Shown in pieces: positions 1 to 64,000 of a stretch of 64,000 nt of DNA; position 1 is the stretch's first letter, and each line of letters starts with the position of its first letter. Both the position numbers and the translations under genes were made by a program. The stretch covers positions 6,919,001 through 6,983,000 of the forward strand of contig NC_092680.1 in NCBI RefSeq assembly GCF_964355755.1. The letters run 5' to 3'. The notes under the pieces were generated by a model, which was given only the letters and a program-made list of their open reading frames with translations, was not told the DNA's origin and searched no databases. The DNA comes from Antedon mediterranea (lineage: Eukaryota; Echinodermata; Crinoidea; Comatulida; Antedonidae).

Positions 1-416
1 AAAAATAGAATAATAGGTTTAATACACTTTATGTGACATTTAGTACATGTAAATACTATTTTTATAACCTATAAAAATCACATTAATAATTAATTTGATA
101 ATCAATTATAGATACAGCTTAAGTTATTTACATTGAAGATGCATTTTCAATCTGTTTTTTTTAATCCGTTGAAAAAGTCTAAGTTGGTCCCTGATTAAAA
201 AGGACTTTATCCACTATGACAGAATCCTCATCTTTAATTGCTAAAATTCAGTATTATTTATATTACGGTACATAATATGACCAAATGTCATAAAATCAGT
301 ATCTAACGATTTGCATCCTGCTGTGTATATAGATAGTTCAATTATAACCCTGTACATTGTAAAGAAATTATAATGATACAATGTTTCATAACAAGTATGT
401 TTTTTTAACTAACTGT

Positions 417-457
417 ATAAAACCATGGAGAAATAAGTTATTTCTCCATGATAAAAC
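417..457. repeat. 27-bp palindrome flanked by 7-bp direct repeats
   Basis: The core at 424-450 has perfect 13-bp arms, CATGGAGAAATAA and its reverse complement, around a single G. It is bounded on both sides by ATAAAAC (417-423 and 451-457), which looks like a target-site duplication. The termini, CATGGAG and CTCCATG, match those of three other palindromes in this window. I infer a very short mobile insertion. Confidence 0.7.
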
Positions 458-1681
458 ACAATGAACAAATGTGTTAGCAGTATAAAAGTAGAGTAGCTGC
501 CATTTTGGAATTGAGGCAACATTTATGGTGGACACTATTAGCTTATTTCAACCTGTATTGTTGTTTCAGGATGACAAAACCAGCAAGACTAACTGCAATA
601 ATGTAAACATTTCCTGAAATGGACCACTCAGTGACATTTCATTTATTAATTTTGCATTTTAAGAAAAACGTTGTCACCTAATAAAGTCACCTTAAATATA
701 GTCACCTTAAATATGTGTTAGGCCATTGATTTTAAAACATAAATTCCTTGTCTGTTTGACAAGGCAAGTATCTAAAAGAGGGGAAAATAATAGGAAATCA
801 TTTTTTTATAAAACATTGTAAAATTCTTAAAATTCGATTCTTATAATTTATTTATCGTCCAGTAATAATTTATTCAAATTTAGGGAATATTATGCAAAGA
901 TAAAGCCATTTATTTAGGAAATATTTATTTCTTTTTATTTGATATTCCAGTACCTGGTATATCACTCTCATACAATTAACATCATGATAGTAATCACTCT
1001 TTTTATTAATGTTTTTCATTTCACTCTACCCTCAGGGAAAATCGTTGATTGCCAATTTCATTAATAGTAATTCTCAATTGTCTGAAGGCTATGTGTGGAA
1101 GTGATATTATTTTATTATTTAGTATTAGTAACTGAAAAATGTTATATTTTATCTCATAAATCGACTTTATGGAAATTTTAATTGTTGAAACTGAAAGTTG
1201 ACAGTTTACAGTATGAACTTCCTTTTTGTTAACACAGAGGGAAGGACTATAAGGAAATGAAAGTGTATTGTATAAAACAATGGATGGTTATTTTTTAAGA
1301 AGTAAATTATATAAAGCTCCTAGTACTTGATTTGTTGATTTCATATCATGTACCATGGGTTACTTCTGTTCTATTGCATGATAAAGTTTTATAATCAATG
1401 GTTCTATTGTATGGCCAGGTTTTTTTTACTGCAATGTGACAAACTGATAAATAATTGGCGAATGAAAAGCAACTTGTAGAGTATGCTGTGTATTGCTATG
1501 CTTAACAGAGCAATATCTATTTGCATGATCTAGCCTTTGAAATTTGATTCAAGAATTTGATTCTAAAAGTTGTGGATTAATTGAACAAAAGTTTACTTTG
1601 GAACTGTAATGAAATATTGTAGAATTTATGCAAGTTAAATTATGTATAAGGCAGTTCTCAACCCAAGTGTGGCGTCTCCAA

Positions 1682-1740
1682 TAACGCTATATCCTCTTAA
1701 CCATATCTGTGACGGATATGCTTAGCAGGTTATAGCATTA
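1682..1740. other. Imperfect hairpin
   Basis: The arm TAACGCTATATCCTCTTAAC plus six bases (1682-1707) pairs with 1714-1740 at about 22 of 26 positions around a loop of about six bases. No direct repeat flanks it. It may be a decayed inverted-repeat element or a transcribed hairpin. At about 58 nt it is short for an animal microRNA precursor. Confidence 0.35.
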
Positions 1741-4700
1741 ATTGTTTGAGAAACTATGAATTTGGAAATGATGTACTAGTACACAAAGCAACAGATTTAG
1801 CAGATGGCCAATAAAACCATAAACAGAACTTACACATCAATATCCTAATTAGATACAGCGTGATTTAATAATTATATTCTTGATTTGTCAGTAGTCTATT
1901 GGAATATTTAGGCAGGACATACCAGACAACGTGTTTATGTTAAGTATATGTCTGAAAATTGCCAAAATATGCATGACATAAACATTACTATATTGTATAA
2001 TGATTGAATGCACAATGTAAACAAAACACAATGGATTAAAATTTCTATTGAATGCGTCAAATATGTATCCATTAAAAAAGAAAATATATTTGATTGAATA
2101 CTTTGATAACCATAGCAAGCCTGCTTATCAAGATTCATTATTTTATTAATTCATCTTTGTCAATTGCATTATTTGCATTTAAAATAGCATACAAATATGA
2201 TACACATCATGATACAAAGGGTAAAAAGACACCAAAAAACACCTTTTAAAATTTGAATTCATTTTCTGAAGTTGGAGGAACGTCTTGTAGAGAAAATATA
2301 AACTACTATATATTAAAAAAGAAAGTATTTCTTTCTACAATAGGTTATATCATTTAAAATCTACACTTCACCTTTTTAATCATACACTAGTTTCTTTTTG
2401 GGTCATTCAATTTGTTTACTTATATATTTGGTTTCGGTTCCTTGAGCAAAATTGTATTTACTGTACAGATTTTCTAATTTTGTTGCAGATTTTATTTGTA
2501 CGTTTTAGGCATTAACAAATTCTGTTTGCCAACTATGCTCTAGTTTTGATTCTCATGATTTAGTTGTTGACATTTATAGTGATGTTGTATTACTGGCAGA
2601 CCAGAGCAGCAGGAATCTCCCACAATGCCCTCTTTCCCTTTCTCTTACCACATTAATCTGAAATTGTTATACTATATATCTATATATGATGAACTATAGC
2701 GTTGTTCCACCATATCAATATTGAACTATATCATGGTCCAATTGCAGAAGATTCCAGGTTCGAATCATGGTTGGTAACTTTTTCATATCATAGATTTTAT
2801 TCACCCTTTTTAAATTAATTGATTTCCAGTACTGTATATTACTAGGCGGTTGGACTTTTCCATTATTAAATAATATTACTGATTTCTTATTTATACACAT
2901 TTTTCTATACCTACTACTGTAATTACTATGTTTTAAACCTACTGTATGTTTTTCTTCAACACTTATTGTAGGTGTATTTTACGTGAAAATGACACAATAC
3001 ATGGTTTGCTCTTCTAATTGTTATCATTAGAGGATGTGATGTAGAGATTATTGATCAAATATATTCTGTAGCGAACACATCTTTTGAAAAGTTTTCATCA
3101 ATTTGTACCTGGAATTACTTTGGGAATTAATTACGGTACTTATGTTTGATTCATTATTTCCTGGTCAGTACTTTAATGATGAAAATGTGAGTTGAATGTA
3201 TGGTTTGTTAATTGTTCTATACTACTATATCCTATTTGATTTGATTTTTGTATCATGTGTGATTGGAATATTTATTCCATCTTTTATTTCGGAATCTCTG
3301 GTCCATGGAAAGTAAAATTACATAAATAAAAATAAATAAGACTGTACTACTACTACTGTACTACTCATCTCAGGATGGCATTCCATGGAGAGCATCTTTG
3401 ACTTGATAAGACGTTGCCTATAATCATTGAGACTAAAACATTTTCACTTGTATTGAGTCTACACATCATGCCATATATCGATTTTCTTAACAATTCATAA
3501 AAAGAAGGAATTCTACATTATCCTGTTCCATTTCAACAGAAGCATTTTTGTGAAAATTGTTGTGCATGACATGAAGGCAAATAAATGTACCTTAGTGTAC
3601 CTGAAGCTATAGAATGCGCTATCTACAGTCTGGTCTGCTCCGCAGCAAAAATCATAGAACCATCTTTTCGCCTTCAACATTTGAGGTAGAATAGTGAATT
3701 GTCAATCTTTTAAACCCATTCAACACATTGTGTAGACCTATACTGTTTTTATCTTATGACACTGTATCTTTGACAAAAATTGGAAGAGGTGTTGAGGCAA
3801 ATTCTATGATACACTGTCACATGTAACCTGTATTATGTCATGGTTTAGGCTTATGACCTATGATACAGTTGTCACACATGAAAGACATGTTATTTTGTAT
3901 ATAATTTGCCAATGCACAAACTATAGATACAGTAGTCTGATATTAAATTCATGAATTACCTTTCCATCTAATTGATGTAAAAAATGTCTTACTCGGCTGT
4001 ATATATACAAATGTATATAGATCTATGATTTAAATTATTACTAATGCATGATACCACATTGATTTACAGGTATTGACATTATGTTTTGCATTAATGATAA
4101 ATTTTGATTGAACGGTTTTTTTTTACACTGTCCATAAATTTGACATTGGCCAAATGAATTAAATTAATCTATCTCTAAAGTAGCAGACTTATGGCTGTGA
4201 AATATTCCAATTTTAATGTGTCTATATCAATTATAAACAGAAAATTTTAAAACTTACTAAATATGCAATATTTTATCTACAAATTAGCTTTGTATTTAAT
4301 ATATTATTCCGTCTAAATCCACTTGTATTAAATGCTTTTCATACTTGATCTGTCTATCATTTTTTGACATAATAACGTCTTCTGGCAAATTGGCAAGTAG
4401 TATAATGTAATCTACGGTGCTGTGGTTCGCTTATATGCAGCCGCATGCATATGAATTTGACAATCGGCTCCTGCAATAGTCTAGTTAAATCAAAACTAAT
4501 TTATTTGAACCAAGCAGTAACATATTGGTATGCCGTTTGTAATATTTTTCAAGTTTAAACATTAAGTATATTTACACCAAGAACATTCCTTTCTCATAAA
4601 ATTAAACAAATTGATCTGCTGTGTTTGAAGAGGAATAATTTTGAAGGATATTTTTATCGCATTTGGTGAATGGAGAGAAATCTGGGTTGTTGTTTTTCCT

Positions 4701-4823
4701 GATTTCTCTTTGGTTAAGGTATATTATTATTTTTATATCATTTTATAATCATAATTGATTTTAATGTGTGTATTTATACTACTGTTGGAACATATTGATT
4801 TAATTTCAATTTTTATCTTAGTT

Positions 4824-4861
4824 GTTGCATCAGGGAAGAGTTAACTCTTCCCTGGTTGCAT
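4824..4861. repeat. 24-bp perfect palindrome flanked by 7-bp direct repeats
   Basis: The core at 4831-4854 is a perfect self-complementary 24-mer with half-site CAGGGAAGAGTT. It is flanked flush by GTTGCAT on both sides (4824-4830 and 4855-4861). The ends CAGGGA and TCCCTG match the other members of the palindrome set (see 417, 30793, 33121). Confidence 0.7.
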
Positions 4862-6030
4862 TAACATGTTGTCCAGCCTCTGTTGTGTACAGTTAACTTG
4901 AAAGTCATTAGATTAGATTAAATTTTAAATTCCTATATTACTGTACATTGAAATTCCTCATCAAACTATTTCCAACTTTAAGCATTGGTGGCGCTATTCA
5001 TTATTTTCTTATAATCAGAAAACCAGTCATTGAACATATGATTCACCATAAAGAATATTTAATATTATATTTTATTTATTGTTTTAAATTAGAACATGAT
5101 GAGGGAGTGGTCCCTAAATAAGGAATCGTCATTAAAACTAGGGAATTAATTCTTTATCTGAAATTTTTTTAATCAAACAAAAAATTGGTTGGTAATGTTG
5201 TATCATTCATTCATTAATGGAAAATTAATTCTATTTATTGTCATTTGCATATAAAATTTCCATAGAAAAAATTTAAAATTATATTTGTTCTGAGATATAC
5301 AAAAACAGATAAATAAAAAACAATTACAAAGTGTCACACACTTTCGTACGGTATACTGACAAGCATTCGGTGTCTAAAAAGCAAAATAAATGCTGTTACG
5401 AAACCTATTTGTTTGTACGAGAGATGATGGACTGGTGACGTCTGCCGACGTAACACCTCAAATACATTATACATAGGATGATGTATCCAGTACAAATAAA
5501 AAAAATGTTCTTTTAATTTAAATATACATTTTATTTTCTGTATAATGTTGTCTGTTATTACAACATTATTGTACTTATACTTTTATTATTTTTTTATTCA
5601 CTACAATAAATATTGTTTTGAGAAACATTAATATCCACAGCAGCTGTACTTACAATTTCAATTTCTAAATGTTTTTCCAGAAATCATAAGAATGATTATT
5701 TTTCCTGTTGTAAACATACAGATTAAACAGTAGGTACTAGTGTTTTTTGGGGGTTTTTTTTAGATGAAAATTATCTCTTATACAAATGTTGTGTTACATT
5801 TGCACAATTTCAATCTATCTACAAATGTTATTTTGAATCTTGTTAATTCTTATTTAAATGTGTACTTTTTAAGTAATATTTTTATCATTCTGTGGTATAA
5901 TAAATGTAGGATGTGAGCCCTCTATCATCATCTATCAAGATAGAATAAGCGATTGTCTGTCTTTCTCTATATAAAACATTCAAGAAGCTCCTTTGACATT
6001 TTAAATTTCAATGTCTTTCTATGTCCAGTA

Positions 6031-6196
6031 AAGCTCTGTTTGTACTATCAAACTTTATGTGACAAAAATGTGAAGTTCCCATATATGGACTCATATCACT
6101 ACCAATAATAATAATAATAATATTTGGGCATATCACTATATTTAGGCGCATCACACTTGTTTTGTCAAACTAGTTTGATAGTGTAGACATAGCTTA
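6031..6196. mobile_element. MITE, family A (AGCTCTG termini), full-length copy
   Basis: The left end AAGCTCTGTTTGTACTATCA and the right end, which reads TGATAGTGTAGACATAGCTT, are terminal inverted repeats. Internally there is the family signature of a TTTGTCAAA-type arm and GTGATATG / CATATATGG segments, interrupted by an (AAT)n run near 6103-6123. It is non-coding and non-autonomous. Other copies in this window lie at 12305, 27424, 49958 and 63902. The superfamily was not determined. Confidence 0.75.
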
Positions 6197-9000
6197 TTGA
6201 TTGTAAAGAACTTGCTGAATCATACCTTAAAGAACACTTATAGTTAGAAACATGTATAAACAATGTTATTTATATTTTATTTATTATTTATTTATTTTGT
6301 TTTTATAATAAAATACAATATTTTTTGTTTATTTCTTTATTTATTTATGTTTCAGACTAAAATGATTTATTTTATGCAAACAAAAAAATTGTTTTTGTTA
6401 GCCCCTATTTTTTTAAATCTTCTATCTTTTCATGTTATATTCTTTGGATCAGTAATTCTCATATTATGCTTTTCTTATTTCGCCATATATTAAAACTTAA
6501 TAACGATTACATTGAACTATAAATAAGGCTCTTTATACTAATTGACACCAATGAAAAATCCTTGGCATGTATTTAATACGTTTATTCTTTATAGGAAATT
6601 TAACTTGATTCACAAGATTCATCTAATATCCATTATGTTTAATAGGTCAGGTTATACATGGTTAGATTTATTATTTTTGAACAAAAAAGCATATCATTTT
6701 AGATCTTTTTAATGTCGTTCATTATGTTCAATTTTCTTATAAAAATAGATATTTTGATAGTGATATTACTTTAGTACTCCACTAAATAATTCCAGATAAA
6801 ATAAAACACATAAAAATATTGAAAATTTAGCTGATATGTTGTACTACTGTATATAATATGTCCGATATCATGAACAATTGTGTATACAGTGTCACACAGG
6901 TAACACCTGTTATCATAGGCTACAGTACTAACCTAGCCCTAACCCTAAATTGACATAACACCGGCGCAACGTGCAATACATTTGTGACCACTTTTTAAAT
7001 AATTTTTAAGAATATATTTTTCAGCATGGGTTACGTTTGCCTCCTTCCACCCAGGAGTATAAATGGGTACCCGGTTAGATCAAGACACAACTTTGCACTG
7101 ATTACTAGCTGCATTATGGGAGTATGTTTCCATACGTGTTTGATAATAAAAAAAATGATTGGTAACAGCGCTTAGAGGTTTTACAACATTAGGCACTATA
7201 TAAATCCAGGATATTATTAATATTATCTAATTTTATATATTAATAATAAATATATATACCAAAAATCATGAAAATGTTTGAATTTTGTAATTGTAAATGT
7301 AAATACTGCATAGAAATAGATTAGTCAATCAAAAAGTCTGGACCCTTGATATTATTATGTGTTCTTTCTCAGGGCCGTAGCCACCAGTACGGTTCGTAAG
7401 GCTTCAATCTGACCACTTTTTCACAGAGGCCTTTGACAACTCAGTGGCATGAAGAGAGATTGTTCCATTTTCTTGCAAAACTGTGCCACTTCTTGTGGCT
7501 ACATCACCATTTCTCTTGAAGTTACCATCTCTTTCTCTTCTTTATAGTTAATAACTGAGTTAAGATTATGTATTATGATTCAAGATTGTAAATACCTCAA
7601 AATCTATTAATAATAGATATTTTGTAAATAATACTTATATACTGTTGCAGGTTGCTCTTTCCTCCGTTTTATTAAATTTTATTTTTACAGTACTTAAGAA
7701 TGCTATTATATTTAAGTTAGGATTACTATTTTCTAATCAATAACAGTTTTTATTGATAATTTCTTGAAAGTTTATCTCTGTTTATCTACTCTACTTTTAA
7801 TAAAGAACCAATCAATTTTATATCTATTTCACATATCAGTTGATGGTTTTTTGTACATCTAAACTATTTGTTGTTTTTATTTTATAAATAGCAATTATTC
7901 TAGATTAATTTTTCATTAATTTTTCTTTCAATTCATAAAGTACAGAACGACCTTTTAGTTGTTTTTTTAATCTCACAGTCATGGGTATTTGATTTTAGTA
8001 TTCAATATGACTGTTGAAAACAAAATAATAAAAACATAATTATGAAGCTACAACGGTTTACAAAACTTGAACTCGCTATCAACAACAGATCTATTCTGTT
8101 GGAATAACTCCCAGGGTAAAACTAAAAGAACATTTATTTAAAGATTAATACAAATATTGAATTCTCTACCAAATCACATTTATTTTATTTTCTTGAATTT
8201 ATTTCAAACTAAAATCTTAGGCGTATATTTCTTTATTTTAAACACAAACACATTTTTCAGAGAGAAATAAAATAGAAAGTAAATAGAAATAGAATATTTT
8301 TCATGTAAATTATTGCATAAAGTCTTATTTTTCGTGTGGAATATGTAATAATTATGATTAGTGTGGAATTGTAGGCTTCCCACAATTGAATCTATCCATA
8401 CAAATAATTGTTCAAATTTGCATACATTTTTTAAACCGTAATATCCGCCATTGTAATGTATTTTTATTTTATAATTGAGATTATAAAGTCATTAGCACTG
8501 GGATTTTACAGTGATACGATTATTCACTCTAATTCTAAGTTATTAAGAGATCAGTTTTTTCAACATCATTTATGTGTGTGCCTACCACCACTTAAGTGTG
8601 TAGCAATTTAAGTTAGATATAGTAAACAAGAAATAAGTACAGCTAATGGTAATGTGTTGTGAAGTACCATCTGTGTTCTAATAGGATTGTTTTTGTTTTA
8701 CCGGTTATAGTACAGTGAATTATCATGTAGTGAGTTGAGTGATACATTCAGGTCGAACAGCATACTCATTTTTGTGGATTTAACATGTTAGACATAGTAC
8801 ACAGAAATTTAATTCCTACTCTACAGCATGATGCATTGAACTGAGAATAATACCTTTGTATGTTGGGTGTATACAACTTTAACTTAAAGAAGGTCACACA
8901 TAGACAGTAATACTGTATCACTGATATTTAGCTGACCGGATCAATCTTAATTCATTGCTAGCCCAACTGAGCATATCATAATTCTTTATGGCTCACTGCA
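6197..9000. other. AT-rich non-coding tract
   Basis: No gene is recognised. It contains poly-T and (TTTA)n-like runs, one probable dispersed repeat (7020-7205) and many short frames without coding character. It ends in the probable promoter and 5' leader region of the TNFAIP8-like gene. Confidence 0.45.
7020..7205 (+). repeat. Probable dispersed repeat fragment
   Basis: This segment is less AT-rich than its surroundings and carries CCCAGGAGTATAAATGGGTA and a tail resembling GCGCTTAGAG...GCACTATATAAATCC. From memory, similar strings recur in marine invertebrate genomes as SINE-like tails. I cannot verify that here, and no second copy is present in this window. Confidence 0.3.
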
Positions 9001-9301
9001 TCTTTCCCTACCAGGCAGATTTTTTAAAAACTTCACAATGATGAATATTCATTAGGCAGCAGGGTGTGTAGCTGCTAACACCAACAGTGAAGCTGTGGAT
9101 GACTTCCTGATTTGTGAGTGGTATACAAGCACAGTTCCGGGATCTTATTATCTACTCAATCTAGGCCATACACACTCGGTTACAATCCTCCAGGAAGTGT
9201 GGCTGTGTAGAATAATACCGTGCATTTACACTGTAACGTCTCTTTGGAAGTTTTTAGGGGAGTGAGAGAACTAACTCTGTGATTATAATTTCTGTCTCAC
9301 T

Positions 9302-9356
9302 ATGGGAGATGTAAATTGCAATGAAGATAACTCATCAGAGTCTGACAGTACCTGTG
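9302..9356 (+). CDS. TNFAIP8-like gene, candidate first coding exon
   Basis: The ATG at 9302 opens an 18-codon stretch, MGDVNCNEDNSSESDSTC, ending one base into a codon before the donor G|GTAGGC. Joined to the acceptor CTTTCAG|TGGCGG at 27621/27622, it keeps the frame and makes a junction reading C-V-A-E-A-G. An acidic, Ser-rich, short N-terminus split from the body by an intron matches vertebrate TNFAIP8. About 300 bp upstream is less AT-rich than the neighbourhood and could be leader or promoter. Alternative first exons are possible. Confidence 0.55.
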
Positions 9357-12300
9357 GTAGGCCTTATCTATTTTGTTTTCTTTTGTTTGAATAATAATAG
9401 TAACTGTTTATGTAATAGTTGTCAAGTTATCTATTCTATTATTTAATAATCTTAGCTGTAGATTGTATTGTCAACAGTGAGATATGAATTATTCATTTCA
9501 TTAGTCAACTCTCTTTAATATTTCTAAATTTATAAGTTTGTTTTTACTAATTTTGAATACATTCAACGAAAAAGCAGACATATTGGGGCTGCAGAGGGGT
9601 GTACACTTTAGATAAGATAATTCGTAAACCTGTATTATAAGAAAATATTACACATTCTTTAAGATGATGCAATGGAAGTAAGTAACACAAAGAAGCATTT
9701 TTAACAAACAATATGGCAGTCATTGACAGTAGCCACAAAAAAAACCTGTGGTTTACAAAAGCTTTGAAATTAATTTATATATCGTATCAATATTTAACTG
9801 ATATTTCAAAGTTTATAATTCATCTTGTGTATTCAAACATTTAGGATTTGGCCTTGGATATGAATAGATTCTTAGCATTCATATCTCCCACAGCCCATGT
9901 GTGAAAACTGTATGATTTTAAGGGTATGTTTACACCTATGAAGTTATGGTTACGTATCGTAAACATCTTGATTAGCATCATAACAACAAAGCGTTCAGAC
10001 TCGATAGTAGCGATTAACAAATGTTTCGAGTACAAAAATGGAAGGGAAATCATCTGCTGGGTAGCCATGTGCATGGTGGATGTGTTGTATTCTTTTTCTC
10101 CTCTCAGCAATTTGGTTTGTTAGTCCACCGGTCAAACCCTTGGATGCACAATAGTACTTTACGTTTACAATATAACTGACCCTAAATAATAATGTCCATG
10201 TTTCTATATTAGCGATAATTAAGCAGAGAATCAGTATTCTGTGTGGGAATTTTGGTTGGCCGAGTGTATCGCTACCATCAATAATGTAGGCCTACTTCAA
10301 GTTCAAAATATATTTCAATAACTTGTTAGAGTAAGCTGTAGGTAGTATATACACGTACTTATACAAATATATTTCTTGTAGGTTTTATTTTAAGTTACTT
10401 AGTTAAGAATCAGTAGTTCTCTAAGTTTTAAGGACTGGTTTGGACCACTGTTTAATGTTTTGAATTAAAAAAAAAACAATAATAATTGTCCACAAAAATG
10501 TTCACTAAAGTAAAAACTTTATCTACACACTTGATCTTAAAAATTGAGCATATATTTAATTGTTTGTCTATAAGTCTATAAATGTTTATATATTTTAAGA
10601 ATTAATTCATGACAATGTTTTGCACTATTTTTAGACTTTTAATTATAATTATGGCAATTACAATTTTACAGCAGATAGTAGAGTTGTTATGACTACTTGG
10701 ATTATAATTTAAACTGATGATTTGAAGAACAAAGATCTATAAAACTTGACCTCTGTCAAGGTCATGGTAATGAGGAAGTGCCCTCCATTTCTATGGCAAC
10801 GACATATTTAGAGGTAATATCATACAGTACATTAAGTCTAACTCAACATCAGGAAAAGTACTCATTTTCACACTAAAGCAATAGAGGTTGCAGTAAACAT
10901 ATTCTTGTAGATGTTTTGTTGGAATATATTTTCCCATACTTCAACCCTGGAATATTTCAAAAATAACCATAAGTTGCTTGACTTCAGACTTCTGTGATTG
11001 GTCAGTTTAATACCAGCCAGTGTATTTATGGATGTGCAGCATTTCTTTTTTAATACTGGTATAATTTTTTCCTCCTTGGTCCTGTGTTGTAGTGTCTAAA
11101 AACTTTACTTTACTCAACAATTTGCTAGGTTCTCAACTTGATATATTATTTACGTTTCATGCAATGTTGACAAATATTAGATATCTAGCACTGATAACCC
11201 TGATCAAGACGCTCGGACTGTTGATTTCATCGTAATTTTCTAATAAATTTAGGCATAGTTTGTATAGTACTTATTTTTGTAGAGTTATCTTGATTTCCAT
11301 AATTTCAAAGTGGTTGATCTTCTTGTTATATCAATATTCCCACATGCCTTTTTCAACCTGAACTAATTTCAATCACTTTCACACACAGATTTTGATGAAC
11401 TATGTCGATATGAAAGATACAACCTTGTCATAACTTAAAGATATATTGTCCCTTTGTCAAATTCCAAAAAAATAAAAATAAAAAGATTTCGAAAAAAAGT
11501 GGGTCATTTTGAAGTATCATAATAGTTATTAACTTTCACCAAAAATGAGTCGAGAAAAAAATATAATATAACTGAAATACAGACGTTTTTTGGTTCAAAA
11601 AATAACTTTGACTTCCAGTCAAAGTTTTCAATCAAAACATATCTCATAACGCAATGTGCTTATTTGGCTACTCTGTATGCATAATCATAAAACTTCCTAG
11701 CGATCTGTGAGAAAACACCCTCTCAACAGTGACGAGTGGTAAACAATCCTAATTAGCATCATGCATAATGTATACTCATGGTTTGAAATCTTTGTTTACT
11801 TTCGCTCGCGACTATTTTCCAGACGAAATGTAATCAAAATAATTTAGCTGTTAATTACGTAAAATTGTTGTTTTTGGCTCAAATTTTCGACTTAAAGTGA
11901 ATAACTTTAATATTACTTTGATATGGCCAATTAAAATTTAGTATATTTTGACCTTCATTTTTTTGTGTTTCAAGGGACAATACATCTTTAAATAAATATA
12001 CTATATAAGATTTAATTGGAAACAAAATACTCTTAAATTAATTTTTGTTGTATTTCATAATAGGTAATTAGGATAATTTCTTAATTCAATTTAGCTTGTT
12101 GATTTAACAATGTCAATTTTTTATTCTAAAGAGCAATTATTATTGACATTGTAGTAAAATTAATATATACACACATTAAATTTGCATTTTTGTGTTTGTC
12201 TGTAAACATCCTACAAAACTAAATCTGTTTTTCTACACAATAAAACTACCATTAAATCATGAATAATTGCCGATTAGTCCTGGATATCATTGACATCCTG

Positions 12301-15300
12301 AGTTGAGCTCTATCTACACTATCAAACCAGTTTGACAAAAAGTGTGATGTGGCCAAATATGGTAGTGATATGCTCAAATATGGTAGTGATATCACATCAT
12401 CGTGTCCATATATGGGCACATCACATTTTCTTGTCACATAAAGTTTGATAGTGTAGATAGAACTTAATAACTCAGGATGAAGCGCTATATTGGGAATATC
12501 ATATCTTGATTAATAATAAAGATAAAGATATCACTATAATATTTCTATGCATAAGTATAGCAGCATAAATAAATTATGATTTGTTTTGGATCTTTTGCAT
12601 ATAGGAATTAATTTAATTAATCAAATTAATATTTAAATTAATATCCATTTAACTTTAGTGAAGACATCCATCATATAAATGGAAGAATTATTTACAATAA
12701 AAAAAACTTGCTTCGTTTTTTAGATTTTAAAGATGAGTATGGTAACATATTCTAGAATTCTTATTTTTAAGACTTCTTCATAATTATATTTGAATGCTTT
12801 TTTATCAATTGTAATTAATGGTAATTTGGTTAAAACAAATAATCAGTAGAATAGTAATGTGTAAAGCAATTAGAGTAAGGATATAAATCTAGACAGAACA
12901 GTTTACTATTTGTCAGATTAGGTAACAATTTAACCATCAATCGCTGTCATCAATTAAAGTGGATCACATGTTTAAAGTGTACTACTAAATACTAAATCAG
13001 TATTTTGATACTGCACACAGTCCCTTATATGTTTCTCAAAGTATATAGCGCTTTAAGAGCTTTTCATAGATTCATATAATAGTTTTTATTTTGTAAAGCT
13101 CAGTGGTATCTCCTCCACATGTCAATCTGCCACTGAATAGCATGACTGAGATAGACCAGTACACCTCAGTAACCCTCTCCTAGGCCCTGTTTCTGCTGCC
13201 AATCCCAAATATACCGTATAAATATACCGTATAAATATACCGTATATATACCGTATATGAAATTCGTGCACCGTTTCCGCTGCACATACTTCGTGGGTGG
13301 GCTGTAAAAAAAGTTGGCTTTCATATACCCAAAATGCATTTTGTGAGACGGAAGTATGGATTGACCTAGAGTCTCGTGTAGTGAGGTTACATGACAAAAA
13401 CAAAACAATTATGGTTTCTCAAAACGTCTTAGCATTGCTTTCTATTTTAAATCTAATGATCAGAAGTGGCAACGAATTTACATCGCACAAACAATCTAGA
13501 AATGTAGAATGGGCATTGACTACATTTATGCAAAGAAGACGACGGCGTTTGCCGATAACTTTGGCGTTATTAAGTCTACCACAAATTCTGCTTTTATTTT
13601 GTTTGAGATACTTTTGTAAATCTCGGTATCTCTTCTGTTGCCGCCATGTAGTCTCCCCCCAACCTTCGCTTCTCCCCACAATTGAATTGCAAAAATAGTT
13701 ATTTCTTCAGTCCACAGTGATATTTTGATCTGTTGCTTGCTTATTATACACGCGTGTGTCAATGCAGCAGAAAAACCCGAACAAATGCGTCACGCTCTGT
13801 TAGTTTTTGACCTCGTGTCATGGGCCGGGTCACATATACAGTACGGTATATTTTGAGTGCAGCAGAAACGGGGTACGAAATATACGGTATATTTTGGAAT
13901 ATACCGTATAATATCCACAAACGATGGGGATATTTATGCGGTATATATACCGCATATATATACGGTATATTTTTTATGAGACCCATTTCTGCTGCCAAAA
14001 AATATACCGTATATAAAATATACCGTATATATACGGTATATTTTTGGCAGCAGAAACGGGGCCTTAATGCATTGAGAAGATAAAAAAGCCCAGAACTTTG
14101 CTGATTTTCTTTATGGCTAAAGCCCCTCCCTACCTTTTACCTGCTTCTTGAATCAAGTCCTTGGTTTTTGTTCAGGTATAGGTAGGTAGACAGACTAACT
14201 TCATTAATTCTAACTTAGTTGTTTTTTTAGTACACAGATCATCTTTTGCTTAAATTGTGATAGCAAGAACATTTATAAAAAAAATTATTCGCGGCTATTA
14301 CTTAAAACCTGTCCTAGCCTGGCGTTATATCTCTAGACCACAACGTTTGCAATTGATAATTCTTGTGTCCGGAAATAAAGTAGAAAGATATTTTTCCAAC
14401 TGTGCCAAATTCTTAAGAATGTATTTATTCAATTCTTGTTTGAGATTGACCACATCATCATTGATCTGTAGGTTGTAAGTATTCACAAATGTACTGAGTA
14501 TTTGGTAGACTAGTATGTACTTCATGATTGTATACAAATTACAAGTGTTCTTTCATCATAATTTGATCAAGTAATGCTAGCTTTACAAATGAAAATGATT
14601 CTTGTCATCAGTAATTGGAATATGAATTGATATCCATTCACTTTTTTTCCTTTACCACATTTTCAAATTTCTTCTAAGATAATTACAATATTCATATCAA
14701 TTTTGTTCTGACAGATACAGATAGAAGATATATTCGTAATACAGTTTTTAAATATTTAATGTTAAAATATGAAATTGCCAATATTGACTATATATAGCCT
14801 TTACTGAAATAAGCAGACCCATGAAAGAATAAATTGTCTCGTTATACATTTTATTACTTAAAATTATAAGCTGGCAACATACTGTAATATAATAATGTAT
14901 AATTTAGTGTTTTTGTTTTTTTTCTAGCACTGTAGCAAGGAATACAGTAAATTAAAAGATATCACCCAGGTCACTTTCAAGGTCAACTGTTTTTTTATTC
15001 ATATTTTTTTGAAAATAAAAAAAAAGAGTAAACATTTCAGTTGAAAGAAACAAAAACCTATCGATGAATGCCTATCATCTAAAATTGTAATTTCTGTAAA
15101 AACTCTAGTATCGCATATCTAATGCATCACGCAATTGTTCAATTTCGATAAAATATTGAGGAAAAAATGATAATTTTATTACTATACAAATGATTATGCA
15201 AATTGTGCTATAGTATATCAAAGGTTGAAATGGCATAGCTGATCATGTTCTACATTATAGCAAATAGAAATGCATTTACTGACTAATTCAAGAATTAGCA

Positions 15301-18300
15301 TGTCTCAATAATGTTTGTGAAAGTCCTATGAAATAGGTGTCAAAGGTCAAAATGACATGTCAATTGGACCTCGCTCGTTGTATGATAGAATGTGAGTATT
15401 GAGCAAACAAGAGAAAAATAGACATTATTTTGTCATAAATATTAATAATAACTGGTAAATATTTTTTTGGTTCTAAAAAAATGTTCACTTTATAATACTA
15501 GGATACCTGTAATATAAAATATGACCTCCATCTCGTCAGTGAACCTCCCACAACACGCTAAGTCTAAGGGCCTGTTTCTGCTGCATAAAAATAACTGGTT
15601 AAAATCGGTATGAATCAATTAATTTTCTTGGGAGCAGAAACAGGACAAATTTGTGGTAACGGGTTAAAAGGCAGCGCAAATTAACCGGTTAAAAACACAA
15701 ATTCAATTCGGTGTTAAAACGCCATTTAACCGGTTATCGCTGGGCAACTTTTAGCTGCAACACAAAATATTATTTGATTATTTGCTTCTGACCCCGAGTC
15801 AACTACACAACAGTAACGTTTGAAAAAACCGCCAGGAACAATTACATTTTGGGTAATTCTAACGATTTTTGTCAACGACCACCCATTGATTTAACCGGTT
15901 ATTTCGGAGTACAAATTGATATTTTAAATCCATTTTAAAATAAACGGTTACCGTATTTTCCGAAGTATAGGTCGAGACTTTGTGGGAAAATTTTAATTGT
16001 CGACTTATACTCCGACCATGCGATTTTTAAAAAAAAATCAGGCCGAAAAAATATGTTCAAAAGCCGTCAGCTGTCCAGGCCCAGCAAGGTCAGTGGCCTA
16101 TCATCAATCACTCACAGAAGTTTTCAATTTAATACCTACATTGTACAAAATAATACAACTCCAACAAATACTGGTCAATAAAATATTAATATATCACAAT
16201 GACTCATTTTGATGTTATTATTACGCTTTTAAGATAATTAAGAATAAATAGTTTTCTTTATGCTTCTTATTCACTCTCGCGAAAACATCGTAACACACAC
16301 CACAGACGTCGGAATGTCCATGCAGCATGTTTGTTATTGCGCGATATTTTCATCTATACACATGCGCAGTTTGTTTGTTTGTTTGTAATTACAATTACTG
16401 CGCATGTCTTCTATTCATAGAATAAATTCTCCTTAGTCGGGCGCGTGTACATTTACAGATAACACGATTTACAACTACTCGCCTGTACAATTAATAAGCC
16501 TCCTAACGGAAAACTCGTTTTAATTTATTCGAGTGACGCGAAAAACATCGCTGATGGCAAGTAACGCTACATCGCTGTCATTTATTATAGGCTGGTGAAG
16601 ACGGCGACGAAGTCGTCGTCATTACGTCCGTCCGATATTGATTAGGCCTACACTTTAATAATATAAACAAACAACCACATTTCATACATTTCTAGCCCTC
16701 TTTGAACTTTAAAGTAAGTTGTGTTATTAGCCGATTTTGGGGGTCGACTTATATTCAAGTCATACCAAAATCAACGCTATTCTAGGCCAAAGTTGGGGGT
16801 CCGGAAAATACGGTAATTGTTATGCAGCAGAAACAGACCTTAAGATACTTTTTGATCTTACATTTTCCAATTATTCAAGGATGTAGCAAAATTCAAAATT
16901 GTACAGTAGTAGATAGAACATTTTGTTTAGTTCAGCACTTTAAGTTAAGTTAGATTACGTTACATTAAACACTTTAGATGCTAGCTTCTCAGCTGTTTTA
17001 AAGATGTATTGTCCCACAAAAACATGAAAAATGAAGATTAATTAAATCAGACTTTGAATATGTTATTTTGTAGTTTTAAGAAAGTTAATCACTTCCATAG
17101 AATAAAAAAATTAAAAAAAAATGTTTTCACTTACAAAATGACAAAATAAATGGTTAAATTCAACCAAAAACCCATTGGCTGGCAGCCAATTTGACCATTT
17201 TTTGCTTAAAATTACAGTTTTTTCTGGTAAATACATTTTTTTTCAAAGGGGATAACTATTATGTTACATTAAAATGGCATATTCAACAAAAATTTTGTTA
17301 AGAATTATTTTTTTCAGGGGGACAATACATCTTTAAGAAATGCTTTGGAGAAAGTTGAAAAGGTGAAAGAAAATGTAATATGTGGTCAATTCATTTTTAC
17401 ATCCCAGAAAAATGAATCAGTAAATGGGTCAATTTGTACATTTCTATTTAGCATTTCTTTGTATGTTAATTCACTAGTGTAAGATTAGATCAATGGTTTA
17501 CAGAAATCTGTCAACAGAGAATCATTTTTAATCTGTTGTCACATTATGAAATTCACTGAAAAGAATATCTGCTTATTGTTCATAATTGATGTTTCCATTT
17601 TTATTTGATATTACTGTGAGCTAGAAAATGTAGAGGGTATTAAAAACTATATGGCAATGGTCTTGCCGATCCTAGGTCTGTGTCCTACTTTTAAATGCCC
17701 TTGGGCAATACAACTCTTTTTTTTTTTCTGTTTTGTGCCGAGGTTATATATAATATTGTTCACTCTTATAGTTCTGATGATTTTCCATTTGATAAACTGT
17801 ACTGTGCTTTTCATTTTTTCATGTTCTCAGCAGGTGCTCAACACACATGATATAACATGTGTTACTTTACTGATGATAATGTTATTTCAATTATTTTATA
17901 TCCGGTGATTAAAGTACAATCTTAATAGCAGTGGTAGGCATACTTTTAACTTAATAACATTATATCACAAATACAGTTTAACCATTTGATAAGGAATGAA
18001 ACAGATATTGATTGATCTTATGTAAACTATTGCGAATAATAACATGTGAATTGTTCAAGATAAAATAAAAATGGATTAACAATTACATTTCATACGCTAA
18101 AAAGTCAACTTGTTGTGCAAGGTCTATAAATGATGAAGCAGCTTTTTGAATGGCTTAGCTTCCTGGCCTATCATTTGTCAATTATTTACATACTATATAG
18201 GTGTGTTATAAAACAAATAATGAATGGAGAGACATGGAAAGAATATTTCATTTTAGGAAAAATTGACTGCTTAATTTTTATTTGAAACATTCTCACAATC

Positions 18301-21300
18301 GAACGCGACATAAACATTCATTATTTATAATTTTGTGTCATTTTATAATGAGAAGTTTTCAACACAAAAAGTCGCTTCTTATTATTTATCAATATCATAA
18401 AATCACAATATAGAAACTGATAAATTGTAATTAAATGAATATCACTTTCATTATTTTGAAAATATTGAATGTTTTATGATCCAAAAAAATATCTTTAATC
18501 TGTATAAAGGTCAGTGACCAGAATACAATACAGATGGGTTAGGATATCAAATGTTACACTTTAGACATTTTTAATTAAATTACTTTGTTTCGCAAACATC
18601 TTTTTCATACAAAATTATTTACATTTGAGCGTCAGTATTTTTAAGTGACAGTGAATCAATATTTGTCACAGAAAATGTAATATTCTGCACGCCGTTTCTT
18701 CAGTAGTCATCACAAAATTGACTTAATTACCAAAAATATCGCAATAGATCTTTGTATATTCGTTCAATGTTTACTATCAGAGCTCAAATTCAAGTTTCAA
18801 TAACGGTACGAAAAGAAATGAGGTAATATGTGGGGATGGCCCCATGAGAGGTGACTGTCCCATTCATAATGGGGGTGACCTACTGTAAAATTCTTTTCTC
18901 AGTAATTGTCCCCACTTCGTAGGGAAAGGGCTAATGTTGGTTTATCCAGGTAAGCTGCACTTATAGTCTACCAATACCATTTCTGGTTTGTGTAATTTGC
19001 TGAAAAAAGTGTGCTTGCCATACTTGTTGATACTTGGGTTGCTCATTTTTCAAGTTAAAAGAAAATTTCCATCCTGGAGAACTATAGTGGAATTTTAATT
19101 TATAAGTTGTGCTGTGTTTATTCATTGGTAAACAGAAGAATTGTTATTGTTTCATTTTTATACTTTGATTGAATCAAAGAGATCAAATAACCATATTTAA
19201 AACATGTATTTTTTAATTTATTTTTATTTTTCAATACTTCCCTGTTGCATTATCATTGTACTATTTTTTATTGTTATAAATAAACAAAAATAAACTCTTT
19301 AACATTATGGTTTGCCGTCACAAATTCTCCAGATCCTCTTTTTGAGAATTTATGATTTAAAATTGCATTATATTTTTTTTTCAAAACATGTAGGCACTTA
19401 TGCTACACTAATGTGCATAAGATCTTTCAGTTTAGTGAAATTGGATTGCACGATGAAAAATATGTAATTGCTGGTTATGGAATTGAAATGTATTATTATT
19501 CGTGATTAAGTTCCATAATGCTTCACTACAAATACTGTATGTAAACTAGTTGACTACTGTGTACGTTTAAAATCTATAATAGTATACATACACAATAATC
19601 CTGGAAATTGATTTGATATCAAGTTAACAGAATAAATAAATGTCTTTGTATCCTTAAGAAATTTATAGGTATCAATTTTAGGATCAATACATTATGAATA
19701 ACATACAAAATTTCGTATGACTAGTAAAATAACAAACATGCATTATACCTATAATTTCAATAATAAGAGGAAGTACAATAACAATATTATATATTTATCA
19801 ATATATTTCATCTACATTAAGGCATAAAATACCATATTTTCCTGTTTTTACAATACGCCATATGCATGCATACTGGCACTCACAGAATTTTAAAATACTA
19901 TAACCTAGAAATACCACTGTCTGTTTAAAATAGTTATCAAAAAAGTACAGTGAAACCCTTATAAGAGGACCATTTTGGACTGTGTATGTATCCACTGAAT
20001 AGGGGTTGGTCTGTTACAGCGTATATTTCTTCTAATTTGTTTCAGGAAAAAGTGTTATCATTATAGTTGTTTCCAAGTTAATAATAGTTTCCCCTGAATA
20101 GGGGTGTCCCTTGAATAGGAGTACCTCATTTATAGGGATTTCCCCTAAATAGGGATGTCCCCTGAATAGGGGTGCCTCCTGAATCAGGTTGTCTAGTAGT
20201 TTCCCCTCAATAGGGGTGTCCCTTGAATAGGAGTACCTCCTATAGGGATGTCCCCTAAATAGGGATGTCCCCTAAATAGGGATGTCCCCTGAATCGGAGT
20301 GTCTCCTGAATAGAGGTGTCCCTTAAATAGGGATGTCCCAAAGAAGGGATTCTACTAACAGAAAACAGAAATAAGGAAGACAAAAAAAACATTTTACAAA
20401 TCTTAACAATATTACCATGTGTTCATGTTACTTTAATTTCAACTGCTCATGCATTGATGCATAAACTAATAATGGTTATTAAAGCTTGATGAAATTGACA
20501 TGAATGGACTGAATACCTGTGTTACAAGATGTATGCTTTGCATTGATATAAATAACTACTTGTTGGAATCAAGAGTTTGTTAAAGAATTTTGAGATCTCC
20601 TGACATAAAAATGAATCTCTAATATCAATCAGTACGAATATAAATTAGAATACAGTTTTATTTTTTTATTTAAGATGTTTAAAAGACCGCCAATCAGGCA
20701 AATTCTTCTTCAAATGCATGTACATTATAATAATGTTTGATCAAAGAGATCTTGTTTTGATTTTAATTTCTATTTTTACTGAAATGAATATACCAAGTGG
20801 CATAATGTAGTTCAGCAATTGCTCGTTATTAACAAAAACAAAACTTGCAAGCTGACAGCCATTTTTTTTTATTTAAGATGTTTAAAAGACCACCAATCAG
20901 GCAAGTTCTCTTTCAAGTGCATGAACATCGTAATAATGTTTGATCAAAGTGATCTTGTTATGATTTTAAAATCTATTTTTACTGAAATGAATATACCAAG
21001 TGGCATAATGCAGTTCAGCAATTGCTCGTTATTAACAAAAACAAAACTTGCAAGCTCACAGCCATTAGTATCGTTTGCCTAATGGATGCCGAAGCTCTAA
21101 ATAATTGAAGGAAATTCTAAAACCTGCTAATTATATGATAGTAGGACTATATGATGGGGATTATAATACAGTACAGGTGCTTATGACGTTTATTAATTGA
21201 ACTAGTTATCGATAGTAAAAGAACAAGTACTACGTAAACAAGTTCAAACCAATAAAAGCAAGTTATAGTCACAAATTAACTACTTAAAGGTACGCTAGTT

Positions 21301-24300
21301 TTTGTATTTTAAATGAAAATAAAACAAAGCAATATATTTATAAAATGCATTTCATTGGTTAGAAGTACATCCTATATTAATTATACATCCTTATTAAACA
21401 CTTGGTTACGTTTTTCCCCGAAACCAAACTTTCTGACAGTTTTCACTAAACAGAATTTGAATAAGCTCTAAATTCATATACTTAGAGATTTAATGGATTA
21501 ATTTTATCTATAAGCATTAGCCTTTCATTCCATCATCAACGCCTAAACAAGTGGGATTAAGGGCTGATTTGTCGCTATCTCCCAGTAGAAATCATATGGT
21601 CTTTTAAAAGTACGATAGTAGCTTCAAACAGATTGGCAGGTGGTTTTTTCTGTAGCACATTGAATGAAGAAACTTTTCGTTTTCTATGAATTTTAAATCA
21701 TGTTCTGGTATCATGCGCATTCTCAAAAGATTTGGTATATTTTTCGTGTCCAGTTAATATATATTTTAAAAAAATACTATTTAAAATCTTCTGACTATCA
21801 GACATTTTGGAAAAACTCAGGGACAGATCCATTAGTGTAGTGGTAGCTAGCAGGGCGTGCTCCTCATTTTGACAGCTAAAATTAAATTAAGAACTACTTT
21901 TTAGTATCTATTTATCTATTACCATTATATTTTAGCGCTCCTGGTTCAAGCACTGCACATGAAGACTTGGTGTTCAGTATTGGAAAAGTTGTATTACTGA
22001 ATTTGAAATTGAACCTGCCAAGAAAGAACACAGTACACGTGAAATTTGTCACATAAACTGGTGATTTTGAATGTTTGTAATAATAAAAAATAAAATAAAT
22101 AGTAATAAATAAATCTCAATGCATTCCAATAACAGTTTTTTTGCAAGATATTCACAATTTCCTGATCACTTTTGGTATTGGTAAATAAGTTTTGAATGAG
22201 TGTGCTTATTTCTAGCATGTGAGCTAACGTCCACATTGATTAATAGCTGATTGGATAATTGATTAACTGTCAGTCAGGTGAGATAAAACCTTATTGAGTT
22301 TCTCTCTCTACTGAAAAAAACCCAAAATAACAGTTCTTTGTGAAACCTGTTCCGATAGTTATTTATAAGTAAAGATTGCATTTCAGTGTAATTAGTTCCC
22401 TTGGGTAGTGGTTGTTAAAATGACGTCATTGTTATACCCACAACACATTTTTTTAGGCGGAAATGCAACTATATTGTGAAGTCTTGCAATCCTTGCAAAT
22501 TACATTCTAATACTAAATGTGTTCTTGTGAACCCATGTTTGCTGGCAATAAACTGCCTTATCAAAAGTTTTCAGTGTGAAACCAAATCAAAATTAACATT
22601 GAAAATTCAACCGCATTGACATTTAATTTATAGTCATTCTTGTGAAATAACTATACATTAAACTAACAGCACATTTTGAAACACTGTATACATAGTATCA
22701 AGTTTTAATGTTAGTGGAAATATTAAACAAGTTTTGTGTACAACAGGGATTGACTTGTTCGCATTCAGACTTCAATCACTCCTACAAAGATATCCTTAGG
22801 TGTACCATAAAACTATTATATAAATAGATCCTTGTCATTTGATTGGAGGATTATGGGTCATGTGATATTCAATAAATACTCCATTGAACTCATATGACAT
22901 TAAGACTGCATTGCCTTTATACCGGTATACGCAAGTGCAAACATTGTGTTCATTCATGCTCATTCATTCTTTATTACCGTATATTTCGGTGTATAAGTCG
23001 CACTTTTGACACGCAAATTTGACCTCTAAATTAAGGGTGCGTCTTATACACCGAACATAAATGCCTCACCACACAGATTGTACATAGGCCTAGGCTATCG
23101 TCACCTCGTTTGCTAGGCCTGAGTAGGCTAGGCCTAGCTAAAGTAACTAACTAACGTAACGGCAACCTGCTTCTGCCTAGTTTTCAAGGCATTTTAGCAT
23201 GATGTTATACTAAAAATATGATGAAAAGATTTGTTCATTATGGCGATAAAATTTCATTTGTAAACGTTTACGTACGATGGAATAGTATTTATTTATACAG
23301 TAGTTATACGCACGATCGCCGTACTCCTAGCGCAAGCCCTTCTTGGCGGCCACATGTACGGTATTCGACTAGTATATTCTCCAGGTGATTATAGCATGGA
23401 CCTAGCGTACACACTTCTCGGATACATAGATTCTAATCGAATACGATTGTCCGTGAAAACGTCCGCCCTCTCGAAATGATCGAGCGAGGCTAGCCCACAT
23501 ATACGTGTTACACACATGGTCATGCACTCGATATTGCGGCTGTTGAGGCTGGGCGCGGCCGAGCCTAGGTAAGAAAAAACCTAAATAAAGGACGCCGTTG
23601 CAGATATAACAAAATATATTATTACAATAATATTGATTACAATTTAAAAAAACATTGTTTTGATGAAATATAAGGTGCGTCTTATACACCGACGATATAA
23701 AAAATACCGATATTTTACTCTCAGTTAGGGGTGCGTCTTATACACAGGTGCGACTTATACACCGAAATATACGGTATATGCAATCCAGACCTTCAAATGA
23801 CAAGGATCTAGTTGTATATTCATGCAATAGAACAAATATTTTTATACAGTGAGAAATGTTCTATTTTTACCTTATTTGTACCATTGCACTCATAAACATT
23901 ATTTTCTGTATTCTACACTACGAAAAATGAAATTTTTTTACTGATCTTTATCCACAACGTAATCCTTCTTCTGTTGGTACTCATTTTGATATTCGTCGCT
24001 ACAGAACTGAATCTTCTTTTCAATCATATATCCCACGTGTTACCAAAATTTGGAATAACTTACCCAGTGAAATCCGCAACTTAAATATTTCTGTTAGTTC
24101 TTTTAAAACCAAATTACTTAATTATCTCAATATTTATTTTTTAAATAATTTTGATATTGAAAATGTGTGTAGTTGGTCGCTTTCTTGTCGATGCTTTTAT
24201 TGTAGAACGTAATTTATTTATTTTTCTCTGTTCTGGGTTGACCAACTAGCATAGGTGTTTAGCACCTGTTTGGTCTTTCCGTGCCTCCTTTTATAATTGT

Positions 24301-27300
24301 TTTGTCTTATGTTTATGTTTTTAAAGATACATTCAGAATTGTTAGGCTCTATTCAAATTATGTATTACTGGTAATGATATTACTAAAGACTCGCTATAAT
24401 TGCACAATGTTGTAGCATATACCATAGAGATATATAGTGAACTATTATCTCTATGCATAGACCTACAGAACTATATCTGTATTCATAACTATATACTTTA
24501 ATGTTTAAATCAATATTCTTGTATAATAACATTAATAATATTTTTAGATATCTTTTGTAAGATCTCTAAATTAAATTGCATATTTAGTAAAAGTGTGAAA
24601 TACAATTCATTTTAAATTTAGAATAAACAAAGACAACCTGTTGGCAATACAGGATGTCAAGAGACATTCAGGAAAACCTTGCAGATACTTCCTGTGCCGA
24701 ACCCTATTGCTTTACTTCTAATACCTTCCTGGTTTTGCGGACAGTACACATCAATTTAGTAGGCCTAGTAGCAGGCTCAATGAGCGCTCACTTGCTACAC
24801 CCAGGGGCCCAGAGCTTACAGGGGCACTGAGCAGCACCCAGAGGAAAAAACAGGGATTAAAAATGTTGAAAAATTCCTCCAGCGTTGAAGGGCCACCTTG
24901 GGTTCTTAAACCAGGGGCCTCAGTCCTATGTGTTAGGCCACTGCCTAGTAGCCAACGGGCATGTCTTCTTTTATTGACTATGTCGGTCATATTTTTATAT
25001 AGCAGTTTCCTACCATCAATTTATCTTTTTTTTATTGGCTTGGATGGTCATCTTTTTTTATATAGCAGTTATCTACCAATTTTTAACAATGTATATTTTT
25101 CAAGGGGTGAAGGTTTGTCAAAAGAATCAAAACCAAAACAGGATGTTCACACTATTTCTATTTATGTTGTGGTATTATACTGTACATAAATATAGAAATG
25201 AAAAATAAGAAATATGGCTAAATAATTTACAGTGGATATGGATAGCCCAAGCTAAACAGCTACAGCTAAAATGAAAATATGAAACTACTTTTAGATATCA
25301 ATATTTGACGGACTGTTAATGTTACTGTAGCTCTCTTCCATTTAAACAATCCTGAATCCCCTAATGACTATAATGTGTGCTGTGCTATGAATATCATATA
25401 ATATATCATACCAATAATAATCAAATATAGAAAGCACACTGGCCCTATTTACACTGAGTCTGTAACTTAAATTATCCTCAAACTATAACATAAATAATAA
25501 TAAAATAAAAATATAATATTTTTAAGACAAAACTATTTAAAATTTGTATTCGCTTTGCAGATTTTCTAAGTTTGATACGCTTTCACATATTATTATTATT
25601 ATTATAGCATTATCGTTGATACCATGTTAGTCTGATAAAATGTATGGAATAAATTTCATTCTATTCAATAAATTATTCATGATTTTGTGATGTTAACTGA
25701 TCTATAAATAGAAATCACATTATTTATTAGCCTGAGGTAATTCTTAGAAAACATTATATTTTAATCATGTCCAACTTACACGAACAAAGAAATTGGATGA
25801 TCTGTTTTGAGGTCATTAAATAACAGAAAAATTATTCTATATCATGAATACAAGTGGAATATAACAGAACAAAGGCTACTATATAGATATAAAGTGCTGA
25901 AAGATATGCTGAAAAGTGCACATATTATTATGAATAACAATTTGTCTGCAGACAAATTATGATGATTATTAAATGATGCAAATGATGAGATGAGTTAATA
26001 CCAAATGAAATCTTTAGTTCCATACAGCTTGCTTTTAAATTTCTATTTAAGATTAATTTCTCAATTAAATAATACTATATTAAAAAACAGTTGTTTAAAC
26101 AGATATTCATTGTGTAAATGTTTAAATTGATAAATTACTGTCTGGCCTTATAAAAAAAGAAATAGATGTATGTACAGTAATAATAGGTTTACATATGTTG
26201 TGATAATACTGTAGAATAATATAAAGGTTTTATTTTGATTTTTCCCATCACTGTACCATCTTGTTGTACATGAACAAAATATTTATCATTATAGATTTCT
26301 TTTTTTTAATGAATGATCTATTCTGGTCATATATTTTAAATTGTTACATGTATAATAATATTTTTTTTTTATTCAACTGTCATTTATGATTATTGCTTAT
26401 TGTCTCTATTGTTTACATATATATTTACTTATTGTTATTGTTTTTATTGTAATTTTATTTATTTATTTATTTATTCCAATTTTTAATTGTTACATAGGAC
26501 ATCACATTTTAAAGCTTTGCTTATAGTGATGCCCGAATCAATCAATCAATATATAACTTTTGCTTATAACCATGTACATTTGTAGGTCGTTGCCAATATA
26601 CAGTAATCTTCCTAAACACTATCTGCTACTTTTAATACTTACAATTATTATGTTTTCATCTTTTCCATTTATTGTAAACCTCTAATTAAACTTTTCAGTA
26701 TTTTATTATTCAACTTCTGTTCCCAATAATAGTCAATATAAACAATTAATTTTTATTATTATCATTACTGTAAATAATCATTGTATATATTTTATAGTTA
26801 TATTGGTTTTTTTTTTTTTTGGTTTTTTTTTGTCTTTAAAAATCTACTGTAATATTATACCTTATTGTGGTTACCGTTATAACAAATGTACGTTTGATTG
26901 AATAAAGTTCACATATATATGTTCCCATTGTCAGGTGGGATGTTCCACTAATTTTTTTTCTTTTCTATTGTCCCCACTTTGTAAGGAAAGAGCTAATGTC
27001 AATTTATCCAGGTAAAAAAATAGACTACCAACACCATTGTTGGTTTGTGTAGTTTATGTGTAGAAACTGACCATTTAGGGCCCTCGATAAAACATTAGGC
27101 CTAAACATTGAATATCAGTGACAAAGGTAAATACAGGGAAACTTGGCTTTTGACAAACAAAATATTAATGAAAAAACCGTATTATAGTAATGGGGATGAA
27201 AAAAAAATACTGTTCACATGAAGAAAAAAAATACATTATTCTCGGATTGAATAAAATCGGGCAATTGTGAAGTCTCACAGCTGTGTGGCGTCTGAAAAAT

Positions 27301-28205
27301 TTCTGTTCAAGTACAGTACAGTGACAAACAGTATGTGGTGTCAGAATTGTATCTCAACAAAATTGATTTAAAGCTACCTCTAATGGAAAACTAAACTAAA
27401 ATCTAATTAAGGGCTTTCTCTGTAAAGCTCTGTCTACGCTATAAAACTAATCACCATCACCATGTTCATATATGGGCATATCACACTTTTTTTGTCACAT
27501 AAAGTTTGATCGTGTAGACAGGACTTTAAAGATCAATTTGTTAAGAAGTGTACATCAGCGCAAAATCAAATCGAGTAATTGCCCAAATCTGGTTAACTTT
27601 TTTGTTTTCATCTTCTTTCAGTGGCGGAGGCAGGATCTGGATTCAACTCCAGAGGGATCGGGCTAAGAGCACAAAAGAAAGTCCTAAGTAAGATGGCTAC
27701 CAAGAAGATAGCAAAAGCATTTATAGATGACACAATGGGTGAATTACTAGATTCTGGCTATCATCTTTGCAAAGATTATGTGGCGATTAGAGGAGGCAGC
27801 AAGAAAGAAGCGGAGAAAGTTATCAAAAACATCATTAAGATGACAATAAAAATTGGTGTGTTGTACAAAAATGACCAGTTTAATCAAGATGAACTAATGA
27901 TAGCTGAGGACTTTCGTAAGAAATTTCGTTCGACAATAATGACCTTTGTCAGTTTCTATGAGGTGGACTTCAGTTTTGATAAAAATTACCTCATCAAATC
28001 GCTCAATGAATGCCGAGATAAACTTAGGAGATTAGTGAAGCGTCATCTAACTGAGAAATCAGTAAGTCGTATCGATCACGTCTTCAACTTCTTTTCCGAT
28101 GGTGACTTTTTAGAAACAGTTTTTGAATCTGATACTAAATGCCGAATCCATTTGAATCAGATTGTAAATGGATTTAATAAATTGTTGGAAGAGGATGGTA
28201 TATAA
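9302..28205 (+). CDS. TNFAIP8-like (TIPE family) protein, two coding exons
   Basis: TIPE proteins are small cytosolic all-alpha proteins with a hydrophobic cavity that binds phosphoinositides. They influence cell survival, migration and immune signalling. The model joins exon 1 (9302-9356) to exon 2 (27622-28205) and gives about 212 codons; vertebrate TNFAIP8 is about 198. The hallmark stretch RAQKKVLSKMATKKIAKAFI lies early in exon 2. It is followed by KEAEKVIKNIIKM, the GVLYKNDQFNQDEL segment (family consensus xILYRNNQFxxEEL), VSFYEVDFSFD, RHLTEKS and a final GFNKLLEEDGI (family consensus GINKLLDEE). The 18.3 kb intron is loaded with transposons. Exon 2 is certain as a family member. The start exon is an inference from phase, donor and N-terminal character. 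The gene lies upstream of COMMD10 on the same strand. Confidence 0.85.
11435..11991. mobile_element. MITE, family B (long copy, 557 bp)
   Basis: The left end TTAAAGATATATTGTCCC and the right end GGGACAATACATCTTTAA form terminal inverted repeats. The ends match the shorter copies at 16998 and 51639, but the interior is longer and different. It may be a distinct subfamily or carry an internal insertion. Confidence 0.65.
12305..12466. mobile_element. MITE, family A copy
   Basis: The inverted termini AGCTCTATCTACACTATCAA and AGTTTGATAGTGTAGATAGA bound it. Inside are the inner arms TTTGACAAAAAGTGTGATGT and CACATTTTCTTGTCACATAA and a direct duplication of ATATGGTAGTGATAT. It lies in the TNFAIP8-like intron. 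Confidence 0.75.
13183..14063. mobile_element. PIF/Harbinger-like non-autonomous element with internal end copies
   Basis: The left terminus GGCCCTGTTTCTGCTGCC and the right terminus GGCAGCAGAAACGGGGCC are inverted repeats flanked by CTA and TTA. GGGCC-type ends with a 3-bp TWA target are typical of PIF/Harbinger, so the assignment is by inference. The interior holds repeated palindromic ATACCGTAT / GTATATAC blocks (13205-13258, 13840-14045). Extra copies of the terminal motif GCAGCAGAAA lie near 13764, 13860 and, inverted, near 13984. This suggests self-insertion or rearrangement. A 133-codon frame at 13297-13698 with an RRRRR run lies inside, but I do not recognise it as a protein. Confidence 0.6.
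15568..16840. mobile_element. PIF/Harbinger-like element, second copy of the GTTTCTGCTGC family
   Basis: The left end GGGCCTGTTTCTGCTGCAT and the right end ATGCAGCAGAAACAGACCT are inverted, with TAA at 15565-15567 and again at 16841-16843 as a perfect 3-bp target duplication. The interior is rich in the palindrome TAACCGGTTA and is interrupted by a nested element (15948-16816). Without the insert the host copy is about 0.4 kb. Confidence 0.65.
15948..16816. mobile_element. Nested element with TTACCGTATTTTCCG termini
   Basis: The terminal inverted repeats are TTACCGTATTTTCCG at 15948 and CGGAAAATACGGTAA at 16816. The subterminal motifs AGTATAGGTCGA and GGTCGACTTATA are also inverted. It sits inside the GTTTCTGCTGC element, so it is the younger insertion. 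The interior is GC-richer than the window average and contains an (TTTG)n run near 16372-16386. I recognise no transposase. Confidence 0.65.
16998..17336. mobile_element. MITE, family B (AAAGATGTATTGTCCC termini)
   Basis: The left end TTAAAGATGTATTGTCCC and the right end GGGGACAATACATCTTTAA are inverted repeats. The copy is closely similar along most of its length to 51639-51933. It differs by an extra segment in the middle that contains GGCTGGCAGCCAA. Confidence 0.75.
18905..19000. repeat. Dispersed repeat, family C
   Basis: The segment starting ATTGTCCCCACTTCGTAGGG and running to GGTTTGTGTAATTTGC has a second copy at 26967-27056, with shared order of motifs (GCTAATGT, TTTATCCAGG, GACTACCAA-like, GGTTTGTGTA). 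The type is unclear. No terminal inverted repeats were found. Confidence 0.6.
20076..20345. repeat. Minisatellite, about 18-20 bp unit
   Basis: Variable tandem copies of CCCCTGAATAGGGGTGT and related forms (CCCTTGAATAGGAGTACC, CCCCTAAATAGGGATGT) run through this stretch. Each unit is itself a near palindrome (CCCCT...AGGGG). A related motif, CCACTGAATAGGGGTTGG, lies just upstream at about 19991, so the array probably expanded from a pre-existing repeat. Confidence 0.8.
20655..21070. repeat. Tandem duplication, about 203-bp unit, two copies
   Basis: AAGATGTTTAAAAGACC occurs at 20672 and 20875. The following 190 bp match closely through ATACCAAGTGGCATAATG and AACAAAACTTGCAAGCT. There are single-base differences and small indels, so the duplication is recent but not fresh. 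No coding content is recognised. Confidence 0.8.
21834..21960 (+). repeat. tRNA-derived fragment, apparently interrupted
   Basis: ATTAGTGTAGTGGTAGCTAG resembles a pol III A box and D arm. The T-arm-like GGTTCAAGC appears only about 80 bp later. GCTCCT is found on both sides of the intervening AT-rich stretch (about 21858 and 21938), as if an insertion had split the tRNA-like unit. Confidence 0.3.
22825..23810. repeat. Outer inverted repeat around the family D element
   Basis: TAGATCCTTGTCATTTGA at 22825-22842 has its reverse complement at 23793-23810. The family D element occupies most of the space between them, which suggests that it inserted into an older foldback element. Confidence 0.5.
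22975..23776. mobile_element. Inverted-repeat element, family D (TACCGTATATTTCGG termini)
   Basis: The left end reads TACCGTATATTTCGGTGTAT and continues AAGTCGCAC. The right end is its reverse complement, finishing CCGAAATATACGGTA at 23776. Subterminal GGTGCGTCTTATACACCGA motifs occur near both ends, twice at the right. The central part is relatively GC-rich, with AGGCCTAGGCT-type repeats. No transposase is recognised. Confidence 0.7.
23934..24212 (+). pseudogene. LINE reverse transcriptase C-terminal fragment
   Basis: The frame ending at TAA 24210-24212 reads through RRYRTESSFQSYIPRVTKIW, NNLPSEIRNLNISVSSFKTK and LLNYLNIYFL to a Cys-rich end, CSWSLSCRCFYCRT. The pattern R..RT...F..YIPR....WN.LP..I.....S...FK..L is typical of the last part of many non-LTR retrotransposon ORF2 proteins of the jockey/CR1/Rex type. 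There is no polymerase core here, so this is a 5'-truncated copy. An untranslated tail with CACCTGTTTGGTCTTTCCGT follows. Confidence 0.7.
24640..25000. other. GC-richer segment, unassigned
   Basis: This is a local island in the AT-rich intron, with CAGGGGCCCAGAGCTTACAG, CCAGGGGCCTCAGTCC and TAGGCC motifs. It resembles a dispersed repeat more than an exon. Short frames on both strands do not match any protein I recognise and lack splice context. Confidence 0.3.
26967..27056. repeat. Dispersed repeat, family C, second copy
   Basis: This matches 18905-19000 from ATTGTCCCCACTTTGTAAGG to GGTTTGTGTAG. It contains the small palindrome CCAACACCATTGTTGG. Confidence 0.6.
27424..27528. mobile_element. 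MITE, family A copy (internally deleted)
   Basis: AAAGCTCTGTCTACGCTATAAA at the left and the right end TTTGATCGTGTAGACAGGAC are the family termini. The copy keeps CATATATGGGCATATCACAC but lacks part of the left arm. It ends about 90 bp before the acceptor of the TNFAIP8-like terminal exon. Confidence 0.7.
27622..28205 (+). CDS. TNFAIP8-like gene, terminal coding exon (TIPE homology domain)
   Basis: A pyrimidine-rich acceptor (TTTTCATCTTCTTTCAG) precedes the exon. It encodes almost the whole TIPE fold: the RAQKK helix, then KNIIKMTIKIGVLYKNDQFN, FRKKFRSTIMTFVSFYEVDF, the RHLTEKSVSRIDHVFNFFSD region and the C-terminal NKLLEEDGI before TAA at 28203. It contains no frameshifts or stops. A first AATAAA in the downstream region is at 28621-28626, giving a plausible 3' UTR of about 0.4 kb. 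Confidence 0.93.
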
Positions 28206-28728
28206 ATTGATGGTGTTTTTCCATAATTTTCATTTATCAGTTATGAAACATTACATAAAGCAATCTGTATGAAATATGTAGGAAAAACCACTCAAGAATA
28301 AGCTATCGTCATTATGCTTCCATTGGTAATGTAAAGACTAGGGACAAAGATAGTTTGAATAATTTTATATTGAATACAGCTATTTTTATTATTGAAAGGT
28401 ATTTTCAATTTGGGTTTAAAGTGTATTCATTTTTAGATACAATTTGTTAAAAGCATTACAAATACTTTTTGTCTGTAACAGTTGGCAACAGTTGTTTATG
28501 TCTGAAATCAAAAATATGTTCCAGTCCTATGAAGGTTTTATTTACACATAATACAAATTTATTCAAATTTATAAACATTTGTTGAATGCAGACTAATGTA
28601 TGTGTTTGAGATGGAAGGAGAATAAAGGAAATAATGATTTTATGACATATAGCGATAAAGATATTGATGTCAATTATAACATTATGAAACCTATCCTACC
28701 AACTATCCAAAATGTGAATTTTATCAAC

Positions 28729-28748
28729 TGTGTGTGTGTGTGTGTGTG
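28729..28748. repeat. (TG)n microsatellite
   Basis: About ten TG units lie downstream of the TNFAIP8-like stop codon. It is an uninterrupted simple repeat. Confidence 0.9.
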
Positions 28749-30792
28749 CAGGGGGCTTATTAAGTATCTCATGCATAATTGCATTGTCCCAATGAGAATG
28801 TCCCATGTGAGATTGAGATGCCCTATAGGGATGTCCAATGCCCGATTGAGATACCAACCTCATGACAATCTCTAGGATATTATTATATCGGATTACATCA
28901 TGCTGCTTTTTGTATGGTTCTCATACTTGCTACAATAAAATATCCATTAAAAAAAATGTGTGTCTGTAATGTAAGGTGCTGTTATGTGGGTTGGTTAATA
29001 CAAAAAATATTAAAGATATTAACAACAAAATTGTTGAAAATACATTAACAAGGGTTGTATACTTCAGCAATAATACTATGATGTTTTGTGTAAATGTTGT
29101 TAAAATTAACGAGGATGATACTACTAGCTGTATTAGTAGAATATGTACCATCATTTTCAAAGTATCTGTATCTATTTTGATAAGGTCAGCAACATTAAAA
29201 AAATAGACATATTCATATCAGACAGTACCTTAAATATTTCTAAATCGCATCAGAATAAGTTTTTCAACTCACTTTCACAAAAGAATAGTATATGCAATTG
29301 TATTAATATCATTGTTATAGTTCTCTAATAGATTTTTCATAATACATTTAATATTATCAACAGTGTACGAATCAATTATTATTATCATTTTATATCTTTC
29401 TTGCAATATGGAATGGTGCTAGAAAATATGTGGTACGGAACTTCTTCTTCTTCTTCCCTTATTAGAATTGCTTTAGAAAAGCTTTCGTTTTGGACACTGT
29501 AGCCTAAGAAGATGGGTTATTTAATCAGAGCATGTGCATAAACCCAGTTTACACCGTTTGATTCATTATTGTGGCTGTATTGCCCTTGCCTAAAGGCCTA
29601 CTGTCAAACGCAAGCTCACTAATATCAGTTGCACTATATCTACATATATATATTTTGTTTTACAAACACGAAGGATTTTTTTTAAATACTGATATATTTG
29701 TTCTGTTATATGTGAATACACAAATGTTAAAAATAAAAACTTTTTTATAAAATATATTTTGCCATTTAATACAAATAAGATTGTACGGTAGTTATAAAAT
29801 AACTTTTTTTGTAGTAGATAGAATATTATTGTTTATTTAATATTCACTTTGTTGATTATGGTATAAAATTCACTCATTATATACACATGATGAAGTTTTA
29901 AATCATATCAGAGATCATAGCAAAAATCAATACCAGTTAAAATAATAAAATAACTATAGTTAAATGATGTATAATTATGATTCATTAGATTTTTTTAATT
30001 GCAGTAAATTTGAATTCTAACACCCAAATAGTTTAATTTAATTTTTCACACTAAATATTAATTTTAGAAATAGCAAAGAAAAGATATTTTAAGGCAATGC
30101 TGTATTATGGTTTTTTATTTTTGAATGAAATGAAATGGATTTTTATGAATTGAAAATGGGGAGAATATTTTCATAGTTGAAAGAACTGTTGTATTCAATG
30201 AAGCAGAACTAGGTTGAATAGAACTAAAACGAATAAAAAATATTCTCACCATTCAACAAATACAAAAGAACATTCATTATTTCTTTTAAAAAATACCTAC
30301 TATTCTGAGTAAACTTTTATTCAAATACAATCCTAAAATATTGGCTCAACAGGTAGTTTTCCCATCCTACCATGTTGCATAACAATTTCAAATGTTAGCA
30401 TGCAATAGTATCTTCAATCATTAAAATGGAAGAAAATAATGCATGGCATGTGATTCTAAATATATTCAAACGCCAAGGACACATTTTAAAATATAATACA
30501 GGTTTTTTTCGTGTTTACTGCTATATTTTTATATTTTGAAATGTGTTTCATCTTAAAATCGCACTATGAATACACTTTCAGTTGCAGTTTTCGATTTAGT
30601 ATATAAATATAATACTTTTATATTAAAAAGACGGCATTTTTCATTATTTAAAAGGTGAACCTCTGCTCAACAAATGTTTGCCTCATTATACATATATTTA
30701 TTGAATATCTAGTTGCCAATTGAGTTTTTGCTTTCTTTTCTGTTAAAATATTAATTGAACACTGTGCAATTTTTATGTATTTAGCTTACTAT

Positions 30793-30833
30793 ATTATACC
30801 AGGGAGATGTAAAATAAATCTCCCTGATTATAC
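30793..30833. repeat. 27-bp palindrome flanked by 7-bp direct repeats, next to a 407-bp element
   Basis: The core at 30800-30826 has arms CAGGGAGAT / ATCTCCCTG around a 9-base loop and is flanked flush by ATTATAC (30793-30799 and 30827-30833). The right-hand ATTATAC is also the left target repeat of the element at 30834-31240, which has a third ATTATAC at its far side. Confidence 0.7.
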
Positions 30834-31240
30834 CAAAGAACTTATAACACAAGAATCTCCTGTTCTTCAATTTGCATTCAAAACACAGTATCGGAAGTAC
30901 AGGGTTAAAAGGTCAAACTGGGCGACGCCATTTCACAGCATGGAGCAGCGCCCCCTCCAAACTAGGAAGTCAATTACTCTATCCCCTAGAGTATTAGCAG
31001 ATCCCCTCTATGATTTTGACTTTCTAATTTGATGCGGGCGCCCTACTCCTCAGTCAATTACTCTATCCCCCTAGAGCATTAGCAGATCCCCTCTATGATT
31101 TTGACTTTCTAATTTGATGCGGGCGCCCTACTCCATGGCTCACAATGGCGCCACCCATAGCTCTATTCTATCCCACAATGCCTTTCGAAATTGTTACGCG
31201 CTTCGGACGAACAGGAGATTCTTGTGTTATAAGTTCTTTG
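30834..31240. mobile_element. 407-bp inverted-repeat element with 7-bp target duplication
   Basis: The left end CAAAGAACTTATAACACAAG continues GAATCTCCTGTTC, and the right end is its reverse complement. ATTATAC flanks it at 30827-30833 and 31241-31247. The interior has an 84-bp tandem duplication, with GTCAATTACTCTATCCC at about 30968 and 31052. It is GC-richer than its surroundings. CA..TG ends with a 7-bp target match the short palindromes. A hAT-like origin with a 7-8 bp duplication is possible. Confidence 0.75.
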
Positions 31241-32650
31241 ATTATACTCAATATAGACATCAATGTGTATAAATGTGTGTTATCACTAACTCATGTAGAA
31301 AGTTAGAATTGTAACACAGCATACTAAACCTATTTTTCATACTCAATTTTAATTTTAAAATGACAAAACATATCATATGTTATAGTTGTACCTTTTTTTT
31401 TGTCATATAGAAATGTTATGTACTATGTGTTATGTATCACAAGATTTAATTAAAAAAAATATCAGAACACAATTGAATGTCTTTTGTGAATTGTGTGAAA
31501 TTGTTATAGTGCCTACATAGTTGCTTTAGTGACGTGAGTTTGCGGCCAACTCTGGTAGTAGAACAAGTCATACATGTCTGGTTTGATGTTGCTGCTGCTT
31601 CAGATTTTCCAATTATGATGGCTATCTTTTAAAAAACATAATATAGGGCCACTATAATATTTACAGACATAAGATTTAAAATAAGGCCAGGTGCGGGCAA
31701 AACATTTCTATTAGTTTCATAATTTTGTTGATATTATCTGTGTTACACGAGCTTGTTGAAAATTAGCACTTTCTTATCAGTAGGGGATAATTCAAATTAA
31801 ACAGTAAAATCTCTATTCTTTGTACATAAATGTTAAATAGAGAGTTGCATTTTTAAAAAACTATGAAAAATAAACGGTGTGGTACAAAATGTTATCAGAT
31901 GACTAAATATAGGTAATATAACTTAAATTTTACATAAAAAAATTTTAAGAAAAAAAGTGTTCCTGGTTCCAATTTTGTATTGGACCATTTTAAGGGAAAT
32001 TCATGTTTTTTCTACTTGATTTCTATTACAATTATTTGATTTATGTACAATTAACCAGATATTATTTTTAAAAGTCATGCCTGTACCAGCTGAGCTTTAA
32101 AAATTATTTTATACAACCTTTATTTGCGCCCTCTATAATCATTATTGCTATTTTATCACGTCTACCATACCAAATTGGACTTCAGACATTCTATTTTTCT
32201 ACTGCGTCTGGTTCCGTATTAAATTTAGGACTTAGGACTGTTTATTGGGACCTATTTTTACCTGAATATAAAAATGCAGATTATACATAATTTGTGTCTA
32301 CCATTATATTATCTTACTTATCGTTTTCTTCTAATAAATTTCAGTAACTTTCTCTGCTGCTGCTCGAAAAATGTTTTCGAAGTATTAGTCTTACGTGGTC
32401 CAGGCAATATCGAATAGTATGTCATCTTTTCCATCTCCACATCGTTCAAAGTGATTAAAATTATCTAAACAATAATGGAAGTAAATTAAAATAAACTTGT
32501 ATTTACTTTTATTTAAAAAAAGATATACTGTTAAGTAATATTTTGATATAATATAAAAACAACCATGTGGATAATATATCGAACATGTTCGAGGTCCATT
32601 TTGGTATACCAAATACTCCTCGTCGAATCACAGTAAAAAAAAGAAGGAAG

Positions 32651-32679
32651 ATGGCTTTGATGTTTACTGAAACAAAAAG
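32651..32679 (+). CDS. COMMD10 exon 1
   Basis: The exon encodes MALMFTETK plus two bases of a Ser codon completed by exon 2, with donor AAAAAG|GTATTG. It is the first ATG in frame, and the joined start [18 protein letters not shown] aligns well with the family N-terminus. Confidence 0.8.
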
Positions 32680-35600
32680 GTATTGCTAAGTAAATAACAT
32701 TTCAAGGAGCTTGCTAATTAGGAATGTAATACAATTAATTCTTGGAAGCGCCGCCAGTACTATATAGCTTACTAGGAATGGAGGCGGGGAGCTACACGAA
32801 TAGATTTCATTCTAGGCTAGGCCTAGGCAAGCCTTTACATATACATGATGAGACGCCACTTTAGCGCGCCCGGAATGATTCGGCCCTGAGATGTTTCGAT
32901 CTTGGACGTTTCGGCCCATGTGTGGTGCATTGATATTCAGTTATTTATAAATAAAGCCTGCCTATTTCCATTTCTATCATTTTAAATAATATTGATGTAT
33001 CCTATTCTATGATTTAGGCATAGCTAGCCTAGCCTAGCTTAGGCTTGTAAAATTGTTGTATGTATTAATTTATAGTACTAGGGCCTAGCCTATTAGTAGG
33101 CCCTAGCCTAACTAGTTAGGCCTAGGCCATGGAGTAAAGAAATTTACTCCATGCCTAGGCCTATGTTGATTTGTGAAAAACATTTTTAACTACCATTTTA
33201 AAATTTTTTTCTAGTGCATATAAAACATTCCAACATTATCATGAACATTTTATTTTTTTTCCAGATCTAATCATATAATTTTTTTACATACTTTCATATT
33301 GAACCTTTTCATTGCATTTTTAATTGTATATTCCTGTATTTAGTGGCTAAGCCTTACAGTATATAGTATAGAACCCAAGCTCACTGTTTCTTCTTTACAG
33401 TATAAAAAAGGCTGTAGAACTAATCAATGGCATTGATGCTTCCAAGTTTCCACGGTTACTCTCAAGAATTTTACAGAAACTTCATTTAAAGGTAGGTTAG
33501 ATGATTAAATGAATTGAATGAAATTTATATTTCTTGACAGACCACAAGGTAGGCACCCCGGCGCTAGTTCCGTTTCGCACCTGTCGTTTATTTCGACTCA
33601 AAATTGGTTAAGTAACTTTATCGTGAGTACCACACCTTAGAATTAGGCCTCAAAAATATTTTTACAAAGGAGATCACACAAAAAGTAAAAAATAAATCCT
33701 TTAAATTGATGAATTTACAGACGTGTTTCTCGCACATCGGTTCGTGAATTTCGCATACTCAATGTTCAATGTTGTTGTTTCTATGGAGCGCCAAAAGAGC
33801 AATCATAATAGAGGGCTAAAAACTCAATAAATTGCGTATATTTAATGCATTTATTGGTGAAAATTACGTTCAATTTTATCATATTTTGTCAATGTCAATG
33901 CAACAAAAATATTACTGTTGATACTGTACATGGTTTTTGCAGGAACTTTTAGGAATGAAAATCGACAAATTCATCATCATATTACATGTACTGTAGGGGT
34001 ATACCTGATCTAAATAATATTCCTCTTAGTCTTACTATAGTCTTAGGTCTAGGGTTGATTGCTATTTGAAAACAGCAAATTATTAGCAGTAAAATGTTAC
34101 AGCATTTTTATTGACAAAATATATTAAAATTAAACGTATATTTCAATAATAAATGCATTAAAAGAAGACGCATTCCACTGAGTTTTTAACCATCTATTGT
34201 TGTTGCTCTTTTGGCGCTCCATAGAAACGAAAATATTGAACTTCGAGTATGCTAAATTCGCGAACGGTATGCGAGAAACATGTCTGTAAAATCATCAATA
34301 TAAGGATTTATTAGTTACTTTTTATGTGATTCTTCTTCATAAAAGTACTTATGAGGCCCAATTTTAAGGTGTGGTATTCACAATAAGTTGCTTAACAATT
34401 TGGAGTCAAAAGGAAGTCGAAATAAAAACAGGTGCGAAACGGAACTAGCGCCGGCACCCCAATAGACCCTTAGGATGTGTAGCCTACACCTTGGCTGCAA
34501 GTTGCATGTTGTTTTTTGTTGCACTAATTTTTCTTGTACACAATATTCACAGGATGAAAAGCCCTTTACTGTTGAGGAGGAAGAAATGTTAGAGAATGCA
34601 TTAGTTCTGGAGGCAGTCAATCTACAGCTGGTATTACAGACCACAGCGTTTATTTTACAACAGGTAGATTTGTCGCAACATTTTTGATAATAATCAGCTG
34701 TAATTATCTTTTTTTACTGTAATATTTACTGTACATCTACAGTACTGATAAAGTCGCCCTTGTTTGTTTGTTTGTTTTATTAGTTTCTCCACACATTTTA
34801 AAATAAAAGATAAAAATTACAAATTGCAAAAAGCCCTTAAAGTGCCATAAAACAAATTCCACTTCTCACACAGCATTTTTGGCCACTGCACTTTTCATTT
34901 GGACCTATAGACGTCATTCGTCAACGTTGAGGGAGTTTGAATCTGTTCTCAAATCTTGTCACAAAGAGCACATCATAATATCCAAATTTGTATTGTTTTG
35001 CTAATGATCGTTGCTTTACTTTTCAGGCTGCATACCACCTTACAAAACCTGCAGTACTTTCACAGCAATTGTCAAACTTAGGTCTAGAAAAGGATAAGGT
35101 AATTGCTTTATGATGTTAGAATACAGGATTTTAATTGTTGACAAGACAACTTTCTAGTAAAGTTATTGTATTGATAACAACATACATTTGCTAAGATATA
35201 TTCACCTTTCAATAGCATGATATAGGATAGGCCTGCTGTAGAACTATCAGTGACACCAAGTCAGATATTTTGCGCTACCCGGATGTAATTGTACTGAAAG
35301 CTCACTACATTGAGAAAATAATTTGCTCATTCTGCCCCTAGCTGTCCGAGCACTCTCGGTAGTTTAGGAGGTATGAATGCCAGGCTAGTAATCTTGAGGT
35401 CATGGGTTCGAATCCCACTCGAGAATTACCTGTATTATTAATTGAATTAATTTTAATAAGTAATAATTATTCCTTCATATCATTCCTTGACATACTATTC
35501 AATGTATATCTGTTTGTCGTTACTCTTTTAATAGGTTTCAGTTTTTGTGAAAGCTTGGACATCAGGTGGAAAAAATGTAGTTGATAAATTGAAACAAAGT

Positions 35601-37537
35601 ACATTGCCGTCAAACCAGGTAAATCACTTTTGCTGTCAATAGTATACAAATATTTACTGGGCTGAGGGCATGCCTTGATGAAAGTTCAGTAAATAATTGT
35701 TTTATATACCGTACCACCCAATTTGGCTGGCTAGGCCGAAGCGAACACAAACATGGATTTGGTTGGATTATTCCTAGTTTGTGGCACAGTTTCGCTGCGA
35801 AGAAGAAAACAAAAAAGATATTCGTCACTTCCAGATATGCAATCAATATTCCTAAATCATACTTTATTTATTTCTTCATATTTTAACTGGCCGCTAAACT
35901 TACTAAATCCTCTAAGTCAGGTCATACACAAGTTAATCATCGTAGGCTAGGTTAGGGATAGCTACGCAAGTGTTGTGTCGTCGCGTGTGTGTACTGATTG
36001 TATTGAAAAAGATAGAGGAAACAATTTAACCGGTCTATAGTTTGAAGGCATGGCAAAAACTATATTAACCAATCAGATGCCGTGAATTGAAAGGTGCCGG
36101 TATATAATCACTAATTTCCATTTGAATTTTTCTTTTTTTTCTCTTTATATATATATATATATATGGCCCAATCCCGTCATGAGAGACGATAACCTCAGGT
36201 CCAAAATATTATTTACTAAGCTAAGTACTTCTCTGCTACGGATGAGTTCTGTTGGGTTCATTTATTTGTTTTTTGTTTATTTGTTATACAGAGTTTTATA
36301 AGCATCTGCAATTAGGTTTTTAACTACTCCGTTGGTAACGAATAAACTGCAAAGCCTTTCACATTCAGCAACATATGCATTGGCATACAAATTATATTAA
36401 TAAATAAATGTATGGAATCTTATTTTTGTTTGAAGCTTACAGATGTGAAATGGAGATTAAACCTGGAGATGTCGGAAGCTAGACGAGCTAAGATGAAATT
36501 ACCAAATGCCGTATTTGAACTAGGGGTCACTAAAGACAATGAGGATATGGAAAGAATACGAATTGAATTCAATCATCAACAACTTTATGAATTCTATAAT
36601 CAGGTACGTGTGGTACATGCATTATTTTTTAATTAAAAGTCGCTATTTAACCGGGTTTGAACAATACCATGAAAGGCCCAGTGGTCTAATGGTAAAGACA
36701 TCTGCATACAAAGCAGAAGGTTCTGGGTTCGAATGTCGGTTGGGCGACTTTTTCTCATTCTCACAGATTTCCCTTATCTTTATTGTTTCAAATTTATTAT
36801 ATTTAAATATATATATTACTATAAATAAATCAATATTTTCATAAATTTAGTGTATAAAATAAAACATTATGCAAACCAAATAAATCAAGATATATATGTT
36901 TTTTTCAAAACATTACAATATTATTGTTATATATTGGTAAATTTCAATTCAATTACAAGGATTGTTTATAGAGAGTTCTGCGGTGATGACGGTAGGTGGC
37001 GCTGCATGGTTGCTAGCCAACCAAAAAATGCGTTCAACCTGCCTGAGTGACTCTCAGGTCACCAATGGTTTGGAATAGGCTTATTGTAGTAGATATTTTA
37101 AAACTTAATAATTTTCAATAAAAACAAACTAAAATTTTAAAAGATCATTAAAATTTGTTTTTAATGATCTATTTATTCTTTAACTACAGTTTAAGTTTAA
37201 AAAAATCAAGCTAAGATACACATTTTGATAAAAATACAGATCTATACAGTTTATCAACATAGTAGCCCTGAACGTATTTTTTGGTTGGCTAGCAACCATG
37301 CAGCGCCCTCTATCGTTGTGCCGTCACACCGCAGAACTCTATATAGAATACACTGAGGTAATCAGGCGCAGTGGTGGACACAACTTCAAACTAGTATATC
37401 TGTTGCTCCCTCTCCATGGTGTGGTTAGCTTTTTGAACTGTGAGTGTTAAAGTTGTCTCTAGTATAATACCTGTTTTTGTTTTTTTTTGTCTTTTCAGCT
37501 TGAGATAATACAAGGACAGCTTGATTCACTGAGCTGA
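32651..37537 (+). CDS. COMMD10, COMM domain-containing protein 10 (seven exons)
   Basis: COMMD10 is one of ten COMMD subunits of the Commander complex (with CCDC22/CCDC93 and Retriever), which recycles endosomal cargo. COMMD proteins also modulate NF-kB. The exons are 32651-32679, 33401-33491, 34553-34663, 35027-35098, 35535-35618, 36436-36603 and 37499-37537. All junctions are GT-AG and in frame, giving 197 codons; human COMMD10 is 202 residues. The N-terminal helical domain includes [20 protein letters not shown] and RILQKLHLK. The C-terminal COMM domain starts at about residue 130 with [12 protein letters not shown] and ends in [12 protein letters not shown]. The gene is intact. Introns 1, 2 and 6 carry transposon insertions. 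It converges on the semaphorin gene across the tandem arrays. Confidence 0.95.
32810..33165. repeat. CCTAGGC-rich segment in COMMD10 intron 1
   Basis: Repeated AGGCCTAGGC, TAGCCTAGCCTAGCTTAGGC and TAGTAGGCCCTAGCC motifs are dispersed through this stretch. Its composition differs from the rest of the intron. It hosts the 26-bp palindrome at 33128-33153. Confidence 0.5.
33121..33160. repeat. 26-bp palindrome flanked by 7-bp direct repeats
   Basis: The core at 33128-33153 has arms CATGGAGTAAA / TTTACTCCATG with a 4-base loop. Flush direct repeats CCTAGGC lie at 33121-33127 and 33154-33160. The surrounding CCTAGGC-rich sequence makes the direct repeat slightly less informative here than at the other three sites. 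Confidence 0.6.
33401..33491 (+). CDS. COMMD10 exon 2
   Basis: The acceptor is TTCTTCTTTACAG. It encodes [20 protein letters not shown] and [10 protein letters not shown], the most conserved N-terminal helix of COMMD10, ending in phase 0 at AAG|GTAGGT. Confidence 0.95.
33552..34460. mobile_element. Foldback element with 8-bp target duplication in COMMD10 intron 2
   Basis: The element at 33560-34452 starts GGCGCTAGTTCCGTTTCGCA and ends with the reverse complement. The arms stay alignable for about 250 bp (shared ACCACACCTTA, TTTCTCGCA, TTTCTATGGAGCGCCAAAAG). GGCACCCC lies flush on both sides (33552-33559 and 34453-34460). It is non-coding; the superfamily was not determined, though an 8-bp target fits hAT-like or P-like mechanisms. 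It ends about 90 bp before exon 3. Confidence 0.85.
34553..34663 (+). CDS. COMMD10 exon 3
   Basis: This is a 37-codon phase 0 exon: [20 protein letters not shown] followed by [17 protein letters not shown]. The acidic run is typical of the family. The donor is CAG|GTAGAT. Confidence 0.95.
35027..35098 (+). CDS. COMMD10 exon 4
   Basis: This is a 24-codon phase 0 exon, [20 protein letters not shown] then EKDK, between TTTTCAG and AAG|GTAATT. Confidence 0.95.
35354..35424 (+). repeat. tRNA-Thr-like sequence (SINE head or tRNA pseudogene)
   Basis: It has a perfect B box, GGTTCGAATCC, an anticodon-like loop CTAGTAA (AGT) and short end pairing TCTCG/CGAGA. The anticodon stem is mispaired, so it is not a clean tRNA gene. 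An AT-rich stretch follows. It lies in COMMD10 intron 4. Confidence 0.45.
35535..35618 (+). CDS. COMMD10 exon 5
   Basis: This is a 28-codon phase 0 exon, [20 protein letters not shown] then QSTLPSNQ. I chose acceptor AATAG|GTTTCAG rather than the inner TTTCAG because the family needs five residues between the DK and the AW/TW motif. Confidence 0.9.
36436..36603 (+). CDS. COMMD10 exon 6 (COMM domain core)
   Basis: This is a 56-codon phase 0 exon starting [20 protein letters not shown] and ending in [12 protein letters not shown]. The conserved Trp of the COMM domain is in VKWRL. Acceptor TTTGAAG|CTTACAG is preferred over the inner CTTACAG because LTD aligns with the family (human LET). Confidence 0.93.
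36676..36745 (+). repeat. tRNA-like sequence with Cys-type (ACA) anticodon loop
   Basis: The 7-bp acceptor-like pairing is GCCCAGT with the GGTTGGGC end. The anticodon stem TCTGC/GCAGA is perfect around loop ATACAAA, and the T-loop is GTTCGAA. The T stem pairs poorly and the anticodon would be ACA rather than the usual GCA, so I read it as tRNA-derived rather than functional. It lies in COMMD10 intron 6, just after the exon 6 donor. Confidence 0.45.
36972..37340. mobile_element. Foldback element in COMMD10 intron 6
   Basis: The left arm AGAGTTCTGCGGTG...GGCGCTGCATGGTTGCTAGC continues CAACCAAAAAATGCGTTCA. It is repeated inverted at 37285-37340. The arms are about 75 bp, and a small palindrome, AAGATCATTAAAA, lies near the centre (about 37140-37172). 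No clean target duplication was found; the flanks are TATAG-like. Confidence 0.75.
37499..37537 (+). CDS. COMMD10 exon 7
   Basis: The acceptor has a long poly-T tract, TTTTTTTTGTCTTTTCAG. The exon encodes [12 protein letters not shown] and stop TGA. The Leu-rich end is the classical COMM domain terminus. Confidence 0.95.
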   Translation, partial: LEIIQGQLDSLS

Positions 37538-38238
37538 TTATAAAAAAAAGTGTTTTTCATTTTGATGGAGCTGGTGTGGATCAAAGAAGATGACTACATG
37601 CATAGATTAAGAATACATGAACAACATGCTATTAATCCTCTGTCATGTCAATATGTAAGACACCAGCATACATTATTGTTTAGACTTATATATTTATAAA
37701 AAAATTATATTTTATATATCAAATTTATTTTATATGTAATTACTGATTGAGGCTATTTTACGTATAAAATGAAGTTACAAACTTTTAATTTGAAATCTCA
37801 ATTAATTATATAAATGTTATTATTTAGTTAATTATATATAAATTGTCTTGTATTGTATTGTTCTGAGATTCTCTAATAACCAACTTCAGCTAGATGGAAC
37901 ATCCTCAAATCATATTTACATGGATGAATGTATGAATTTTTCTTTATCAATGGTAAATATGAAATTAGTTCTTAAATGTTTTGTTGTTCTTTACACGAAT
38001 TTACCATTGGTTTGATAAAATTAAATTAATACAATCTTTTGTGAACAGGTGAACATTTACAATCATTTTATACGGGACAAAAATCCAAATCCACTAAAGT
38101 CCTTTAAATTAGCAATTAAATAAAAACAAAGTACAAATATTGCCTTGTTTCTAGTTTAATTGTTTGAAATTATTGGTAGGAACTATTTTATTATTATCAA
38201 TCATGGCCAAGTTCTCATTAATCAAAGTACAATACAGT

Positions 38239-40311
38239 GTCGATTGTTGTTGGTAGCCACCAAGTATATCTTACGATGTCAATTGTTGTTGGTAACCACC
38301 AAGTATATCTCACGATGTCGATTGTTGTTGGTAACCACCAAGTATATCAAAGATGCCGATTGATGTTGTTAACCACCAAGTATATCACACAATGTCGATT
38401 GTTGTTGGTAACCACCAAGTATATCTCACAATGTCGATTGTTTTTGGTAACCACAAGGTATATCTGACGATGTCGATTGTTGTTGGTAACCACCAAGTAT
38501 ATCTCGCGATGTCGATTGTTGTTGGTAACCACCAAGTATATCTTGCGATGTCGATTGTTGTTGGTAACCACCAAGTATATCGCACAATGTCGATTGTTGT
38601 TGGTAACCACCAAGTATATCACACAATGTCGATTGTTGTTGGTAACCACCAAGTATATCACACAATGTCGATTGTTGTTGGTAACCACCAAGTATATCTC
38701 ACGATGTCGATTGTTGTTGGTAACCACCAAGTATATCTCGCGATGTCGATTGTTGTTGGTAACCACCAAGTATATCTTGCGATGTCGATTGTTGTTGGTA
38801 ACCACCAAGTATATCGCACAATGTCGATTGTTGTTGGTAACCACCAAGTATATCACACAATGTCGATTGTTGTTGGTAACCACCAAGTATATCTTACGAG
38901 GTCGATTGTTGTTGGTAACCACCAAGTATATCTTACGAGGTTGATTGTTGTTGGTAACCACAAAGTATATCTCACGATGTCGATTGTTGTTGGTAACCAC
39001 CAAGTATATCTCGCGATGTCGATTGTTGTTGGTAACCACCAAGTATATCACACGATGTCGATTGTTGTTGGTAGCCACCAAGTATATCTCGCGATGTCGA
39101 TTGTTGTTGGTAACCACCAAGTATATCTTACGATGTCGATTGTTGTTGGTAACCACCAAGTATATCTTACGAGGTCGATTGTTGTTGGTAACCACCAAGT
39201 ATATCTTACGAGGTCGATTGTTGTTGGTAACCACCAAGTATATCTCACAATGTCGATTGTTGTTGGTAACCACCAAGTATATCTCGCGATGTCGATTGTT
39301 GTTGGTAACCACCAAGTATATCACACGATGTCTATTGTTGTCGGTAACCACAAAGTATATCTCACGATGTTGATTGTTGTTTGTAACCACCAAGTATATC
39401 TCACGATGTCGATTGTTGTTGGTAACCACCAAGTATATCACACGATGTCAATTGTTGTTGGTAACCACAAAGTATATCACGATGTTGATTGTTGTTTGTG
39501 ACCACCAAGTATATCTTACGAGGTCGATTGTTGTTGGTAACCACCAAGTATATCTTACGAGGTCGATTGTTGTTGGTAACCACCAAGTATATCACACGAT
39601 GTCGATTGTTGTTGGTAGCCACCAAGTATATCTCGCGATGTCGATTGTTGTTGGTAACCACCAAGTATATCTTGCGATGTCGATTGTTGTTGGTAACCAC
39701 CAAGTATATCTTACGAGGTCGATTGTTGTTGGTAACCACCAAGTATATCTTACGAGGTCGATTGTTGTTGGTAACCACCAAGTATATCTCACGATGTCGA
39801 TTGTTGTTGGTAACCACCAAGTATATCTCGCGATGTCGATTGTTGTTGGTAACCACCAAGTATATTACACGATGTCGATTGTTGTTGGTAACCACAAAGT
39901 ATATCTCACGATGTTGATTGTTGTTTGTAACCACCAAGTATATCTCACGATGTCGATTGTTGTTGGTAACCACCAAGTATATCACACGATTTCGATTGTT
40001 GTTGGTAACCACAAAGTATATCTCGCGATGTCGATTGTTGTTGGTAACCACCAAGTATATCACGATGTTGATTGTTGTTTGTGACCACCAAGTATATCTT
40101 ACGAGGTCGATTGTTGTTGGTAACCACCAAGTATATCTCAAAATGTCGATTGTTGTTGGTAACCACCAAGTATATCACACGATGTCGATTGTTGTTGGTA
40201 ACCACAAAGTATATCTCACGATGTTGATTGTTGTTTGTGACCACCAAGTATATCTTACGAGGTTGATTGTTGTTGGTAACCACCAAGTATATCTCATGAT
40301 GTCGATTGTTG
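38239..40311. repeat. 39-bp minisatellite, about 53 copies, with higher-order structure
   Basis: The monomer runs GTCGATTGTTGTTGGTAACC then ACCAAGTATATCTCACGAT. Because 39 is a multiple of three and most frames lack stops, reading frames of up to 382 codons occur on both strands. These are not genes. Variant monomers recur in order: a six-monomer block repeats at 38502 and 38736 (234 bp apart), and a block of about 14 monomers repeats at about 39069 and 39612 (543 bp apart, marked by the GGTAGCC variant). A few monomers lack 3 bp. Confidence 0.95.
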
Positions 40312-42465
40312 GCATTTTTTTGAAAAATCCCTGTGGTTTTTTTGACATATAGTACAGGGAAATTTTCGAAAAATGCCAATTTTTCGACCCTTTGTTTTTT
40401 TTACATAAATGGTTACTATAGCACAATAAACATGCGCAGAGTCGGATATTGGGTTCTGCGCATGTCAATTATGCTTTAGTAACCAGTTTTATCGAAAAAT
40501 AAAGAGGTCAAAATTTAGCATTTTTTTGGAAAAATCCCGAGACTATAGTACAGGGAAATTTTCAAAAAATGCCAAAGTTTCGACCCTTTGTTTTTTTGAC
40601 ATAAATGGTTACTATAGCACAGTAAACATGCGCAGAGTCGAATATTGGGTTCTGCGCATGTCAATTATGCTATAGTAATCAGTTTTATCGAAAAATAAAA
40701 AGGTCAAAATTTGGCATTTTTTTGAAAAATCCCTGTACTATAGTACACGGAAATTTTCGAAAAATACAAATTTTTCGACCCTTTGTTTTTTTGACATAAA
40801 TGGTTACTATAGCACAGTAAACATGCGCAGAGTCGAATATTGGGTTCTGCGCATGTCAATTATGCTATAGTAACCAGTTTTATTGAAAAATAAAAAGGTC
40901 AAAATTTGTACTATAGTACAGGGAAATTTTCGAAAAATACAAATTTTTCGACCCTTGGTTTTTTTGACATAAATAATTACTATAGCACAGTAAACATGCG
41001 CAGAGTCGAATATTGGGTTCTGCGCATGTCAATTATGCTATAGTAATCAGTTTTATCGAAAAATAAAAAGGTCAAAATTTGGCATTTTTTGGAAAAATCC
41101 CTGTACTATAGTACAGGGAAATTTTCGAAAAATACAAATTTTTCGACCCTTTGTTTTTTTGATATAAATGGTTACTATAGCACAGTAAACATGCGCAGAG
41201 TCGAATATTGGGTTCTGCGCATGTCAATTATGCTATAGTAACCAGTTTTATCGAAAAATAAAAAGGTCAAAATTTGGCATTTTTTTTGAAAAATCCCTGT
41301 ACTAAAGTACAGGGAAATTTTCGAAAAATACAAATTTTTCGACCATTTGTTTTTTTGACATAAATAATTACTATAGCACAGTAAACATGTGCAGAGTCAA
41401 ATATTGTGTTCTGCGCATGTCAATTATGCTATAGTAACCAGTTTTATCGAAAAATAAAAAGGTCAAAATTTAGCATTTTTTTGGAAAAATCCCGAGACTA
41501 TAGTACAGGGAAATTTTCGAAAAATGCCAAAGTTTCGACCCTTTGTTTTTTTGACATAAATGCTTACTATAGCACAGTAAACATGCGCAGAGTCGAATAT
41601 TGGGTTCTGCGCATGTCAATTATGCTATAGTAATCAGTTTTATCGAAAAATAAAAAGGTCAAAATTTGGCATTTTTTTGAAAAATCCCTGTACTATAGTA
41701 CAGGGAAATTTTCGAAAAATACAAATGTTTCGACCCTTGGTTTTTTTGACATAAATAATTACTATAGCACAATAAACATACGCAGAGTCAAATATTGCGT
41801 TCTGCGCATGTCAATTATGCTATAGTAACCAGTTTTATTGAAAAATAAAAAGGTCAAAAATTTGGCATTTTTTTGAAAAATCCCTAGACTATAGTACAGG
41901 GAAATTTTCGAAAAATGCCAAAGTTTCGACCCTTTGTTTTTTTGACATAAATGGTTACAATAAACATGTGCAGAGTCAAATATTGCGTTCTGCGCATGTC
42001 AATTATGCTATAGTAACCAGTTTTATCGAAAAATAACAAGGTCAAAATTTGACATTTTTTTGAAAAATCCCAATACTGGATAATCCCGATACAGGGAAAT
42101 TTTCAAAAAATGCCAATTTTTCGACCCTTTGTTTTTTTGATATAAATGGTTACTATAGCACAGTAAACATGCGTAGAGTCGAATATTGGGTTCTGCGCAT
42201 GTCAATTATGATATAGTAACCAGTTTTATCGAAAAATAAAAAGATCGAAATTTGGCATTTTTTTGGAAAAATCCCTGTACAGGGAAATTTTCGAAAAATG
42301 CCAATTTTTCGACCCTTTGTTTTTTTGACATAAATGGTTACTATAGCACAATAAACATGCGCAGAGTCGAATATTGGGTTCTGCGCATGGCAATTATGCT
42401 ATAGTAACCAGTTTTATTGAAAAATAAAAAGGTCAACATTTGGCAAATTTTGAAAGAATTCCTGT
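40312..42465. repeat. 195-bp satellite, about 11 copies, each made of two palindromes
   Basis: CATGCGCAGAGTCG recurs every 170-205 bp, usually 194-196. Each unit has palindrome P1, about 78 bp (for example 40702-40780, centred on TACTATAGTA), and palindrome P2, about 76 bp (for example 40801-40876, ends TGGTTACTATAGCA / TGCTATAGTAACCA, inner arms CATGCGCAGA / TCTGCGCATG). Spacers of about 20 bp separate them. It starts directly at the end of the 39-bp array. A lone half-unit lies at about 42585-42622. Confidence 0.92.
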
Positions 42466-45021
42466 ACTTTTTTTAGTCACTTGAACGTGACTCTATAGTT
42501 TACTATGTCGGTCAGTCTTTCGGTCCGTCTGTCGGTCCGGTATCACTATGCGTTTTAGCACGCGACTTATGGCTGTTGGCCTTGTTTACATAAATGGTTA
42601 CTATAGCACAATAAACATGCGCAGAAAAATGGCCCTATACCCCTGGACTTTTCAAACGGCACTATTTCATTATCATCAATCTATGACGTCATACAACAAA
42701 TTATGTCGAAAAATAACTAATTTATGAAAACATGACACAATAGATATTCAGCCTTTTCATTTATTGCAGACATAACTAGGGTGTAGCAAAGCAAACTACT
42801 GGTATTGGTGGCAATAATAATAAAAATTCATAAATCTTATAAATAATACAAAAGTATACTATGTACAGCTATCTCTTTTATACTACAATATTTATAAATC
42901 ACTGTTAATAACTCGCCACAACCTTTAAATATGATTTACGCAAAATTCTTTTTTTTAACTGTTTTAAAATGTTTTCATTATTTTATATACACAATATAAT
43001 GACCATTAATAGTATCTGGGGAGCTAGTATATCTTTGGTTTAAAACCAGCTGCAAAATCTACAAGTTGTTTCATGGTTGCAAAAATGTGCAGCCTCTCTA
43101 CGCAACTGTGATGATGCAATAATTCAGATGATAAATATTTAATAGTAGGCCTACATACTACTCATACACTGTCAGTACAGTATATACAATATACAGTTCA
43201 TTGTACAAAAATCATACATATTCATAAACTGTACACTATATACAGCATACAGTTAAATATTTATAATATTAATAATTTCATATACAGTTTTATATTGACT
43301 GTCGATTGGTTGTGACCTTTGAACATTAAGTGTTAAATAGACCAATACCAGTAGTTGCAATAATTTATTTTTTTTTATATATTTTTTTTCCATATTTAGC
43401 GGGAGCACCCACACATACAGTACAATCAAGTCAACAACGATGAACAATTACAATCAGAAGAGTAACAATATCTAAAAAAAAAAACAGTTGTCTTTCTGGT
43501 GTAATTTAACATGTTTAGTTGTAAATTATTGTATGTGGAATGTGTACAATTTATGTTTGAAAAATCCCCAAAAATATATGTTCAGTAATAATTCATCCTT
43601 GTGTTGTTTTGTTTTAGAAGTTTATATAAAGTGTACTAGTAGTAGTAGTAGTAGTAGTAGTTGTAGGTATTTGGTCCAATACACTATTTAAGTACAGATA
43701 TACCCACTTTTAGAAGACACAAAGCAAAGCATTACACAGTGAAACATTTATACAGTACTGTACAAATTTCGAAACATTACATTTCATCGAGTTAATTTAC
43801 AGCTTATTTCCTTTGGAAGTTTGTTTGGGAAGCACAATTTAACTTAAATGTAATAATAATAATGTCAATTTACAAAGCAATGATTTAGGTTAATCATTTC
43901 AATAGTAGGTCTTAAATGCAATTTACAAATAAACAGTTTATAATCAATATTTACATCTAATTAAGTTTAAAAATCAACTATGATTACTGTGTTTTGCCCT
44001 TTATCTTATCCATAATACAGTCTCTCGTCAAATGTATGTACAACGCTTTATATTAAATCTGTTGAACTGCAAACATTCACCAATACTACTTGCCAAATGC
44101 ATCGCAAAGTTAATTCAAGATCAATTTTCAATCCATCAATTATTAATCACTGAACTTGTACAGTATCATTTTTTTTAATCATCATTCTGCTGAATCAATT
44201 AATTTTAATTAATCAATTGTTAATTGCAAATACTTGTTCTTAATCAATCAATTTTACTGTAGTTGTATATTTTATCAATATTAAATCAATCAATCAATCA
44301 ATTATTTTTAATTAATCAATTCTTAATTGCAAATAGTCGTACAGTATCACACTTTTTTTTAAATTAACGCAATACACTATAAATTTATTATTGCTGAAAA
44401 AAAAGAAATTGGCAGTGATACCTATTTCAAACTATACTGTTATACATGAAATAAATAAAATTATTATAATATAATGCAATAATATATAGACTATATTTTA
44501 CATTTATATATGCATACATGGATATTGACTTCACGATACAGCCAAATTTCTTGCACATTAAATTACATTATGCCAATTTTGAATATCCATGCACGCTACA
44601 CACATAATTATTTAAAAATTGTGCGCTTCACGTTTTAAAAAAGTGGCAAGTAATCATATCTTTTTCTTCCTCCTCTGACCATGGCCTACAAACGGATTCA
44701 AATGGGCCAGCTACCATTTTTGCACATTCTTCTTTTTTAAGTGGGGAGAAATCATGTTGCTGACTGAATCAAGGTACTTTCAACTGGTTACCAATAAAGT
44801 TCTGCATTTTTATTTTATTTTTTTTCATGTTTTTGCAATTGGTAAAAATTCTTTATCTTCTCTCTAACAATTTATCTGCAATAAACAGTTCTCTCCCTTT
44901 TAAGGTATTCATTTCTGAATTGTTTGCTGCAGGCCTAGCGTTAAATAACCAGCACAATTGAATGTCATCCGAGTATTTCATTAAGTACTGTACTCAGTTT
45001 TTCATTATGGTAGCTGTACCC
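42466..45021. other. Semaphorin 3' flank / 3' UTR region
   Basis: No gene is recognised. It begins with a short GC-richer remnant (42470-42590, including GGTCCGTCTGTCGGTCCGG) and a stray half-unit of the 195-bp satellite. The rest is AT-rich, with a (TAG)n microsatellite at 43637-43662. A diverged AATCAATT-rich duplication, with an internal period of about 182 bp, lies near 44150-44345. Some of it is probably the 3' UTR of the minus-strand semaphorin. Confidence 0.5.
43637..43662. repeat. (TAG)n microsatellite
   Basis: About eight uninterrupted TAG units lie downstream of the semaphorin stop codon. Confidence 0.85.
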
Positions 45022-45479
45022 TCACACTTCAACTGAGCTTATTCTCTTGATGTGAGGTTCCATTTCCAATACCAGTGATGTAATATCCTCCTCAAAGCTC
45101 TGCGAGTAGGTCGGAGGTGATTCCATGGTTGATTGGGTTGGCGACGGTCCATCACTAGTATCACTAAAGCCCTCGTAATTACTACAGGTAACATGGCCAT
45201 TGATGTTGATCTTTTTTAAGTGTTCAAGAGTAGCGCTGCGACTACGTCCAGTTGAGTGTTGACTCAACCGTTTCTTTACCTCATGAATTTCACTGGTGTC
45301 AATTGGAGGCTTGCCGTTGGGGTATTGTTTTCCATTTGGGACACGTCTTCCATTAGCTGTGTGTTTGTTGAGCGTGTTTTGAGGAGAAGATGCATAGCTA
45401 GGTGGCTCCGTGTATGACGGTGAGTGGGCATTCCTATGAATCTTTTCCATTGAAGATGATGCTTTCACAATTTTTACAC
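45022..45479 (-). CDS. Semaphorin cytoplasmic tail, terminal exon
   Basis: The acceptor is TTTTCTTATAG. The exon encodes about 151 residues: [20 protein letters not shown], then [13 protein letters not shown], an [12 protein letters not shown] segment, ESPPTYSQ and the end [10 protein letters not shown] before TGA. Ser, Pro and Asn dominate and no folded domain is evident. Two PPxY motifs (PPSY, PPTY) and a Val-Glu-Val terminus are visible. Confidence 0.88.
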
Positions 45480-48400
45480 CTATAAGAAAATAAAAATGTA
45501 AATATAATACAGAATCCAATATTGCACATACAGATTTATTGGTGCATCTTGTTCCAAACTTTAGAAAATTCTAATCATTCATCCTTCAAGGCATTACAGT
45601 ACCTTACACCCTTTGGTTTGATATTTATTTTAAAAGGTAAAGTTGGACAGCTTTGTATGATAATATGAACACCAACACAATAGGTAATCATTCAATGAAG
45701 AACAAAGTAAGTCTTAAAATAGTCGGTTATGTATGACACTTTCATAAAAAAGTTCAGCAATAACCTTGGGGCCTCCACAAAGCTAGTGCTGGGCAAAATT
45801 GTTGGTTTGACAAGCTGTTACAATGGCTACAGCTGATTGATTAATCACATCATAAGAAATAATATCAATAAATATTTCACTAGCATTCAAAGATAATATA
45901 ACCACAACATGATGAAGGATTTTATTCGTTTTATGGAAAATGTGTATATTAAACATTGATGTAAGCCTGGGCCAACATTATTGTATCTATCTTCCAAAAA
46001 GGAGAGAGGTTTAATTTGAACATTCCTAGAGTCTTTTTTTATTTTTCTTTGCTGAGCCAAACAATGTATGACTGGTAAGACAGAAATGATCAAGATCCTG
46101 TGTTTATATTATCTGTTGCAATACATCAATAATCTCCTTGAAATTATAAAACAAAATGCATAATAGATTCAATCAATGTCAAGTAGAATCAGTACTACCC
46201 TTCAATGTGCACTGAACCATGCAAATCCCCTTCAGAATTCATTCAGTATTATTTAGATATTGGGAGAAAAAAAGTTTTCTTGAATCGGATCAAATTTACA
46301 ATTGGAAAAAAATATGAGGAACCGTTGAGAACACTAGCTTCCCTTGTTGCCATGAAAGTTTAAAACAAGTTAGAGAAAACAGAGGGAGCTTTACTATGTG
46401 AAATGAAGAACAACCACCAACAAGAGAAGAGAACAGTATTCTACACACAACCCTAACACAACAATGAACATATACAGTGTAGTATTTAGTGTTTCGCATA
46501 TCAAAACTAGTATTCAAGAAAAGGTTTCTATGCATAAATTTAATTTTAAGTTAACTTTGTTTTATAAAATATTAAAACATTTAATAAAATATAACAAGTA
46601 TTTCCATTTAGTTCTGTAATTGAGAACAAAAACACAAATGATTAAAGTGAAATTAAAAAAAAATATTTAGTGAAATAAAAAGTAAAAGGAATTGGAATTG
46701 TTTTAAATTTAAGAATTAGTAAAGACCGATCATAGGTATAATAAGTATAGCCAATAATATAATAAGTTTCAATAAGTCATTTTAAATAATGTTTGTAAAG
46801 ACAAATGATAACCAATTTTGAAGTAAACTAGTACTATTAAAATTCAATTGATTAATCTGAATCCAAATATATATTGAAACACTAAAACTTATGCAACTTT
46901 TAAAATATATTAAAATGAACAAATTCTAGAGGTAGTAACATTTTTCAAAAAGACAAAGACAAGCAAACATTTAAATGGCATGCAAATAAATTAATAAAAA
47001 GCAAGAAAAAAAGCATACGATAAAAAGCAGACAAAAAAAAAGACTCACGATGTTAGCGAACATTTCTACATCATAAATAAACTTAGTGCTTCAGCCATGG
47101 CAAATATAGTGTTTAGCATTGTGATACTATAGCAAAAACAATGTTGTATACAATTGTACAGAAAGTTTATAATATGGTGATGGGTAAAATGGTTTTAATA
47201 TTCGCATATTGATTCTATGCTTTGTTTTGATTGGTCAATACTTTTGAGAAACATGAATATTAATGTTTGGTCAATCTTTTACAGTTTTATATGCTTGTTA
47301 TTTTGGTGTTTCATAGCAATAAACAATATTTAAATGATAAATACTGTATGTTGTTTATTAAATTGTGACAAAAATTGAAACAAGAAATACTACTATTACA
47401 AAGATGTTAGTAGAAGTACAAGGGAGCAAAAACATAATGTTTTCCAAACTATGTTTTCATTATCTTAAATTGAATTTAATAAGTAGCAAAATGTCTTGTG
47501 ACAAACAAATGATTAAATAAAAATTTGTATTCATTATAAAATTTGACAATATAAAAATATGAAGCAAAATTGAAATAATTTGAATGTAGAGAAGTGGGGA
47601 CAAACGTGGGGCTTCAAACTCACCTGAACGCCTCTTTTTTCATGCGGCGCTAAAGTCTGAGCACAGAGAACTGTGCGTGCAAAAAAGAGATTAGCAAAGT
47701 ATGTTAGTTATAGAATATTTCATACACATACACATAGATACATTGAACGCAAGTATATTTAAAGCACCATTACCAATTAAAACAATATTCTTATCAATTA
47801 TGTGTTGTTCCTATTTGTGCTGAAATGAATGTGTAAAAAAATGCTAGTTTGTCAATTTTGCAATGAGAATCTAAAGTACGGTAAATGTCATTTATTTTTT
47901 CATTGATGAATAAACTACCTTTATTTTCATCGTAAAAATGTTTAGTTCGAAAAGGTTTGTGGGAGCTATCAATTTGCGATGATCAACGATCTATTGATGG
48001 TGTCGTCGGTCATTGTTTGGTAGTAGTAGTAGTAGCTAAGTAGTGATGTGTTAAACATAACATTGACAACAAAGTGTTAAAGACAAAATTGACAAACAGG
48101 TGTTGAAAGATTTTAATTCGTCTCCTGTCAGTATGATTAGCTGAATGTATTACTTTTATATCCTACATGATTATAAAAGTCTAAAATGAAAAGGTCCTGT
48201 TTTGTTACTATTTTAATAACATTTAAAAATAGGTGACATAACAGGTGTTAATGAAATGCATAAAGTGGTAAGTTGGAGATGATGGATTGGAATTATTGAA
48301 TCTCTAGGTATTAAACGCACTAAAAATAACTGTTGTAATTGAAATATGCCTGAGAAGAGGTGACAGGATTTTAAATATATATATATATATCATATATGAA

Positions 48401-51400
48401 AATGTAGGATAAGATAATTAAATTATTTATCGAAAAGCTGATTATCACTATAATATTATTTATTTTTGGATTTATTTAATTTAACTAATTTTACAATCAA
48501 CATTGTACCAATAATGAATGCATTTTGCGTAAAGTCGAAATTCAAGTAGCGAAAGCTGATTTATTTTCGTCTTTTTTGTCGTCATATTCATTCATTGACC
48601 ATATTATATTATTTTATAGTCACAACAAAAATATTTGCATTTAGAGTTTAGAGTTGTACTTTTAATGGAAATTGGAAATAAGTTTAGATTTTAGAGTTGT
48701 ACTTTTATTGAAAATTGGAAATAAGTTTTTTTGTTAAATGTTTGTTAGGGTTAGGTTAGATGGAAGTATACCCTTCAAGCTATGTTAACAGTTAGCAATA
48801 ACAACATGCTATCATGATCCAGTGTAAATGATGTGCGAGTTACTAGGCAACAAGAGGCAACAAGAGGCCCATAATTGGAGTACTGCCTACTTTGATCCGG
48901 TTCCGTCAGACTTGAAACTTCATATTTACCCTTGTTCTTTCTCATCAGACACCAGCAAACTACACCAGCCATTTCTATGAAACATATCGCCCAACCAACT
49001 ATTGCTAGTATTATGAGGGTTGTTGATGGGTCTTCCATGCTAGATTGTTTACTTGTCCCTGACTTAACCTCATCGTCTATAAAACAAACATTTCAGAAGG
49101 TAAATGCATGAAAATATTTTTTATGGTAAAAAAAACAGATTTTAATCCAGCAAAATATATAAAAATATGAACATAAAATATTTTAAGTAGGCTATAAAAA
49201 CATGCACAATAATCCAACAGCATGTACATAACAAAACAGACAGCGTTTAAAAGTGATTGGAAAAGACCTGAAAATTAAAAACAATCTTAATGAGTCCCAT
49301 CATAAAAACAAGCTGCACATGAAAAATTTCTGTAAATGATTCATATAAAATGAAATATGGCATTAAAAAGCATTTTCCAGTTCTCTCCGTTGATAATCAG
49401 ATCAATATCAAAGTTTGATAAGCAAAATGGAGGAATTTTTAAAGACACATTCATGTATCACAAATTAATTTTTACAAAAGGGTTATATATATAGCATAGA
49501 ATGAAAAATATAATAAAGAAAACAATACAATCTTAAAACAAACACAATAATTTATCTTTTAAATAGTGTATTACTAAATTAATAAAGCAAAATAGCAGAG
49601 CGAGATAGCTGATGAATTGCTGGTGTCTTCTGGTATATCTGTAACAATGCTCAAAATGTGAATTGCAACAACATTAAACACAACACATAACACAAGACAT
49701 TTAGTAGTACATGTTACAATAATTATGATTCTAAAACATCTGCTTTCACATTATGGAAAGGAAATAATAAATGAACAAAACAAGGGTGGCACGCACTAAA
49801 CCGAAAGGAAATATTTGTTTTCCAAAATTTACAAAGGAAAATATATTGATAACATACATTTCATATTATAAACGAAATGTGGTAAAACATTAAAATAGCT
49901 ATACTGCAGTTAGGGACCGTGTGTGTGTATTGTAGAATTCATTCAACATCTGTTATTAAAGCTCTGTCTATACTATCACTATCTAGTTTGACAAAAAAAG
50001 TGTGATGTGCCCAAATATGGCAGTGGTAGACAGAGCTTTAGGGAAAAACTACCTGTATAGAAATTGCTATGATGGGTGGATGCAAAGCATCATAGTATTC
50101 TGAGTCAATAGAGAAACAGGAAGACAGTTTCCCAGCCCTAGGAGGTAGGGTCATGCCGTACCCCGAGACGAGACACAGGTTTCAATAATGGAGACAGAAC
50201 GTATTCAATCTTTTGTGGAAGATATTTATTTATGGGGCAACTCTTTAAAAGATAACTCTTTATGGAATAATGGCATCATATATTCTATACAAGTAGGGTT
50301 TCAGGAAATAAACATGTGAAAGTTTATTATTAAAAACAGTTTGCAATGCTTAATTGAACAAAATTGTACTGTGCATACCCAGCATACATATTAACATTTT
50401 GCTGCTATTGAACAATTGAAAAAAATGGCCATTCTTAACAGCCCAGCATCTCAACAGGTGTACATGCAAATTGCAAGCATTCCACAGGCAATATTAGCAG
50501 CAGCAAATTATTGTTTTATTTCAAGCAATTAAGGAAAACAAACACTTTCATACATCAGTAGACACATAAATATAATATACTGTATATGAGCGATAATAGT
50601 CACAGGGGGCAGGTGGGGCGGGTGGGGCAGGAGGCATGAAATTTGCCAAAAATTAGGGATAGGATTATACTCAAAATAATCAATAACAATAAATATTGAC
50701 ATGTCAACAAGTATAAGGAATTATCAAAGAAATGCAGTAGGGATCATAAGTGATTGATCCTTCATTTCAAGGTTGATTCGTCATCACTTTAAAAACATAC
50801 ATACATACTGTAACAAAATGTTGAAATATTTTAATTAGGAAAGCATGTCTTTCTGTGAGTTTCATTATACTTTGTCATGTCAAATTGATGAAATTTCCTT
50901 TGAACAATTTTTGTCAAAGTAGGAGATACATTTATAAACAGGTTACTTGCACATGTTGCAAATTGACAACACATTGCAACATGTTTAACTTTAACGTGTC
51001 ACTTTAAACATGTTTAACTTTAACGTGTCACTTTTAACATGTTTAACTTTAACGTGTCACTTTTAACATGTTTAACTTTAACGTGTCACTTTTAACATGT
51101 TTAACATGAAAATCATATAACATGTTGCAACTGTAATAACATGTATGTTGAACATGTTACTTATACCAAGGTATACTTGTAACATGTTAATAGGTATTTT
51201 CATTCCTGTGAAAGGTTCATTTTGTCAAGCTGTATGAAAAAAAAGAGGGGAAAGAAATTAGGGGAGAAGCAATTTTCTACCACTTTAAAAATCCACAATC
51301 AGCACTTGATGATTAGGTGTCCACAAAAAGTATGAAGGAAAAAATGGTAAAATAATTATAAAAAAACCAAAGTAAACCCACTTTCAAATGAGAAACTGTT

Positions 51401-54400
51401 AGTTTTGAATGTTTAAATTTGAAAATTAATATTCAAATTTATGTAATTCTACATTTATTCAAATAGTCTCTTTCATAAGGGTTTGGATTCTCAAATAATG
51501 TCACAATAATGGCGGCAACTTGCATTTGGAATAATGTCATTATAAAATCTGCTGTTACAGTCAAAGTTACAAACACAAAAGAAGCAATAGCAATATGTAT
51601 TAAATTGAAATGAATACACATTATTTTATAAAATTATATTAAAGATGTATTGTCCCACAAAAACATGAAAAATGAAGATTAATCAAATCAGACTTTGAAT
51701 ATGTTATTTTGTAGTTTTAAGAAAGTTAATCACTTCCATAGAATAAAAAAATGAAAAAAAAAATGTTTTTTCTTACAAAGTAACAAAATAAATGGTTAAG
51801 TTCAACCAAAAACCCATTTTTTTTCCGATCCAATTTTTGGTCAAAGTGGATAACTATTATGTTACATTAAAATGGCATATTCAACACAAATTTTGTTAAG
51901 AATTATTTTTTCAGGGGGACAATACATCTTTAAATCCTGTTGTATATAATTTTATATATCTATCCTATATTCAAGATTACTAACACAGTCAAATACAGTA
52001 TATAGGAAATATATATGGGTGTAATGTATAAATAATTAATTTGCTTAATGAATTTACCCTCCAATATGTTAATTAGTACTTTGAAAAAATTAGATGGTAG
52101 ATTCAAATTGTGAATTCAATTAACTAACACTAATCCTAATTAATCACAGAGCTTAAAGAATTAAATTCTATTATCCGGCTATCGTCCGGGTGATTACAAT
52201 TTAAATCTAGCTATTTACGTCACTGTAGTAAATTGAGATTAGAGATTACAAATTAGTTTGTTTTCTTAGCACAAATTAATTGGAATATTTTATGAGATGG
52301 ACAGATGGATCAACAATTAATAAACTAAAATGTTTTCTTTGTCATCTATACATTAACTGTAGAGTGTTTTATATAATGTGTAACAATACCATCTACAAGG
52401 AATCAATATATTTAGGAGATGTATTATTTTATAAACAACTAGATTTTTATTTTATATTCGAATTTTATAGTAGTATGTGGACTATTGATTTTTCAATTTA
52501 AATTTATTTAAACAATTTAAATTATATCATTACATTAAATAATTAATTAATAAAATATAAATCTAAAATTTGCTTTAATATATTTTTTTTATTAAAGTTT
52601 ATTAAACTTTTTGTATGAGTAGAATCTCTCTCATTGTGAAAGAGTTCCTTCATTTTAAAGGATAGAACCAATAAATAAATATATATAGCATGTATAAATA
52701 TTAATACAGTATTTATTACTGTCCAAGGATTGACCTATGTTTTGGAACAATGGGTTTTAATTACAAATAGGAAATTCTAGGATTAACGAGATATCCAACA
52801 AGGATCTTCTCATTCAAAAATTGAAATCAAATTTTCTTTCTCTGATTAAGTTTCATTACTGACAAAAATAAATTCAATTTTCTGTGACAGCGCCACCATT
52901 TGGCAAGCTTTTAAATTAATTTGACAGTAGTCTCTAACCTAGTTTGATTGAAAATTCTAAATGTCAAAGGTTTTATATTAATGCATTATTAATGGTGTTT
53001 AGCACAAGTTTTACTTTAGGCTATAGTTACACCTATTCAAATTTTAAACTAAGGTTGTACTAAATCTAACCATTTTAAAGGCTACTGAATGAAAACACAA
53101 AATTATTTATTTAATATCTACGGTATTTAAAATATTCAACTGTTAATGTTATTATAAAAGTCATAAATTAAATAAGGGGTTTAACACACTACATTCAAGT
53201 AGTAGGCATTAAAAAATTAAATAAAAAAGTAATAAACTCTACTCACTTCCATACAAAAAGACAGAATATTAATACTGTAGTAATCAAGACAATACAAAGA
53301 TATAGGAGGATAAGAAGAGCAGAATGAACATGTATTAAGATAGAGAAAAAATAAATTTACAGATATGTATAATTTGCAAATATAATATGAGTATAAAAAG
53401 AGTAGAATGAACATAATACTGCAGATCTATAAATGTGGGTGTACAGTTTGTGAACATAATATAGGAATATATACAGAATAGAATGATACTTTAGATATAT
53501 ATGGTAAATGAAGTGAAAAAAATTATAGATGTACACATTGTAAATACAATTTACAGAAGCATACAAAGGATAAAATGAACACGTAGATATGTTATGAATG
53601 AAGATAATACAAAAATGCAGTGTACAATTTGCATAGATAATAAAGGTAGTATAATAAGAGCAGAATAAACATAATATTGTAAAGAAATAACAGTGAAAAT
53701 GTACAGACAAAGAGAAGTGAGAGAATATAGTTTTGAATGAAAACACATATAATACAATACATTTAATACTAAGCAAGGTCAATGCTCTAATACTAATTTT
53801 CAGACACCACCAATAAATATTCTAAAGATAATCAATAAATAAAGCAATCGTTAAATTCAATGTCATTATTATAAATAAACAGTCTTAATAGCCATGCATT
53901 TTGCATATCTTAATTCAGTTCTGTTAAAAAGAACATGCAGGCATCTTTACATGCAATGGTTAACACTTGCATAATTATTATCATTGACATGTCACATTAT
54001 CAGTCAGTAATGATTCCCTAATAGAAATATATCTTTACTACACAATTATGTTAAAGCAGGTAACCGTCATTAAGCTATAGGAATCCGGCTATATTTTTCA
54101 ATTTAGAAAAGATGTACCAACCACTGTAGCATTTTCTCCTAAGCTATGTAATGTTAAATTTATGCAGTATTTATTTCACCATGGTGTAACTAGATTAAGT
54201 TGGGTTTGATAAATTGTAATGACATAATTCTAACTATAAATTTGAAGTTTAAGAAGTTAATTCTCTCTTTTTACCAGAATGTTATATAACAAATTATACT
54301 AATAATGCATTTCTAATACATGCATGTTACATAGCTGATTACTGTGTTTATAAGATTCTAGGAACTACAAGTGTTTTATAAACAAGTATCTAAACCTAAA

Positions 54401-57400
54401 CTAAAGTGTATTCTAAGATTATCCTGAATGTCAATAAGATTAGTAGGAGCTGTTTGATACAGACAGAGGTGGTCCTGCATAATACAAACTAGAGAAATTG
54501 CCTTTATCGTTTTAAACTAATTTACTTTTAAATGTATGTATTAATAGATAATATAGATATATAGAATAGTGGTATATATATATATAATATGTTGATTAAA
54601 TGTCCTGTTACCAGACTAGATAAAGCCTTAATATTTCATTATTTAGCACTGATTTTATGAGTTATAATGAATGGTTAGATACAGTATTAATCAGTCAAAC
54701 CTCAAGAAACCCATTAGCTGTTTCAGAGCTTATGAATGAAAACACAAATGCATCGTGGGATGCTAGATAAATGCAAGGTGCCGCCAAGGTGAGCAAGGGT
54801 TCATTTGAGAATCCTACCTTCCAGCTTAAGTGGTTTTTCGGTGGGATTTAAAGTGTGGACGAGTTTCTCAGTGGGCCAATCAGAACCCTCCAATATACGC
54901 ATCTCATTACCACTTTCTTGACGGGTATGAGTTGTTTCAATGTTTGTCGTTTGTCGATAGGGTGTGCCCAGTTTCGCTGGTTCTGTGATTAAAAGAAGAT
55001 TATACAGTCACAAACAAACACAAACTAGTATAATTCTAATCACGTCTGATAACAGTTTAAAACATGATAAACTAATTACAATATCTAATATCAATTAGAC
55101 TAAACAAGAAAGTAACTAATGATTAAAGCCCCAGTGCTTATCTATGTCTAGATCAGAGGCCGCAGGGCAGACAGACATTTGCACACAACTACAGTAGTGT
55201 ATGCATGGAGGAATAAGTTCCAAGCTATATACTACCTAATCTAGCATCTCAATGGATGCATTCTAGTGTAAAACTATTGTTTGGTTTAGAACAAAATCCT
55301 AAAAATACATATTTATTCAGAAAAAAATTTGTATTATTTATTCTATATCAAATCAAGCCAATGCACTGGGGTTTTAATTATATATAATATAATAATTAAT
55401 CTCTTTGCTTGCACATTTTTAATTATTACATTGAAATAGTTTCATTCATTAATTTAAAAATGTTTCAATACTATAAGAGTACTTTTGTTGGTTCACTTTA
55501 TAATGATATTATATTAAACAATTTGTTAAATTATTTTTAGCCAACAAAATTGAATTATCCACATAACATGCTTAGTTAAGTTACTAAATAGTATTACAAT
55601 CTAAAACAGTAAAACACATATATACCTGGTAGGCTAGTTGTGGTAGGAACAACAGTGGTAGTAGATGCAGCGGAGGGGGTGGTGACAATAGTAGTAATGT
55701 CTACAATAATACTAAGACAATGAGAAAAAAGCCACGCAACACAAAAAAACCTACACACAAATAACTGGCACAAAATGAAAAGTTGCTTTTAACTTATTAG
55801 ATGTTAAATAATATAAAAATAACTAGATTAAATAATAATGGTTGATTTATTCTATAAAAAAAATTTATATTTCAATAAGTTTGTATTTAAAATTTTAAAG
55901 CAACTTCTTAATTGTTCGATTAAATATACAACATTAAATATACAAATAGAGATCATGCCATGTACATTGCAATTGGAAATGTGGAAGTATGGAAATACAC
56001 TAAAAAAAAATATTCTGTGTAATCAATTATAAAACTAGGTAAATTTGAAATCTCGCCCTACAGAGAAAAAAATGAAAACAAAAATCAATCAATGAAAAAA
56101 CATAATATACAACAATATACTTTTTAAATCAAATTAATAAGATAATTTTGTCTAAAGTCAAATAAATACAAACAAATATAAAATCAGAAATAATAATAAT
56201 AATCATATTATTAAATACTTTTGCCATAATAATAGGCTGAGTTTCTAACATGAAGCTGTAAATATATGGCTTCAAGTTAAGGTGGAATTGTTACAATATA
56301 TCCAAAGAGAGAAACGCAAAGCCAGTCAGCAATATATGCTGGATAATGAATAATGATGTATACAAGACCAGAGCACAAGCACTGTACTGTAGTTCACATC
56401 AATTAAATATATTACAAATTATCAAATAATTTGTATATATATTTATTTCTTATTTGTGTAACCTTGCTTCCAAAACAACAAATAAATTATTTTGGATTGT
56501 ATTTTACGTTAACAAAACTTAAATGTGTGAAAATGAAAAGTAAAAACAATAAAATAATCAAAAATGTGAGAATGTAATTGAAATAAAAATGTGAATCAAA
56601 ATCTATAATTCTACTAACCATCGGGTACGGTACCCTGGTAAGTGCAGTTGTTGAAGGTTGAATCAACTGTAGTTGTACATGCGGACCATAGCAACAGACC
56701 ATAGCAACGAATCAACCAGACAAGCAGGTGAATTGTGGGAAAAGATTGGGAAAAAGAACCAAAAAAAAAACTAAAATCACAATACAGCCAAACTAAAGCA
56801 TGCGGAATTCATAATACAATAGAAAGAATACACTGAATGAATGAATATATAATTGGTTATTTTTTCTTAAGGTTTTTTGTCTAAAATTTAGGTTGATTTT
56901 AGATACAATTTAACATAGGCATTGCTTTATCGCAATGTTATTTGACAATTTTGAAAGTGAAATTTCAAAATGTTATAATTGCTTGAGCCTCACAGGACAT
57001 ATAATATGTAGAAGGATGACCTCTTACACCTCATACATCATTTATTCTTCACTTTGAATTAGATTACATTTAATCTACAAATATCATTTTCCAATATAGT
57101 GTATTCATTCTATGCAAAAATGTTGATATAGAATAACATAAGCAAGTGTATTACTAAACAAAAGAATAGTATAATTCATTTAATTATCTATTATTTAATA
57201 TATTTTTCTATAGTTTTTTGTTTTAGTTTTATATCCATAATGCAAGGAACTTGCAGTAAAATATTATAGGAATCAACTTTTCAAATTTTATATAAAGGTC
57301 AATATATTTAAATTATATTGCAAAGAGATTAATAGTGACAAAATAATTCAAAATACATGCAGTTTAAGTATAAACAAAATTAATGTTAATAAAATATTTA

Positions 57401-60400
57401 AAAAGTGCAAAAATAAACCATTGGCTACAAGCTTGTTAGGGTTCTTTTTCATTTTTTAGTAAATAGCCAATTTCAAAATATAATATATAACAACTAACAA
57501 ACTAGCCATGGCCTTGGTAATATTGGAAAACTCACCTGTGATGGGATCTATAGACAAATCAAAGGTTGAATAGCCAGAACAAAAAGGTTGAATAGTCAAA
57601 GCATGATATCCCATAAGCAGCAGAAAATAAAATTAAAAAACGAAACCAAATTTAAAAAAAATATATTTGTAAAAAAGCATTTTCTATTATATCATCTATT
57701 TTCATTAAATATTGTTATACATTTTTGTGCTTATTAATATAATAAATTAATAAAACTGTAATGATTCAACAAAATGTGAGTATTAGAAATTAAAAAAGTG
57801 ATTAAAATGTGAACGTGATTTAATAGATATAATGTAAATACAATCTGACAAGCAGAACTACGGCTTGGCAACCAAGGAAAGGGACAAGAGGCAAACCCAA
57901 TGATGAGATAGAGAGATGACATAAGGAAATATAAAAAAACAACTGTTTGGTAATTGCAAAAGAGAGAAGTGTAATGGAGAGAGAGCTTTGGAGGAGTGAT
58001 GTGTCCCGCAGTGGACTGCCAAATCCCGCAGAAGAAAACAAAAAACCATACCTGTACAATCTAGTTCTACTCCACTGTAATCTCTATAAATGTAATAAAC
58101 AATTACAAATGAATCAGCATCAAATATAAATGAAATTGTCAATAAAAACAATAAATAATCCTTTTATTTTTTGTTCAATTGCGACGGTTAGTTATTTTAG
58201 GTTAAATTCCAACCACATTGTAGTTGTAAATTATTGTGACTGAATTGAGCAGAATGGCCTAGATGCTCACAATGGATGTGCTGTTCATTTTTGTTCTAGA
58301 AATCTGATTTTTAGAGATGTCACAGAATTTCTCTGTTGTGTGTGTAAAAACAAAACACACAGTACTTTCCTATATACAATGCAATTGTTTTCGATATTAT
58401 GACAATACTTGAGCAAAAAAGTTATTACAAAGCTGTTTCTGTTTTGAATACATATGTTCCTTATCAAAAGCATAGCTAAAATAGATTTCAAGGCTACAAA
58501 GATTGTAAGCTTGTTGACAAATACAAGTAAAATGGTTTTACTTACTCGTTTGTTGAGACAATGCATTTATTACTACTCTCAATCCATTCACAATATGGAT
58601 CTTGCTTACAAGAGCTAAAAAATAACAAGAGGTCAGGTCAATTACCATTAAATGTATTAGCGCTAAATATCTGAAATATAGCCATCTGTGCTGGCATTTA
58701 GCTGTGGTTTATATTACATCGCATACTTAATCAGTGCTATTGGCTAATAGTCAGTCTATAGTTACAACCATGACCTAGTAGCGATTCAGTCTTCATTTTT
58801 TTCTTGCGAGCTTTATGTTTAGAGGGCGTATATCTAAATTTGATGACGTATGGGCTAACAATTCGATCAATAAAAACTAAATGTAATTTTGTAGGTTCCA
58901 TAGTAGCGTAAGTATACTATGTGTATGTTGGCCTAGCATAATGTCATTTCCATGTGTTGTAAAATTGTGGTGCATTGTCATTTGTTCCAGATAGCTCCAA
59001 GTTTTTACTCTGTATAACATATTTTTAGGTCAAGTTCAATGGGGTTAACCATTATATATGAGGCCCTAAAATTAATCCATGATTTATTGATAATTCTTCA
59101 TGCAGATTAAATAAACATAATAAATTTTAGAAATGGTGGAAATGTTAGTAATACATATATATTTTGGAATGTTTTTGCTTTGGTTATTAAGTGTTCTGAA
59201 TCATGCTCATCAAAAATTGGAATACATAGTGATGTAGGGTTGCAAAAGCAATCTACCAATACCCATGACACTAACCTAATACTAAAGCATATGTAAAATA
59301 CAACTGTTACCATATTTTTACCATATGTTAACTATTTTTTGCTGCAGATTTAAATTTTAAAATGTCAAACAAACCCACTCACTAAATATTAACAAATCAG
59401 AGATTCACAAGAATAACAGTACACAATGGTTATGGTTATCAAATGCTAAAAATTGAAACAAGCAGTACAATATTATGTCACTCACCAATTTTTTAAATAT
59501 TGGCAATGTTGAAGGGACAATTCAACCACAACATCCTTTGATGTCACAAATAAAACTTCCTCACCGTCACTGTTTTTGTATAACCTCATGTTTGTGATGG
59601 CATGCCTATTTTCCATCACATGCATGTTGTATAACAGAACTGGTGACACTTTACTGGAACCCGGATGATTCTCTCGCAATACTAATTTCATAATGTGACC
59701 ATCATCTAGCAGAGAAGAAATGTTATTGTATGATTATCTTATCACATAGGGGCGTGTGGCCAGTGTACGCAAGGGAGTGTGGAAGTGTACACAAGGGAGT
59801 GAACAGTGTACGTAAGGGTGTGTGGCCCAGTGAAAACCCTTGCCACATTACTTGTTTTTGTGTTTGATAACTACTGCAAAGTAACTTTGAATCAGGGAAC
59901 TAATTGGTCAGATGTTTACGCAAGCTCAGTGATCTAGTGGTATAAACACTAGTGATCTGGAGGTCGTACGAGTGGAAGTAAAATATATGTCAAGTAGGGC
60001 AAAACTTCTAATTTAGAAAAAATTGATTATCCTACCGGTTCCAGCAAAGACAATAGTATAAGGACCCTTCTTAGTCGTGACAAGCTTCTGCAATCGGTAG
60101 TTACTTCGTGTTAGTGTGAACAAAGGATCGTCCTGTCCGTAATTCATTACTGGATTATACAACAGTGGGTGTGTTTTGATAAAGTTGAGCTCTTGATTAG
60201 TGAGTTGTGTTGAATCTGATGCACACTGCAATACACAAATAGAAGCATCATTTCAAAATTAGTGCTAAGTTCAAATTTATTCACCATAGAAAAATATTTT
60301 TAAGATAATATGTAGTTTGGCCAGACGTACAAACATGCAAGGTGTGTGCGACATTTCTTATGCGTACCAAATTCAAATATCCCTCTAAACTACTAATTAT

Positions 60401-63400
60401 TACAGACCTAAAAATTAACTGGAAACTTACATTGCCTGGACGGTTGGGTGGAACAGAATCTATTGGGACTTGTTGCCATGGTGCTGTGGTTTGCTTGAAC
60501 AAACCAGTTTTAAAGTTTTCTTGAATTTCATCAAGAGAAAACCTACAGACAGCAGATCCTGGTATTTCATGTCTGTTGAAAAAAATGGTAATTAATGTAA
60601 CGTAATAAAAATGAAATGTAATATAAATGTAATTTAATGTAATAAATGTTTAACATAATGTAATAAAAATGTAATTTAATGTAACATAATGTAATAAAAC
60701 TGCAATCTAATATAAATGTAACATAATGTAATAAAAATGCAATGTAATAAATATGTAATAATGTAATAAAATCTACAGTAATATATCGTAATAACAATGC
60801 AATGATATAATAAAAATGTAATGTAATAAAAATAAAATGAATTATGTAAAATGGAGATGTTTCAATTCTTTTACTCAGACATAATTCATTTTATTTATTT
60901 CGATACCAAGCACAGACAAAAAACACATGCATGGTACCATAGATAGCCCTCTAAATCCCCCAAAAGGGGACTTATATCCTGAGGGGTCCCGAAGCATCCT
61001 AATACTACTGCATAATATTTGCAAATTTTGGTTTTTCCATGTGGTGCAACAGTGAACATATGGAAAACATAGGCACAAAGGAAGCTATAGATTTACTTCC
61101 TTGGGTTATTAGTCAGTTATTTCTTTCGATATAAAAGTCCTCTTTGTAAGCACTTTACAAACTCTCTGAACTTTAAGGTATCTTGTTTAATAATAAAACA
61201 TTATTAATATGGTCTGTATTTCAACAACTACTTCAGCTTATGGGCACTGAGGGATAACTTTCAGTTTTACGTCATCTATTTATTAATTCATTGATATAAT
61301 GTAAAATACTCACTCTCCTGTTGTAAAGATGCCATAATAAAATACTTTATTCTCTTCAACAACCCGCACAATATCCTCTGAAATAAAACAAATTATACTA
61401 TTAATTGAAATTAGTTATTAAAAAAACCATTCATTTTGGTATTGATTGATCTTATCACAAACAACTACACTCCTAATTCGTACATATTTAATGCTTGGCA
61501 CATTGTAAAGTTCTTGTTGGCATCCAGTCATATTTTTGCTTTTTTACATATAGGTTCGTGGAATATTTCAGACGGATTTCCATCATGTCTCCAATTATTT
61601 TTAAAAACTTGTTATGAGTTATATAATATAATACAGGTATTGTACAAACGCCAAGTACTTAAATATCCGGTACATGACCTTACCTTAGCTACACCAAGAA
61701 CAAAATTAATCCTACAAAATCTATAATTTCCTTTCAGATAAAATCTATCATTCATAAATATTACAGGGGTAAAACGATAATGTTTAACAATACAATCTGT
61801 TAATATCAAGTTTATTGTGAAAACCAATTTTAACTTCATCAATCTGATTCATACAAACCATCCTGGTTTCCAGAGACCCCATTTCATTTTGTAAATACTG
61901 AATTATGAATAAACATATTCATATTTTCTTATAATTTATTTTTAAACTTACGCAGGTAGTTGAAGTAGAATGGAAAATCTCCATGAAACGAACAGTCTAG
62001 TCTAGCTTTCAGAAAAGTGGTCCATGTTACGTCATGTCCGTTATCGTTTGTACAAACACGGGCAACTCGAGAATAGTACATCTGCAATGATAAAAATAGA
62101 TATCATTTGTAAAATGTTATTAACCATGCTAAATAGAGAATACTAATAGTAAGTGTCTCTGCAATATGATGACCATATACGGTTATGGTTTGATTATCAA
62201 ACAGTTCATTTCAACAGATTATCCCTCTTGAAGTAGTGTACACTACTTCAACCTATTCAATACAGAATAAACGGCTATAATAGCCTACTTCAGGAGCAGC
62301 TCATCTAAAACTTGTCCCAATCTCCTATTTCATTTAATGGATAAAAACGAATAAAATTCACATAATGGATGAACAATAATGTGCAGAAGAGAGAGCGAAA
62401 CCAAGATTCTGACAGACACACGACTTAAATAATTGGATGACTTTTGCAATTTCTGTTCCGCTTCTTTTTAAGCTGGTAAACAGGACACAAGTGTTATGAA
62501 ACCGCATTTATGATATTGAGAAAAAAAAGTGGGAAAATGCAAGTCAACATAGAGAAAGTACATACACAATGGACGTCTTACTAGATAGGCTACATAATCC
62601 TATATGTAGTTAATCTATAAAGTAGCATAAAGATGTTCCCCACCCCCAAGAAATGGACTGTTCCATTTACAAAAACAACAAATATAATGCTAACTGGGAA
62701 TTAAATTTAGTTGATCTTATTACGTGGATTAAATTATAGAAATTAATGCAATATCAAGCAAGATGGTTCAATACTGTATGTAACTAAAAAAACACAAATA
62801 CTATCGCTAATAATTCAATATTGAGTTTAGACAGTGATACCAATAACTGCATTAGATATGATCACTAGAGATAATTATAGCCTTGAAAATTTACCAAAAA
62901 GACCAAATGCTAACTTCTACGCATTATTGCCGACTTCCTATGACTCAAATGTAACATATTTTATGCAAAATCTGTAAATTCTACAAATTTTAACAAAACT
63001 CAATAACAATTGTTGTCCATGGCCAATCATTCATCAAATCTTCCAAGTCTGTCGTGGTCAAATCTATTTCAAATTTATGTAAAACTTCACAAATATAACA
63101 ATATACAATTGGATCTGTTCAAATCCATATGTAGGCGATTGAAAGCAGGTAGCTTACCTCCATGCCGCCTCCACCTTCATAAATTCTACCCATTTCAAAA
63201 TCATACAACAATACTACTGTATAAACTTTTTTATCATTTTTATTTTCAACAATGCAACTTTGACCATGGTATTGATTATTATCATAAAATAATATAATTA
63301 CAGTACCATAATAATTTATACAAATACTGGAAAATAATTTATCTGCGATAGTTTTATTTGTTATAAATGCTAGAATGATTAAAAACCTTTCTAAAAGGGA

Positions 63401-63684
63401 AGACATTGATCATATGTTGTTGGCATTTAGAACAATATTTTATTCATTTGTTCTCAGCCAAACTGCCAGAGATGGATTAACAAAACTGTCTCGTAAAGGT
63501 CAATGAGAAATCTGTAGCAAATGCATACGTCGGTATACATATGAATGGACTACAAAAGCATATTACTTATGTGATTCTACGAAGATGAGACCTACCTTTC
63601 CTGTATATTGTGTTTCTATCGATATTTCTCGGAAAAAGAAAAATACTTCGTTTCCTTCTTGATATGATTTGATAAATTCTGGGA
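45022..63684 (-). CDS. Transmembrane semaphorin, class 6/1 type (5' end beyond window)
   Basis: Semaphorins are secreted or membrane guidance cues that bind plexins through a beta-propeller Sema domain. In minus-strand order the exons are 63684-63596, 62081-61952, 61377-61314, 60572-60431, 60225-60036, 59705-59486, 58614-58546, 58074-58052, 57547-57536, 56666-56619, 55700-55626, 54982-54818, 49076-48930 and 45479-45022. All phases agree. Visible parts are the second half of the Sema domain ([51 protein letters not shown]), a PSI domain ([11 protein letters not shown]...NKC), a Thr-rich stalk, a TM segment ([20 protein letters not shown]) and a tail of about 150 residues. The absence of Ig or thrombospondin repeats points to class 6 (or invertebrate class 1). 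The N-terminal half of the Sema domain and the signal peptide lie past base 64000. Confidence 0.9.
47624..47670 (-). CDS. Candidate cassette exon of the semaphorin tail
   Basis: A strong acceptor (CTCTTTTTTGCACGCACAG) and donor (CAG|GTGAGT) bound 47 nt. Read from phase 1 it gives [16 protein letters not shown], but its length shifts the frame, so the terminal exon would then read V-stop. If used, it would truncate the cytoplasmic tail. It may be a decoy. Confidence 0.3.
48930..49076 (-). CDS. Semaphorin transmembrane exon
   Basis: It encodes [20 protein letters not shown], then the hydrophobic span [25 protein letters not shown] and stop-transfer RKNK. The donor AAGG|GTAAAT leaves phase 1. 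A second phase 1 donor downstream, CAAA|GTAGGC at 48891/48890, would add [13 protein letters not shown] to the tail. Either joins the last exon in frame. Confidence 0.9.
49958..50040. mobile_element. MITE, family A copy (short)
   Basis: AAAGCTCTGTCTATACTATC at the left and GGTAGACAGAGCTTTA at the right are family termini, with TTTGACAAAAAAAGTGTGAT internally. Most of the right arm is deleted. It lies in a semaphorin intron. Confidence 0.7.
50978..51110. repeat. Minisatellite, about 30-bp unit, four copies
   Basis: Tandem copies of ACATGTTTAACTTTAACGTG followed by TCACTTTTA are nearly identical. Related ACATGTT motifs continue on both sides from about 50950 to 51190. Confidence 0.9.
51639..51933. 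mobile_element. MITE, family B copy
   Basis: The termini TTAAAGATGTATTGTCCC and GGGGGACAATACATCTTTAA are inverted. It is highly similar to 16998-17336, minus a central segment. It lies in a semaphorin intron. Confidence 0.75.
53215..53705. repeat. Diverged tandem repeat, unit roughly 65-105 bp
   Basis: Motifs like AGAGCAGAATGAACAT and AGAGTAGAATGAACATAATA recur near 53318, 53400, 53466, 53568 and 53660, with AATTTGCA/TACAATTTGC in between. A 141-codon minus-strand frame across it is an artefact of this composition. Confidence 0.45.
54818..54982 (-). CDS. Semaphorin stalk exon 3
   Basis: This is a 165-nt phase 1-1 exon starting [20 protein letters not shown] and ending in PTEKPLKLE, with acceptor TTTTAATCACAG and donor GAAG|GTAGGA. 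It is polar, without cysteines. Confidence 0.8.
55626..55700 (-). CDS. Semaphorin stalk exon 2 (Thr-rich)
   Basis: This is a 75-nt phase 1-1 exon, [20 protein letters not shown] then TTSLP. The composition is mucin-like, as expected of an O-glycosylated membrane stalk. The acceptor is TATTGTAG and the donor CAG|GTATAT. Confidence 0.7.
56619..56666 (-). CDS. Semaphorin stalk exon 1
   Basis: This is a 48-nt phase 1-1 exon, [16 protein letters not shown], with acceptor ACAACTACAG and donor GATG|GTTAGT. It contains an N-glycosylation-type NCT site. Confidence 0.6.
57536..57547 (-). CDS. Semaphorin candidate 12-nt microexon
   Basis: Acceptor GATTTGTCTATAG and donor CAG|GTGAGT bound 12 nt that add D-P-I-T in phase 1 to phase 1. 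It could be skipped without frame change, and its use is an inference. Confidence 0.45.
58052..58074 (-). CDS. Semaphorin small exon after PSI
   Basis: This is a 23-nt exon: one base completes Asp, then GVELDCT and one base. The acceptor is GAGATTACAG and the donor CAG|GTATGG. Support comes from splice sites, phase and a Cys that could complete the PSI fold. Confidence 0.55.
58546..58614 (-). CDS. Semaphorin PSI-domain exon
   Basis: The split Cys codon is completed, then [20 protein letters not shown] and TN are encoded, plus two bases. The DPYCEW motif (family DPYCGW) identifies the PSI domain. The donor is GA|GTAAGT. Confidence 0.93.
59486..59705 (-). CDS. Semaphorin Sema-domain end and PSI start exon
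   Basis: [20 protein letters not shown] opens the last propeller blade. [20 protein letters not shown] and [14 protein letters not shown] follow, with the first PSI cysteine in QHCQYL. It ends two bases into a Cys codon. Confidence 0.95.
59745..59835. repeat. Minisatellite, about 22-26 bp unit, three copies
   Basis: AGTGTACGCAAGGGAGTGTG, AGTGTACACAAGGGAGTGAA and AGTGTACGTAAGGGTGTGTG follow each other directly. It lies in the intron between the Sema-domain exons e and f. Confidence 0.8.
60036..60225 (-). CDS. Semaphorin Sema-domain exon e
   Basis: This starts [20 protein letters not shown] and continues [16 protein letters not shown] through [17 protein letters not shown] plus one base. NFIKTHPL and the VxFxGT strand are conserved in class 6/1 semaphorins. 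Confidence 0.95.
60431..60572 (-). CDS. Semaphorin Sema-domain exon d
   Basis: This encodes [40 protein letters not shown] and [18 protein letters not shown] and the VP.PRPG-like segment before the next Cys are Sema signatures. Confidence 0.95.
60585..60840. repeat. AATGTAATAAAAATGTAAT simple tandem array
   Basis: Irregular units built from TAATGTAATAAAAATG run for about 250 bp directly upstream (on the minus strand) of exon d. They explain the low-complexity frames there. Confidence 0.8.
61314..61377 (-). CDS. Semaphorin Sema-domain exon c
   Basis: A Gln codon is completed across the junction, followed by [20 protein letters not shown] and two bases. It corresponds to the blade strand ending in the YGVFTT motif of semaphorins. 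The acceptor is TTTATTTCAG and the donor GA|GTGAGT. Confidence 0.9.
61952..62081 (-). CDS. Semaphorin Sema-domain exon b
   Basis: This encodes [40 protein letters not shown] and NYL, then one base. SRVARVC.ND.G and the FLKARLxC motif are diagnostic of the Sema domain. The Met at the start is internal, not an initiator. Confidence 0.96.
63596..63684 (-). CDS. Semaphorin Sema-domain exon a
   Basis: After TTTATTTACAG, two bases complete a codon, then [20 protein letters not shown] and SIETQYTGK are encoded, ending in phase 0 at AAG|GTAGGT. The FFFRE motif is a Sema hallmark (family consensus VYFFFRE). Confidence 0.93.
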
Positions 63685-63901
63685 CTGTAAATAAAATTAT
63701 ACAACTTAGAAAAAAATAATATCCTAGTGCAGTTACTGAATTTTGTTTACTGTAGAAATTTATAAGGCAGTTACTACAATAAACAAGTGTTTAAAATTCT
63801 TGATGATGATCAAATAAAGATTGAAACGTCAAACAATGTCTTTCCTCTCGTTAGCAATGATTACCCAAAACAAGCTTGCTAAAAATAAGTTTAAAGCTCT
63901 T

Positions 63902-64000
63902 AAGCTATGTCTACACTTTTAAACTAGTATGATGTGCCCAAATGTGGTAGTGATATGGTTAAACATCATGTCCATATATGGGCACATCACATTTTTTTCT
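63902..64000. mobile_element. MITE, family A, cut by window end
   Basis: The left end AAGCTATGTCTACACTTTTA and the internal signature GATGTGCCCA...GTGGTAGTGATATGGTT...CCATATATGGGCACATCACA match the family. The right terminus lies beyond the window. Confidence 0.75.

Follow-up and report, generated by a model that had tools for sequence, protein, structure and literature searches.

The closest described counterparts of the palindromes reported here are excision junctions of the Drosophila P element. P transposase produces 17-nt extensions on cleavage (PMC7776569), and the available text of PMC2895639 describes 17-nt tails that remain at the donor. Table 1 of the latter study (Chan, Yu and McVey 2010) includes Drosophila melanogaster junctions in which a target-site duplication (TSD) is followed by a stub of the terminal inverted repeat (TIR), an inverted stub and a second TSD, and one such junction, TSD-CATGATGAAATAAC(AT)GTTATTTCATCATG-TSD, was recovered in 14 isolates. 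Also present are 2-nt microhomology joins near the tail tips, small insertions and trimmed forms, all of which have crinoid equivalents (PMC2895639). The first-pass annotation of our sequence knew of no described family matching its palindromes, which is incorrect with respect to architecture, since the same layout occurs among these fly junctions. The fly system differs in that the TSD is 8 bp, a single element is involved, the events were induced in Rad51-deficient flies, and many isolates are trimmed further (PMC2895639), whereas the crinoid palindromes have 7-bp TSDs, several end families and stubs of up to 19-20 nt, and are scars in an assembly.

Two other P-superfamily systems share features with the crinoid sequences. 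Galileo of Drosophila mostly carries 7-bp TSDs (rarely 8), with GT...AC as the outer target bases and a P-type transposase, but its TIRs are very long and its termini are different, as described in the available portion of PMC4168063, in whose main text the word "footprint" has 0 occurrences. For zebrafish Pdre2/THAP9, the accessible part of PMC10983969 describes a P-type transposase outside insects, CAT ends and excision in cells, but the TIR is 13 bp (CATACCTGTCAAC) and the TSD is 8 bp. The same part reports larger flanking deletions made by zfTHAP9 in S2 cells, unlike the crinoid scars.

The window, which is the whole 64-kb stretch of Antedon mediterranea DNA that was analysed, carries five palindromes of this type. 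Re-reading confirmed the four described by the first-pass annotation, each located between flush, exact 7-bp repeats. Site 1 is a 27-bp palindrome, CATGGAGAAATAAGTTATTTCTCCATG, at 424-450, with ATAAAAC repeats at 417-423 and 451-457. Site 2 is a perfect 24-bp palindrome, CAGGGAAGAGTTAACTCTTCCCTG, at 4831-4854 (4824-4861 with its GTTGCAT repeats). Site 3 is the 27-bp CAGGGAGATGTAAAATAAATCTCCCTG at 30800-30826 (30793-30833 with its ATTATAC repeats), and site 4 is the 26-bp CATGGAGTAAAGAAATTTACTCCATG at 33128-33153 (33121-33160 with its CCTAGGC repeats). Site 5, absent from the first-pass annotation, is an older, decayed 33-bp sequence, CATAGAGATATATAGTGAACTATTATCTCTATG, at 24423-24455 (24416-24462 with repeats), whose flanks CATATAC and CATAGAC differ by one mismatch. 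The shared terminus CAKGGA proposed for the family holds at the four original sites but is too narrow, in that CATAG ends also occur. Immediately adjacent to site 3, at 30834-31240, is a 407-bp non-autonomous inverted-repeat element with ends CAAAGAACTTATAACACAAGAATCT and the same target heptamer, such that ATTATAC is present three times around the two features (30793-30799, 30827-30833 and 31241-31247). Its 7-bp TSD and end motif suggest that this element belongs to the P superfamily.

When the window was scanned blind for palindromes of up to 60 bp, with outer arms of at least 7 and located between exact 7-bp repeats, the output was exactly the four noted palindromes, and repeat lengths of 4, 5, 6, 8, 9 and 10 bp yielded 25, 4, 1, 0, 1 and 0 cases. 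The single 9-bp case sits inside site 4. Markov surrogates gave a mean of 0.1 per window under the blind-scan setting (50 surrogates), and a mean of 0.005 exact cases under a stricter setting (574 surrogates), compared with 4 exact cases observed. The genome-wide comparison proposed by the first-pass annotation likewise came out strongly in favor of its observation. CATGGAG-N0-20-CTCCATG occurs 2227 times versus 10 for the reversed control, CAGGGAG palindromes 1076 times versus 3, and CATAGAG palindromes 569 times versus 44; the sum of 3,872 versus 57 includes some palindromes that are copies carried within larger repeats. A chance origin from base composition might be entertained for a window with only 30.6% G+C, and in an unbiased 200-kb sample the 7-bp cases (3) were not raised relative to those with 6-bp (9) or 8-bp (4) repeats. 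However, the distinctive feature of that sample is that 3 of 3 of its 7-bp cases bear these ends, and the surrogate and genome-wide counts leave chance with a negligible probability. The palindromes are real and far above chance expectation.

Flanking sequences were evaluated for the first 46 of 50 CATGGAG palindromes among the matches listed, all of which are on C1. Exact flush 7-bp repeats were found at 33, one mismatch at 5 and an exact 8-bp repeat at 1. At the other 7, neither a 7-bp nor an 8-bp repeat lies flush with the palindrome, which counts against the excision reading proposed below. The consensus of 38 heptamers in one orientation is GTTAAAC (G in 18 of 38, final C in 20 of 38) and resembles the GTANTAC target motif of Galileo; summed over both orientations it is GTTWAAC, which is symmetric by construction. 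Flank comparison collapses 43 loci to 37 groups. A single end family can have many different centers, from 18 to 34 bp and longer. Palindromes of 35-64 bp number 439 versus 7 for the control, and among the matches listed some carry insertions whereas others are stacked or copied within repeats. Palindrome length is therefore not strictly capped.

Other representatives extend these patterns. The site 1 27-mer recurs in at least 12 rows (91 kept of 100 listed), next to 11 distinct right flanks, and the site 3 27-mer is also present on C7 and at two places on C3 that share one flank. Exact 7-bp repeats flank members of the site 5 end family in the 200-kb sample (L006:5845-5874 and L023:4554-4574) and, in L025 and L028, CATGGAGTAAAG palindromes related to site 4. 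The end CAGGGAGATGTAAAATAAATTTATAAATTAGTTTA is frequent (19 of 100 among the matches listed), and the one copy read, in L074, is a 45-bp scar apparently within a repeat; raw pattern counts therefore include copies. Stacking is seen at L066, which has four exact GTCAAAC copies, as well as at the three ATTATAC copies in the window. L066 also carries a footprint with its heptamer (31+7 bp) that is missing from L065 and L043, as would be the case for a precursor site with a single heptamer, although this empty site is one locus and the comparison is paralogous, not orthologous.

Elements that could generate such ends are present in the genome. The P-type RNase H domain PF21787 has 35 matches, every one of which passes the curated cut-off; E is <1e-15 for 17 of them, and 11 of these cover >100 of 137 positions. 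An intact 6,324-bp P element (C11:13871856-13878179) has a perfect 32-bp TIR, CATGGAGGTATAAAAATAGAAGGAGAGAGCTC, beginning CATGGAGGTATAAAAAT, and an exact 7-bp TSD, CGGTATC. Its ORF matches PF21787 at 4.9e-24, above the curated cut-off. Two copies from a second P family likewise bear 7-bp TSDs. No THAP domain was found in two transposase ORFs, with that of C11 checked as a single 582-aa ORF. In this ORF a zf-AD match falls below cut-off and the GTP-binding domain was not found; of the two ORFs, the domain (PF21788) is present in that of the L067 element.

A tblastn search with 120 P transposases gave no matches in the window and a set of extracted loci, and the parent elements emerged instead from the genome-wide PF21787 search. 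Among ten ORFs of the window, TNFAIP8 was the only Pfam match. P elements generally have the end motif CANRG. The window and a set of extracted loci were scanned for complete elements that combine CANRG ends with 7-bp TSDs (at most one mismatch), which recovered the 407-bp window element plus a single 966-bp pair located in L001 (one TSD mismatch; seen again in the overlapping L002). The motif serves as a search handle only, because the ends of Pdre2 (CATAC) and the L067 element (CTGAG) do not fit it.

The parents read that have ends of this kind are an autonomous element and a non-autonomous one. The arms correspond to the outer part of a P-element TIR for CATGGAGGTATAAAAAT, and for site 3 through a 1,098-bp non-autonomous element on C1 (L073; TSD with one mismatch). 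For the site 1 family, a bare end was read at L076 and no complete parent was found. No parent was located for sites 2, 4 and 5, and none of the five sites in the window yielded an intact autonomous parent.

The C11 family permits an estimate of how much TIR is retained, as its footprints consist of the outermost nucleotides joined head to head. The count covers 56 of 209 occurrences, selected for at least the first 17 nt of the C11 element and including both strands of some sites. Among the 25 distinct sequences with a visible right arm, 17, 18, 19 and 20 nt are kept in 3, 16, 2 and 4, respectively, where the 18-nt class is blurred because a second repeated sequence has the same first 18 nt. 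None of the 25 keeps >20 nt though the TIR continues to 32, in a view of 35 bases within which the second arm of a longer stub might not be visible. One sequence lacking a visible arm matches 21 nt of the TIR, and in the site 1 family apparent matches of 19-21 nt occur in 10 of 69 when compared with a putative end sequence. The exact 34-mer formed by 17+17 nt of the C11 TIR is present on C2 and C3. In the sample of 46, the 34-bp class is weakened as proof of a 17-nt stagger, since three of its four members (L001, L039 and L043) sit within copies of one repeat; the fourth adjoins the repeat-borne 34-mer in L039. Retention of 17-20 nt fits a limit set by the stagger, which need not be exactly 17.

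We propose, with a probability of roughly 0.9 and on the basis of one genome, that the palindromes are excision footprints of P-superfamily DNA transposons. An inserting element would duplicate 7 bp of target, as observed for intact elements here. The transposase would then excise it with a long stagger, presumably cutting one strand at the junction and the other about 17-20 nt inside the TIR, to judge from the retained lengths. This would produce two chromosome ends, each with a 3' single-stranded tail of near-identical terminal sequence. As the centers suggest, these tails may be joined, in many cases where short stretches are self-complementary, and the joins may involve trimming or small insertions. 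The product would carry the left TIR stub followed by the right one in inverted orientation, with a TSD on either side. Differences between the arms of the various sites would reflect the activity of several P families whose TIRs differ but whose outermost bases are similar. Points against this proposal are the window sites for which no intact autonomous parent turned up, the palindromes of 35-64 bp and the two transposase ORFs in which no THAP domain was found. In addition, 20 isolates in the fly table were joined at long microhomologies and retain little or no TIR (PMC2895639).

The first-pass annotation had offered terminal remnants of a collapsed larger element as one of two origins, and that suggestion holds up, with the palindromes read as excision scars. 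Its other suggestion was transposition of units shorter than any MITE, in which case the 24-34 bp palindromes would themselves move and duplicate 7 bp. Perfect TSDs, common ends, high copy number and the recurrence of one exact 27-mer with different flanks would suit such units, but the recurrence is also expected from a favored annealing point. Moreover, copies do not share a constant interior, and a single pair of ends is found with widely varying centers, an outcome typical of end joining but not of a mobile unit. The arms also correspond to the outer portion of a longer TIR for which an intact parent exists. We therefore consider ultra-short transposition highly improbable. Some hAT elements have CAGGG ends, a point in favor of footprints from a different superfamily that makes 7-bp TSDs, such as hAT, Dada or Mutator, as are the sites with no located parent (2, 4 and 5). 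This origin is nonetheless quite improbable, given that a P-type transposase domain is encoded by a parent whose ends match and that the long P stagger accounts well for the about 17-20 nt kept at each end. Another candidate, KolobokP, is reported from three classes of echinoderms but was set aside, its solo-repeat TSDs being mainly 3-5 bp in the available text of PMC9587614.

A different route to the same products is extreme internal deletion through interrupted gap repair, rather than the joining of cut tails. Most P repair products in wild-type flies reflect incomplete synthesis followed by end joining, according to the available part of PMC2895639, and palindromes of 35-64 bp do exist. However, gap repair copies inward from the ends and therefore should often retain more than 20 nt of TIR, which is not seen in the 25 long-arm footprints within the limits of the 35-base view. 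This makes gap repair unlikely.

Excision scars of this kind do not constitute a novel ultra-short transposon class, and both the repair product and the mechanism are already known from fruit flies. The host, the scale and the stacking at one heptamer look undescribed, and no account of such mass footprints was found in a limited literature listing. Feather star chromosomes apparently contain these footprints by the thousand. For annotation, a short palindrome between TSDs may represent a scar instead of an element. The many scars that a single transposon superfamily would have left in this one genome form a readable record, and allow the P stagger outside flies, target choice and echinoderm germline end joining to be estimated from sequence. 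More tentatively, the crinoid stagger could be about 19 nt instead of 17, end-joined excision could be frequent, and elements could re-use their own heptamers and so stack scars, with footprints about two orders of magnitude more numerous than the 35 transposase matches, a ratio that leaves out non-autonomous copies. If this is true, the genome would amount to an extensive natural archive of how the germline joins ends after a single, defined type of break.

The window carries four palindromes (424-450, 4831-4854, 30800-30826 and 33128-33153; sites 1 to 4) at the positions where the first-pass annotation had claimed ultra-short palindromes with perfect 7-bp target duplications, and each is indeed flanked by exact, flush 7-bp repeats. 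A motif-blind scan of the window for 7-bp repeats returned these four and nothing else. Run with other repeat lengths, the same scan found no 8-bp case, an unrelated 6-bp match, and a 9-bp match that lies within site 4. Order-4 Markov surrogates (n=574) averaged 0.005 exact matches and 0.14 with at most one mismatch, and matches with CANRG ends numbered 1 over all 574 surrogates versus 5 in the window. When at most one mismatch was allowed, the window yielded eight matches: five belong to the palindrome family, a satellite contains one, and the remaining two overlap each other in AT-rich DNA. The fifth family member (site 5, 24423-24455) is older and decayed.

The host genome searched (354 Mb, 18 contigs) includes the window at C11:6919001-6983000. 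An open frame in the window corresponds to a TNFAIP8-like protein, with 100% identity over 173 residues to a protein of the feather star Antedon mediterranea. Genome-wide counts against a control, which the first-pass annotation had called for, far exceed those of the reversed sequence for three end types: 2227 versus 10 for CATGGAG-N0-20-CTCCATG, 1076 versus 3 for CAGGGAG palindromes, and 569 versus 44 for CATAGAG palindromes. The palindromes are real and common in this genome. Among the first 46 of 50 CATGGAG matches listed, the 7-bp repeats are exact in 33 and near-exact in 5, one has an exact 8-bp repeat, and 7 have no flush repeat; the heptamer consensus in one orientation is GTTAAAC. These 46 occupy 43 loci that fall into 37 flank groups, so most, but not all, represent separate events.

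An unbiased sample of 200 kb (20 stretches of 10 kb) contains three exact 7-bp cases, all with ends of the footprint kind, although their number does not exceed that of cases with 6-bp (9) or 8-bp (4) repeats. Allowing one mismatch gave 20 matches and added a fourth with such an end. A crude extrapolation from these four suggests a density near one per 50 kb, which would amount to some 7,000 in the genome. Longer palindromes (35-64 bp) number 439 versus 7 in the control, which indicates that length has no sharp upper limit; the matches listed include some with insertions, some that are stacked and some that are repeat copies. A 45-bp footprint-like palindrome on contig C2 (L074:46-90) is apparently carried within a dispersed repeat, and its first 35 bases account for 19 of 100 among the matches listed, on seven contigs.

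Several other repeats occur in the window. A satellite (40348-42468) has 196/391-bp units, most of which start CAGGGAAATTTTC and several of which end GAAAAATCCCTG, with a TACTATAGTA-like spacer; it resembles an inverted-repeat element amplified in tandem. A 39-bp tandem array (38238-40311, 53 copies) is open in several frames, and therefore the longest ORFs in the window are repeat artefacts. Two elements have perfect 20-bp terminal repeats: one of 893 bp (33560-34452) with the 8-bp repeat GGCACCCC, and one of 788 bp (22982-23769) that has ends TATTTCGGTGTATAAGTCGC and is flanked by TACCGTA/TACGGTA. An inverted-repeat element flanked by TTAA, with AGATGTATTGTCCC at its ends, is present in two copies (17002-17332 and 51643-51929).

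The genome contains 35 matches to the P-type transposase domain. Two 5.55-kb copies of one P-superfamily element (L067 and L068) are 99.5% identical, with 7-bp target site duplications (TSDs) CGGACAC and GCTAGCT, and this element apparently moved recently. Its ends, CTGAGACAAC, differ from those of the footprints. Scanning of loci L069 and L070 for element ends revealed none that were convincing. An intact 6,324-bp P element on C11 (13871856-13878179) does have footprint-type ends: it encodes a protein with the P-type RNase H domain PF21787, and has identical 32-bp terminal inverted repeats (TIRs) CATGGAGGTATAAAAATAGAAGGAGAGAGCTC and the TSD CGGTATC at both flanks. It is laid out like the 5.55-kb element; both have a second ORF (342 aa in the C11 element; 323 aa, on the opposite strand, in the other) with no match to a Pfam family. 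The ends of window site 3, CAGGGAGATGTAAAATAA, occur on C1 in a non-autonomous element of 1,098 bp whose TSD copies differ at one base. No parent element was located for three window sites, and for site 1 only a bare end was found.

Footprints with the ends of the C11 element consist of its outermost nucleotides placed back to back. We interpret the palindromes, with high confidence, as P-superfamily excision footprints. The mechanism is already known from flies; in the literature searched, we found no description of such footprints in this host group, of their abundance across multiple families, or of their stacking.

An empty site with a single heptamer, the kind of check that the first-pass annotation had proposed for orthologous sites, was encountered once, between paralogs. 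Among three copies of one larger repeat, L066 carries the 31-bp CAGGGAGTTGTTATCTAATAACAACTCCCTG plus the 7-bp GTCAAAC, whereas in L065 and L043 one heptamer stands alone at this place, with both sides matching L066. Stacking is evident in L066, where four exact GTCAAAC copies have footprints between them, and in the window, where three copies of ATTATAC bracket footprint 3 and a 407-bp inverted-repeat element. The simplest reading is repeated insertion into an existing TSD.

Because the two tails left by excision would be almost identical in sequence, they could anneal only at self-complementary stretches. The commonest join in the site 1 family, CATGGAGAAATAAGTTATTTCTCCATG, is that of window site 1 (12 of 91 kept rows, with 11 different right flanks). 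Another of the commonest, CATGGAGAAATAAGTTAACTTATTTCTCCATG (9 rows that represent 5 sites, with both strands listed), is interpretable as a pair of 17-nt stubs of retained TIR with TA in common. This join would be the crinoid analogue of Drosophila P joins at TA (5 isolates) and, more commonly, AT (14 isolates) in Table 1 of PMC2895639, which also lists 20 isolates joined at long microhomologies, with the TIR wholly or almost wholly lost. Window site 3 may represent the joining of one stub of 18 nt with another of 9 nt, and its sequence recurs, among the matches listed, on C3 (two places, one flank) and C7.

Of 209 occurrences of the first 17 nt of the C11 element, 56 were compared as sequence, yielding 38 distinct sequences that start with these 17 nt: 2 intact TIRs, 25 with a right arm, and 11 without a visible one. 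The 25 retain 17 nt (n=3), 18 nt (n=16), 19 nt (n=2) or 20 nt (n=4) and never more than 20, in rows selected for at least 17 nt, with some sites present on both strands, a view limited to 35 bases, and 12 rows from a different repeated sequence that has the first 18 nt of the TIR in common. One of the 11 matches 21 nt and the others fewer. The site 1 family behaves likewise in retained length, with 10 of 69 that have a visible arm matching 19-21 nt of a putative end sequence. The last one or two retained bases are ambiguous because they may derive from either side or be inserted. This limit on retained length fits a staggered cut like the 17-nt stagger reported for the fly P enzyme (PMC7776569), and the stagger may be about 19 nt in this crinoid.
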